From a virus: a stretch of 33,649 nt of DNA. This document shows, piece by piece, positions 1 through 33,649 of the stretch (position 1 is the stretch's first letter; every line of letters starts with the position of its first letter). The notes under the pieces were generated by a model. The model searched no databases. It worked only from the letters and a program-made list of their open reading frames with translations, and was not told where the DNA came from. The translations under genes and the position numbers were made by a program. The stretch is taken from IMG/VR virus record IMGVR_UViG_3300046536_000190, positions 1 through 33,649 of that record; one strand, written 5' to 3'.

Positions 1-96
1 GCGCTGGTGACGACGCTGCACGGCCACGCTGACGGTGAGCAGCTGCTCGCGCAATGGCGCGAGACCTTTGAACGAATGAGAGCCTCGGGGGCATGA
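1..96 (+). CDS. C-terminal end of an unidentified protein (5' partial)
   Basis: An open frame enters from the left edge and runs 31 codons to a TGA at 94-96. The peptide ends ETFERMRASGA and looks like the helical tail of a longer protein. Its stop overlaps the next ATG (93-95) as ATGA, the same joining pattern used by the genes that follow, which supports it being real and part of the same transcription unit. Too little is present to assign a family. Confidence 0.55.
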   Translation, partial: ALVTTLHGHADGEQLLAQWRETFERMRASGA

Positions 97-128
97 TGGA
101 ACTGACTGACAGCGAGATTCAGGCATGA
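93..128 (+). CDS. Possible 11-codon coupling minigene
   Basis: ATG at 93 overlaps the previous stop (ATGA). Eleven codons later the TGA at 126-128 overlaps the ATG at 125 of the next gene in the same way. The peptide would be MMELTDSEIQA. It may simply let ribosomes reach the next start by translational coupling, or it may be chance. No function can be read from so short a peptide. Confidence 0.25.
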   Translation: MMELTDSEIQA

Positions 129-913
129 CCTCAAACACCAACAGGCTCGACGGAATGGATATGACAGATGAACTGATCAACCTACTACGCGAGATTCGCC
201 CGAGCTTCAGCGATGTCGGCTCGCGCGATGTGGATACGCTCCGCAAGCAAAACCAGATTGACCGCGCGCTCGAACTGCTATCTGCAAGCAAGCCTGCCGT
301 GATTGAAGGGTGGAGGCTGGTGCCGGTTGAGCCAACTAACGCGATGACGTACGTAGGTCAGAAACACCGCTACGAACCCGTCTGGAGCATCGGGGCGATC
401 TATCGCGCCATGCTCGCCGCATCCCCTGCCGCGCCAGCGCAATCGGGGGAGCCGATCTATCAGATTCGCGGCACGTTGCGAGAAGGTCATCCGTGGCACG
501 ACGTTGGAATAGAAGGCTTCAGGCAGGCTGAAAGTCGGCACAACTATGAGCGCCGCATCGTCTACGCCGCCCCTCAATCATCCCAGCCCGCGCCCTCTGC
601 CGTGGTGCTGGACGATGAGCGGGCGGCGCTGATGTGCGAGCGCCTCCGGAGTATGGGGCTCGCGACATGCAACGAAGCAGCGGACATGGTTGAACAGCTT
701 GTTCGCGCCGCACCTGCCCCCATCCTGAAGATTCAGGAGGCCATCGAAGCGGCGTTGGACGAACTGCCCGCCGGTGAGGTGGTGGCGTTCATCACCGGCT
801 CGTTCGTCGGCCTGATCGAGGCGCTTGCCAAGGTCAACGATCACGACCCGAACGTGGACATCAGGATCGACGGCGGCACGTCGCGAGACATCACTATCCA
901 CGCACCGAAATGA
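125..913 (+). CDS. Hypothetical phage accessory protein, 262 aa
   Basis: This is a soluble protein with no signal peptide or membrane segment. The middle holds WRLVPVEPT (about residues 63-71) followed by a MLAASPAAPAQ linker. This layout is familiar from small early or accessory proteins of proteobacterial phages in which a GWxLVPxEPT block precedes a variable linker. After the linker comes a second block (PIYQIRG ... RIVYAAPQ) and a mostly helical C-terminal part. The start at 125 is favoured by the ATGA overlap, but an in-frame ATG at 161 (MTDELINLLREI) is an alternative. Its stop overlaps the next start at 910. The function is unknown; naming it more precisely would be guesswork. Confidence 0.75.
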   Translation: MTSNTNRLDGMDMTDELINLLREIRPSFSDVGSRDVDTLRKQNQIDRALELLSASKPAVIEGWRLVPVEPTNAMTYVGQKHRYEPVWSIGAIYRAMLAASPAAPAQSGEPIYQIRGTLREGHPWHDVGIEGFRQAESRHNYERRIVYAAPQSSQPAPSAVVLDDERAALMCERLRSMGLATCNEAADMVEQLVRAAPAPILKIQEAIEAALDELPAGEVVAFITGSFVGLIEALAKVNDHDPNVDIRIDGGTSRDITIHAPK

Positions 914-1125
914 CCGACCACACACTGACCGGCGACCAGTCCACCCACATGCCGACGACAGCCAGCGAGTACATCGCGATGGGTCTGACGACGCCCGAGC
1001 AGGTGCAGCGTCACCGCGAGTGGATGGACGCCCAGCGAACCGCCGAGCGCGTCGCCATCAACCACTACCGCATCCAGCTGGCGGGCTTCATCGCGCGCCT
1101 GCACAACACATGGCCGCACATATGA
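910..1125 (+). CDS. Small hypothetical protein, 71 aa
   Basis: ATG at 910 overlaps the upstream TGA by four bases, and its own TGA (1123-1125) overlaps the next ATG at 1122. The protein is soluble and predicted mostly helical after residue 18. It includes a Gln/Arg-rich helix (TTPEQVQRHREWMDAQRTAE, residues 27-46). It has no cysteines, signal peptide or recognisable domain. Placement in a row of coupled genes is the main support for it being expressed. Function unknown. Confidence 0.65.
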   Translation: MTDHTLTGDQSTHMPTTASEYIAMGLTTPEQVQRHREWMDAQRTAERVAINHYRIQLAGFIARLHNTWPHI

Positions 1126-1652
1126 TCAGCCACCCCTACACCAGCGCTCAGCGCGGCACATGGCACCGCCACACCGCCAACGATCACACGCTCTGGTGGG
1201 ATCAGCGCCCGCGCGCCCGATTCACTGACCCCAGCATGGAGCCGTGGACCGAGCACGAGCAGCCGGCGATCGTCCGCGCGCGCATCGCCGACGGTTGGAT
1301 CACGGACAAGGTGCGCGGCGAGCCGTGGCTGTCAGCCTGCGACTTCACCAAGGACTGGGCGCGCGCAGCGAACTTCGGCGGCGCCCCCAAACCGGACGAC
1401 GGCGATACGCGTATCGAGCGCACGCCCGTCTGGAATCTCCTGTGGACGAACGACCGCCTTCACCAGTTCGCCGGCGACGCCAGAAAGCTCCTCAGCACCT
1501 TGCTCTCGGCCGACACGCGAGGCTGGACGCTCAAGTCAGCGAAGCGCAACGGCGAGCAGGTACACATCGAATTCAGCGAGAGAGCCGTAGTCGTCGGGAA
1601 GCGCGAGCCTGACGGCACGATCGTCGTGCTCGACGCCAAGGAATTTTACTGA
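1122..1652 (+). CDS. Hypothetical protein, 176 aa
   Basis: The same frame is open from 825, but the upstream part overlaps two other coding genes. I take the ATG at 1122, which forms an ATGA overlap with the previous stop; an ATG at 1110 is the nearest alternative. The protein is rich in Trp, His and charged residues (WHRHTANDHTLWWDQRP near residue 13) and ends in a beta-rich segment (QVHIEFSERAVVVGKREPDG). No catalytic motif, membrane span or known domain is visible. The stop at 1652 is directly followed by the ATG of the HU/IHF-like gene. Confidence 0.65.
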   Translation: MISHPYTSAQRGTWHRHTANDHTLWWDQRPRARFTDPSMEPWTEHEQPAIVRARIADGWITDKVRGEPWLSACDFTKDWARAANFGGAPKPDDGDTRIERTPVWNLLWTNDRLHQFAGDARKLLSTLLSADTRGWTLKSAKRNGEQVHIEFSERAVVVGKREPDGTIVVLDAKEFY

Positions 1653-1991
1653 ATGAAACCGCGAGCAAAACGCCACTACCCTCCCCGCGCCGTCGGCGTC
1701 ATCAGCGTACCGATCGCCCTCGTGCGCAGCGTCTCCGAGCGCACCGGCGTGCCGGAAGACACCGTGCGGCTGATCATCACGACCGCGCTCGAAGACATCA
1801 AGACGGCCGCGCGCACCACGCGCGTGTCGTTCCGCAACTTCGGCACGTTCCAGTCGACGACCTACAAGGGCACGACGCGGGCGATGCCGAGCGACCCGAG
1901 CACGCTGGTGACGTTCCCGACGCGGCGCCGCCTCGTGCTGAAGGCTGTGTCTGAACCTGAGTCTGACGACCCCCAAAGGAGCCTGCTATGA
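1653..1991 (+). CDS. HU/IHF-family DNA-binding protein
   Basis: HU and IHF proteins are small dimers that bend DNA. This 112-aa protein has the family layout: an N-terminal helical dimerisation part (residues about 20-54), the turn SFRNFGTFQ (59-67) matching the family's GFGTF element, then a beta-arm region (70-92) with two prolines (P79, P82) where the DNA-intercalating proline normally sits, and a closing basic strand (TRRRLVLKA). The arm lacks the usual RNP triplet, so it is a divergent member. It has an 18-residue basic N-terminal extension compared with a typical 90-aa HU. The gene is directly abutted by its neighbours. In phages such proteins can serve replication, packaging or recombination; which applies here is not visible. 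Confidence 0.85.
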   Translation: MKPRAKRHYPPRAVGVISVPIALVRSVSERTGVPEDTVRLIITTALEDIKTAARTTRVSFRNFGTFQSTTYKGTTRAMPSDPSTLVTFPTRRRLVLKAVSEPESDDPQRSLL

Positions 1992-2107
1992 GACGATTCC
2001 CCCGCCCTTCCCGCGAAGACCGCTCGCTGGCGTTCTCCTACCACCACTTCATCCACCGCAGTCGCGCGCGGGCGACTCTGTTCGCCTACACGGGGATCTG
2101 GCTGTGA
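1988..2107 (+). CDS. Small basic hypothetical protein, 39 aa
   Basis: ATG at 1988 overlaps the stop of the HU-like gene (ATGA), and its own TGA at 2105-2107 overlaps a GTG start at 2104 (GTGA). The peptide begins MRRFPRPSREDRS and is strongly basic, with an aromatic C-terminus (FAYTGIWL). It fills what would otherwise be a gap between two coupled genes, which is the best evidence for it. Function unknown. Confidence 0.55.
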   Translation: MRRFPRPSREDRSLAFSYHHFIHRSRARATLFAYTGIWL

Positions 2108-2307
2108 GGTGGACGAGTGAACAGCCCACGCAACCAGGCTTCTACTGGATGAAGATAGGTCCGGACGACCCAGAGCCTGTCGTGGTGGAGATCAGCGGCA
2201 CAGACAGGCTGCACGTGCACGAGTCGGGCGTGGAGCGGGACTACTCAGTCGAGGCCGTGCCCTACGCGCTCTGGTGCGGCCCGCTCACGCCTCCGGAGGC
2301 AGAGTGA
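2104..2307 (+). CDS. Small hypothetical phage protein, 67 aa
   Basis: GTG start at 2104 inside a GTGA overlap. The protein opens RWTSEQPTQPGFYWMKIG, the arrangement WTxExPTxPGxYW known from many small phage proteins of unknown role, and continues as alternating beta strands (VVVEISGTDRLHVH). It is compact, acidic and soluble. Its TGA (2305-2307) overlaps the next gene's GTG. The family is recurrent in phage accessory regions but I know of no demonstrated function. Confidence 0.65.
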   Translation: MRWTSEQPTQPGFYWMKIGPDDPEPVVVEISGTDRLHVHESGVERDYSVEAVPYALWCGPLTPPEAE

Positions 2308-2528
2308 AATTTCAGTCGATCGAGACGTGGTACTTGAGGTCTCGCGATCTGACCGGCTTCGTCGTGCGCTGCCCGCTGTTCGGTCGGCGCGACGAAGTGA
2401 CGGCGCTGCTGACAGGCGACCATGAGATCGACGGAGTGATGAGGACGGTCGTCGCGGTCGAGAGCCCATGCCTGATGGCTCTACGCGACGGCGTTCTGGT
2501 GTCCCTGATGATTCGAGGCAAACTATGA
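2304..2528 (+). CDS. Hypothetical protein, 74 aa
   Basis: The frame is open from 2274, but the GTG at 2304 is the better start: it lies in a GTGA overlap and follows CTCCGGAGG (2291-2299) at suitable spacing. The protein starts VKFQSIETWYLRSRDLTGFV and appears beta-rich, with a hydrophobic C-terminal strand pair (CLMALRDGVLVSLMIRGKL). No signal peptide or known domain is seen. Its stop overlaps the ATG at 2525. Confidence 0.6.
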   Translation: MKFQSIETWYLRSRDLTGFVVRCPLFGRRDEVTALLTGDHEIDGVMRTVVAVESPCLMALRDGVLVSLMIRGKL

Positions 2529-2782
2529 CCAAAGGCCGCCGCAAGCCCACCCGCGAACCCGTCCAGCTCGACATGTTCGGCGGCATGTCGCCGGCCGCCG
2601 CGCGCGAGCACCTCGTCGCGGCGGTGGACCGCAACGGCCAGTACGTCGACTGGGACCGCGACACGGGCAAGCTCAACGTCTACGTCAGCGAGCGCGGCGC
2701 GGACGACGGTGAGGTGACGCTGGACGGTCACTTCACGAAGCAGGATCTGGTCGCACTCATCACACTTTGGCCTGCGACATAA
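2525..2782 (+). CDS. Hypothetical protein, 85 aa, last gene of the coupled chain
   Basis: ATG at 2525 overlaps the preceding TGA (ATGA); the longer frame from 2468 would overlap that gene needlessly. The N-terminus is basic (MTKGRRKPTREP), followed by QLDMFGGMSPAAAREHLVAA and a beta-rich part (VDWDRDTGKLNVYVSERG). A QLDMF-type motif resembles the beta-clamp-binding pentapeptide QL[SD]LF of bacterial replication proteins; that match is suggestive only. The gene ends just upstream of a promoter and tRNA-like gene. Confidence 0.65.
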   Translation: MTKGRRKPTREPVQLDMFGGMSPAAAREHLVAAVDRNGQYVDWDRDTGKLNVYVSERGADDGEVTLDGHFTKQDLVALITLWPAT

Positions 2783-2796
2783 GGCTGGTGTAGAAT
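2767..2796 (+). promoter_or_regulatory. Putative sigma70-type promoter for the tRNA-like gene
   Basis: TTGGCC (2767-2772) and TAGAAT (2791-2796) are separated by 18 bp. Transcription would begin near 2803, just before the tRNA-like gene at 2806. The box lies at the end of the 2525-2782 gene. Confidence 0.45.
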
Positions 2797-2805
2797 CGCC
2801 AGCGG

Positions 2806-2883
2806 CCGGGTAATAGCTCAACGGTAGAGCCTCACGCGCAAGCAGCCGCCTGAAGGTCGCGGGTTCGACTCCCGCAGCCCGGA
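2806..2883 (+). tRNA. tRNA-like gene with an enlarged, mismatched anticodon arm
   Basis: The outer parts are tRNA-like. The acceptor strands CCGGGT (2806-2811) and GCCCGG (2877-2882) pair, with one T-G wobble. The D-arm is perfect: GCTC (2816-2819), AACGGTA, GAGC (2827-2830). The variable region is AGGTC. The T-arm is perfect: GCGGG (2859-2863), TTCGACT, CCCGC (2871-2875). The anticodon arm (2832-2853) is 22 nt instead of 17: three pairs, a C-C mismatch, three more pairs and an 8-nt loop (CAAGCAGC), so no anticodon can be assigned. One extra base lies between acceptor and D-stem. The 3' end reads ACAA, so no CCA is encoded. It may be a degenerate tRNA, an unusual tRNA, or a tRNA mimic. Confidence 0.55.
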
Positions 2884-2908
2884 CAAACACCTCCCGCAAA
2901 GCCTCACC

Positions 2909-2936
2909 AAAGCCGCCCTCGCGCGGCTTTCTTTTT
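2909..2936 (+). terminator. Rho-independent terminator after the tRNA-like gene
   Basis: An 8-bp perfect stem (AAAGCCGC 2909-2916 with GCGGCTTT 2923-2930), a 6-nt loop and a T-rich tail (CTTTTT). It closes the accessory block and the tRNA-like transcript. Confidence 0.85.
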
Positions 2937-3046
2937 GCGCGTAACCCATCAGATTTACGCCAACTCAAAGTACTTTTCGGTCAGAATGCGGCCAGCGACC
3001 ACGTCGCCGCGCGCAGTCCCACACCACCTGACCAGTGAGTTCCGCC

Positions 3047-3232
3047 ATGACCAACGACAGACCCAAGTACAAGCCCTGCCCGTGTGGCTGCTCGGCACGT
3101 ATCGAGGCAATGCTACAGGCCAACATCACCCCGCCACGCCGCACCGGCCGGCGCATTGCCCGATGGGCAGCCTCACGTCTACTGCTCGTTGTGGCCGTAG
3201 CTGTGTTGTTACAGATACTCATAACGCATTAA
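3047..3232 (+). CDS. Small membrane protein with a CPCGC motif, 61 aa
   Basis: I chose ATG 3047 over the in-frame GTG at 3035. The N-terminus is hydrophilic with a CPCGC cluster (residues 10-14), then a basic stretch (PPRRTGRRIARW) leads into one hydrophobic helix (ASRLLLVVAVAVLLQILITH) reaching the C-terminus. Positive charges just before the helix suggest a cytoplasmic N-terminus and a single C-terminal anchor. The ribosome site is weak. The gene stands alone between a terminator and the repeat-rich region upstream of parA. It could be a small toxin-like or exclusion-type membrane peptide, but nothing in the sequence decides this. Confidence 0.45.
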   Translation: MTNDRPKYKPCPCGCSARIEAMLQANITPPRRTGRRIARWAASRLLLVVAVAVLLQILITH

Positions 3233-3328
3233 AGTTACCGATTCGCACGTCGCTATGTAAGTGCATGCGGTAAAGTGTACGTGGGCGTACCCACCCACGC
3301 GCCCGTATGTAAAGCCAGCAACCCCCAC

Positions 3329-3364
3329 AGCGTTCCGTGCGCCACCCTGCATGCACGGAACGCT
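3329..3364. repeat. Perfect 12-bp inverted repeat with 12-nt spacer
   Basis: AGCGTTCCGTGC (3329-3340) is the exact reverse complement of GCACGGAACGCT (3353-3364). The downstream side lacks a T-tract, so it is not a standard terminator. It may be a binding site for a dimeric protein such as the parG-like product, or a transcribed hairpin. Confidence 0.8.
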
Positions 3365-3386
3365 ATCGACGCTTCCCCCTGTATTT

Positions 3387-3434
3387 ACATGTGTATGTAC
3401 AGCTACACGTACGTATATACGCGTGTATGTACAG
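3387..3434. repeat. Alternating purine-pyrimidine tract with 12-bp direct repeats
   Basis: Bases 3387-3401 (15 nt) and 3405-3433 (29 nt) alternate strictly between purine and pyrimidine, a pattern that can adopt Z-form or flexible DNA. Two copies of GTGTATGTACAG (3391-3402, 3423-3434) lie 32 bp apart, about three helical turns, so a protein bound to both would sit on the same face. Confidence 0.7.
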
Positions 3435-3524
3435 GTGCGTAAATGTGCGGATTCGCACACTGAAATTTGCTAACAATTACGCATTGATTTATCGTTTACG
3501 GTCAGGCCATACATAGGGGTTACC

Positions 3525-4148
3525 ATGTCCGTGATCGCATTTGTGTCACAAAAGGGTGGGGTGGGGAAGTCGACCATTGCGCGTGCGTTGGCGCGCGAGG
3601 GCGCGGCTAACGGCATGCGCGTCAAGCTGGCCGACCTCGATACGCAGCAGTCGACCAGCATGTTCTGGCAGATCACGCGCACAGGTGCCGGGATCGAGCC
3701 GATCGTCTCCGCCGAGGCGTTCAAGACCGCTGCGCAGGCGCTCGCCATCGCGAAGCAGTACGACCTGCTGGTGATCGACGGCCCGGCGCGCACGAGCAAG
3801 GCCACACTGGAAATCGCGCAGGCAGCGAGCCTCGTGGTGCAGCCGAGCGGCGCGAGCATCGACGACCTGCGCCCGGCGGTGCGAGAGTTCCACGCGCTGG
3901 TGAAGGCGGGCATCCCGGCAGACCGGCTGCGCTTCGCCCTGTGTCGCATCGGCACCGACGCGGAGGAGGCCGACGCCCGCACCTACCTCACGGAGGCCGG
4001 GTACAAGGTGCTCGACGGGTGCCTCGTCGAACGGCCGGCGTACCGCCGCGCGCAGGGTGACGGCTACTCGGTGACCGAGACGCGCTACTCGGCGCTCAAC
4101 GCGCGCGCCGACGCGCTGATCCAGTCCCTCATCGACGCGGCAGGGTGA
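3525..4148 (+). CDS. parA: ParA-family partition ATPase, 207 aa
   Basis: ParA ATPases bind nucleoid DNA when ATP-bound and move plasmid copies apart through a partner bound at the centromere. The deviant Walker A motif KGGVGKST is at residues 10-17 (signature lysines K10 and K15), the A' motif ADLDTQQS at 36-43, and the Walker B strand LLVIDGPA at 81-88 with D85. At 207 aa and without an N-terminal HTH domain it fits the small type Ib class (ParF-like). The start at ATG 3525 follows AGGGG at 5-nt spacing. The parG-like gene starts four bases after its stop, so the two form one cassette, probably controlled through the repeats upstream. Presence next to rep implies stable low-copy plasmid maintenance. 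Confidence 0.95.
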   Translation: MSVIAFVSQKGGVGKSTIARALAREGAANGMRVKLADLDTQQSTSMFWQITRTGAGIEPIVSAEAFKTAAQALAIAKQYDLLVIDGPARTSKATLEIAQAASLVVQPSGASIDDLRPAVREFHALVKAGIPADRLRFALCRIGTDAEEADARTYLTEAGYKVLDGCLVERPAYRRAQGDGYSVTETRYSALNARADALIQSLIDAAG

Positions 4149-4152
4149 CGAG

Positions 4153-4461
4153 ATGGCGACATTCAAATCAAAGGGGTTTGGCGCTCCGCCGACGATCGAG
4201 GACGCGAGCCCGAACCTGGACGAGCCCGAAGCGTTTCAGCCTCCCGAAGATGAGCCACAGGCAGAGCAGGGCGCCGCGCATCGTTCGCCGTTTCCGCGGC
4301 GCCGCGAGCCGACCCAGCCGATGAACTTCCGCGTGCCGCTCGCGCTGTTCGAGGAGCTGCGAGACTTCACGAAGGAGAGCGAGATCCCGATGACCGAGAT
4401 CGCGGTGGCGGGCATTCGCAAGGAGCTGGCTGCGTTGAAGAAGAAGTACGGTGTGAAGTAG
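4153..4461 (+). CDS. Ribbon-helix-helix partition partner (ParG-like), 102 aa
   Basis: The N-terminal half (residues 1-56) is acidic, proline-rich and probably flexible. The C-terminal half (57-97) reads as a ribbon-helix-helix: a short strand MNFRVPLALF, helix FEELRDFTKES, turn IPMTEI, helix AVAGIRKELAALKKK. RHH proteins of this size and layout next to a small ParA act as centromere-binding proteins and autorepressors, with the mobile tail stimulating the ATPase. The gene follows parA by four bases. Sequence alone cannot separate a ParG, a ParB-analogue or a plain repressor, but its placement makes the partition role most likely. A putative promoter lies inside its 3' end. Confidence 0.85.
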   Translation: MATFKSKGFGAPPTIEDASPNLDEPEAFQPPEDEPQAEQGAAHRSPFPRRREPTQPMNFRVPLALFEELRDFTKESEIPMTEIAVAGIRKELAALKKKYGVK

Positions 4462-4464
4462 AAT
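4435..4464 (+). promoter_or_regulatory. Putative promoter in the 3' end of the parG-like gene
   Basis: TTGAAG (4435-4440), 18-bp spacer, TAGAAT (4459-4464). The TAGAAT box and spacer length match those before the tRNA-like gene. The expected start near 4471 would give a transcript of about 160 nt ending at the terminator at 4632. Confidence 0.4.
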
Positions 4465-4470
4465 CGGGCC

Positions 4471-4632
4471 GGGCGCCGCGCGCAAGCGCGTCATCGCGGA
4501 AAGGGGAGTGTGATGGACATTGAGCCAGGTCGGCAGCCCCGTCCTGCCTGATTACTCCACCAAAGAAAAGCCACGTGACTGCTCAATGCGCCCACTAAGC
4601 CCGCACGACCTCATACCCCGTGCGGGCTTTTT
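4471..4632 (+). ncRNA. Candidate small RNA between the partition genes and the origin
   Basis: A putative promoter (4435-4464) and a strong terminator (4597-4632) bracket about 160 nt with no sizeable gene. The segment can form hairpins, for example GGCAG/CTGCC around 4532-4548. It also holds a 12-codon reading frame (ATG 4513, MDIEPGRQPRPA) behind GGGGAG, so it might instead carry a short peptide or be only the 3' UTR of the par transcript. Boundaries are estimates. Confidence 0.3.
4597..4632 (+). terminator. Rho-independent terminator after the partition genes
   Basis: An 11-bp perfect stem (AAGCCCGCACG 4597-4607 with CGTGCGGGCTT 4619-4629), an 11-nt loop and a run of five T (4628-4632). 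It separates the par transcript from the origin. Confidence 0.9.
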
Positions 4633-4708
4633 CATGCGCACTCGGAAACGCAACTAGCCGTCAGCCGGCAGTCGCAGGGGCGGGCAGACCGTTGGTTGCC
4701 TTTTCTGC

Positions 4709-4780
4709 AAAACTGCTTTTAATAAGATTTAATCTTGTTTTTAACAGCTTTCACACTGTTCAAGTCTTTGATTTTAAAGG
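4709..4780. other. AT-rich segment of the replication origin (likely unwinding element)
   Basis: This stretch is far richer in A and T than the rest of the window and lies immediately upstream of the iterons. It includes the inverted repeat AAGATT-T-AATCTT (4724-4736) and a second pair AACAG/CTGTT (about 4743-4760). In iteron plasmids the AT-rich block beside the iterons is where strands first open; assignment here is by position and composition. Confidence 0.65.
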
Positions 4781-4789
4781 CGAAAACTA

Positions 4790-4952
4790 GGCTTATTGGG
4801 GCTTTTGACCGGGTTGAAAGGGGCAACGACTCGGGTTATTGGGGCTTTCGGTCGGGTTATTGGGGCTTTTAATCCGGTTGAAAGGGGCAAATAGTCGGGT
4901 TGAAAGGGGCAACGACTCGGGTTATTAGGGCAAACGGTCGGGTTGGTGCCTG
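4790..4952. repeat. Iteron array, eight copies at 21-22 bp spacing
   Basis: Units with core GGGTTRWWRGGGC begin at about 4790, 4811, 4833, 4854, 4875, 4897, 4919 and 4940, spaced 21, 22, 21, 21, 22, 22 and 21 bp, about two helical turns. Two sequence flavours are mixed: GGGTTGAAAGGGGCAA (copies 2, 5, 6) and GGGTTATTGGGGCTTT (copies 1, 3, 4); copy 7 is intermediate and copy 8 is partial. Iterons bind Rep_3-type initiators, and the rep gene lies just downstream, which makes this the plasmid origin. Confidence 0.9.
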
Positions 4953-4954
4953 AT

Positions 4955-4963
4955 TGTGGATAA
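4955..4963 (-). promoter_or_regulatory. DnaA box
   Basis: TGTGGATAA on the + strand is the reverse complement of the consensus DnaA box TTATCCACA, a perfect 9-mer. It sits directly between the last iteron and the rep leader, where host DnaA would assist Rep in opening the origin. Confidence 0.85.
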
Positions 4964-4971
4964 CTTCGACT

Positions 4972-5042
4972 TTGCACCAAAGCGCAACTGGTGCTACCGT
5001 AAACCCAAGCCCCATGAACCCGATTGGATGCCCCAATGAGCG
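4972..5042 (+). promoter_or_regulatory. rep promoter with inverted iterons over the start codon (probable autoregulation)
   Basis: A plausible promoter is TTGCAC (4972-4977), 17 bp, TACCGT (4995-5000), with the inverted repeat GCACCA/TGGTGC (4974-4994) between the boxes. Downstream, AAGCCCCATGAACCC (5007-5021) is an inverted copy of the iteron with two changes. A second inverted core, GCCCCAATGA (5030-5039), lies 21 bp further on and contains the rep ATG. Inverted iteron-like operators next to rep are the usual means by which Rep dimers repress their own synthesis. Confidence 0.6.
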
Positions 5043-5794
5043 AGATTGCTGAAGTGTCCGCGCCGGAAGAAACGCGCACCTCGATAGGCGAGCGCTGGGT
5101 AACCTTCGCCAACGACCTGACGCGCGCCGCGCACAAGCTCACGCTCGGCGAAAAGCGGCTCGTTGCGGCCTGCATCGCGCAGGTAAAGTCCGACTCTCCG
5201 GTGCCGACGGCCTCGGAGCGCGACCGGAAGATGTTCACGGTAACCGCTGATCAGTACTGCGAACTCTACGATGTCGAGCGCGAGACAGCGTACGGCCAGA
5301 TGAAGACCAATGCGACGACGCTGTTCGGAAAAGAGATCCACACGGTCAGGCCCGACGGCCGCGCCGGGCGCCGTGTGCGCTGGGTGCAGGAAATCCAGTA
5401 CAACGAGGGCGAGGCCAGCGTGACGCTGATGTGGAGTGACGCACTCTGCCTGGCGCTGTTCAATCTCAAGGACCAGTTCACGACCTACAAGCTCCGGTAC
5501 GCGGCGAATTTGACGTCGAAGTACGCGTGGACGCTGTTCGAGCTGCTCGCCATGTGGCGCCGCCGCGGCAACTTCTCGATCGACGTGGATCAGTTCCGCG
5601 ATAAGCTCGACGTTAAGCCGTCTCAGCGAGCCAACTATAAGGAGCTGCGCACGCGGGTAATCGAACCGGCGGCCAAGGAGATCCACGAGAAGTGCGGCAT
5701 AGTCGTGACGGTCGTCGAAAAGAAGCGCGGCAAGCGTGTGACCGATCTGGCGTTTTCGTGGGAACCCGATCCGCAAGGCACGCTCAACTTCTGA
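5036..5794 (+). CDS. rep: Rep_3-family (RepB/RepA-type) plasmid replication initiator, 252 aa
   Basis: These initiators bind iterons as monomers, melt the adjacent AT-rich DNA and recruit the host replisome. The frame is also open from a TTG at 5024, but ATG 5036 is the natural start. The conserved opening of the first winged-helix domain is clear (AHKLTLGEKRLVAACIAQV, residues 32-50), followed by the central region with the TxYKLRYAANLTSKYAWTLF segment typical of Rep_3 proteins. The second winged-helix domain follows (FSIDVDQFRDKLDV ... YKELRTRVIEPAAKEI), then a basic patch KKRGKR near the C-terminus. Length and domain order agree with theta-replicating plasmid initiators. Iterons, DnaA box and AT-rich DNA lie immediately upstream, and inverted iterons overlap the start, indicating self-repression. 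The phage structural genes begin 110 bp after its stop. Confidence 0.95.
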   Translation: MSEIAEVSAPEETRTSIGERWVTFANDLTRAAHKLTLGEKRLVAACIAQVKSDSPVPTASERDRKMFTVTADQYCELYDVERETAYGQMKTNATTLFGKEIHTVRPDGRAGRRVRWVQEIQYNEGEASVTLMWSDALCLALFNLKDQFTTYKLRYAANLTSKYAWTLFELLAMWRRRGNFSIDVDQFRDKLDVKPSQRANYKELRTRVIEPAAKEIHEKCGIVVTVVEKKRGKRVTDLAFSWEPDPQGTLNF

Positions 5795-5828
5795 GCGTCC
5801 AGGGGTGATAATTGGCATTATGTCAAAT

Positions 5829-5846
5829 CGCCTTCGGGCGCTTTTC
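5829..5846 (+). terminator. Weak terminator-like hairpin after rep
   Basis: CGCC-TTCG-GGCG (5829-5840), a 4-bp stem on a stable TTCG tetraloop, followed by CTTTTC. Short, so probably only partly effective. Confidence 0.4.
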
Positions 5847-5848
5847 CA

Positions 5849-5903
5849 GTAGCCCATTAATCAGCACTCCTGCATAATCGCGCCAACCAACACGGGGTGC
5901 GAT
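5849..5903 (+). promoter_or_regulatory. Leader of the first structural gene, possible late promoter
   Basis: The gap between rep and the first structural gene holds a -10-like CATAAT (5873-5878) without a clear -35 box, as expected if a phage activator is needed. The sequence AACACGGGGTGCGATATGA around the start codon closely matches the leader of the portal gene (AACACACGGGGTGAGGTATA near 11857-11876), and both gaps share a GTAGYCC element about 50 bp upstream of the start. Confidence 0.35.
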
Positions 5904-6311
5904 ATGACGCTCAGCTATTCGAACGAACTGAAGAACGCGCAGCAGGATCTGATCACCACGAAAGTCGGCGCGAACGGCTTCGTGAACTACTACGACGGCG
6001 CCCGGCCGACCAACGCCGACACCGCGGTCACCAGCCAGAACCTGCTCGCGCAGTTCGCGCTCGGCGCGGTGCTCGGCCCCGCCTCGGTGAATGGCGTGCT
6101 CACCGCCTCGGCTATCGCGGACGCGGCCGGCAAGGCCATCGCCGGCACCGGCAAGAGCGCGACGTGGTTCAGCCTGACGAAGGCCGACGGCACGCGGGTG
6201 ATCGACGGCACGCTCGCGCAGTCGGGCGGCGACATCACGATCGACAACCCGAGCATCGCGCAGAACCAGGCCGTCAGCCTGACGAGCCTTACCCTCACGA
6301 ACCCGAACTGA
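5904..6311 (+). CDS. Conserved phage protein, probable beta-rich virion-associated, 135 aa
   Basis: The protein opens MTLSYSNELKNAQQDLITTK and continues with a YYDGARP segment, a small hydrophobic helix block (ASAIADAAGKA), TWFSLTKADGTRVIDGTL and a C-terminal run of beta strands (GDITIDNPSIAQNQAVSLTS). This order is familiar from a family of small phage proteins found among head and tail genes, thought to be virion components but not experimentally assigned as far as I know. ATG 5904 follows GGGG (5894-5897) at good spacing. It is the first gene after the replicon module and marks the change to structural genes. Confidence 0.7.
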   Translation: MTLSYSNELKNAQQDLITTKVGANGFVNYYDGARPTNADTAVTSQNLLAQFALGAVLGPASVNGVLTASAIADAAGKAIAGTGKSATWFSLTKADGTRVIDGTLAQSGGDITIDNPSIAQNQAVSLTSLTLTNPN

Positions 6312-6324
6312 GCCGCAGCTCAGT

Positions 6325-7845
6325 ATGGGCTCCCTGTCGGGATCGACCGCGGCCAGTAGCGCTGCGGTCAACCTCAGCTCGCCCGCGCAGACGGACTGGA
6401 TTCAGTTCCCTCAGAGCGCGACCGCCCCCAACCGCAAGAGCGGGGGCGGCTCGACCATTTCCCTGCCGACCCCGATCGGTACGGGCGTGGCGATCGCCGG
6501 CTACGGCCCCGACGCGCGAAGCCTCACGTGGAGCGACGGCACGCCGGTCGCGAGCGCCACCAGCGCGGACGGGATATTTGCCCCGGCCTCGGGGTCGGCG
6601 GTGGTCGGCAACGGCTTCCAGTTCACCGTACCCGCCGACACGAACCAGCGCACGGTCGTCGTCGCGTGGGGGATATACGGCGGCGACACCGGCGCGAATG
6701 TCGCTGCGGCGAAGCTGGTCGCCACACTCTCGGACGGTAGCGCGACTGCGGTCACGCACACCCCGACGGGCGTCGCGGCCGGGGTAGCCGCCAGCTACCT
6801 GACCACCATCACGTACAGCGCCAACAGCGCGGGTCAGACGCTGAACATCGCGATCACGCTGACGGTCGTCAACGCGGGCGCGGGCAACTACTGCAACCTC
6901 ACGCTGCAGTCGGCGAAGTACCTGACCGCGCTCGCGGCGCGCACCTCGTCGGGCGCGCCGGCCGCGGCCCGCACCACCTCGGCCGGCATGGCGAAGTCGA
7001 AGTCGAAGGCTTCCGGAGCGCTGCACGTCACAGCGGCGAAGTCAGCCGGCGCGGGACATACCAAGGCGCGCGCGAGCGGCGCACTGCACGTTGCGGCATC
7101 GACAGTGAGCGGCGCGGCCCACGCGAAGTCGCGCGCCACCGCCGCGCTCACGGCGCGCGCATCGACCGCGTCAGCAACCTCGCATGTGAAGTCGAGCGCG
7201 CACGGCACCTCCGCCAGCGCCGCGGCGCGCGCGGCCGGCGCGGCACATGTCAGGTCGCGCGCGGCGGGCGCGCTCAACGGCGCCGTTACCCAGGCGGCCG
7301 GCGCGGCACGCGCAAAAGCCGCCGCGCGCGGCACGCTGGCGGCGGCGGCAGATCTCGCGGCAGGCGCCGCCGACGCGCGCGTTGCCACGCACGGCGCGGT
7401 GACGGGCGCCCTCGCCCACTCCATAGGCGAGTCGTTCACTGAGCCGGTGCCGACCGAGCACTCGACGTCGTCGGGCGCGCTGGTCGCCGCGCCTGCCTAC
7501 TCGACCGGCGTCACGCGCACGAAAGCCGCCGCGCACGGCGCGCCCGCCGTCGCACCCACCAGCGCCAGCGGCCACAGCGGCGTCAGGGCGGCTTCGCGCG
7601 CGGCGCTGTCCCAACGTCCCGGCACGGGCGCGGGCGCGGCGCATACGGCCATCTCGTCGGCGGGCGCGGCCACCCCGGCACCCTGCCGCGCGCGCGGCAC
7701 ATCGCGCACGGGCGCTGTGGTCGTCGTGCCCAGCGACACGCGCCGCTCCGCGAGCTTCGAGCCGCGGCAGTCGCGGCAGAGTTTCGAGCCGCGCGCGGCC
7801 ACCGCGACGTACCGACCACGCAATAACAGATCGAGGCTCACATGA
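6325..7845 (+). CDS. Virion-type protein with a beta-rich head and a 21-residue repeat tail, 506 aa
   Basis: Residues 1-210 look like a compact beta-rich domain (DWIQFP, NRKSGGGSTISL, RSLTWSDGTPVAS, TVVVAWGIYGGDTG, AGNYCNLTLQSAKYL). Residues from 219 on are low-complexity and very Ala-rich. They are built of about eleven units of 21 residues with a loose consensus (S/A)xGxxHxKxxAxGAL; one unit is six residues longer. The tail ends in two SFEPR copies and a basic end (YRPRNNRSRL). Such an Ala/His/Lys repeat could form a fibrous helix or bind DNA. No family is recognised. It stands 13 bp after the previous gene and overlaps the next start (ATGA, 7842). A surface fibre, internal head protein or scaffold-like role are all possible. 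Confidence 0.7.
   Translation: MGSLSGSTAASSAAVNLSSPAQTDWIQFPQSATAPNRKSGGGSTISLPTPIGTGVAIAGYGPDARSLTWSDGTPVASATSADGIFAPASGSAVVGNGFQFTVPADTNQRTVVVAWGIYGGDTGANVAAAKLVATLSDGSATAVTHTPTGVAAGVAASYLTTITYSANSAGQTLNIAITLTVVNAGAGNYCNLTLQSAKYLTALAARTSSGAPAAARTTSAGMAKSKSKASGALHVTAAKSAGAGHTKARASGALHVAASTVSGAAHAKSRATAALTARASTASATSHVKSSAHGTSASAAARAAGAAHVRSRAAGALNGAVTQAAGAARAKAAARGTLAAAADLAAGAADARVATHGAVTGALAHSIGESFTEPVPTEHSTSSGALVAAPAYSTGVTRTKAAAHGAPAVAPTSASGHSGVRAASRAALSQRPGTGAGAAHTAISSAGAATPAPCRARGTSRTGAVVVVPSDTRRSASFEPRQSRQSFEPRAATATYRPRNNRSRLT
6979..7752 (+). repeat. 63-bp degenerate coding repeats (21 aa each), about 11-12 copies
   Basis: In-frame units start at 6979, 7042, 7105, 7168, 7231, 7294, 7357, 7420 (81 bp, with an 18-bp insertion), 7501, 7564, 7627 and 7690 (last one degenerate). 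The period is strict while the sequence has drifted, indicating old duplications kept in register at protein level. Confidence 0.75.
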
Positions 7846-8135
7846 GCACCAACGCACCTACCCTGCTGGACCCGAAAGATCCGGCGGAGACGACCGACTA
7901 CGAGTTCGACTTTTCGACGCTGCTCGCGAGCGACGAGAACATCGTGAGCTACGACCTGGAGACGCCGGATGACCTGACCAAGGTGGGCGACAGTCAGGAC
8001 GGCAAGGTGATCACCGCCTACTACTCGGGCGGCATCGACGGCGCCACGTACCGTCCGCGCTGCAAGATCACGACCGACTCGGCCACCCCGCGCGTGATCG
8101 TGCGCAGCCTGGCCTTCCGGTGTGAGAAGCTGTAG
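7842..8135 (+). CDS. Small phage structural-type protein, 97 aa
   Basis: It opens with LLDPKDPAETTDYEFDFSTLL and continues with a strand-rich core (ITAYYSGGIDGATYRPRCKI, VIVRSLAFRCEKL). The DPKDPxExxDYxxDxS start and the SGGxDGxxYxxxxxI middle are typical of a small beta-sandwich phage protein family usually encoded among virion genes and sometimes labelled fibre-tail adaptor. It overlaps the previous gene by four bases, so synthesis of the two is probably coupled. Whether it attaches the repeat protein to the virion is conjecture. Confidence 0.7.
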   Translation: MSTNAPTLLDPKDPAETTDYEFDFSTLLASDENIVSYDLETPDDLTKVGDSQDGKVITAYYSGGIDGATYRPRCKITTDSATPRVIVRSLAFRCEKL

Positions 8136-8170
8136 ACTCCGCTCACTTCCAATAACTCTACGGGTTGAAT

Positions 8171-8755
8171 ATGGACTGGCTCCCAACAGTGACCGCATCG
8201 GCTGCGCTCGCCGCGTCAGTAGCTGCACTCGTCGGCTCGCGGCTCTACTCTCGCAAGCTGGAGCACGCGATGGCGGGGATTCTTCAGGCACGCTACACGC
8301 ACCCCGAGGATCTGGCGGCAGCGCTGAGTGAAGCCGAGGACGCGTTCCCGGAACTCGCACCACTTCAGCTGGTGAGTTACAGGACGGGAGAGCCCGTAGA
8401 GCGACGCGATGTGCTGGGTCACCAGCCGCTGCCCGGCACGGAGATGCCGCCCCCACCGATGCCCAAGGCCAAGCTCGCGCCTGACCAGGACGGCAAAACG
8501 ATCGGGTCTTGCAAGGCCCGGTTTAGCGACCACATGAACACCCCGTTTGGCGAACCGCCGATTGTCAAGGCGAAGACCTCGGCCGCCGATCCGCTCGTCT
8601 CAGCCGCACACAGAGGGGTGCTAGACACCGTCTACGAAGGACCGATCGAGGGTCTGATTGACTCGCGCAGCGCCGCCGAGGCCGCGAAAGACCTGCCCTA
8701 CGAGAAAGAAGTGCTCCGAGTCCTCGTGAAGCACGGACTGATCACCAAGCCATGA
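8171..8755 (+). CDS. Membrane-anchored hypothetical protein, 194 aa
   Basis: ATG 8171 is preferred to the TTG at 8165. A hydrophobic N-terminal segment (residues about 6-23, TASAALAASVAALVG) followed by RLYSRK suggests one membrane anchor with the rest in the cytoplasm. A proline-rich linker (PLPGTEMPPPPMPKAKLAP) separates it from a helical C-terminal part (LPYEKEVLRVLVKHGLI). The gene sits where lambda-type phages carry the terminase small subunit, but I see no helix-turn-helix and the membrane segment argues against that. Its stop overlaps the next small gene. Function unknown. Confidence 0.65.
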   Translation: MDWLPTVTASAALAASVAALVGSRLYSRKLEHAMAGILQARYTHPEDLAAALSEAEDAFPELAPLQLVSYRTGEPVERRDVLGHQPLPGTEMPPPPMPKAKLAPDQDGKTIGSCKARFSDHMNTPFGEPPIVKAKTSAADPLVSAAHRGVLDTVYEGPIEGLIDSRSAAEAAKDLPYEKEVLRVLVKHGLITKP

Positions 8756-8841
8756 ACCCCCTGCTCGTCTACTGGCTCTGGTGCGCGGTGTTTCTCACCC
8801 CGCGCGCGCCTTCTGACGCCCAAAAAGATAAGGAATCCTGA
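8752..8841 (+). CDS. 29-aa hydrophobic peptide directly before the terminase gene
   Basis: ATG 8752 overlaps the upstream stop (ATGA), and the TGA at 8839-8841 abuts the terminase ATG. The peptide MNPLLVYWLWCAVFLTPRAP continues into a charged tail (QKDKES). The hydrophobic part (residues 3-16) is just long enough to insert in a membrane. The terminase ribosome site (AAGGAA) lies inside its end, so it may mainly couple translation. Confidence 0.4.
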   Translation: MNPLLVYWLWCAVFLTPRAPSDAQKDKES

Positions 8842-10572
8842 ATGCCGTCCGGACGCAAGCCCAACACCGAGTGGGTGATGGACGAGTCGAGCGTGTTCGA
8901 CCGCATGCAGATGGCGGTCGGCACCAGCTTTTCGCACGACGCCGTCCCGAAGTGGATCGAAGAAAACACGTACATCGGCGGCAAGAAGTACAGCTTCGTC
9001 GACCACGAGTACCAGCTCAAGATCCTCGCCTCGCGCAAGCCCGAGCAGTACACGAAGAAGTGCTCGCAGCTGGGGATCTCCGAGCTGAAGGTACGGCGTG
9101 TGCTCGCGCTGTGCTACATGATCCCGCACTTCTCCGCGATCCTGACGCTGCCCACATCGAACTTCGCCTCGATGTTCGCCAAGACCCGGATCGACCCGGT
9201 GATCCGTGAGAGTGAGCCTCTACGGGAGGCGGTCGTCGGCAACAACGACAGCACCGAGCTGAAGCAGATCGGCAGTTCGTTGCTCTACATTCGCGGCACA
9301 TTCACGCAGAACGCGGCGATCTCGGTGCCAGCCGACATGCTGCTGCACGACGAGGTGGACTTTTCGGATCAGGACGCGCTCACCAGCTTCCAGTCGCGGC
9401 TCACGCACTCGAAGCTGAAGTGGAAAATGAAGACGAGCACGCCGACCGTGCCGCGCTATGGGATCGACGACGAGTTCGCCAACAGCAACCGCTGGTTCAA
9501 CTTTGTGCGCTGCTGCCACTGCAACCACCAGTTCATCCCGAGCTACCAGGAGCACGTGGTGGTTCCCGGCTTTCACGGCGACATCTTCTCGCTGGACAAG
9601 ACGAAGCTGCCGCGCACGCGCTGGCGAGAGGCGTACCTGGCCTGCCCCAAGTGCAAAAAGCAGCCCGACCTGAGCATGGACTTTCGCGAGTGGGTCTGCG
9701 AGAACCCGGACGAGCAGCACAACGCCGACGGCACGCAGCTCTCCCCGTTCGACGCGCCGGGCTTCATCACCGTGCAGGATCTGATGCTCTCGCGCACGGG
9801 CTACAAGCGGCTGACAGACTTCAAGAACTTCGGGCTCGGGCAGACCGACGAGGATGAGCTGAGCGGCATCCAGCTGGCCGACCTCGACATGATGCAGATG
9901 GTCTACCTGCCCGGGCTGGTAGGTTGCGTGCTGGGCATCGATATGGGTACGACCTGCCACGTGTCCGAGTGCTATATCGACGCAGGTAACCACCTGATGC
10001 AGCGGCGCGTGCACCGCATCAACTACAAGGAACTGGACGTCGAGCTGGCGAAGATCGTCCAACGCTGCAAGCCGATTGTAATGGTGATGGACTCGCAGCC
10101 GTACACCGAGACGGTCTACCGGCTCCAGCAGAAGTACAAGAACCTCTACGCGTCCGTCTACGTCAGGGCCAAGGGCATGCGGCCGTACCGGCTGCTCGAC
10201 GAGGAGGAGGACAAGGTCGACGCGCTGTTCGACGAGCGGCAGATCAACGTCAACCGGAACATCGCGCTCGACTTCCTGATGGAGGACATCCGCGCCGGCG
10301 TCGTGGGCAACGACCCGATGCAGCCCGAGGAAGATCTGCAGGAATTCCGCGACCACATGCGCGACATGCGCCGCGTGCGGATGGAAGGCGGCAAGAACCA
10401 GCCCGACATGGATCTGTTCCAGTGGGTGAAATCGAAAGTGGAGATCGACCACATGCACCACGCACTGCTCTACGCATGGGTGGCCTCGAAGCTGCGCCTT
10501 GCCGCGCGCCCGATAATTCAGGTGTCCAGCCTCGCGTTCATGTCCCGGATGCGCCTGAAGACCACCATCTGA
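8842..10572 (+). CDS. Terminase large subunit, lambda gpA-like (GpA family), 576 aa
   Basis: The large terminase packages DNA into the prohead using an ATPase domain and cuts it with a nuclease domain. The ATPase part has a P-loop-like CSQLGISE at residues 74-81, which lacks the usual Lys-Thr/Ser pair and so is deviant, and Walker B MLLHDE at 166-171 (D170, E171). Cysteines C224, C225, C227 and C268, C271 (RCCHC, CPKC) form a likely zinc-binding insert as in gpA relatives. The nuclease part shows an RNase H-like strand LGIDMG with D367, MVMDSQ with D417 and a late DHMHHALLYAW segment. Length and order match the family. The ribosome site AAGGAA is 7-8 bp upstream. Confidence 0.92.
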   Translation: MPSGRKPNTEWVMDESSVFDRMQMAVGTSFSHDAVPKWIEENTYIGGKKYSFVDHEYQLKILASRKPEQYTKKCSQLGISELKVRRVLALCYMIPHFSAILTLPTSNFASMFAKTRIDPVIRESEPLREAVVGNNDSTELKQIGSSLLYIRGTFTQNAAISVPADMLLHDEVDFSDQDALTSFQSRLTHSKLKWKMKTSTPTVPRYGIDDEFANSNRWFNFVRCCHCNHQFIPSYQEHVVVPGFHGDIFSLDKTKLPRTRWREAYLACPKCKKQPDLSMDFREWVCENPDEQHNADGTQLSPFDAPGFITVQDLMLSRTGYKRLTDFKNFGLGQTDEDELSGIQLADLDMMQMVYLPGLVGCVLGIDMGTTCHVSECYIDAGNHLMQRRVHRINYKELDVELAKIVQRCKPIVMVMDSQPYTETVYRLQQKYKNLYASVYVRAKGMRPYRLLDEEEDKVDALFDERQINVNRNIALDFLMEDIRAGVVGNDPMQPEEDLQEFRDHMRDMRRVRMEGGKNQPDMDLFQWVKSKVEIDHMHHALLYAWVASKLRLAARPIIQVSSLAFMSRMRLKTTI

Positions 10573-10704
10573 GAACGAGACGCAATCCCCCCAGAAAATG
10601 GGGGAGTCTCACGTGAGACGAATGTATCGAACAGTAACAAGGGTGGATTAATGCGCGGCGGTCGCTTAAAAATACGCGACGAGTCCTGCCCACCGGAGGG
10701 TGCC
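10573..10704. other. Post-terminase gap with a G/C hairpin and a perfect 14-bp palindrome
   Basis: A C-tract pairs with a G-tract across AGAAAAT (about 10587-10604). Right after it lies the perfect palindrome GTCTCACGTGAGAC (10606-10619). There is no T-tract, so this is not a standard terminator. A frame starting at ATG 10651 reads into the next gene, but a better start exists at 10705. Confidence 0.5.
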
Positions 10705-10926
10705 ATGTCCGCTGCAGAGCGTTTTGACGCTGCCCTGAAAGGTTTCCGGCACACGCTGGAGCTGCTGGACGAGCCGGGCCACTTCACGCGGCCGGTTCAC
10801 CAGCGACCGGCGACTGCGCGACGCCTGCATATCGCGCGCCTGCTTTTACGCGCCGAGCGTGGCGTGCCCAACACAGAGCCCGACTACAACCCGGCATACT
10901 TCGTAGACGAGTTGGATCACCACTAG
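10705..10926 (+). CDS. Small hypothetical protein, 73 aa
   Basis: The ATG at 10705 is preceded by GGAGGG (10695-10700), clearly better than the upstream in-frame ATG 10651. The protein is helical in its first half (MSAAERFDAALKGFRHTLEL) with a basic middle (ATARRLHIARLLLRAERG) and an acidic C-terminus. In lambda a small head-tail connector gene (W) lies between terminase and portal; position and size are compatible, but I see no sequence similarity that I can name. A strong terminator follows. Confidence 0.6.
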   Translation: MSAAERFDAALKGFRHTLELLDEPGHFTRPVHQRPATARRLHIARLLLRAERGVPNTEPDYNPAYFVDELDHH

Positions 10927-10980
10927 TCAGTCCCGCCCAGAAAAACCCCCGCAATCGCTCACTGGTCCGAGTGATTTTCT

Positions 10981-11009
10981 AGCCCGCAGAGCGATCTGCG
11001 GGCTTTTTT
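10981..11009 (+). terminator. Strong rho-independent terminator
   Basis: A perfect 10-bp stem (AGCCCGCAGA 10981-10990, TCTGCGGGCT 10995-11004) on a GCGA tetraloop, followed by a T run to 11009. Confidence 0.92.
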
Positions 11010-11079
11010 AATTCCGCTTCGATTAGAATTCCGCTGCTGGCCGCTCCCGGCACCCACCCTAAAAGATAAGGATTCCGAA

Positions 11080-11442
11080 ATGAAAGTCTCCCTGGCACTC
11101 GCCCTCACCCAAGTCGCGTTCGGCTCCATCGGCCTGTCGGACGACACCGTCGCCGGCAAGCTGCGCGTCTCGCTCTACACCACCGACCGCGCGACCGTGG
11201 TCGCCACGCAGGACATCGACGACAGCAACGGCAACTCGGTCGCCGTGTTCGAAGGCATCGCCGCCGGCACCTACATCGGCGTCGCCCAGCGCCTGACCGG
11301 CGACGACACGCAGGCCAACCTCGGCTCGCCGTTCGAGCTGAGCTTCGCTGTCGACGAGGTGAGCCCGCCGGCTCCGAAGACCTTCGGCCAGCCGAGCGGC
11401 CTGAGCGTGACCGTCGAGGCCGACGCTGCGGCGACCGCCTGA
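11080..11442 (+). CDS. Hypothetical beta-rich protein, 120 aa
   Basis: The sequence alternates short strands: GKLRVSLYTTDRATVVATQD, VAVFEGIAAGTYIGVAQRL, FELSFAVDEV, GLSVTVEADA. The pattern and the phrase FEGIAAGTY resemble small Ig-like or Cna-B-like beta sandwiches, which phages often use as capsid or tail decorations. It is cysteine-free and acidic. The first residues are hydrophobic but lack the charge pattern of a signal peptide. A ribosome site (AAGGA) precedes the ATG. A TAGAAT box at 11024-11029 could be a promoter element after the upstream terminator, though no -35 box is clear. Confidence 0.6.
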   Translation: MKVSLALALTQVAFGSIGLSDDTVAGKLRVSLYTTDRATVVATQDIDDSNGNSVAVFEGIAAGTYIGVAQRLTGDDTQANLGSPFELSFAVDEVSPPAPKTFGQPSGLSVTVEADAAATA

Positions 11443-11574
11443 ATGATCACGCGGCTGCTGCTCGCTCTCCTGCGATACATCCTCGGCAGAGGTGGGCGAG
11501 GAAAGCGTCAGCACCCTGCTCGCACCTTCGGCCAGCCGGTAGGCGCGAAGGTGCAGGTCGAAAAGGATGTTTGA
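11443..11574 (+). CDS. Short basic peptide, 43 aa
   Basis: ATG 11443 immediately follows the previous stop. The peptide starts with an amphipathic or hydrophobic helix (MITRLLLALLRYILG) and continues as a highly basic chain (RGGRGKRQHPART). It could be membrane-active or RNA/DNA-binding. It repeats the words TFGQP seen near the end of the upstream protein (KTFGQPSG), which may be coincidence or a sign that the frame derives from a partial duplication. Its stop overlaps the TTGACA box of the next promoter. Confidence 0.35.
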   Translation: MITRLLLALLRYILGRGGRGKRQHPARTFGQPVGAKVQVEKDV

Positions 11575-11599
11575 CATAGATCGTCAGGACGACTAACCT
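11571..11599 (+). promoter_or_regulatory. Putative sigma70 promoter with consensus -35
   Basis: A perfect TTGACA (11571-11576), a 17-bp spacer and TAACCT (11594-11599), which keeps the three most conserved -10 bases. Expected start near 11606, in a gene-free segment. Confidence 0.55.
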
Positions 11600-11605
11600 C
11601 CGGGG

Positions 11606-11808
11606 GTCACGACTGGCCCACCCGGTCGCCAGAATCAGAATACCGGTCAAGCAGTAAGCGCAACCCCCAGCGCACCTCGAAGTCAAGGTCGTTGAAGCAG
11701 GGCGACCTGTATCGCAGATCCCCGGTCTGCGGTATGCAGTGCTCGTGGAAGTGAGTCCATGTTCGGCCCCGACGCCGCGTATCGAAAGGTGCGCGGCGTC
11801 TCTCTTTT
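11606..11808 (+). ncRNA. Candidate small RNA of about 200 nt between terminase region and portal
   Basis: The segment has a promoter just upstream, no gene, and a strong terminator at its end. Two internal hairpins are visible: AGGTCG/CGACCT (11686-11708) and CGCAGA/TCTGCG (11713-11731). The terminator lies before the portal leader, so a transcript from this promoter would be mostly a short RNA with some read-through into the portal gene. An attenuated leader is the main alternative. No known RNA family is recognised. Confidence 0.4.
11771..11808 (+). terminator. Rho-independent terminator before the portal gene
   Basis: A 9-bp perfect stem (GACGCCGCG 11771-11779, CGCGGCGTC 11792-11800), a 12-nt loop and TCTCTTTT tail. 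Confidence 0.85.
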
Positions 11809-11874
11809 CAGCGGCTTTCTTGCGTAGTCCTAACTAATCCAGTAAATTTCGGCTCAACACACGGGGTGAGGTAT

Positions 11875-13647
11875 ATGGCAGGCATTCGCGAGATGGTAAA
11901 AACTGTGCTGGGTTCGCTCGTGGACAACGGGCGCACCGGTGCACAGCAGCGCCTCGCGAAGCACGAGGCCGAGAAGCAGCGGAAGGAACCCACCTCGACG
12001 TCGGTGAAGATCGGCGCGCGGCGCGTCCCTACTGTCGCCATCACCGCGCGCGACGGCTCCGTCTCGTACGAAGTCCTCGGCCCGGCCACGCCGGCGGCCG
12101 GCAGCAGCACTGCGGATCTGCCCGACGTCGCCGACCCGAAGATCAAGGGCAAGGGCGGCGTCACGACGCCGACGATGTTCACGATCGCCAAGCCGGCGAC
12201 CACCGCGCAGATGGTCGACACCGACCGCGGCACGGCGAACCTCGACCTCACGACGTTCCGCACCACGGGCACGACCAAGTCGACCATCCAGGTATTCTCG
12301 AAGGTCAACCCGGAGCTGGCCGCTGCGGTCGACGCGTACATCCGCCTCGCGCTCACCAACCCGACGGTCATTGCCTATGACCGCACCTCGGGCTCAGTGG
12401 ACCCGCAGGGATCGGCGGTCATCCAGCAGTGGCTCCGCCAGAACGACATGATCGGCCAGTACGATCAGGGGTACAACCCGAACTACTCGCTGCGCGCCCT
12501 GTGCGAGATGTGGGCGCTGGAGCTGCGTCAGTTCGGCTCAGCCTGCGGCGAGGTCGTGATGGATCAGGCGCGCGTGCCGTCGCGTATCCAGCCCGTCGGA
12601 TCGCGGGACATCAAGTGGTTTCCGTCGAACAACGCGCGATGGGCAATCCCGAATCAGCAGGTGGGCGGTCAGTACGTGCCGCTTGACTTCCCCGCGTTCT
12701 TCTACGTCTCGCTCGACCAGTCGCTCTACACGGCGTACTCGGAGTCTCCGATGGAGCCAGCGTTGCAGGCCACCCTTTTCGGCCTCCAGCTGCTGAATGA
12801 CATTCGCCGCGTGATCCGCATCAATCTGCACCCGCGCACGGTCATCACCGTGAAGACCGAGGAGCTGCAGGGGCTGATCCCGCCAGAGGCCCAACAGGAC
12901 TCCGAAAAGCTGCTGGCGTTCTATAACGGCTTCGTCGACCAGATCGCATCGTCGATCGACGGGCTGGAGCCGGAAGACGCGCTCGTGGTGCTCGACTCGA
13001 TGGAGGTCGACATTCTCGACCGGGGCAACTCGTCGCTGTCGGCCGAGTACGACCAGCTGTCCACGATGGCCGACTCGAAGGTCTCATCGGGCGCGAAGGT
13101 GTTGCCGGGCATCATTGGGCGCGGCAACAACGCGAGCAATACGTCGGTCGAGTCGATGATCTTCATCCGCCAAGTGGAGGGCTCGACGCAGAAGCCGCTG
13201 AACGAGCTGCTCTCGCGCATGCTCACGCTGATCCTGCGCATGCTCGGCAGCGACTCGGTGGTGGAGTTCAAGCTCTCGCCGATCAACCTTCGACCGGAGA
13301 TCGAGCTGGAGGCGTTCATGAACCAGCGTCAGGCGCGGATCATGGAGCTGCTCTCGCTGGGGGTCATCTCCGACGAACAGGCATCGATCGCCCTCACCGG
13401 GCAGCTGCCGGCAGGCGACTACACGCCGCTCTCAGGCACGCGCTTCTATGAGCCGACCACGGTCGCCACCGCGGCGACGAACCCGTACTCGGGCACGAGC
13501 GCGGGCGGTTCGCCGGGCCAGGACGGCGGCGGAGGCAGCCAGAGCGAACAGCTGCAGAACACACCCAAGTCGGGCAAGACCGGCGCACAACCGACGTCGG
13601 GGAAAGCCGGCGCGAAACCTAAACAGACATCAAAGGCAAAACCATGA
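11875..13647 (+). CDS. Portal protein, 590 aa
   Basis: The portal is the dodecameric ring at one capsid vertex through which DNA enters. The call rests on place and shape: it lies between the terminase and the S49 head protease, has portal size, and shows a central alpha/beta body (ALCEMWALELRQFGSACGEV, KWFPSNNARWAIP), a long helical stretch about residues 310-400 and the FKLSPINLRPEIELEAFMNQ segment typical of clip/stem helices. The last 70 residues are Gly/Ser/Lys-rich and probably disordered. The first 110 residues are an extra basic extension. The frame starts at a GTG (11866), but the ATG at 11875 is preferred, preceded by GGGGTGAGG. The stop overlaps the protease ATG. Confidence 0.85.
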   Translation: MAGIREMVKTVLGSLVDNGRTGAQQRLAKHEAEKQRKEPTSTSVKIGARRVPTVAITARDGSVSYEVLGPATPAAGSSTADLPDVADPKIKGKGGVTTPTMFTIAKPATTAQMVDTDRGTANLDLTTFRTTGTTKSTIQVFSKVNPELAAAVDAYIRLALTNPTVIAYDRTSGSVDPQGSAVIQQWLRQNDMIGQYDQGYNPNYSLRALCEMWALELRQFGSACGEVVMDQARVPSRIQPVGSRDIKWFPSNNARWAIPNQQVGGQYVPLDFPAFFYVSLDQSLYTAYSESPMEPALQATLFGLQLLNDIRRVIRINLHPRTVITVKTEELQGLIPPEAQQDSEKLLAFYNGFVDQIASSIDGLEPEDALVVLDSMEVDILDRGNSSLSAEYDQLSTMADSKVSSGAKVLPGIIGRGNNASNTSVESMIFIRQVEGSTQKPLNELLSRMLTLILRMLGSDSVVEFKLSPINLRPEIELEAFMNQRQARIMELLSLGVISDEQASIALTGQLPAGDYTPLSGTRFYEPTTVATAATNPYSGTSAGGSPGQDGGGGSQSEQLQNTPKSGKTGAQPTSGKAGAKPKQTSKAKP

Positions 13648-14645
13648 ACCTCCTTCAGCTACTCGGCGGTCAGATGCTGTGGGCAGGCAACGGCGACTCG
13701 CTCGCGTCCATCCTGCTCGCGGTGATCTCGGATGAGTACAAGGTGGCGCGCGAGGAGGCAGATGCCGACCGTCGCGAGTTTCTCGCCGCGCGCGCCTCGC
13801 TCGCTGAGCGGCGTGAGCTGGCGTTCAAGCAGGTGGCCGCGGCCAGCACGACGTTTCGCATCGACATGGGCGACGAAGGTGATGCCGCGGAGGAGGAGCG
13901 TAAGCACTTCAGCTCGGCACCGCTGTCTGTCGACTCGAACGGCGTCGGCGTGATCTCGATCAATGGCGGCCTGGTGAACAGCGACAAGTACTACCTGAAG
14001 TACATGGGCATGGTCGGCTACCCGCACATCCAGGACTCGCTGGTCGAGGCGTACAAGCGCCCCGACGTAAAGAGCGTAGTGCTGCAGATCAAGTCGCCGG
14101 GCGGCGCCGTCTCGGGCGTGAAAGAGACGGGCGACGCAATCCGCGCGCTGAACACCTTCAAGCCGGTCTCCACGCACGCCGACGGCATCATGGCGTCGGG
14201 TGGCTACTGGCTCGGCTCGCAGACGGGAGATGTCATGGCCGCCCCGATGAGCCAGCTCGGCTCCATCGGCGTGATCATGACGCACATGGAATACAGCAAG
14301 ATGCTGGAGGCCGCAGGCATCACCGCGACGGTGATGCGCAAGGGCGAGTACAAGGCGCTGATGTCGCCCCATGAACCGCTCTCGGAGAAAGCCAAAGCTC
14401 AGGCCCACGCTGATATGGACCACATCTACGAAGCCTTCACCGGCGACGTCGCGCGCGGTATGAACGTGTCGCAGGACAAGGTCAAAAACAGCTGGGGCGA
14501 AGGCAAAGTGTTCTGGACCGATGAGGCAGTCTCACTCGGAATGGCAAATTCTTCAGGATCTCTAACTGATGCTGTTGCAAAATCGCAGCAAAACGCCGAG
14601 AATCGCGCCAAACAGACGAATGGCGTATTTCGCCTACCCTCTTAA
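13644..14645 (+). CDS. S49-family head maturation protease (lambda gpC-like), 333 aa
   Basis: Phage S49 proteases cleave scaffold and head proteins during prohead maturation. The conserved elements are all present: SINGGLVNS (about 105-113), the KSPGGAVSG oxyanion region, the catalytic serine in MASGGYW (S185), GSIGVIMTH, and the lysine in KGEYKAL (K237). The Ser-Lys distance of 52 residues matches that in bacterial SppA-type enzymes (S147/K199 of the Bacillus protein, from memory). The N-terminal 90 residues form charged helices. The start overlaps the portal stop (ATGA). The final 30 codons are less GC-rich than the rest. In lambda the scaffold is nested in the 3' part of this gene; here a separate Ala-rich gene follows instead. 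Confidence 0.93.
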   Translation: MNLLQLLGGQMLWAGNGDSLASILLAVISDEYKVAREEADADRREFLAARASLAERRELAFKQVAAASTTFRIDMGDEGDAAEEERKHFSSAPLSVDSNGVGVISINGGLVNSDKYYLKYMGMVGYPHIQDSLVEAYKRPDVKSVVLQIKSPGGAVSGVKETGDAIRALNTFKPVSTHADGIMASGGYWLGSQTGDVMAAPMSQLGSIGVIMTHMEYSKMLEAAGITATVMRKGEYKALMSPHEPLSEKAKAQAHADMDHIYEAFTGDVARGMNVSQDKVKNSWGEGKVFWTDEAVSLGMANSSGSLTDAVAKSQQNAENRAKQTNGVFRLPS

Positions 14646-14657
14646 AGGACATTTGAA

Positions 14658-15275
14658 ATGAGCATCCAGGATCTGATGGCAGCGGCGGCAAAAGCGCAGG
14701 CTGCGAAGACCGAAGCCGCTGCCGCAGCTTCTGGTGTGGCGAAGACAGAAATCGCCGCTGCGGCAGAAGCCGCAGCGGGCGGAGCAGGTGAAGGCGCAAC
14801 GCAGACCACGCAGGCAGCTGCGGCAGGCGCAGGCGCAGCCGGTGATGGCGACGCTGCAGCGGCAGCATCGAGCGCAGCGGCAGCATCGAGCGCAGCGGCC
14901 GTGCCGGATCTGTCGGCCCTCGTCACCAAGGTCACGGAGCTGTCCATCTCGAACGCACGCCTGCAGACCGAACGTGATTCGTACCTCGCCTCGTGCGCGG
15001 CAATGATCACGGTCGTGTCCGACTCGCTCGACCGCATGAGCATCGCGCTCGGCGGCGGCAAGATCGACGTGGCGAAGATGACGCCGGAAACGCTCGTCGC
15101 ACAACACGCTACGACCGCAGCCACGTTCGCCGCGAAGTTCCCCGTCGGCGGCGTCGCCGCGGTGTCCTCGGCAGAAGAAGCAAGTCAGGAAGCGCAGGTG
15201 CGTGATCGCGAAGCTCTCGCGCTGCACACCATGCGTGTCGCAGCAGCTGCGGGCGGCACCGCTGCGAAGAAGTAA
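14658..15275 (+). CDS. Ala-rich protein, candidate capsid scaffold, 205 aa
   Basis: Nearly half of the residues are alanine. Residues 1-90 are low-complexity (AAAASGVAKTEIAAAAEAAA). Residues 93-120 form a likely coiled coil (LVTKVTELSISNARLQTERD), followed by a helical C-terminal part. The order protease, this gene, decoration, major capsid equals the lambda order C, Nu3, D, E, and scaffolds are typically helical, coiled-coil and of low complexity. I infer a scaffold role from that; no sequence motif proves it. The DNA holds an 18-bp tandem duplication (14862-14879, 14880-14897) inside the low-complexity part. The ribosome site AAAGGA is 8 bp before the ATG. Confidence 0.6.
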   Translation: MSIQDLMAAAAKAQAAKTEAAAAASGVAKTEIAAAAEAAAGGAGEGATQTTQAAAAGAGAAGDGDAAAAASSAAAASSAAAVPDLSALVTKVTELSISNARLQTERDSYLASCAAMITVVSDSLDRMSIALGGGKIDVAKMTPETLVAQHATTAATFAAKFPVGGVAAVSSAEEASQEAQVRDREALALHTMRVAAAAGGTAAKK

Positions 15276-15340
15276 GGCTTTGCCCGGAAACGCAAGATAA
15301 CGCCCTTGGGCGAAACCGAAATCTTCAGGAGTCCTGAAAA

Positions 15341-15829
15341 ATGAAAAAAGTCATCCTCTCGGAAACGTCCAGCGACCAGACGGAAAACGTCATCACGGTC
15401 ATGCTCGGTACGGCCGGCAATCCGCTGACGGACGCTGACCGCGGCAAGCCGGTGAAGCTGGTTGGCGACGCGCAGTTCGACATCTGCTCCGCCGGTGACC
15501 AGATCGAGGGTTATGTCTCGTCGATCTCGAACTTCACCGCCAACGGCCTGACGGTTGGCGCGGTGCGCTACATCGAGCCGGGCAACAAGAAGGAAGCGAT
15601 GATCGCGGCCGCAGGCTGGGCAATCGGCAATTACGTGCTGGCAGATGCGCAGGCTGCTCGCGGCACGTACAACGACGTGAACCAGTTTCCGCGCCCGAAG
15701 GTCAAGCTGACCGCCGACCAGGCCGCGGCAACGATTGCAGCACTCGGCTTCCGCCTGCGGATCGTCGGCGTGTTGCCTGGCTACAACGTCGGCGACGCGA
15801 ATGCTGTTGTCGTGGTGATGCGCGCCTAA
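15341..15829 (+). CDS. Probable head decoration (capsid cement) protein, 162 aa
   Basis: The gene directly precedes the major capsid gene, as decoration genes do in lambda-like phages. The protein is largely beta: LTDADRGKPVKLVGDAQFDI, GDQIEGYVSSISNFTANGLT and a C-terminal GFRLRIVGVLPGYNVG. The stretch GKPVKLVGDxQFDxCxxGDxIEG resembles small proteins encoded next to the major capsid gene in many siphophages and podophages. It is longer than lambda gpD (110 aa) and not obviously homologous. The ribosome site AGGAG lies inside an inverted repeat (TTCAG-GAGTC-CTGAA, 15324-15338), which could tune translation. Confidence 0.65.
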   Translation: MKKVILSETSSDQTENVITVMLGTAGNPLTDADRGKPVKLVGDAQFDICSAGDQIEGYVSSISNFTANGLTVGAVRYIEPGNKKEAMIAAAGWAIGNYVLADAQAARGTYNDVNQFPRPKVKLTADQAAATIAALGFRLRIVGVLPGYNVGDANAVVVVMRA

Positions 15830-15872
15830 GCCCGCGCAGCGTCTATTAAAATCCTTTAAGGGGAAACACAAA

Positions 15873-17063
15873 ATGAAGGTTGCCTTTCTCGACGCAGCGG
15901 GCGCTAACCAGCAAGCCACGTTGCCGCTGAACCTGTACCAGCTCGCGCACGAATCGAACATGACCGTCGACGCGTATCTGGCGAACAAGTACAAGACCGA
16001 CCCGTGCAAATACGGCTCGACGATGAACCAGATGTTCGCCTCCGCCGGCCTGTTCTTCTCGGAAGACAAGACGCTGGGCCTGAAGAAGACCAGCGTCGCC
16101 GAGGCTGTGAACGGCTCGTGCGACACGCAGTTCAATGTCGCGGGCTCCGCAAACACGGCTGACGCTGTACCGGCGTCGCGTATTCTGTTCCCGGCTGCGC
16201 TGCTGCAAATGGTCGAAAGCCAGCTGTACGGCAACCGCCAGAGCGAAGTCGCGCTGTTCGACACGTTCGTGTCCGACAAGCAGACGGTGACGAACTCGCG
16301 CTACTGGTGGCCGGTGCTGGACTACACGCGCCCGTCGCAGGCGACCAGCTCGCGCATCTCGCAGCTCGCCGAGCCGAACCTGATGATGACCCTGACGGCA
16401 TCGGACAAGACGGGCTCGATTCCGACGTTCTCGCTGGGTCTGGTCATCTCGGACGAAGCGATGCAGCAAAACACCCTCGACTTCGTCGCGCTGTCGATGA
16501 CGCGTCAGGCTGAGATCGAAGCGGCTTCCCGCATGGACGAATGCGTGCAGGCGATGATCAACGGCGACGTGGACATCGGTCAGGCGGCGCTGCCGACCAA
16601 CAAGGTCTCGGCGTATGACCCGTCGATCACCACGGACAGCACGATCACGCATCTGGCATGGCTGCAGTGGCTCTCGTCCAAGCGTCGTATCCGCCAGATC
16701 AACGTCTGCTTGATGACCCTCGCAACGTTCATCAAGGTTGAAAACCGCACCGGCCGCCCGACCAAGCTGGAAGACGCTTCGGAGCAACCGTTCGAACAGC
16801 GTCCGGACATCATCCCGTCGCTGCTGAACCTGTCGCTGGCTGGCGTCAAGGTCATGATTTTCGACAACAACGTCATCCCGGATGACGTGATCGTCGGCTT
16901 CGACACGCGCTACGCGATGCGCAAGGTCACCAACGCGCAAGCCGAGTACTCGGCGATCGAGCGGATGGTGCTGCAGAAGGGCAACAGCATGCGCTGGGAC
17001 TGGGGCTACACGATCCACCGCCTGTATGACCAGGCGTGGGACGTCCTGTCGCTGACGCACTAA
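15873..17063 (+). CDS. Major capsid protein, 396 aa
   Basis: This is the main shell protein, expected to have the HK97 fold. Support comes from its size, its position after the protease and decoration genes and before the joining genes, and features common to such proteins: an N-terminal region without signal peptide, a central segment around FPAALLQMVESQLYGN, a long alpha helix (DFVALSMTRQAEIEAASRMD), and a strand-rich C-terminal half (GVKVMIFDNNVIPDDVIVGF, NSMRWDWGYTIHRLYDQAWD). I could not match it to a specific family from motifs. The ribosome site AAGGGG lies 9 bp upstream, suitable for strong translation. A hairpin pair follows the stop. Confidence 0.82.
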   Translation: MKVAFLDAAGANQQATLPLNLYQLAHESNMTVDAYLANKYKTDPCKYGSTMNQMFASAGLFFSEDKTLGLKKTSVAEAVNGSCDTQFNVAGSANTADAVPASRILFPAALLQMVESQLYGNRQSEVALFDTFVSDKQTVTNSRYWWPVLDYTRPSQATSSRISQLAEPNLMMTLTASDKTGSIPTFSLGLVISDEAMQQNTLDFVALSMTRQAEIEAASRMDECVQAMINGDVDIGQAALPTNKVSAYDPSITTDSTITHLAWLQWLSSKRRIRQINVCLMTLATFIKVENRTGRPTKLEDASEQPFEQRPDIIPSLLNLSLAGVKVMIFDNNVIPDDVIVGFDTRYAMRKVTNAQAEYSAIERMVLQKGNSMRWDWGYTIHRLYDQAWDVLSLTH

Positions 17064-17108
17064 GCGACTTAGCCGGCCGGGGCTCCCGGCTGTGCAAGCC
17101 TTTAGAAC

Positions 17109-17139
17109 GGGCCGGTTGGGAGATCCTGGCCGGCCCGCT
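17109..17139 (+). terminator. Terminator-like hairpin after the major capsid gene
   Basis: GGGCCGG (17109-17115) pairs with CCGGCCC (17130-17136), followed by GCTTTA, a poor T-tract. A second small hairpin AGCCGG/CCGGCT lies just upstream (about 17071-17091). Together they may reduce read-through or stabilise the capsid mRNA 3' end. Confidence 0.4.
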
Positions 17140-17164
17140 TTACATCCAACACCGGAAAGACGAC

Positions 17165-17650
17165 ATGGCAAAGCTAATCTCTGGCGCCTACATGGAAGCG
17201 ATCAAGGCGCGTGTCACGGCACTCGAAGACCATCTCGGCAAGGACGCCGAGATCAAGAACCTGGTGGGCTCACTGCGCCACCCGTTCACCAACACCTGGT
17301 TCGAGCTGAACAAGCTCACGCCGCACGTGTTCGACGGCTTCCTGCGCGGTCAGGTGGTCGCGGGCCGCGTGATCGCCTTCATCGAAGGCAAGCAGATCGG
17401 ACGTGAGCTGCCCGAGATCAAGACATCGCCGGAAGGCAGCGGAGTTGATCGTACCGGTCCTACAGCGCTCGTCGAGCCGCTGATTCCGCAACCGGAAGCG
17501 CCGGTCGAGCCGCAACCGGAAGCGCCGGTCGAGCCGCAACCGGAAGCGCCGGTCGAACAGCCGGTCGAGCCTGTGGCTGAGCAACCCGCTGAGCAACCCG
17601 CTGCGCCGGCCGCGGTCAAGTCCTCGATCCTGAAGAAGCCGGCCGCTTAA
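17165..17650 (+). CDS. Head-gene-region protein with a Pro/Glu repeat tail, 161 aa
   Basis: The longer frame from 17036 overlaps the capsid gene; ATG 17165 (MAKLISGAYMEAIKARV) is the likely start. Residues 1-85 form a folded, partly helical domain (FTNTWFELNKLTPHVFDGFL, GRVIAFIEGKQIG). From about 107 the chain is a flexible Pro/Glu/Gln repeat: three copies of PQPEAPVE, then related words ending in a basic KSSILKKPAA. It occupies the slot of lambda FI, which lies between the capsid gene and the joining genes; FI helps dock terminase on proheads. That shared role is inferred from position only. Confidence 0.55.
   Translation: MAKLISGAYMEAIKARVTALEDHLGKDAEIKNLVGSLRHPFTNTWFELNKLTPHVFDGFLRGQVVAGRVIAFIEGKQIGRELPEIKTSPEGSGVDRTGPTALVEPLIPQPEAPVEPQPEAPVEPQPEAPVEQPVEPVAEQPAEQPAAPAAVKSSILKKPAA
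17486..17557 (+). repeat. Three tandem 24-bp coding repeats (PQPEAPVE)
   Basis: The units at 17486, 17510 and 17534 are near-identical at DNA level, so copy number probably changes by slippage. Confidence 0.85.
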
Positions 17651-17663
17651 GGAGCCCCTGACG

Positions 17664-18167
17664 ATGCCCACCATCGAGAAGCTCTCTGACGTCGTCACGG
17701 ATGACGAGCTGCGCGCGATGCTGGGCGTCGCAGTGAAGGAGATGAAGAACGGAACCACGGAGCTGCCGGTGTATCTCCGGTCGGTCAAGATCCAGTCGGA
17801 TCGCACGGATAAGCGCGCGTGGAAACTCTACGCCGCGCTGGGCGCCGACCGGACTGCGTACTCCGAGGACGAGGAAGCGTTCAGCGACCTGTACCTCACG
17901 TTCCTCGCGTGGAGCACCGCGCGCGTGGTCGCCATCGCGCTGCCGCAGTTCTCCCCACAGGAGGTCGGCGACGGCAAGGCGCTAATGCAGCGTAATGACG
18001 ACGCGAGCGTGACCACCATCTCGAACATCGACAAGCAGATCGGCGAGATCGTGCCGCTGCTCGTCGCAGCGATCGACGTATTGCAGCCCGCTCAGGCCAC
18101 CCCGGTGACGACTGCATTCAGTGTCGCCACGTTCGGTGCGACTGGCGACCCCGTAACCGGGACATAG
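17664..18167 (+). CDS. Probable head-tail connector protein, 167 aa
   Basis: It is predicted mostly helical (VTDDELRAMLGVAVKEMKNG, DLYLTFLAWSTARVVAIAL, DKQIGEIVPLLVAAIDVL) with a short Thr-rich C-terminus. Adaptor proteins that sit under the portal are small and helical and are encoded just after the capsid gene, so the position fits. No family motif is certain. AAGGAG (about 17649-17654) precedes the ATG, and the next gene begins two bases after its stop. Confidence 0.5.
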   Translation: MPTIEKLSDVVTDDELRAMLGVAVKEMKNGTTELPVYLRSVKIQSDRTDKRAWKLYAALGADRTAYSEDEEAFSDLYLTFLAWSTARVVAIALPQFSPQEVGDGKALMQRNDDASVTTISNIDKQIGEIVPLLVAAIDVLQPAQATPVTTAFSVATFGATGDPVTGT

Positions 18168-18169
18168 AC

Positions 18170-19015
18170 ATGGATCTGATCGATTGCGCGAGCTTCTTCG
18201 ACGATACCAGCGTGACCGCGCCGGGGTCGTCTGTCGAGCTGTTCGTAGGCCAGCTGGAGCTGTTCGACAACCAGATGCGCGACGGTCTGCAGACCGAGCG
18301 CCGCATCCTGTCATACGACCCGAGGCAGGTGTTCACGCTGCCCGCCGACGGCATCGTGAGCTTCGCCGGTCGCAACTGGGCGCTTGGCCTCACCTCCCCC
18401 GACACATTCCAGTCGGACAACATCCGCGCCGCGTACGTCGCGCATATGCTCGACTCGCAGATCACGCTCGGCAGCGCGGGAGACTTCCTCGCCGGCGCGC
18501 CGCGCGCGCCCGTGTGGGCCGGTGTGGTGTGGACGAAAGACTCCAAGGATGGCAACGGCACCGAGGAGGTCTGGTCGCAGGTCACGCTCTACACAGGCAG
18601 CGGCGTGCAGGCGGATGACGGCGAGTTCGCGCTCGCGCAGGGCAAGATGTGGCGCATCCGGAGCGCCCACTTCGTCGCGTCGGGGGTCACGGCGCTGGAT
18701 GCCATCGAGCTGCCCAGCGACACGAGCAAGACCATTCAGTGGGTCTCCGCGGCCGGTTACGACAAGATCAAGCAGAAGCCGGTGCCGGGCGCCACGGTCG
18801 ACGTCCCTGCCCTCGTCATGCGCTTCTATCACGACTACCGGCTGGTCACGCAGGCCGCGATCACGCCGAAGGACGGCGACCTCGTCGCGCGCGTGCAGCA
18901 GAGCGCAGGCGAGATCAGGGCAGGCGACGCGGCAACGGTCGACGGTGTCAGCTACTCGGTGGTGTCGGTACGCACGTTCGCGGACGGCACCTACTGGCTG
19001 CACCTGGCGGTCTGA
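18170..19015 (+). CDS. Probable head-tail joining or tail-associated protein, 281 aa
   Basis: Strand-rich throughout, with FTLPADGIVSFAGRNWALGL near residue 60, a stretch VWTKDSKDGNGTEEVWSQVT and a terminal region (GDAATVDGVSYSVVSVRTFA) that looks like the small beta barrel seen in head-closure proteins of the lambda FII / HK97 gp6-gp7 type, where GDxVTVDGxxYxVxxV is a recurring theme. A head-completion role is therefore reasonable for the C-terminal part; the N-terminal 180 residues are unassigned. Its stop is one base before the GTG of the next gene. Confidence 0.55.
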   Translation: MDLIDCASFFDDTSVTAPGSSVELFVGQLELFDNQMRDGLQTERRILSYDPRQVFTLPADGIVSFAGRNWALGLTSPDTFQSDNIRAAYVAHMLDSQITLGSAGDFLAGAPRAPVWAGVVWTKDSKDGNGTEEVWSQVTLYTGSGVQADDGEFALAQGKMWRIRSAHFVASGVTALDAIELPSDTSKTIQWVSAAGYDKIKQKPVPGATVDVPALVMRFYHDYRLVTQAAITPKDGDLVARVQQSAGEIRAGDAATVDGVSYSVVSVRTFADGTYWLHLAV

Positions 19016-19016
19016 C

Positions 19017-19568
19017 GTGAAGATCACGAACCTCGGCCAGTTCAACGAGGCGTTCGAGGCCGCCGTGATGCGCGGCATCGAACAGGATGTCGTGCCCGTG
19101 TTCAAGGGCGTCGTGATGGAAGCCGCGCGCGCACTGGTGCTGGGCGACTTCAGATATGCGGGCACCCCGGAGTGGAGCGGCAACGCTGCGGCCAACTGGT
19201 GGCCGTCAGTCGAGCCCGGCGTGCAGCCCTTCATCGAGTTCTTTCAGGACGTGCCGCGCCCCGGCGACAAGGACTTCACCACGGACTTCAAACCCCCGTA
19301 CAGCGCCGCGGCGCCGCGCCCCGAGGCGATCGAGATGTCGCTCGCGCGCGTGGCCGCCTTCCTGAAAGAGCTGCCCCCGATCCCGACGAAGGTCTACATC
19401 CAGAACACCGCGCCGTACCTGCAGGAGTACCAGCCGTACGGTGACGGCAAGGTATTCCGGCTGGAGAACCTCTACCCGCTGTCCGCGATGCGCGCGGCGG
19501 TCTTTATGAATGAGCGCGTGGCGACTGCCTCTGCGCAGCAGCTCGACGCGTGGAAGAAAGGATTCTGA
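19017..19568 (+). CDS. Minor tail protein gpZ-like (tail completion), 183 aa
   Basis: A much longer frame exists from 18384, but its first part is the shadow of the upstream gene; GTG 19017, one base after that gene's stop, is the start. The protein opens with an N-terminal helix block (FNEAFEAAVMRGIEQDVVPV) and has the segment VYIQNTAPYLQEYQPYGDGK (about 123-142), which resembles the NxxPYxxxxExG core of lambda gpZ and HK97 gp10-type tail completion proteins. It lies just before the gpU-like gene, exactly as Z-U in lambda. Stop and next ATG share one base (TGATG). Confidence 0.7.
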   Translation: MKITNLGQFNEAFEAAVMRGIEQDVVPVFKGVVMEAARALVLGDFRYAGTPEWSGNAAANWWPSVEPGVQPFIEFFQDVPRPGDKDFTTDFKPPYSAAAPRPEAIEMSLARVAAFLKELPPIPTKVYIQNTAPYLQEYQPYGDGKVFRLENLYPLSAMRAAVFMNERVATASAQQLDAWKKGF

Positions 19569-19972
19569 TGAGCCGCCAACTGATTATCGAGACGCTCAAC
19601 GCTGCGGTCTACGCGGCGCTCGACGGGCTGCCAGTCGATACGTTCAGCGAGAACGGCCCGCAGCCTGATTTCGCGAACCAGTCGCGCGCGTTCACGCTGC
19701 ACGAGATCGCGATCGACGCGCGCAGCAAGGTGTCGCTAGGCCACGACGGCGTCAAGCGCTTTCGCGGCGCCATCCAGATCGGCGTGTTCGAGAAGCTGGG
19801 CGAAGGCACCTCGGTGACGACGCAGGTGTTCGATGCGCTCGACGTTGCGCTCGCAAATCGCAACATCAACGGGGTGGTGATGGGTGACTCGCGGATGTGG
19901 CCGGCGGCAAGGTTCGACCAGTGGAATCCTTCAGGACTCCAATATTTATTCACTTTTGACGAGACTGATTGA
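19568..19972 (+). CDS. Tail terminator protein, gpU-like, 134 aa
   Basis: gpU forms a ring that stops tail-tube growth and joins the head. This protein has the expected size and fold pattern: helix (LIIETLNAAVYAALDGLP), strands (RAFTLHEIAIDARSK, RFRGAIQIGVFEKLGEG), helix (TTQVFDALDVALANRN) and a closing strand (GLQYLFTFDETD). The start at 19568 overlaps the previous stop. Position between the gpZ-like gene and the tail tube gene equals lambda Z-U-V. Sequence identity to lambda gpU is not evident, so the call rests on order and secondary structure. Confidence 0.72.
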   Translation: MSRQLIIETLNAAVYAALDGLPVDTFSENGPQPDFANQSRAFTLHEIAIDARSKVSLGHDGVKRFRGAIQIGVFEKLGEGTSVTTQVFDALDVALANRNINGVVMGDSRMWPAARFDQWNPSGLQYLFTFDETD

Positions 19973-19997
19973 CCGTTTAACGTCAACCCGCGACAAT
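19969..19997 (+). promoter_or_regulatory. Putative internal promoter before the tail tube gene
   Basis: TTGACC (19969-19974), 17 bp, GACAAT (19992-19997). A small hairpin CCGCGA-CAA-TCGCGG (19988-20002) overlaps the -10 box. Confidence 0.4.
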
Positions 19998-20025
19998 CGC
20001 GGCAAACCTATATGGGAGCAGGACA

Positions 20026-21255
20026 ATGACGACGCAAAAACTTGGCGCATCGAGCTTTACGCAGCTGCGGTACATCCCTGAAGTGGATTGGGGCGTGACC
20101 CCGGCGACCGGCAATGCGATCGAGCTGCGAATGACGGGCGAGACGCTCGACTTCAACCTGACCAAGGACAGCTCGAAGGAAATCAACTCGTCGCGCCAGG
20201 TGCGCTCGCTCGCAACGACCAACGCTTCGGCGCAGGGCGCGGTGAACATCGAGTTCAGCTACTCCGAGTACGACTTCTTCCTCGCCGCCCTCCTCGGCAG
20301 CGCGTGGGTCGCGTACGGTACGAGCGGGCAATCGGCGTCGATCACCGCGACGGCGGCAATCGACGGCACGGGCACCGGCCACGACACGCTGACGGCGAGC
20401 GTCGCGACGGCAGGCAACGACGCGTGGACGAAGCTCAAGAAGGGCGACTACGTCCGCATCGACCCGGCCACGCCCGCTGACGTGGTTGGTGCCAACGCGG
20501 GCCTGATGCTGCAGCTGGACATGGACGGAACGACCACAGTCCTGTCGTTCGCTTCGGGTAGCGGCCTGGTCGCGATGGCTGGCAAGAACATCAAGATTTC
20601 CAGCCAGAAGCTGAAGATCGGCAACAACATCGGCAGCGCGACGATCGAGAAGAACTTCACCGACGTGAACCAGTTCTTCAGCTACACCGGCATGTCGCCG
20701 TCGAAGCTGGATCTGTCGCTGCAGACGGGCAACTTCATCACCGGCTCGCTGACCTTCGTCGGCAAGAAGGGCAATCGCACGGACGTAACCGCGCTTCCTG
20801 GTGTCCCGGTTGCTTCGCAGAACTATCGATCGATGTCTGCGGTCGACGGCGTGTGGGACGTCCGGATCGGCGGTGTGCCGGTCGAGACGAAGTACGAGAC
20901 GTACATCAAGGAGCTGACGCTGTCCTACGACAACCAGCTCGAAGGTCTGATGGCACTCGGCTACCTCGGCGCGGTGCAGCTGATGGCGAAAGAGATCCAG
21001 CTCACCGGCGGCATGCAGCTGTACCTGGCCGACGGCTCGCTGTACGACGACTTCGTGGCCGGCGTGACCAACAGCATGTCGTTCGTCGTGAAAGACCCGG
21101 ACGGCTACGGCTACGCGTTCGTGTTCGACAAGATCGACTTCAGCTCGATGCCGGTGCAGGCTTCCGGGAACGGCCAGTCGGTGGTGCTCGACGCGAAGTG
21201 GACCGCGCTGATGGGCGACACCTCGAAGAACTCGCTGACGATCTTCAAACTTTAA
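20026..21255 (+). CDS. Major tail tube protein, 409 aa
   Basis: The tail tube is a stack of hexameric rings of this protein. The N-terminal part (TQLRYIPEVDWGVTPATGNA, ELRMTGETLDFNLTKDSSKE, SRQVRSLATTNASAQGAVNI) is typical of a tail tube family in which the protein starts with a PExxWGxTP motif, followed by RxxGExLxxxxxxxxSxEI. It ends with a strand-rich region (VKDPDGYGYAFVFDKIDFSS). At 409 aa it is larger than lambda gpV (246 aa), so it probably carries an inserted extra domain near residues 90-180 (SITATAAIDGTG ... TTTVLSFASGSG). It follows gpU and precedes gpG, as in lambda. A candidate promoter lies upstream. Confidence 0.88.
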   Translation: MTTQKLGASSFTQLRYIPEVDWGVTPATGNAIELRMTGETLDFNLTKDSSKEINSSRQVRSLATTNASAQGAVNIEFSYSEYDFFLAALLGSAWVAYGTSGQSASITATAAIDGTGTGHDTLTASVATAGNDAWTKLKKGDYVRIDPATPADVVGANAGLMLQLDMDGTTTVLSFASGSGLVAMAGKNIKISSQKLKIGNNIGSATIEKNFTDVNQFFSYTGMSPSKLDLSLQTGNFITGSLTFVGKKGNRTDVTALPGVPVASQNYRSMSAVDGVWDVRIGGVPVETKYETYIKELTLSYDNQLEGLMALGYLGAVQLMAKEIQLTGGMQLYLADGSLYDDFVAGVTNSMSFVVKDPDGYGYAFVFDKIDFSSMPVQASGNGQSVVLDAKWTALMGDTSKNSLTIFKL

Positions 21256-21260
21256 GCGCC

Positions 21261-21289
21261 TTGATATAGGGCACCTGAAACAGTAGACT
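21261..21289 (+). promoter_or_regulatory. Putative promoter before gpG
   Basis: TTGATA (21261-21266), 17 bp, TAGACT (21284-21289). The expected start lies inside the following hairpin. Confidence 0.35.
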
Positions 21290-21327
21290 ACGCCTCGACG
21301 CTTCGGCCTCGGGGCGTATTTCATTTA
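21289..21327 (+). terminator. Hairpin after the tail tube gene, terminator-like
   Basis: TACGCCTCGA (21289-21298) pairs with TCGGGGCGTA (21309-21318), ten pairs with one T-G, followed by TTTCATTT. The interrupted T-tract suggests partial termination, which would lower downstream expression relative to the tube protein. Confidence 0.6.
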
Positions 21328-21343
21328 CAAAGGACTCCTACAC

Positions 21344-21754
21344 ATGGACATCTTCAAGAAGTTTGCGACCGACCCGGAAAAAGAGCTGAACGGCACGGTC
21401 GTACAGCTCGACGACACGACGTCGCTGCTGATCCGACGCTTCGCCAACCCGGACCATCTCGCGCTGCTCAACGACCTGAACCAGCGCCACAAGGTCGTGC
21501 TGAACAGCACGGACCCGAAAGTCGTGCAGGACGCGAAGAACGACATCTCGCGCGAGGCGATGGCAAACCACATCCTCGTGGGCTGGGAAGGCATCGAGTT
21601 CAAGGGCAAGCCGATGGAGTACAGCGTCGCGAATGCCAAGGTTCTGCTGGGCCTGAACGACTTCATGGACTTCGTGTTTTCGGCCTCGCGCAACATCGAG
21701 AACTACCGCGTCGACGACGTGGCGAAGATCGAAAAAAACTCGTCAGCCGGCTGA
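21344..21754 (+). CDS. Tail assembly chaperone gpG-like, 136 aa
   Basis: gpG and the frameshifted gpGT coat the tape measure and recruit tube subunits; neither stays in the virion. This gene lies between tail tube and tape measure, has the right size, and is a mixed alpha/beta acidic protein (LNGTVVQLDDTTSLLIRRFA, AMANHILVGWEGIEFKGKPM, GLNDFMDFVFSASRNIENYR). Four codons after a slippery heptamer at 21733-21739 it terminates at 21752-21754. The 0-frame tail after the slip is SSAG. A candidate promoter and a hairpin precede it. Confidence 0.85.
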   Translation: MDIFKKFATDPEKELNGTVVQLDDTTSLLIRRFANPDHLALLNDLNQRHKVVLNSTDPKVVQDAKNDISREAMANHILVGWEGIEFKGKPMEYSVANAKVLLGLNDFMDFVFSASRNIENYRVDDVAKIEKNSSAG

Positions 21755-22113
21755 AGTGGAACCTTGATTGGGGGGCGCAGCGCGAGTTCCTTCAAGGTGT
21801 GTGGCGGCGCAGCGGCAAGATGCCTGCGCCGCTCGCCGAGGAGCCCACGCTGGAAGATCACGAGATCGGGTACTTCGAAATATTCAGCAGCCTGTCGTCG
21901 TCTCGTAGCTACGCTGACGGCGGCCCGCAACCGATCCGGGTCAGCGAGATCCTCGCCTACTGCCAGCTGATGGGGATCGACCGGCTGGAGCAGAGGCAGG
22001 ACACGCTGCAGATGGTTCAGGCGCTCGACGGCGTGTGGATGACGCACCAGGTCGAGAAGATATCCAGAAGCCGCTCCCAGGCTGCAGCCGGCAACGCGCA
22101 CACGCGCAAATGA
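21344..22113 (+). CDS. Tail assembly chaperone gpGT-like, made by -1 frameshift, 256 aa
   Basis: The product shares residues 1-132 with gpG, then shifts to the -1 frame at A-AAA-AAC (21733-21739) and continues for 124 residues to TGA 22111-22113. The -1 frame has no stop after the slip, and no good ATG starts it: the frame runs through LVSRLKWNLDWGAQREFLQG before the first ATG at 21820. The T part is helical and charged (EIGYFEIFSSLSSSRSYADG, VSEILAYCQLMGIDRLEQRQ). In lambda the T domain contacts tube subunits. The stop codon lies at the foot of a terminator hairpin. Confidence 0.85.
21733..21739 (+). other. Programmed -1 ribosomal frameshift site (A-AAA-AAC)
   Basis: In the gpG frame the codons are GAA AAA AAC, so the heptamer fits the X-XXY-YYZ rule exactly. 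Just downstream lie a palindrome (21743-21754, TCAGCCGGCTGA) and a 7-bp inverted repeat ACCTTGA/TCAAGGT (21761-21798), either of which might stimulate slipping. Confidence 0.88.
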
Positions 22114-22139
22114 CGCCAGCCCTTCGGCTGGCGTTTTTT
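22113..22139 (+). terminator. Strong rho-independent terminator between gpGT and the tape measure gene
   Basis: A perfect 9-bp stem (ACGCCAGCC 22113-22121, GGCTGGCGT 22126-22134), CTTC loop and a T run. The last base of the gpGT stop codon is the first base of the stem. Confidence 0.92.
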
Positions 22140-22179
22140 CGTCTGCGCAACGATAATGCGGACAACTAAGGAGTTGGCG

Positions 22180-25100
22180 ATGTCAGAACAGGCCGGTGGC
22201 GTAAAACTCGAAGTAGAGCTGAATTACGATAAGGCTCTGGTCGCGTTGCGCTCGTTCCAGGCCGAGGTCGCCAAGGTCGAGAACTCCGGAGCCCAGATCA
22301 GCAAGATGCAGGAAGCGCTGGTTCAGGGCAACGCGATGATGCAGAAGTCGCTGTCCAGCCTGCAGGCGCTCGCCGCGGAACAGGAAGCGCTGACGCGGCA
22401 GACGGAGGAGCGCGCAGCTGCGGAGAAGGCACAGGAGTCCGCGGCTGACGCGGCCAACCGCGCCGCGCGCAATGCGATGCGCGCGCAGATCAAGGACTCC
22501 GAGTACCTGAACAAGACGCTGGCGCAACGCCAGCAGATCCTCGCACGGATCAGCGCGGCCACGCGCGGTCAGGACGTCTCCTCGCTCAACGCAGACCAGC
22601 GCGGCGTGCTAGGCGCGCGCTATAGCAACCTCGCGGTCGACGAATTCGCTAACGGCGGCCTCGCCAACTCCACCCGCGCGCAGCAGCAGATCGCCGAGCG
22701 CGAGGCCCAGGCCGCCGCGCAGGCTGCCGCCGACAAGGAGATGTCGGCCGCCCACGCCGAAGCGCTGAAGGTCAACAAGGCGCTCGACGACAAGGCAGCG
22801 GCCGACCGCATCGCCAACCTCGAAACGATCCGCGCACTCGAACGGCAGCTGGAGGCAGACTCCATTGCCGGGGAGCGCGCGCGCAATGAGGCGATCGTCA
22901 CCCTCCGACAGGCGCAGGAAGCCGAGATCACCGCTGCGCACTCTGAAGCGCTGAAGATCAACCGCACCCTCGACGCTGAAGCAGCCGCAGCCCAGAAGGC
23001 AGAGTCAGCTGCGCGCGTTGCCGACCTCGAAACGATCCGCCTGCTCGAAAACCAGCTGGCCGTTGACGCGGTCGCGCGCGAGCAGGCGCGCAATGACGCG
23101 ATCGTGGCTCAACGTGCCGCAGAAGAAGCTGAGCTGACGGCACTGCACACACGTGCGCTCGCGGAGAACGCAGCGCTAGATAAGGCGGCGGCGGCCGAGC
23201 GAGCGGAAGCGCTCGCGGCGCAGCAGGCGCAGATGGCCGAGGCCGCCGCGGAGCAGATCGCCCAGATCCAGGCGCGCGTCGCCGCAGACAAGGTCGCGAA
23301 CGCTGAGCGCCTCGCGCAACTTGCCGCGGAAAACGCCGCTCTCCGGGAGCAGATGGCGCTGGAGGCCGCGCGCGCGGCTGAGGTGAAGCGCAGCGCGGAC
23401 TACGAGACGTCGACTATCAGCTCGAAGATGAAGATGCTGAAGTCGATCGCCGTTGCTGAGGCGCAGGTCGGCAAGCTGAGCGACAACCCGACGATCGCAG
23501 CGAAGTTCCCGACAGCAGCCCTCTCCGACTACGCGATGATCGGCGCGGGTTCGGACGCCTACCACAAGTTCCGCGCCGAGCTGGAGGCGGTCGGCAAGGG
23601 CTCGGCGAGCGCTGCGACAGGCATCAAGGCCACCGCGCAGGAAGCGCGCGAGCTGACCACCATCATCAAGGACGTCATCACCGGCGAGTGGTCGCGCTTT
23701 GGCGGGTCGGTCACCCGACTGCTGACCCTCTCGGGCACGTTCGACGGCGTCCTTGGGCTGGTAGGCGGCTCGATCCTCGCCACCGGCCTCGCGATGGGTG
23801 CGCTCGCCGCTGCCGCGGTAAAGGGCGCGTCCGACCAGAACCAGCTGAACCTCGCGCTCGCTCAGACCGGCAACTATGCGGGTGTGACCGAGAGCGGCCT
23901 GAACGACATCGCTGAGTCGGCTACCCACATGGGCGGCACGATCGGCGAAGCTCGCGAGACCGTCCTGCAACTGGCGCAGTCGGGCCGCTACACAGCTGAC
24001 CAGATCAAACTGATCGCGGATGCCGCGTCGGCGATCGGCGGCGCTGGCGGCAACGTCGAGAACTTCCTGAAGCAGATCGACGGGCTGAAGGACAACCCGA
24101 CAGACGGCGTCTACAAGCTCAACGAGCAGTTCCACTTCCTGACGGCCTCGACGTACGAGGCCATCGCCGCAGCCGAGCGCCACGGCGACGCGATCAAGGC
24201 GTCGCAGCTCGCCATCGAGGCGTTCGCTGACACGCAGGAAGAACGCGGCAAGCAGGTGATCGAGAACGCCGGGCTCATCACGCGCGCGTGGCACGGCGTG
24301 AAGGACGCGATCAGCGAGGCGCTCGACAAACTGCTCTCGATCGGCAAGGTCGAGACGACCGCCGAGAAAATCGCCACGCTGACGGCCAAGATCCAGGAGG
24401 TCAAGAACCGGCCGATCGGCGAGTACGGGATCAACGACACTTCCGGCATGGAACGCGACCTCGCGGACCTGCAGAAGAAGATGGAGTTAGAGAACCAAAA
24501 TGCGCAGACTCAAGGCAAGCTGGCTGACGCCACGCTCAAGCAGGTGCAGGCTACGAAGCTGCTCGACGCGGAGCGCAAGAAGTTGCGTACGCCGGCCGAC
24601 AAGCGCAGGGACGAGGAGGAGCTGCTCCGCAAGGGGCTCGCGCCGCTAGTCGGCCTGCCCGCGGATCAGGGCGGCATCACGCAGAAGGACGTTGACGACC
24701 TCGTCGCGAAGGCTGCGCTCAAGTATCACGACAAGGCGCCCAAGCGCGGTCACATCGACCCGACCGACTACAACGCTGCGCAGGAGCAGGCCAAACTCGA
24801 CGCGGACGCGCTGAAGAACGCGCAGGATCTGCTCAACATCCGCAAGCAACTTGGGCTCGCAATCAGTGAGGAGAGCTACGCACATATCGAGCAGCTCGCC
24901 CTCATCGCGCAGGAGTCGGACTACGAGTCGCGCCGCGAGAAGATCCTCAAAGAGATCAAGAACGCCGAGCGCAACGGCAACCCGAACAGCAAGCGGCAGC
25001 TGCTGGACGAACTCGACATTCTGGACGAGCAGAACGACGCGAAGAAAGCGCAGATCGAGCTCGACTATGACCGCGACGAAGTGCAGCGGAACATCCAGCG

Positions 25101-26682
25101 CGCGCTGCTCAACATCTCGACGATCGAGAACTCGCGCACGACGATCCTGCAGGCGCAGGACGCGCTCTACGGCAACGCCGCCAGCATGGACACGGCGCGG
25201 CTGGACGCGCTCGTCGAGCGCGTCACGATCGAGAAGGCCCAGTATGACCAGGCGCTGCAGATGGAGCAGCTCAAGGACTCGGGCGCCAGCGTGGACGAAG
25301 TGGCGTACGCACGCGAGGCCAACAGCCTGAAGCTCGCGCAGCAGATCTTCGAGATCGAGAAGGAGCGGCAGAAACTGCTGATGGACAACGCGTTCACGAT
25401 TCAGAACGTGTACCAGCAGACGCTCAACTCGATCGACGCGCAGATCGCGGCGCTGGAGAAGGGCCGCACGACGCTCGCCGACCAGGCGGTGACGGGTTTC
25501 TCGGGCGGCTTCCAGAACGCGAACAACGCGCTGTTCCAGTCGTTCAAGAGCAAGGACGCCGCGAACAAGTTCACGACGCAGAACTACACCGGCGAGATCG
25601 GCAGCTCGATCTACGACTCGATCACCAAGAGCCTGTCAAGCGAGCTGACGGAATCCACGCTGAAGGGCTTCCAGGGGCTGCTGAAGACGACCGGCGCTGT
25701 GTCGCAGGCCGACATCGCGCGCGACAAGGCGCAGCAGGATCTGGCGCTCAACACGCAGACGATGACGCAGGCGTTGTCGATCACGATCCCCGAGAAGCTC
25801 GACCAGCTGATCGGGCTGAACAACGGCACGATCACGCCGACCGGGCCGGTGGGCAACGCCGCCCTGCCCTCGAATCAGCAAAGCGCGACCACAGGCAGCG
25901 GCGCGCCCTACGCATTCGGCGGGGGCACCGCGCAGGCGAGCCAGGATCTGGTGGCCTCGCAGGAGCAGGCAGGAAAGGCTCAAGCGGCCATGTCCGACTT
26001 CGGCAGCACCTCGTCAGACGTGCTGAAGCAGTTCGGCCTGACAGCGACGAGCGCTTCGTCGCTGCTCTACACAGGCGTGATCGCGGCCACCTCTGGCAGT
26101 TCGAAGGCGATCAAGAACTACGTCGTCTACGCGAGCGCGCAGCTGCTCGAACTGTATGCGATCCAGAAGCTGGTTGGGCTGGTCAGCTCCTTCGGCGCGA
26201 GTGGCAGCGAGGCGGCCGGCGCGTCGGCCACCAGTACGCCTGACGACCTGATCGCAGGCTACGGCCACGCGGACGGCGTCGCATCGGTCGACAAGAACGG
26301 CTACATCACGGCGCCGGGCGGCCCGCGCGACGACCGCGGCCTCGCATGGCTGTCGGACGGCGAGTCGGTGCTTACGGCTGCGGCCACGAAGTATTACGGC
26401 GCAGACCGCATCGCGCGCATGAACAAGATGTCGCTGCCGCGTTTCGCAGACGGCCGCGTTGGTGCCGGTGCTGGTAGTGGCGCAGCGGGTGGCTCGGGCA
26501 TCTCCATCCAGTTCGACATCGACGCATCTGGCAGCGGCGGCAAAGGGTCGGCGAACGAGGCGGCCAAGTCAGGCCAGCTGCAGAAAGAACTCGAATCCGC
26601 GGTGCTCGGGGTGTTCAGCAAATACTCGGCAAGCGGTGGCCCTATCTACTCAACCATTAAGCAGATCGCAGGGCGTCCGTAA
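22180..26682 (+). CDS. Tape measure protein, gpH-like, 1500 aa
   Basis: The tape measure sets tail length and is ejected with the DNA. The frame opens at ATG 22156, but ATG 22180 follows AAGGAG (22168-22173) at 7 nt and is preferred. Residues about 10-420 are charged coiled coil with internal repeats of 62-69 residues (AAHAEALKVNKALDD and AAHSEALKINRTLDA). Then comes a domain like lambda gpH's TMP_2 region (RELTTIIKDVITGEWSRFGG) with a hydrophobic segment FDGVLGLVGGSILATGLAMG. More coiled coil follows (about 700-1100). The C-terminal section (GVASVDKNGYITAPGG, DRGLAWLSDGESVLTAAATK) matches the lambda-type tape measure C-terminal domain. By the usual 0.15 nm per residue rule the tail would be about 225 nm if uncleaved. 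Its stop shares bases with the next ATG. Confidence 0.95.
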   Translation: MSEQAGGVKLEVELNYDKALVALRSFQAEVAKVENSGAQISKMQEALVQGNAMMQKSLSSLQALAAEQEALTRQTEERAAAEKAQESAADAANRAARNAMRAQIKDSEYLNKTLAQRQQILARISAATRGQDVSSLNADQRGVLGARYSNLAVDEFANGGLANSTRAQQQIAEREAQAAAQAAADKEMSAAHAEALKVNKALDDKAAADRIANLETIRALERQLEADSIAGERARNEAIVTLRQAQEAEITAAHSEALKINRTLDAEAAAAQKAESAARVADLETIRLLENQLAVDAVAREQARNDAIVAQRAAEEAELTALHTRALAENAALDKAAAAERAEALAAQQAQMAEAAAEQIAQIQARVAADKVANAERLAQLAAENAALREQMALEAARAAEVKRSADYETSTISSKMKMLKSIAVAEAQVGKLSDNPTIAAKFPTAALSDYAMIGAGSDAYHKFRAELEAVGKGSASAATGIKATAQEARELTTIIKDVITGEWSRFGGSVTRLLTLSGTFDGVLGLVGGSILATGLAMGALAAAAVKGASDQNQLNLALAQTGNYAGVTESGLNDIAESATHMGGTIGEARETVLQLAQSGRYTADQIKLIADAASAIGGAGGNVENFLKQIDGLKDNPTDGVYKLNEQFHFLTASTYEAIAAAERHGDAIKASQLAIEAFADTQEERGKQVIENAGLITRAWHGVKDAISEALDKLLSIGKVETTAEKIATLTAKIQEVKNRPIGEYGINDTSGMERDLADLQKKMELENQNAQTQGKLADATLKQVQATKLLDAERKKLRTPADKRRDEEELLRKGLAPLVGLPADQGGITQKDVDDLVAKAALKYHDKAPKRGHIDPTDYNAAQEQAKLDADALKNAQDLLNIRKQLGLAISEESYAHIEQLALIAQESDYESRREKILKEIKNAERNGNPNSKRQLLDELDILDEQNDAKKAQIELDYDRDEVQRNIQRALLNISTIENSRTTILQAQDALYGNAASMDTARLDALVERVTIEKAQYDQALQMEQLKDSGASVDEVAYAREANSLKLAQQIFEIEKERQKLLMDNAFTIQNVYQQTLNSIDAQIAALEKGRTTLADQAVTGFSGGFQNANNALFQSFKSKDAANKFTTQNYTGEIGSSIYDSITKSLSSELTESTLKGFQGLLKTTGAVSQADIARDKAQQDLALNTQTMTQALSITIPEKLDQLIGLNNGTITPTGPVGNAALPSNQQSATTGSGAPYAFGGGTAQASQDLVASQEQAGKAQAAMSDFGSTSSDVLKQFGLTATSASSLLYTGVIAATSGSSKAIKNYVVYASAQLLELYAIQKLVGLVSSFGASGSEAAGASATSTPDDLIAGYGHADGVASVDKNGYITAPGGPRDDRGLAWLSDGESVLTAAATKYYGADRIARMNKMSLPRFADGRVGAGAGSGAAGGSGISIQFDIDASGSGGKGSANEAAKSGQLQKELESAVLGVFSKYSASGGPIYSTIKQIAGRP

Positions 26683-27035
26683 TGGCAACTGATCTTGAGA
26701 TCTACGACTGGCTCGTGACCTACGGGGCGAAGAACACGGTTACGCCCGACGTCCTGTCGGCGGCGTTCGGCGACGGCTACTCGCAGGATATCCCGAACGG
26801 CATCAACACGACCGCGGACTCGTGGAGCATCACCTCGCGGCTGAGCCCGACGGATGCCGACGACGCATTCGAGTTCCTCCGCCGGCAGGGCGGCGCCAAG
26901 CGCTTCTGGTGGACGCCCCCGCGCTACGTCGACCCGATCAAGGTGAAGACCACAGGCGCGATCGAGAAGGGCGAGGAGAGCGCCGGATACGTCACCGTGA
27001 CGGCCACATTCAAACAGGTCTTTGACCCGGACTGA
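26682..27035 (+). CDS. Minor tail protein gpM-like, 117 aa
   Basis: The motifs of the Phage_min_tail family are present: FGDGYSQDIPNGIN (29-42), a conserved tryptophan in DSWSI, and KRFWWTPPRY (73-82). gpM belongs to the tail tip complex assembled around the end of the tape measure. TAATG overlap with the tape measure gene. Length equals lambda gpM (109 aa) within a few residues. Confidence 0.93.
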   Translation: MATDLEIYDWLVTYGAKNTVTPDVLSAAFGDGYSQDIPNGINTTADSWSITSRLSPTDADDAFEFLRRQGGAKRFWWTPPRYVDPIKVKTTGAIEKGEESAGYVTVTATFKQVFDPD

Positions 27036-27039
27036 TGCC

Positions 27040-27741
27040 ATGACCACAGCCAATACGATTCAGGCAGAGGTGATGAAGCTCGCGCCTGACGCGCTGATCG
27101 AGCTTTACATTCTCGACCTCAACCCGATCGGCCTCGCCTCGATCGAGTACTTCCATTGCGGAACGAACGAGTACCGCGAGCCGATCACGTTCCAAGGCAT
27201 CACCTACCAGCCGTTCCCGGTGCAGATCACCGGGTTCGAGCTGAACGGCCAAGGGCAGCTGCCCCAACCAAAGTTGTCGGTGAGCAACACGAACGGCGCG
27301 ATCTCGCAGACGATCCTTGAATACCAGGACATGGTCGGCGCGAAGATCACCCGCAAGCGCACCTTCGCGAAGTTCCTCGACGGCGAGCCTGACGCGAACC
27401 CGACACAGGAGTTCCCGCTCGACATCTTCTACATCGGGCGCAAGACGGCTGAGAACGGCGACATCGTGCAGTTTGACCTCGTGAGCACCTTCGACCTCAC
27501 CGGGATCACGCTGCCCGGCCGGCAGATCATCCAGAACAGCTGCACGTGGGTCTACAAGAGCGCGGAGTGCAGCTGGGTGCCCGTCACCGGCTACTACTTC
27601 GACGCGAACGACCAGCCCGTCCTGCCGGGCGCAGACATTTGCGGCAAGCGGCTCGACAGCTGCAAATGCCGGTTCGCACGCTTCGGCGTCAACCCGGACC
27701 TCCCCTTCGGCGGCTTTCCTGGAGTGCGACGCTATGTTTGA
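27040..27741 (+). CDS. Minor tail protein gpL-like with Fe-S cysteine set, 233 aa
   Basis: ATG 27040 is preferred to a TTG at 27022. The N-terminal half matches the Phage_tail_L pattern (ALIELYILDLNPIGLASIEY, FQGITYQPFPVQITGFELNG, LPQPKLSVSN). The C-terminal part carries cysteines C168, C177, C201 and C208 with spacing 8, 23 and 6. This is almost the same as in lambda gpL, whose four C-terminal cysteines bind an iron-sulfur cluster. A fifth cysteine, C210, is extra. gpL is a tail tip component. The last 8 bases overlap the next gene. Confidence 0.93.
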   Translation: MTTANTIQAEVMKLAPDALIELYILDLNPIGLASIEYFHCGTNEYREPITFQGITYQPFPVQITGFELNGQGQLPQPKLSVSNTNGAISQTILEYQDMVGAKITRKRTFAKFLDGEPDANPTQEFPLDIFYIGRKTAENGDIVQFDLVSTFDLTGITLPGRQIIQNSCTWVYKSAECSWVPVTGYYFDANDQPVLPGADICGKRLDSCKCRFARFGVNPDLPFGGFPGVRRYV

Positions 27742-28477
27742 TGTGAACCTGGTCCGAGAGATGCTCGACATCGCCCGCGCAGAGGCCGAGCAGCGCCCCG
27801 ACGCGCCGCAGGAGCGCTGCGGTGCCGTGATCGAGACCGACGGCGTGCAGAGCTTGATCGAGTACGCGAACGTGCACCCGGAGCCGCGGGAGTTCTTCCG
27901 CATCGGTGCCGTCGAGTGGGGCAAGGCGTTCCTGAACCACAACGTGGTGGCCGTATGGCACACGCACCCGAGCACGAGCGCTGAGCCCACGCAAGCGGAC
28001 CTCGTGTACCTCGAACGTACGCGCCTGCCTTGGCACATCGTGAGTGGCTGGGACGGCAGCCACAGCTACACCGAGCCCACTGGCTACGTCGCGCCGTACG
28101 AGGGCCGCGACTTCCATCACGGCATCCTCGACTGCTACGCGCTGTGCCGCGACTGGTACAGCCGCGAGATGGGGATCGAGCTGCCTGACGTCGATCGCGA
28201 GTATCTGTGGTGGAACAAAGGCGCAAACCTGTACATCGACCAGTTCAAGGATCACGGCTTCGTCGAGGTCGCGCCCGAGGTCAACGTGAAAAATCTTCGC
28301 CGCGGCGACGGATTGCTGATGCAGGTTGCCTCGCGCGTGCCGAATCATGGTGCAATTTATCTCGGCGACGGTAAAATCCTGCATCACGTTCAGGACAAGC
28401 TGTCCGAGATCACGAACTACGGCGGCGACTGGTTAAAGAGGACTACTAACCATTTGCGACACAAGAGTCAGCTATGA
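27734..28477 (+). CDS. Tail tip protein gpK-like: JAMM peptidase plus NlpC/P60 domain, 247 aa
   Basis: Two enzyme domains are joined. Residues 1-110 are a JAB/MPN domain with the metal motif HTHP-x9-AD: H76, H78 and D89, and an upstream glutamate in QERCGAV. Residues 120-240 are an NlpC/P60 cysteine peptidase with the catalytic cysteine in LDCYALCRDWY (C134) and the histidine in NHGAIYLGDG (H205). Such gpK proteins are tail tip components, and the NlpC part is thought to cut peptidoglycan crosslinks at infection. The start overlaps the gpL gene by 8 bases and the stop overlaps gpI by 4. Confidence 0.94.
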   Translation: MFDVNLVREMLDIARAEAEQRPDAPQERCGAVIETDGVQSLIEYANVHPEPREFFRIGAVEWGKAFLNHNVVAVWHTHPSTSAEPTQADLVYLERTRLPWHIVSGWDGSHSYTEPTGYVAPYEGRDFHHGILDCYALCRDWYSREMGIELPDVDREYLWWNKGANLYIDQFKDHGFVEVAPEVNVKNLRRGDGLLMQVASRVPNHGAIYLGDGKILHHVQDKLSEITNYGGDWLKRTTNHLRHKSQL

Positions 28478-29115
28478 GCCGAGAAATCGACAACACGACC
28501 GTTGAGCTGGTGCTGGGCGGAAAGCTCGGCGAGAAGTACGGGCGCTCGCACCACCTGGTCGCGAGAACGCCCGTGCAGGCGTTCCGGCTGATGTGTCTCA
28601 ACTACCCGGAGTTCAAGCAGGAAGTGATCGACGACTCACTGGCCGGCGCTGAGTATCAGTTCGTGGTGGACGACCGCCGCAGCGTCGGAGAGAAGGAGCT
28701 GACCTTCCCGATCGGGGGCGGAAAGCTGCTGTTCGCTCCGGTCATTGGCGGCGCAGGCGGCAAGCTCGGCGGCGTAATCACGACGGTAATCGGCGTTGTG
28801 CTGATCGCTGTGGCGACCGTTTTTCAGCAGTACGAACTATATCCGGCACTGACGCCGATGCTCTTTGGCGCCGGCATTTCGCTGACGCTCGGCGGCATCA
28901 CATCGCTGTTGACCACGGTGCCCAAGGCCAACAGCGCGGGCGCAGGCGACAGCCTCAGCTCGTTCTACTTCAATGGCGCGGCCAATACACAGCAGCAAGG
29001 CGCGCCGGTGACGCTCGTCTACGGTCGCATGCTGGTCGGCTCGACGGGTATCTCGGCGTCGCTGCAGGCGATCGACCTGTCGCAGGCACCTGCTGAAACG
29101 GGGAACCTCTCTTGA
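28474..29115 (+). CDS. Tail assembly protein gpI-like, 213 aa
   Basis: The N-terminal domain (VELVLGGKLGEKYGRSHHLV, TPVQAFRLMCLNYPEF) is the beta-grasp-like start of the lambda tail I family. Two hydrophobic glycine-rich segments follow (about 98-117 and 126-147, VITTVIGVVLIAVATVFQQY and LFGAGISLTLGGITSLL). The C-terminus includes NTQQQGAPVTLVYGRMLVGS, the family's typical VP(L/V)xYGR-type ending. gpI is required for tail tip assembly and, in lambda, is not kept in the virion. It lies between K and J as in lambda. Confidence 0.93.
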   Translation: MSREIDNTTVELVLGGKLGEKYGRSHHLVARTPVQAFRLMCLNYPEFKQEVIDDSLAGAEYQFVVDDRRSVGEKELTFPIGGGKLLFAPVIGGAGGKLGGVITTVIGVVLIAVATVFQQYELYPALTPMLFGAGISLTLGGITSLLTTVPKANSAGAGDSLSSFYFNGAANTQQQGAPVTLVYGRMLVGSTGISASLQAIDLSQAPAETGNLS

Positions 29116-32100
29116 ACGCTCGCGTACCTTTCAACAGGCGCCCTCTCGCGGGCGGCTTTCCCGCTCCGAAGCGCGTCATAGCGCGCATCCCGAGCGAGCC
29201 GCCGCGCGGAGCTGGCGGCGGAGGCAAGGCAGGCGGTGGTTCGTCAACCACGCCAACGGAAGATCCGGACTCGCTGCAGTCCGTAGCCTTTGTCTCGGTG
29301 CTCGATCTACTGTGCGAGGGTGAGATCCAGGGTTTGGTGAAGGGCGGCTTCAGCCCGAGCGTGGCCGGCGTGGAGTCGGACTCGATCTTTCTGGACAACG
29401 TGCCGGTCACGTCCAACGGCTCGCCGAATTTCAACGGCTACACGGTGGCGTGGGTCAACGGGACACAGGCGCAGGGCGTCATCCCAGGCTTCGGATCGGT
29501 CTACTCGGCCGTCACGCTCGGTTCGGAGGTCAAGGCAGGTGTGCCGATCCAGGCGTCGGTCGATAACCCGGAAGCGAACGCTGTGGTCGTCACAGCGTCG
29601 GTGTCGCAGCTGTATTCGGCCAACACTACCACCGGTGACGTCAAGGGCACCACAGTCGACCTGGTCTTCGAGTACCGGCCCACAGGCAGCGTCACGTGGA
29701 TTCAGGGCGCGGCGATGACCATCACAGGAAAGACGCGCAGCAAGTATCAGCGCAGCGTGCGCTTTGACCTGACCGGCACCGGCCCGTGGATCGTACGCTG
29801 CCGCCGCATCACTGCAGACTCCACCAGCTCGGCGCTGGTGAACAACACCTTCTTCGACGTGGTCGAGTCGGTGGTCGATCAACGGCTACGCTACCCGAAC
29901 TCGGCGCTCGTCGGGCTGACCATCGACGCGCGGCAGTTCAGCAGCGTGCCCTCGCGCAGCTACCTGGTAGATGGGCTGATCATCCGCGTGCCGAACAACT
30001 ACGATCCGGATCTGCGCACGTACAGCGGCGCGTGGAACGGGGGTTTCAAGCTCGCATTCTGCAATAACCCGGCATGGTGCTTCTACGACCTGATCTCGTC
30101 GACGCGCTACGGGCTGGGCAACTACCTGAGCGACGCGACGGTAGATACGACGGCGCTGTACCAGATCGGCCAGTACTGCGACGAGATGGTGCCCGACGGG
30201 TTCGGCGGCATGGAGCCGCGATTCACCTGCAACATGGTGATCAACAACCCGAAGGAAGCCTACCAGTGCATGCAGGACATGATCTCGATCTTCCGGGGCA
30301 TGACCTACTGGGCGGGCGGCAACATCCTCGTGACGCAGGACGCGCCGAAGACGCCGGTGAAGAAGTTCTCGCGCGCGAACGTCGTCGGCGGCAAGTTCAC
30401 GTACCAAGGCACCGCGCTCAAGGACCGCCACAGCGTCGCGCTCGTGCGCTGGAACGACCCCGCGCAGCTGTACCAGCAGAACACCGAGTACGTCGAGAAC
30501 GCAGACGCCCTCGCCCGCTTCGGCGTGAAGGTCACCGAGATCATGGCGGTGGGCTGCACCTCGCGCGGGCAGGCGCACCGGCTCGGCCAGTGGGCGCTCA
30601 TCAGCGAACTGGCCGACACCGACCAAGTGATGTTCCAGGCAGGCATGGACGCTGCGATGCTCACGCCAGGCGAGGTGATCTACGTCGCGGACCCGGTGCG
30701 CAGCTCGAAGCGCATTGGCGGTCGCGTGCTCAAGGCCGACCTGAACACCGTGACGCTGGACGCGCCGGTGGTGCTCGACGCTGGTCAGACGTACTCTCTG
30801 CTCTACTACGACGGCAACGGCGACAGCTACCAGACGCAGGTGCTCAACACCGCCAACACGACGGCGCTGCTGACCTTCACGGCGCCGGTGACGAATCCGC
30901 CGCAGCCGGGCTTCATGTGGGTGCTCACAGGTTCGAACCTCGTGCCGCAGACTTTTCGCGTCCTTAACGTTAAGGAGTCCGAAAAGAACCTGTTCGACGT
31001 CACGGCCGTCACCTACAACGCATCGAAGTACGCTGCGATCGACTTCAATACCAAGCTGCAGATGCCGCCGGTTGGCTATGGCGACGCGCTCGGTGCCGCG
31101 ATCCCGAAATTCTGGAGCCTGACAGAGACGACGTTCCTCGCGGCGCCCGGCGTGATCGGCTCGAAGATCATCATGAGCTGGTCGGGCAACACGACGCACT
31201 TCATGATCCAGTGGCGCGTGAACGGCGGCATCTGGATGAGCGACACGACGCGCACGCCGGGCTACGAGATCGACGGCGTGACCAAGGGCGACATCTACGA
31301 CTTCAAGATCTACGGTATCGCCGCGGATGGCGCGCTGTCGGCCTCGCTCGACGAGACGTACACGATCAACGGCAGCAGTGCGCCGCCCGGTGCGCCGACG
31401 TCGCTCACCGCGCAGGCCGACTTCCGCTCGGCGAAACTGAACTGGGCTGCGCCGCCCGACCTCGACCTGGCTTACTTTCAGGTGGCGTGGGCGGGATCGA
31501 ACAACCTCGCCGCGGCAGGCATCGTCGGCGACAAGATCGGCAGCACGAGCTGGACAGTGGGCACTCTGACGCCGACGGTGCCTGTCTACTTCTGGGTGCG
31601 CGCGGTCGACACGAGCGGCAACGTCGGGCCGTGGAACAGCAACGTCGGCACGGTCTGCGTGCCGCTGCAAGGCGGCACGCTCGACATCGAGAACCTGGCG
31701 GTCACCAACGCGAAGATCGCGAACGCAGCGATCGGCACGGCGCAGATCCAGAACGCTGCGATCACCTCGGCGCTGATTGCCAACGCGCAGATCGTCGCGG
31801 CGCACATCGCCAACGCGCAGATCCAGAACGCACACATCCAGGATCTGTCGGTCAGTACGTTCAAGATCGGCGCGAACCAGGTGACGACGATGGTTTCAGT
31901 TTCGTCGGGCAACAACGTCTCGACGTCGTACACCGGCAGCGGCGGCATGATCCTCGTTCTCGCCAGCGGGCCTCTGAGTTCGGCCAGCACCGCGAGCATT
32001 ACCTTGAACGGCGGAGTTCTTGCCAGCGGCACGATCAGTACAGGCGGCGGGACGACTATCTCAACCATCACGCTCACCGCGGTGACCTCCTTTAACGGGA

Positions 32101-32171
32101 CCGTGACAATGGCCACCACCGGGTTCGGGCTTGGCGTGACAACCCTGACAATGTTTGAGGCTAAACGATGA
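29112..32171 (+). CDS. Central tail tip / host specificity protein gpJ-like, 1019 aa
   Basis: gpJ forms the tail tip and, in lambda, its C-terminus binds the receptor. The start is TTG 29112 in a TTGA overlap. Its N-terminus has the family signature: a Gly-rich stretch (GAGGGGKAGGGSS), then DSLQSVAFVSVLDLLCEGEI and GLVKGG. The middle contains the baseplate-hub-like part (LAFCNNPAWCFYDLISSTRY, YCDEMVPDGFGGMEPRFTCN). A fibronectin III-like domain (PPGAPTSLTAQADFRSAKLN) starts near residue 757. Nine 5-residue repeats AxIxx (867-911) precede a Thr/Ser-rich beta C-terminus of about 100 residues, which is the most likely receptor-contact part. Slightly shorter than lambda gpJ (1132 aa). Confidence 0.94.
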   Translation: MNARVPFNRRPLAGGFPAPKRVIARIPSEPPRGAGGGGKAGGGSSTTPTEDPDSLQSVAFVSVLDLLCEGEIQGLVKGGFSPSVAGVESDSIFLDNVPVTSNGSPNFNGYTVAWVNGTQAQGVIPGFGSVYSAVTLGSEVKAGVPIQASVDNPEANAVVVTASVSQLYSANTTTGDVKGTTVDLVFEYRPTGSVTWIQGAAMTITGKTRSKYQRSVRFDLTGTGPWIVRCRRITADSTSSALVNNTFFDVVESVVDQRLRYPNSALVGLTIDARQFSSVPSRSYLVDGLIIRVPNNYDPDLRTYSGAWNGGFKLAFCNNPAWCFYDLISSTRYGLGNYLSDATVDTTALYQIGQYCDEMVPDGFGGMEPRFTCNMVINNPKEAYQCMQDMISIFRGMTYWAGGNILVTQDAPKTPVKKFSRANVVGGKFTYQGTALKDRHSVALVRWNDPAQLYQQNTEYVENADALARFGVKVTEIMAVGCTSRGQAHRLGQWALISELADTDQVMFQAGMDAAMLTPGEVIYVADPVRSSKRIGGRVLKADLNTVTLDAPVVLDAGQTYSLLYYDGNGDSYQTQVLNTANTTALLTFTAPVTNPPQPGFMWVLTGSNLVPQTFRVLNVKESEKNLFDVTAVTYNASKYAAIDFNTKLQMPPVGYGDALGAAIPKFWSLTETTFLAAPGVIGSKIIMSWSGNTTHFMIQWRVNGGIWMSDTTRTPGYEIDGVTKGDIYDFKIYGIAADGALSASLDETYTINGSSAPPGAPTSLTAQADFRSAKLNWAAPPDLDLAYFQVAWAGSNNLAAAGIVGDKIGSTSWTVGTLTPTVPVYFWVRAVDTSGNVGPWNSNVGTVCVPLQGGTLDIENLAVTNAKIANAAIGTAQIQNAAITSALIANAQIVAAHIANAQIQNAHIQDLSVSTFKIGANQVTTMVSVSSGNNVSTSYTGSGGMILVLASGPLSSASTASITLNGGVLASGTISTGGGTTISTITLTAVTSFNGTVTMATTGFGLGVTTLTMFEAKR
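31710..31844 (+). repeat. Nine 15-bp coding repeats (pentapeptide AxIxx) in the gpJ-like gene
   Basis: Units read AKIAN, AAIGT, AQIQN, AAITS, ALIAN, AQIVA, AHIAN, AQIQN, AHIQD. A strict five-residue period with Ala at position 1 and Ile at position 3 suggests a short beta-helical or trimeric stalk before the tip domain. Confidence 0.8.
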
Positions 32172-32581
32172 GCGACACGACAGTTACGCGCGACGAGACG
32201 CAGACCGACTACACAATCGTGGATGCGGCGGGCCGTGTGCAACAGGTCGGCAACATGCCTGCGTGGATGGTCGCTGACCAGGACGCGCACGTGCCTGACG
32301 GCGGCCACATTCTGCCGGGCAGGGCGGATTTCTATGCAGACTACGCCGACAGCAGCACCACGCCGTGGTCTCTGAAGGCACGCCCGCAAAACTCTGCAGT
32401 CCTGAGCGGTATGAAAATCTCTAACGTGCCGAACCCCTCTGCCGTTACAATCGGCGGCGATGAGCCGGTCATGGTCACCGACGGCGAGGTCGAGCTGGAA
32501 TTCACCCAGCCGGGCACGTTCGATATTAAGGTGTCCTCATGGCCTATGCTCGACGTAACCTTTAGCGTGACCGTGCCGTGA
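32168..32581 (+). CDS. Tail-end hypothetical protein, 137 aa
   Basis: ATGA overlap with the gpJ-like gene. Beta-rich: DYTIVDAAGRVQQVGNMPAW near residue 15, then KARPQNSAVLSGMKISNVPN, and a closing Ig-like segment GEVELEFTQPGTFDIKVSSW. The C-terminal layout resembles small Ig-like domains that accompany tail fibres. It may be a tip-associated or fibre-attachment protein; the role is inferred only from its position after gpJ. Confidence 0.6.
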   Translation: MSDTTVTRDETQTDYTIVDAAGRVQQVGNMPAWMVADQDAHVPDGGHILPGRADFYADYADSSTTPWSLKARPQNSAVLSGMKISNVPNPSAVTIGGDEPVMVTDGEVELEFTQPGTFDIKVSSWPMLDVTFSVTVP

Positions 32582-32772
32582 AGATCACACACAACCCCGA
32601 CCATCGACCGCTGCGCGCGGCGGCGTACCCCAGCGTTGGCGACCAGCTCGACGCGCTGTGGAAGATCGTTGAAGCGCTGACGACACAGACACCTCCCCCG
32701 CCTGAAGCGCTGGCGGTGTACGCGCAGGTGCAGTCGGTGAAGGCGAAGTACAAGAACAGGAGTACGAAATGA
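32578..32772 (+). CDS. Small conserved phage protein with YPSVGDQLDALWK motif, 64 aa
   Basis: GTG start at 32578 in a GTGA overlap. The protein carries PLRAAAYPSVGDQLDALWKI (11-30) and ends in a helix with LAVYAQVQSVKAKYKNR. The YPSxxDQLDxLW core is widespread among small proteins encoded between tail tip and fibre genes of proteobacterial phages, and is also seen in some tail fibre assembly contexts. Function not established. Its stop overlaps the next gene's ATG (32769). Confidence 0.7.
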   Translation: MKITHNPDHRPLRAAAYPSVGDQLDALWKIVEALTTQTPPPPEALAVYAQVQSVKAKYKNRSTK

Positions 32773-33176
32773 GTGGCGCGGCCTACGACCTGAAGATCGA
32801 GCAGGGGGACGACTGGAGCCCGATCTGGACGTTGCGCTATCGCGGCGCGCAGACCCCGTTCAACCTGACGGGCTACACCGCGAAGATGCAGATCCGCTCG
32901 ACCTACTACGCAGCGGCGAAGCTGGTCGACCTGGTGTCGCCGGCGGGAATCATCCTCGGCGGCGTCGCTGGCACGATCCAGCCGGTGATCAGCGACGCTC
33001 AGACGATGACGCTGATCCCGGCAGGGGCGCCGGCCCCGAACCCGGTGAACGTCAAGATCAACGACCGGGCGTACACGCTGGTAGGCGTGTACGACCTGAA
33101 GATCACCAGCGCAGGCGGCGTGACGACGACTGTCGCCGGTGGCCGTGTGCTCGTGTCGCCCGACGTAACCCGATAA
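32769..33176 (+). CDS. Tail-region structural-type protein, 135 aa
   Basis: The protein begins AAYDLKIEQGDDWSPIWTLR, continues NLTGYTAKMQIRSTYYAAAK and ends with VGVYDLKITSAGGVTTTVAG and GGRVLVSPDVTR. The pattern IxQGDDWxxxxxxxxxxGxPxxLTGYTxxMQIR ... G.YDLxxT...G.V..xxxGxV is a known small phage beta-sandwich family (BppU-like or fibre-adaptor type by general resemblance). A role in attaching the side fibre that follows is plausible, not shown. ATGA overlap with the previous gene. Confidence 0.68.
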   Translation: MSGAAYDLKIEQGDDWSPIWTLRYRGAQTPFNLTGYTAKMQIRSTYYAAAKLVDLVSPAGIILGGVAGTIQPVISDAQTMTLIPAGAPAPNPVNVKINDRAYTLVGVYDLKITSAGGVTTTVAGGRVLVSPDVTR

Positions 33177-33188
33177 ACAGGACCAGAC

Positions 33189-33649
33189 ATGGCATCGGAT
33201 CTCGAACTTGTAGTAGACGAAACCGTCATCGAGCTGGTTGACTCTGACGTAGGCGGCACGGCTGCGGGCGCGGCTGCGGGCAGCGCAACTGCGGCGGCTA
33301 GTAGCGCGAGCGCGGCGAGCGCTTCGAAGGACGCTGCAGCTACCAGCGCAGCCGCCGCACTCGCGTCGAAAAACGCAGCTGGCACCAGTGAGACGAACGC
33401 GGCCACGAGCGCAGCTGCCGCACTCGCGTCGAAAAACGCAGCTGGCACCAGTGAGACGAATGCAGCTACCAGCGCAGCCGCCGCACTCGCGTCGAAAAAC
33501 GCAGCTGGCACCAGTGAGACGAATGCAGCTACCAGCGCAGCCGCCGCACTCGCGTCGAAAAACGCAGCTGGCACCAGTGAGACGAATGCAGCTACCAGCG
33601 CAGCCGCCGCACTCGCGTCGAAAAACGCAGCTGGCACCAGTGAGACGAA
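33189..33649 (+). CDS. Side tail fibre, N-terminal part (3' partial)
   Basis: ATG 33189 starts a short acidic head (MASDLELVVDETVIELVDSD) followed by a long Ala/Ser/Thr tract with 21-residue repeats (KNAAGTSETNAATSAAAALAS). Such repeats, three heptads each, are typical of the stalk of lambda Stf-like trimeric side fibres. The receptor-binding end lies beyond the window. The gene follows the small tail-tip genes, as stf follows J and lom in lambda. Confidence 0.8.
   Translation, partial: MASDLELVVDETVIELVDSDVGGTAAGAAAGSATAAASSASAASASKDAAATSAAAALASKNAAGTSETNAATSAAAALASKNAAGTSETNAATSAAAALASKNAAGTSETNAATSAAAALASKNAAGTSETNAATSAAAALASKNAAGTSET
33366..33649 (+). repeat. Near-identical 63-bp tandem repeats in the fibre gene, 4.5 copies visible
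   Basis: Units start at 33366, 33429, 33492, 33555 and 33618 (cut by the window edge). The first unit differs by a few silent changes (for example CGCGGCCACG for TGCAGCTACC); the others are identical, indicating recent duplication or gene conversion. Confidence 0.92.

Follow-up and report, generated by a model that had tools for sequence, protein, structure and literature searches.

Phage-plasmids combine phage and plasmid functions in one element, typically without an integrase, as an extract of one report describes for the typed groups P1, N15, SSU5, AB_1 and cp32 (PMC12977533). Prophage DNA of Burkholderia phage KS14 was obtained in plasmid form from putative lysogens, according to an excerpt of its description (PMC3091744). 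In cluster A mycobacteriophages, part of another account presents an integrase, or partition genes with one of several replication systems, as exchangeable within one lineage (PMC7157519). Here we analysed a viral stretch of 33,649 nucleotides (the window), a linear 33.6-kb fragment that breaks off on the right in a 63-bp tandem repeat within a tail-fibre gene. It carries structural and packaging genes, plasmid replication and partition genes and no recognised integrase, and lysis genes are found in its longer relative G003. Our results make it likely that the element is a phage-plasmid, with a Lana/SHOU24-like siphophage chassis and a plasmid maintenance cassette, and our best reading is a new phage-plasmid lineage in which that cassette is exchangeable. 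The original prediction recognised no described group with this pairing, and none was found in the literature searched; the lineage is apparently undescribed. Phage-plasmids with both Rep and ParA, KS14 among them, are already known, however, and novelty at the level of kind is therefore unsupported.

The cassette and its surroundings contain the following features:

1653..1991, + strand: HU/IHF-like DNA-binding protein gene (Pfam PF00216, 24.6 bits, cut-off 22.4)
2807..2882, + strand: tRNA-like sequence separating the phage genes from the plasmid module (Rfam RF00005, 31.6 bits against a gathering threshold of 29)
3233..3524, unstranded: intergenic repeats before parA, a candidate centromere or promoter
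3525..4148, + strand: parA, partition ATPase (PHROG 164, E 9e-31; Pfam AAA_31/CbiA above cut-off)
4153..4461, + strand: putative RHH partition partner or centromere-binding protein, from its position after parA
4690..4785, unstranded: AT-rich stretch read directly from the sequence, the probable duplex-unwinding region of the origin
4786..4945, + strand: iterons at 21-22-nt spacing
4955..4963, - strand: single DnaA box, TTATCCACA
5013..5038, - strand: inverted iteron half over the rep start, read directly, a probable operator for Rep autoregulation
5036..5794, + strand: rep, Rep_3 iteron-binding initiator (Rep3_N 121 bits, cut-off 22.4; Rep3_C 54 bits, cut-off 21.1)

Rep has the two domains of a Rep_3 iteron replicon, Rep3_N and Rep3_C, and iterons lie upstream of rep both in the window and in the sibling fragment L007. 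The iteron GGTTRWWRGGGS occurs six times at 4812-4931, 21-22 nt apart, against a mean of 0.02 in 100 shuffles, none of which had six; as the pattern was drawn up with the repeats already in view, this control is not independent. Diverged iterons occupy the corresponding place in L007 (3537-3674), and the L007 origin also has TTATCCACA and a similar AT-rich stretch. In 24 of 100 shuffles, one or more degenerate DnaA boxes were present. The inverted repeat at the rep start was called by the repeat tool in L007 and not in the window. Rep is under purifying selection, with a dN/dS of 0.107 at a dS of 0.88 between the window and L007. Solved structures exist for some of its relatives, among them 1hkq, 1rep and 2nra; other relatives are found on Caballeronia, Pandoraea and Paraburkholderia plasmids and in KS14, and at least 5,000 plasmid records of many genera match. 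The Rep_3 origin is compact, at about 1.1 kb, and is directly testable as a mini-replicon.

The window ParA is 75% identical to that of Touem01, deposited as a phage of Pseudomonas syringae, but Touem01 has no match to the window Rep, so ParA alone is no proof of a plasmid state. The repeats before parA form two-copy families, one of 22 nt (at 3381 and 3413, 86% alike) and one of 19 nt (at 3230 and 3440, 79% alike). Farther upstream, the HU/IHF-like gene is kept in the siblings, with matching DNA in L005 and L007, and the tRNA-like sequence is a weak or degenerate tRNA, since ARAGORN found no tRNA at the position of the Rfam match. An RHH partner had been proposed after parA. The open reading frame is there, and its C-terminal half shares 43-46% identity, over 47-48 residues, with the partner ORFs of L007 and L005; the RHH nature did not hold up as an established fact, as no PHROG or Pfam match was found at E 0.01, recognition of RHH by sequence likewise failed, and Foldseek gave no significant match. 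The AlphaFold model is poor overall (pTM 0.33) and better at residues 61-100 (block means 87-92), and a Foldseek search with it returned 26 matches at E 1.9-9.8. Most of these we take, by name, to be ribbon-helix-helix proteins, including ParB of plasmid pCXC100. With such a model and such matches, an RHH partner is plausible only.

Downstream of rep, the window continues into virion genes:

5904..6311, + strand: virion structural protein (PHROG 3758)
8842..10572, + strand: terminase large subunit, TerL (PHROG 675, E 3e-92)
11866..13647, + strand: portal (PHROG 3753)
13644..14645, + strand: S49 head maturation protease (PF01343, 119 bits)
15873..17063, + strand: major capsid protein (PHROG 3922)
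18170..19972, + strand: head-tail connector and tail terminator genes (Z, U), weak matches (PHROG 161, 169, 179; E 4e-4 to 6e-6)
20026..21255, + strand: tail tube (PF18906, 115 bits)
21344..22113, + strand: tail chaperones G and T (PHROG 8233, 3817)
22156..26682, + strand: tape measure protein (PHROG 24)
26682..32171, + strand: minor tail genes M, L, K, I and central fibre J (PHROG 14, 18, 30, 32, 31)
33189..33649, + strand: 5' part of a tail-fibre gene (PHROG 745/1419), with the 63-bp tandem repeats at the contig end; the fibre ORF of G003 is 799 aa

The order is thus TerL, portal, S49 protease, major capsid, tail tube, G/T, tape measure, M, L, K, I and J, and all of the named cassette and virion genes lie on the + strand. 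Profile matches together with repeat and box scans confirmed the predicted anatomy, in which ParA, an iteron origin with its DnaA box and the Rep_3 initiator immediately precede the terminase, portal, capsid and tail genes on one strand. The same prediction placed no integrase or transposase between the modules, and no recombinase or transposase family was matched among the window proteins scanned. Its description of a lambda-type siphophage fits the tail order, with weak matches for Z and U, but not the head. A lambda-type phage was rejected on the head module, which differs in its S49 protease and in its SHOU24/Lana-type capsid; the major capsid protein is 28-31% identical to those of SHOU24, UAntarctica, Lana and PMBT3. 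Phage records matching the capsid protein (31, all Vibrio or Pseudomonas phages) and those matching Rep (11) do not overlap. The expected pairing of the Rep/ParA and TerL/capsid modules within the same elements was found.

The close relative G003 (85,240 bp) aligns with the window in blocks 86-99% identical and contains the same cassette-terminase join. Its end (82703-85240) maps to window 1-2455 in two aligned blocks and its start to window 2461 onward, so that its termini are five bases apart when placed on the window. Because the ends of G003 meet in the window, the genome closes at ~85 kb without chromosomal flanks, and such flanks, named beforehand as evidence that would overturn the proposal, are excluded for G003. 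This closure is also compatible with a circularly permuted or concatemeric lytic genome. A further contig, G002, covers G003 79801-85240 and then 26-31111, the two segments being separated by a garbled join of ~40 bp. An inverted repeat lies at the G003 ends and the same place in G002 is garbled with poly-G/poly-C, which we tentatively read as sequencing or assembly drop-out rather than as a telomere or cos site. A linear telomere phage was rejected on the absence of the protelomerase family PF16684 from G002-G006. These five contigs, of which G003 alone is near-complete, likewise gave no match to tyrosine (PF00589) or serine (PF00239) recombinases. G003 has long open frames at a coding density of about 90% (own gene calls), with head, tail, lysis (endolysin, spanin) and replication genes. 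No repressor was recognised, as HTH_3, S24 and Bro-N were absent from G002-G006 and ten G003 proteins scanned separately also gave none; most early genes have no assigned function. Profile searches for PF00589, Rep_3, AAA_31 and HTH_3 covered 50 of the 81 fetched TerL-bearing loci, and those for PF00239, PF16684, S24 and Bro-N covered 28, in both cases picked for length and nearness and including many fragments; one locus set retained 80 of 116 relatives.

Comparison of siblings shows that ParA and Rep have been swapped for other types at one site. L007 and L005 have terminases 89-91% identical and other modules at the same position. The L007 cassette combines another ParA type, which matches the window ParA over just one stretch of 59 residues (42%), with a Rep_3 protein 86.7% identical over 248 residues. 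That of L005 combines a ParA of the L007 type (57%) with a RepL-type Rep (PF05732, 25 bits, cut-off 20.3); the L005 fragment has no Rep_3. The L007 and L005 ParA proteins have a dN/dS of 0.70, indicating weaker constraint. Farther out, relatives at ~40% TerL identity (G011-G013) carry tyrosine integrases (PF00589), and some distant kin have ParA but no Rep that was recognised; a 1.7-Mb MAG contig contains one of the relatives. No host genome was found to carry the element, which speaks against the phage-plasmid reading: alignment of TerL to a genome collection gave two loci, only 30 and 39% identical. The siblings, with the same virion genes and a different initiator and ParA at one site, offer a natural comparison of a change in inheritance mode.

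Genes for plasmid copying and sharing-out stand beside particle genes, and the element can therefore probably live in its host as a plasmid. In our model, a chassis of about 85 kb would supply the virion, lysis and lytic replication functions, and the cassette sits between the tRNA-like stretch and the terminase gene. ParA and its small, probably RHH, partner would share out copies, while Rep_3, the iterons and the DnaA box would start low-copy theta replication via the host machinery. During quiescence the circle would be kept as a plasmid; in the productive state replication would pass to the polymerase, primase and helicases encoded by the phage, and the genome would be packaged. We infer plasmid maintenance in a living host, a quiescent state and its control, and episomal lysogeny; the host would be a member of the Burkholderiales.

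A virulent Lana-like phage, in which Rep_3 and the iterons would form an extra lytic origin and ParA would place DNA, with no plasmid stage or a leaky carrier state only, seems unlikely to us. The chassis does resemble Lana and PMBT3, the latter published as virulent and without lysogeny genes in an extract of its report (PMC8421299); no repressor was found, and Touem01 has its ParA without a match to the window Rep. However, the records that we take to be Lana, PMBT3 and SHOU24 (G038, G034 and G032), all isolated as phages, have no Rep_3 and no AAA_31 match, so the module is dispensable for that lytic cycle, and L005, which lacks Rep_3, has another plasmid-type initiator next to its ParA and partner genes, an arrangement more in keeping with maintenance than with a lytic role.

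We consider it very improbable that the element is a defective phage-derived plasmid keeping only remnants of virion genes. Although the window is incomplete and the element is known from its genes, with no virion seen, the head, tail, lysis and replication genes of G003 lie in long open frames at the high coding density given above, and TerL has a dN/dS of 0.13-0.16. An integrated prophage that lost its flanks, with the plasmid genes as passengers, would suit the integrases of G011-G013 and the relative on the MAG contig, but G003 self-closes without chromosomal DNA and has no tyrosine or serine recombinase match, which makes this reading extremely improbable. That the window is a single contig leaves room in principle for an assembly chimera of plasmid and phage, the flaw against which the original prediction had cautioned. 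We give this reading next to no weight, because the same join recurs in G002, G003 and L007 (with Rep_3) and its equivalent in L005 (RepL-type), all from other IMG/VR samples.

Alongside the phage-plasmid reading, the early arm of G003 contains 25 copies of one perfect palindrome, TCGGAAATTTCCGA, 16 of them directly before gene starts. The palindromes of G003 and G008 share their outer arms and differ at the centre by a symmetric change of two bases. The array is a candidate control element, beside the absence of a recognised repressor. The survey of arrays covered 25 records picked for length, including two fragments of 52 and 56 kb. Arrays occur in SHOU24 and G022, which gave no ParA match, whereas G033 has ParA and no array, and these three rule out the array as a strict marker of the plasmid form. 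A broader proposal, which we advance tentatively and regard as unlikely, is that the lineage trades its inheritance mode as a cassette (integrase, partition alone, partition with Rep_3 or with RepL, or nothing recognised), and that its integrase-free plasmid members may be held quiet by a genome-specific palindrome dispersed at early-gene translation starts and co-evolving with a regulator. If true, this silencing system would differ from P1 operators, from the stoperators of cluster A and from the start-associated sequences of cluster K. Such arrays, present in part of the wider lineage, suggest that early genes are subject to an uncharacterised layer of control.

Among known systems, KS14 and phage FLC10 come closest in the initiator, with Rep_3 proteins 38-39% identical to the window Rep (39% for KS14). 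KS14 also has a ParA, 31% identical and differently placed, but it is a 32-kb P2-like phage, a plasmid prophage of the Peduoviridae, and the window capsid protein has no match to it. No P2-type virion module was recognised in the window, whose capsid matches only the Lana/SHOU24 type, and KS14 does not appear among the 40 best TerL matches listed. The typed groups P1, N15, SSU5, AB_1 and cp32 were rejected on the capsid protein alone, which matches 0 of 72,556 plasmid records. The likeness to cluster A mycobacteriophages lies in exchangeable maintenance, as the excerpted account describes parABS replacing the integrase, whether or not repA is present, and some of their ParA proteins match the window ParA at about 29%. 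Their hosts are actinobacterial, however, and their parABS is, in that excerpt, colinear with the integration cassette, whereas the Rep/ParA cassette of the window precedes the terminase. The complete circular plasmid record pMaq22A_3p of Methylobacterium aquaticum (85,702 bp) has distant homologues of the terminase (TerL 27% identical), portal, tail and polymerase genes, has ParA and a small downstream ORF like the window, and is annotated with a P4-family primase.

For the chassis, the nearest relatives are the Lana/SHOU24-type siphophages (Pseudomonas phages Lana, PMBT3 and UAntarctica, and Vibrio phage SHOU24), with genomes of 78-88 kb and TerL and major capsid proteins 27-33% identical to those of the window. 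None of them matches the window Rep, and DNA similarity falls below the genus level of Lanavirus/Maxrubnervirus, megablast of window 1-25000 giving no match. In their named GenBank records, Lana and UAntarctica share one layout, a structural + arm, lysis genes and then a long - strand replication arm, and the remaining part of G003, a lytic-type replication arm, is arranged in the same way. With homologous TerL, portal and capsid proteins and a like layout, the window lineage belongs to the broad Lana/SHOU24-like lineage, and in UAntarctica the region upstream of TerL, at about the place where the window lineage has its cassette, contains tRNA genes and small ORFs.

On the + strand, the window runs from small phage genes through an HU-like gene, a tRNA-like stretch, ParA, a small partner, an iteron origin and Rep_3 to the head, connector and tail genes as far as J, and stops in a cut-off tail-fibre gene. 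The main points of the original prediction, a lambda-type siphophage cluster beside a plasmid replicon, stand, including the lambda-like order of the tail genes, but the head genes are not lambda-like. The 33,649-base IMG/VR virus record lacks end repeats, and none of 50,697 phage and 72,556 plasmid records closely matches its first 25 kb at the DNA level. Three local features deserve mention:

2807-2882, tRNA-like sequence (Rfam 31.6 bits against a cut-off of 29; ARAGORN makes no call)
6325-7845, 506-aa Ala-rich low-complexity ORF in a 71-74% GC stretch, without a PHROG match (485 aa for the corresponding gene call in G003)
33335-33649, a 63-bp unit repeated five times in tandem where the contig ends within the tail-fibre gene

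The tRNA-like sequence precedes the cassette. In the Pseudomonas siphophage UAntarctica, three annotated tRNA genes lie upstream of terminase.

A terminase search of IMG/VR yielded seven relatives; their best segments reach 89-99% identity. The near-complete relative G003 (85,240 bp) aligns with the window in blocks of 86-99% identity and with the relative G002 (37,909 bp) in two long blocks (99.0 and 99.997%); near its left end, G002 matches G003 over one 237-bp block at only 84%, and about 1.1 kb is unaligned. The final 2.5 kb of G003 corresponds to window positions 1-2455 and its first base to position 2461, and G002 spans the end-to-end point of G003, where about 40 bp of the G002 sequence at an inverted repeat are garbled. 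Because the ends of G003 adjoin in the window and G002 crosses that point, these alignments indicate that the full genome closes on itself at about 85.2 kb. The inverted repeat, with a 10-nt loop, lies at window 2450-2490, at the G003 ends and at about 6777-6817 in G002; it is imperfect in the window, and its G003 arms would be about 17 bp if the five bases missing at the break equal those of the window. Here G003 starts and ends and G002 turns to garbled poly-G/poly-C, and both the break and the garbling probably reflect sequencing drop-out at the hairpin.

Past the window's right end, G003 continues with the remaining tail fibre, endolysin and spanin, followed by a long - strand arm with genes for thymidylate synthase, a methyltransferase, an SbcD-like nuclease, a nucleotide phosphatase, ligase, a Dda-like helicase, a Holliday resolvase, DNA polymerase, a dNMP kinase, an exonuclease, a primase-like protein, a helicase and MazG; an ORF near SbcD looks SbcC-like. 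The Pseudomonas siphophage Lana and UAntarctica share this layout. Family searches found no tyrosine recombinase, serine recombinase or protelomerase in G002-G006.

Upstream of rep, the iteron pattern GGTTRWWRGGGS, composed after the repeats were seen, matches six times at a spacing of 21-22 nt, whereas 100 shuffles gave a mean of 0.02 matches and none reached six. Toward rep, an AT-rich stretch is followed by the six iterons, a DnaA box and, read directly from the sequence, half an iteron that lies inverted across the rep start. The sibling locus L007 (TerL 89%) has the same origin architecture with diverged iterons. Both Rep_3 domains are found in the window Rep above cut-off, and initiators of known structure, among them 1hkq, 1rep and 2nra, also match it. 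Between the window and L007, rep has a dN/dS of 0.107 at a dS of 0.88, which argues that Rep is kept functional.

The best evidence for the maintenance module working as a unit comes from its swap among siblings. In L007 the ParA is of another kind; a partner is present, and the Rep_3 shares 86.7% identity with that of the window. The sibling L005 (TerL 91%) has a ParA of the L007 type (57%), a partner and, with a GIY-YIG gene next in line, an initiator of RepL type, and Rep_3 is absent from its 11.2 kb; a 5.4-kb fragment, L006, also matches RepL, below cut-off. In the window, L007 and L005 alike, the module has the HU-like gene on one side and terminase on the other, and in L005 and the window it is also upstream of a 135-aa virion gene. 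Because each of the three has an initiator and a partition pair, and not the same ones, the module appears to function as a unit in which both components are present in all three and their identities vary. The window ParA shares 75% identity with its counterpart in Touem01. This 91.6-kb phage has a tail sheath gene, and nothing in it matches the window's Rep. A weakly similar small partner lies beside that ParA (L019 20001-20919), so that a partition pair is common to otherwise different phages.

A search with a distant TerL alignment found 116 relatives, 80 of which were kept, and 50 records were examined for module genes. Among these 50, which include fragments that can conceal genes, Rep3_N occurs in three (G002, G003, G006), AAA_31 ParA in six (the siblings G002, G003, G004 and G006 and the distant G026 and G033), RepL in two (one above cut-off) and tyrosine integrase in five (G011-G013, G023, G024). 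HTH_3 was found at E 0.01 in 13 of the 50 (four over cut-off), and at this threshold not in G002-G006. In the TerL tree (56 rows), the window, G003, L005 and L007 form one clade (100/100) with L021 next, and the integrase bearers are split between two places. The G026 ParA-partner pair (1706-2679; L103) is flanked by ligase and endolysin genes, and the G012 integrase (61.1-62.2 kb; L100) by an SbcC-like gene and an endolysin gene; thus, both lie near the junction of the lysis and replication arms, whereas the sibling cassette sits elsewhere. A 39% TerL relative at about 734 kb of a 1.7-Mb MAG contig (L095; CAMFIB010000001.1), its nearest tyrosine recombinase about 52 kb off, is perhaps an integrated prophage. 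The catalogued Methylobacterium aquaticum plasmid pMaq22A_3p (NZ_AP014707.1; L097/L098) carries terminase, portal, tail, polymerase, ThyX and ParA genes and, by this content, looks like a phage-plasmid; a literature search found no published statement describing it as one.

Beyond the window, the early arm of G003 (L012, L013) contains, from 63,396 to 80,853, 25 exact copies of the perfect palindrome TCGGAAATTTCCGA, the inner 12-mer of which has a first-order expectation of 0.005. A Shine-Dalgarno sequence and ORF start follow within 45 nt in 16 of the 25 (9% at random positions), in most of them in the form TCGGAAATTTCCGA-AGGAG. G008 (TerL 58%) carries TTCGGAATATTCCGAA 11 times, with arms as in G003 and a symmetrically changed centre; this 16-mer occurs in 10 IMG/VR contigs and is repeated only in that of G008. 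We looked in 25 records for a palindrome (arms 6-7 nt, spacer 0-8) present in five or more exact copies, and found arrays of 5-25 copies in eight: G003, G008, G010, G022, G026, G028, the Vibrio siphophage SHOU24 and pMaq22A_3p. Their sequences differ between genomes, but G003 and G008 have clearly related palindromes, and G028 has TTCGGA in common with them. Against 4-11% at random positions, the copies are well associated with starts in G008 (7/11), G010 (9/19), SHOU24 (7/12) and G028 (3/5), weakly in G022 (3/13) and G026 (4/21) and not at all in pMaq22A_3p (1/9). Arrays occur in none of four integrase bearers, three of four ParA bearers and 5 of 17 others; these counts show no strict tie to the plasmid form and rule out the array as a strict marker of it. 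Comparison cases include P1 operators and cluster A stoperators. The closest published analogue we found comes from cluster K mycobacteriophages, whose start-associated sequences have a proposed role in translation (PMC3203893).

Under the mechanism we propose, Rep_3 and host factors would replicate the circle and hold it at a low copy number, ParA and its partner would retain it in both daughters, and induction would hand over to the replisome and packaging functions of the phage itself, with the palindromes as one candidate for silencing of lytic genes. We infer the plasmid stage from module content and from the precedent of KS14, a Burkholderia prophage recovered as plasmid DNA (PMC3091744), whose Rep is related to that of the window.

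Phage-plasmids are an established kind (PMC12977533; PMC10879196). Among related siphophages, Pseudomonas phage PMBT3 was described as virulent and without lysogeny genes (PMC8421299), and the available text of the Lana paper does not contain the words lysogen, temperate or integrase (PMC7368026). Since no paper on a Lana/SHOU24-like phage-plasmid was found among the matches listed in the open-access literature, the window lineage would be an addition to this established kind. Phages with ParA, some also with integrase, have been reported from a glacier virome (PMC4490671), and in cluster A mycobacteriophages integrase, partition and Rep are exchanged within one lineage (PMC7157519). Our lineage offers an unusually clear replicon swap.

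What the first reader, a model, noticed from the sequence alone, without database searches (positions are those of the whole stretch)
6325..7845. Structural-type protein with eleven 21-residue Ala/His/Lys repeats upstream of terminase
The repeat period is strict (63 bp) though the sequence has diverged, and the tail is basic and His/Ala-rich. The gene is in a place where lambda-type phages usually have no large virion gene. The side fibre at the end of the window also uses a 21-residue period, so the two may share a fibrous architecture (three heptads). Function unknown.
Basis: partly seen in the sequence, partly recalled or inferred. Interest (0 to 1): 0.6.

Follow-up and report, generated by a model that had tools for sequence, protein, structure and literature searches.

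The report
Repeat rope threading a phage bead fibre
The gene encodes what is most likely the "rope" of a beads-on-a-string fibre on a virus of bacteria: a sugar-binding-like tip, eleven short repeats that each dock a small bead protein made by the gene before it, and an end that ties into an anchor protein made by the gene after it; this offers a testable answer to which protein is the string, a question that structural biologists have left open in related phages.

Summary
In detail: 6325-7845 is one intact 506-aa ORF with eleven in-register 21-aa repeats (one carries a 6-aa insert). The "fibrous, three heptads, like the side fibre" reading is not supported. The repeats show two-residue (extended-strand) alternation and are unstructured alone, whereas the side fibre has a 7-residue rhythm. 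The gene is the middle of a three-gene cassette. The gene before it encodes a bead (homologous to the phage 7-7-1 garland dimer, PDB 9rkv; weaker fold match to GP4 fibre I, 8jou). The gene after it encodes Pfam Gp77, the GP4 fibre-tail adaptor. In relatives, repeat type follows bead type (partial Mantel r 0.70) and C-terminus follows adaptor (0.76), while the CBM-like N-terminal domain is exchanged independently, although it lies between bead gene and repeats. Close relatives differ by exactly one 21-aa repeat. One relative's rope is fused to a lambda-FII-like head-tail attachment domain. Best explanation: a rope whose repeats dock bead subunits, anchored by its C-terminus to the adaptor, with a swappable glycan-binding tip. 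This is a new variant of a known kind. It proposes the "string" that the Milano and LSH1 authors could not identify. The docking itself is inferred.

The parts
5904..6311 (+). bead gene, 135 aa (phrog_3758 virion structural protein)
   Evidence: PHROG E 6.4e-21; profile hits PDB 9rkv_A (phage 7-7-1 garland dimer) 1.4e-13 and 44nx_B (identical to KPP25 ORF006) 1.5e-12; model pLDDT 80, Z 12.1 to 9rkv_A, Z 7.0 to 8jou_a GP4 fibre I
6325..7845 (+). rope gene, 506 aa
   Evidence: intact ORF; about 40 relatives in IMG/VR in the same gene slot
6325..6930 (+). N-terminal domain, residues 1-202: beta-sandwich resembling carbohydrate-binding modules (putative tip)
   Evidence: conserved in relatives; Z about 9-10 to CBM22, CBM61, CBM16 and CBA120 tailspike TSP4; no Pfam family
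6982..7692 (+). eleven 21-aa repeats, residues 220-456, halves of 10+11 aa; the eighth copy has a 6-aa insert
6994..7056 (+). one 63-bp repeat unit (residues 224-244) absent from close relatives L002 and L003
   Evidence: codon alignment
7711..7842 (+). C-terminal basic segment with Arg/hydrophobic motif copies (putative adaptor-binding anchor)
   Evidence: motif in rope C-termini of relatives; C-terminus co-varies with adaptor, partial r 0.76
7842..8135 (+). adaptor gene, 97 aa, Pfam PF23148 Gp77 (GP4 fibre-tail adaptor); start overlaps the rope stop as ATGA
   Evidence: Pfam 56.2 bits against cut-off 27, E 5.1e-15; PDB 8jou_D E 1.1e-3; overlap

Best explanation
6325-7845 encodes the rope of a bead-chain virion fibre. 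The 135-aa product of 5904-6311 forms dimeric beads. The eleven 21-aa repeats of the rope are a row of docking peptides that run in extended form across bead subunits, so the repeat number would set the number of beads and the fibre length. The C-terminal Arg/hydrophobic motifs tie the rope to the Gp77-type adaptor encoded at 7842-8135, which fixes it to the virion, most likely at the neck. The N-terminal CBM-like domain sits at the free end as a glycan-binding tip. Shown here: intact gene, repeats, cassette, bead and adaptor homologies, module co-variation, one-repeat indels. Inferred: physical docking, orientation, location, stoichiometry, tip function.
For: Adaptor is Pfam Gp77 above cut-off, also in ten of ten cassettes tested. 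Bead is homologous to 7-7-1 garland dimers (1.4e-13) and resembles the GP4 fibre I bead (Z 7.0). GP4 itself (L056) has a repeat-bearing 325-aa gene directly after its bead gene; PDB 8jou holds 10 bead chains per 3 adaptor chains. In 25 relatives repeats follow bead (r 0.81, partial 0.70) and C-terminus follows adaptor (0.91, partial 0.76), with repeats~adaptor -0.15 and N-terminus~bead 0.03. Gene order bead-[tip-repeats-C-term]-adaptor means linkage would predict bead~tip to be stronger than bead~repeats; the opposite is seen. Contrasts: L004/L007 and L030/L018 keep tip, C-terminus and adaptor but exchange bead and repeats; L067 keeps bead and adaptor with another tip. One-repeat indel. Independently, in five mycobacteriophages the gene next to the bead has a ~20-aa period (z 6.5-14.6). 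One rope is fused to a lambda-FII-like domain (L024, PF05354, 1.1e-8). Repeats unstructured alone. Literature: A511 beads on a string, with the string missing in Milano (PMC10811340).
Against: No direct evidence of docking; complexes could not be modelled here. The window bead and GP4 beads are not linked by profile comparison, and Z 7.0 is middling. The rope shows no sequence similarity to the GP4 rope candidate. In JC1 virions the bead and adaptor were found by mass spectrometry but the rope homologue was not listed (PMC9144972 Table 6). Close bead homologues in 7-7-1 and Milano surround the baseplate, not the neck, and lack a repeat rope gene of this kind. Some phages with beads (PVJ1, CKB-S1, Luchador) show no periodic neighbour gene. 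Mantel tests do not fully remove shared ancestry.
Confidence: 0.78

Rival explanations
1. It is a self-sufficient trimeric fibrous protein (coiled coil or triple beta structure), a second side fibre.
For: Strict period, Ala-rich tail, and a side fibre with the same 21-aa period in the window.
Against: No heptad signal, two-residue alternation instead; no helix and very low confidence in the monomer model; repeat type follows the bead gene; no tail-fibre family match.
Confidence: 0.07
2. The repeats are only a flexible, weakly selected tether for the N-terminal CBM-like domain; the bead and adaptor genes are neighbours but not docked along it.
For: Disorder prediction; dN/dS of 0.52 in repeats against 0.19 in the N-terminal domain; low-complexity composition.
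Against: Register kept over 11 copies and indels of exactly 21 aa; co-variation of repeats with bead independent of the domain that lies between them; period retained in unrelated repeat families.
Confidence: 0.1
3. The bead-rope assembly is a garland around the tail tip or baseplate, or a head decoration, rather than a neck fibre.
For: Closest solved bead is the 7-7-1 baseplate garland; PHROG files the bead as head and packaging.
Against: The adaptor is the GP4 fibre-tail adaptor family; the L024 rope carries a head-tail attachment domain and that cassette lies between major capsid and tail sheath genes; the window cassette lies just before the terminase and far from the tail-tip genes.
Confidence: 0.2

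Closest known systems
Fibre I of Ralstonia podophage GP4 (PDB 8jou; Zheng et al. 2023, pmid 37660940; its abstract, recalled and not read here, speaks of five gp80 dimers linked by an elongated rope protein on a 15-fold adaptor)
   Same: Adaptor family PF23148; bead of similar predicted fold; order bead - repeat protein - (fibre) - adaptor; C-terminal Arg/hydrophobic motif.
   Different: Host is a lambda-like siphophage rather than a podophage; rope has an added CBM-like N-terminal domain; repeat sequence unrelated; bead of another sequence family (phrog_3758, not phrog_240).
Baseplate garland of Agrobacterium phages 7-7-1 and Milano (PDB 9rkv; PMC12796354, PMC10811340)
   Same: Bead is homologous to the garland dimer protein.
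   Different: Garland wraps the baseplate; its string is unknown (Milano gp126 suggested); no Gp77 adaptor was identified there in this work.
A511 gp105 / T4 gp8 connector chain
   Same: Dimeric beads crossed by an extended peptide; bead model also matches 6hhk at Z 5.0.
   Different: String is part of a baseplate wedge protein and not a dedicated repeat protein.
LSH1 gp34-gp35-gp36 module (PMC13243795)
   Same: Tip domain followed by a long poorly predicted region, a GP4-like dimeric bead, and an Ig-fold protein.
   Different: Tip resembles polysaccharide lyases; the authors could not explain the C-terminal region.
Bead-chain neck fibre of Anabaena phage A-1(L) (PMC10966104)
   Same: Five bead chains at the neck on a 15-mer.
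   Different: Trimeric beads stack head to tail with no rope.

Membership tests
GP4-type bead-and-rope fibre | Gp77-type fibre-tail adaptor encoded with it | tested here: met
   PF23148 56.2 bits, cut-off 27; 8jou_D E 1.1e-3
GP4-type bead-and-rope fibre | Small dimeric bead protein of the GP4 bead fold | tested here: inconclusive
   Z 7.0 to 8jou_a over 112 residues, but no profile link between the two bead families; GP4-family bead occupies the same slot beside the same tip in L019
GP4-type bead-and-rope fibre | Elongated rope protein that links the beads | not testable with these tools
   Gene order and co-variation fit; no complex could be modelled
GP4-type bead-and-rope fibre | Sequence homology of the rope to the GP4 rope candidate | tested here: not met
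   BLASTP best E 2.2
GP4-type bead-and-rope fibre | Five fibres on a 15-fold adaptor ring at the neck | not testable with these tools
   needs cryo-EM
Garland protein family (phage 7-7-1, Milano), for the bead gene | Sequence homology and fold | tested here: met
   1.4e-13 and Z 12.1 to 9rkv_A
Garland protein family (phage 7-7-1, Milano), for the bead gene | Ring around the baseplate | not testable with these tools
   needs imaging
Lambda-type side tail fibre | Heptad or coiled-coil repeat shaft | tested here: not met
   hydropathy peak at 2.1 residues, low at 3.5 and 7; no helix in the model
Carbohydrate-binding module, for residues 1-202 | CBM-like beta-sandwich | tested here: inconclusive
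   Z about 9-10 to several CBM families but parts of the domain have pLDDT below 50 and there is no Pfam match

The most novel reading that the evidence does not exclude
Tailed phages of all three morphotypes use a matched code: each bead family reads its own 18-21-residue peptide, and a dedicated repeat protein strings the beads, so that the number of repeats is a ruler for fibre length; tip, bead+repeat and anchor+adaptor are three exchangeable modules.
Probability: 0.5. Interest if true: 0.78.

Novelty: new variant of a known kind. Interest (0 to 1): 0.62.

Why it matters
Structural papers report bead chains but leave the string open (Milano: unclear what serves as glue or string; LSH1: the poorly predicted tail of gp34 is unexplained). 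The co-variation here names the string, says which part binds what, and makes it testable with two small proteins. It also suggests that hundreds of phage genes filed as head proteins (phrog_240, phrog_3758) may be fibre beads, and it offers a natural length-coded, modular protein chain.

Tried and rejected
Whole-protein and N-terminal-domain tblastn in INPHARED phages: no match. PDB sequence search with the N-terminal domain: only chance hits. PDB search with three GP4-type rope proteins, including the GP4 candidate itself: no real hit, so the rope seems not to be modelled there with its sequence (low complexity could also hide it). Profile comparison of the two bead families: no link. C-terminal motif counts of exactly 3 or 6, matching 3 adaptors per fibre: suggestive by eye but not clean when counted, so not claimed. 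A-1(L) neck fibre as the model: rejected, it has no rope. Coiled-coil or side-fibre homology: rejected. LSH1 genome and the GP4 GenBank record are not in the collections. One repeat per bead subunit: GP4 has 10 bead chains and I count about 11 repeat motifs by eye, so the ratio stays open.

Full report
Observation. The window holds one intact ORF at 6325-7845 (506 aa). Residues 1-202 form a domain conserved in relatives. From residue 220 to 456 there are eleven copies of a 21-aa unit, each made of a 10-aa and an 11-aa half that open with Gly; only the eighth copy breaks the register, by a 6-aa insert. Lag-21 identity is 0.31 against 0.245 for the 99.9% shuffle maximum. The remaining 50 residues are basic.

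Cassette. The gene before it (5904-6311, 135 aa) is phrog_3758, virion structural protein. The gene after it (7842-8135, 97 aa) is Pfam PF23148 Gp77, named for the fibre-tail adaptor of podophage GP4 (E 5.1e-15, twice the gathering score), and it overlaps the rope stop as ATGA. The terminase follows. The rest of the window is a lambda-like siphophage (tape measure, tail-tip set, central fibre J) with a Rep3 initiator and ParA.

Relatives. One scan of IMG/VR found 41 loci and one of bacterial genomes found Pararobbsia alpina. The first 200 residues are 50-95% identical, but the tails belong to several unrelated repeat families, most with a 21-aa period and a few near 18. Most complete cassettes keep the order bead - rope - adaptor, and all ten adaptors tested are Gp77. 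The closest relatives L002 and L003 differ from the window by exactly one 21-aa unit (residues 224-244), with purifying selection in the N-terminal domain and repeats (dN/dS 0.19 and 0.52; the C-terminal segment has too few changes to judge). L067 and L068 also differ by one 21-aa repeat, besides 4 aa in the N-terminal domain.

Module test. For 25 non-identical cassettes I compared bead, N-terminal domain, repeats, C-terminus and adaptor pairwise. Repeats follow bead (Mantel r 0.81; 0.70 after removing the other three; none of 2000 permutations as high). C-terminus follows adaptor (0.91; partial 0.76). Repeats do not follow adaptor (-0.15) or N-terminal domain (-0.03), and the N-terminal domain does not follow bead (0.03). 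With one representative per repeat type (11 cassettes) the repeat-bead link stays (0.62, p 0.0002). The N-terminal domain lies physically between the bead gene and the repeats, so linkage cannot explain this. Single contrasts say the same: L004 and L007 have the same adaptor and near-identical tip and C-terminal motif but different bead and repeats; L030 and L018 likewise; the window and L067 share bead and adaptor types but have unrelated tips. The test does not fully remove shared ancestry.

Structures. The bead model (pLDDT 80) matches PDB 9rkv_A, the garland dimer of phage 7-7-1 (Z 12.1; Foldseek 1.1e-7), and less strongly 8jou_a, the bead of GP4 fibre I (Z 7.0) and A511 gp105 (Z 5.0). The sequence profile confirms 9rkv_A (1.4e-13) and 44nx_B (1.5e-12) but not the GP4 bead family, so the GP4 bead link is structural and middling. 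The rope model has a beta-sandwich at residues 1-202 with best matches to carbohydrate-binding modules and a phage tailspike domain (Z about 9-10), and nothing beyond residue 203 (pLDDT 25-36). Hydropathy of the repeats alternates at 2.1 residues, while the side fibre at the window end alternates at 7.0.

Known systems. GP4 itself appears to be in IMG/VR (L056: bead identical over the 138 residues compared, adaptor in place). Directly after its bead gene it has a 325-aa gene with about eleven motifs spaced by about 21 residues (counted by eye) and the same kind of C-terminal motif. PDB 8jou contains ten bead chains and three adaptor chains but no chain that matches this gene. From memory, not read here, the GP4 abstract describes bead dimers linked by an elongated rope protein; whether its gene was assigned I could not check. 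In A511 an extended chain runs across each bead dimer, and in crystals even His-tags do so; for Milano the string is unknown (PMC10811340). In LSH1 the authors list a three-gene module whose large protein has an unexplained, poorly predicted C-terminal region (PMC13243795). Mycobacteriophages that encode GP4-type beads carry a neighbouring gene with a ~20-aa period in five of the six examined.

Anchoring. One relative (L024) has its rope fused in frame to a Phage_attach domain (PF05354, lambda FII type, E 1.1e-8, above cut-off), in a cassette between major capsid and tail sheath genes. This points to the head-tail junction for that phage, and by inference for the others. The closest bead homologues surround a baseplate, so the location remains the least certain part.

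Mechanism. Beads dock on the repeats, the C-terminus ties to the adaptor, and the exchangeable N-terminal domain is the tip. The first and second steps rest on co-variation and on analogy with A511 and GP4; the third on fold similarity and on module exchange. The number of beads per repeat is open. Against the model stand the lack of any direct complex and the absence of the rope homologue from the JC1 virion proteome, where bead and adaptor were found (PMC9144972).

Verdict. Not a coiled-coil side fibre. Most likely the rope of a bead-chain fibre: known in kind, new in its siphophage setting, its tip domain and its repeat family, and useful because it names the string.

Noticed in passing
window 3525-5794: Rep3 initiator (5024-5794), iteron-like 22-bp repeats (4786-4945) and a ParA-like gene (3525-4148) beside lambda-like virion genes: probably a phage-plasmid. 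Some cassette relatives (L018, L027) also have a Rep3 homologue nearby.
   Followed up: partly
window 33335-33649: Side fibre with five near-identical 63-bp repeats running off the window end; 7-residue hydropathy rhythm, unlike the rope.
   Followed up: partly
L024:6001-8031: Rope fused in frame to a lambda-FII-like head-tail attachment domain (PF05354) in a contractile-tailed phage.
   Followed up: yes
L012:6001-8334: Rope with a C-terminal extension (weak phrog_912 match) and no Gp77 adaptor gene after it: another anchor type.
   Followed up: partly
PHROG 240 and 3758; 520 INPHARED records: Bead-type proteins are filed as head proteins, mostly in mycobacteriophages; probable misannotation.
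   Followed up: partly
L073:2387-3765 (phage 7-7-1): Two garland-type bead genes flank a 165-aa gene, as in Milano gp125-gp126-gp127; the middle gene is the string candidate and has no repeat.
   Followed up: partly
window 31698-31841 and 17486-17556: 30-bp tandem repeats in the end of central fibre J, and a 24-bp x3 Pro-rich repeat in a small gene of the head region.
   Followed up: no
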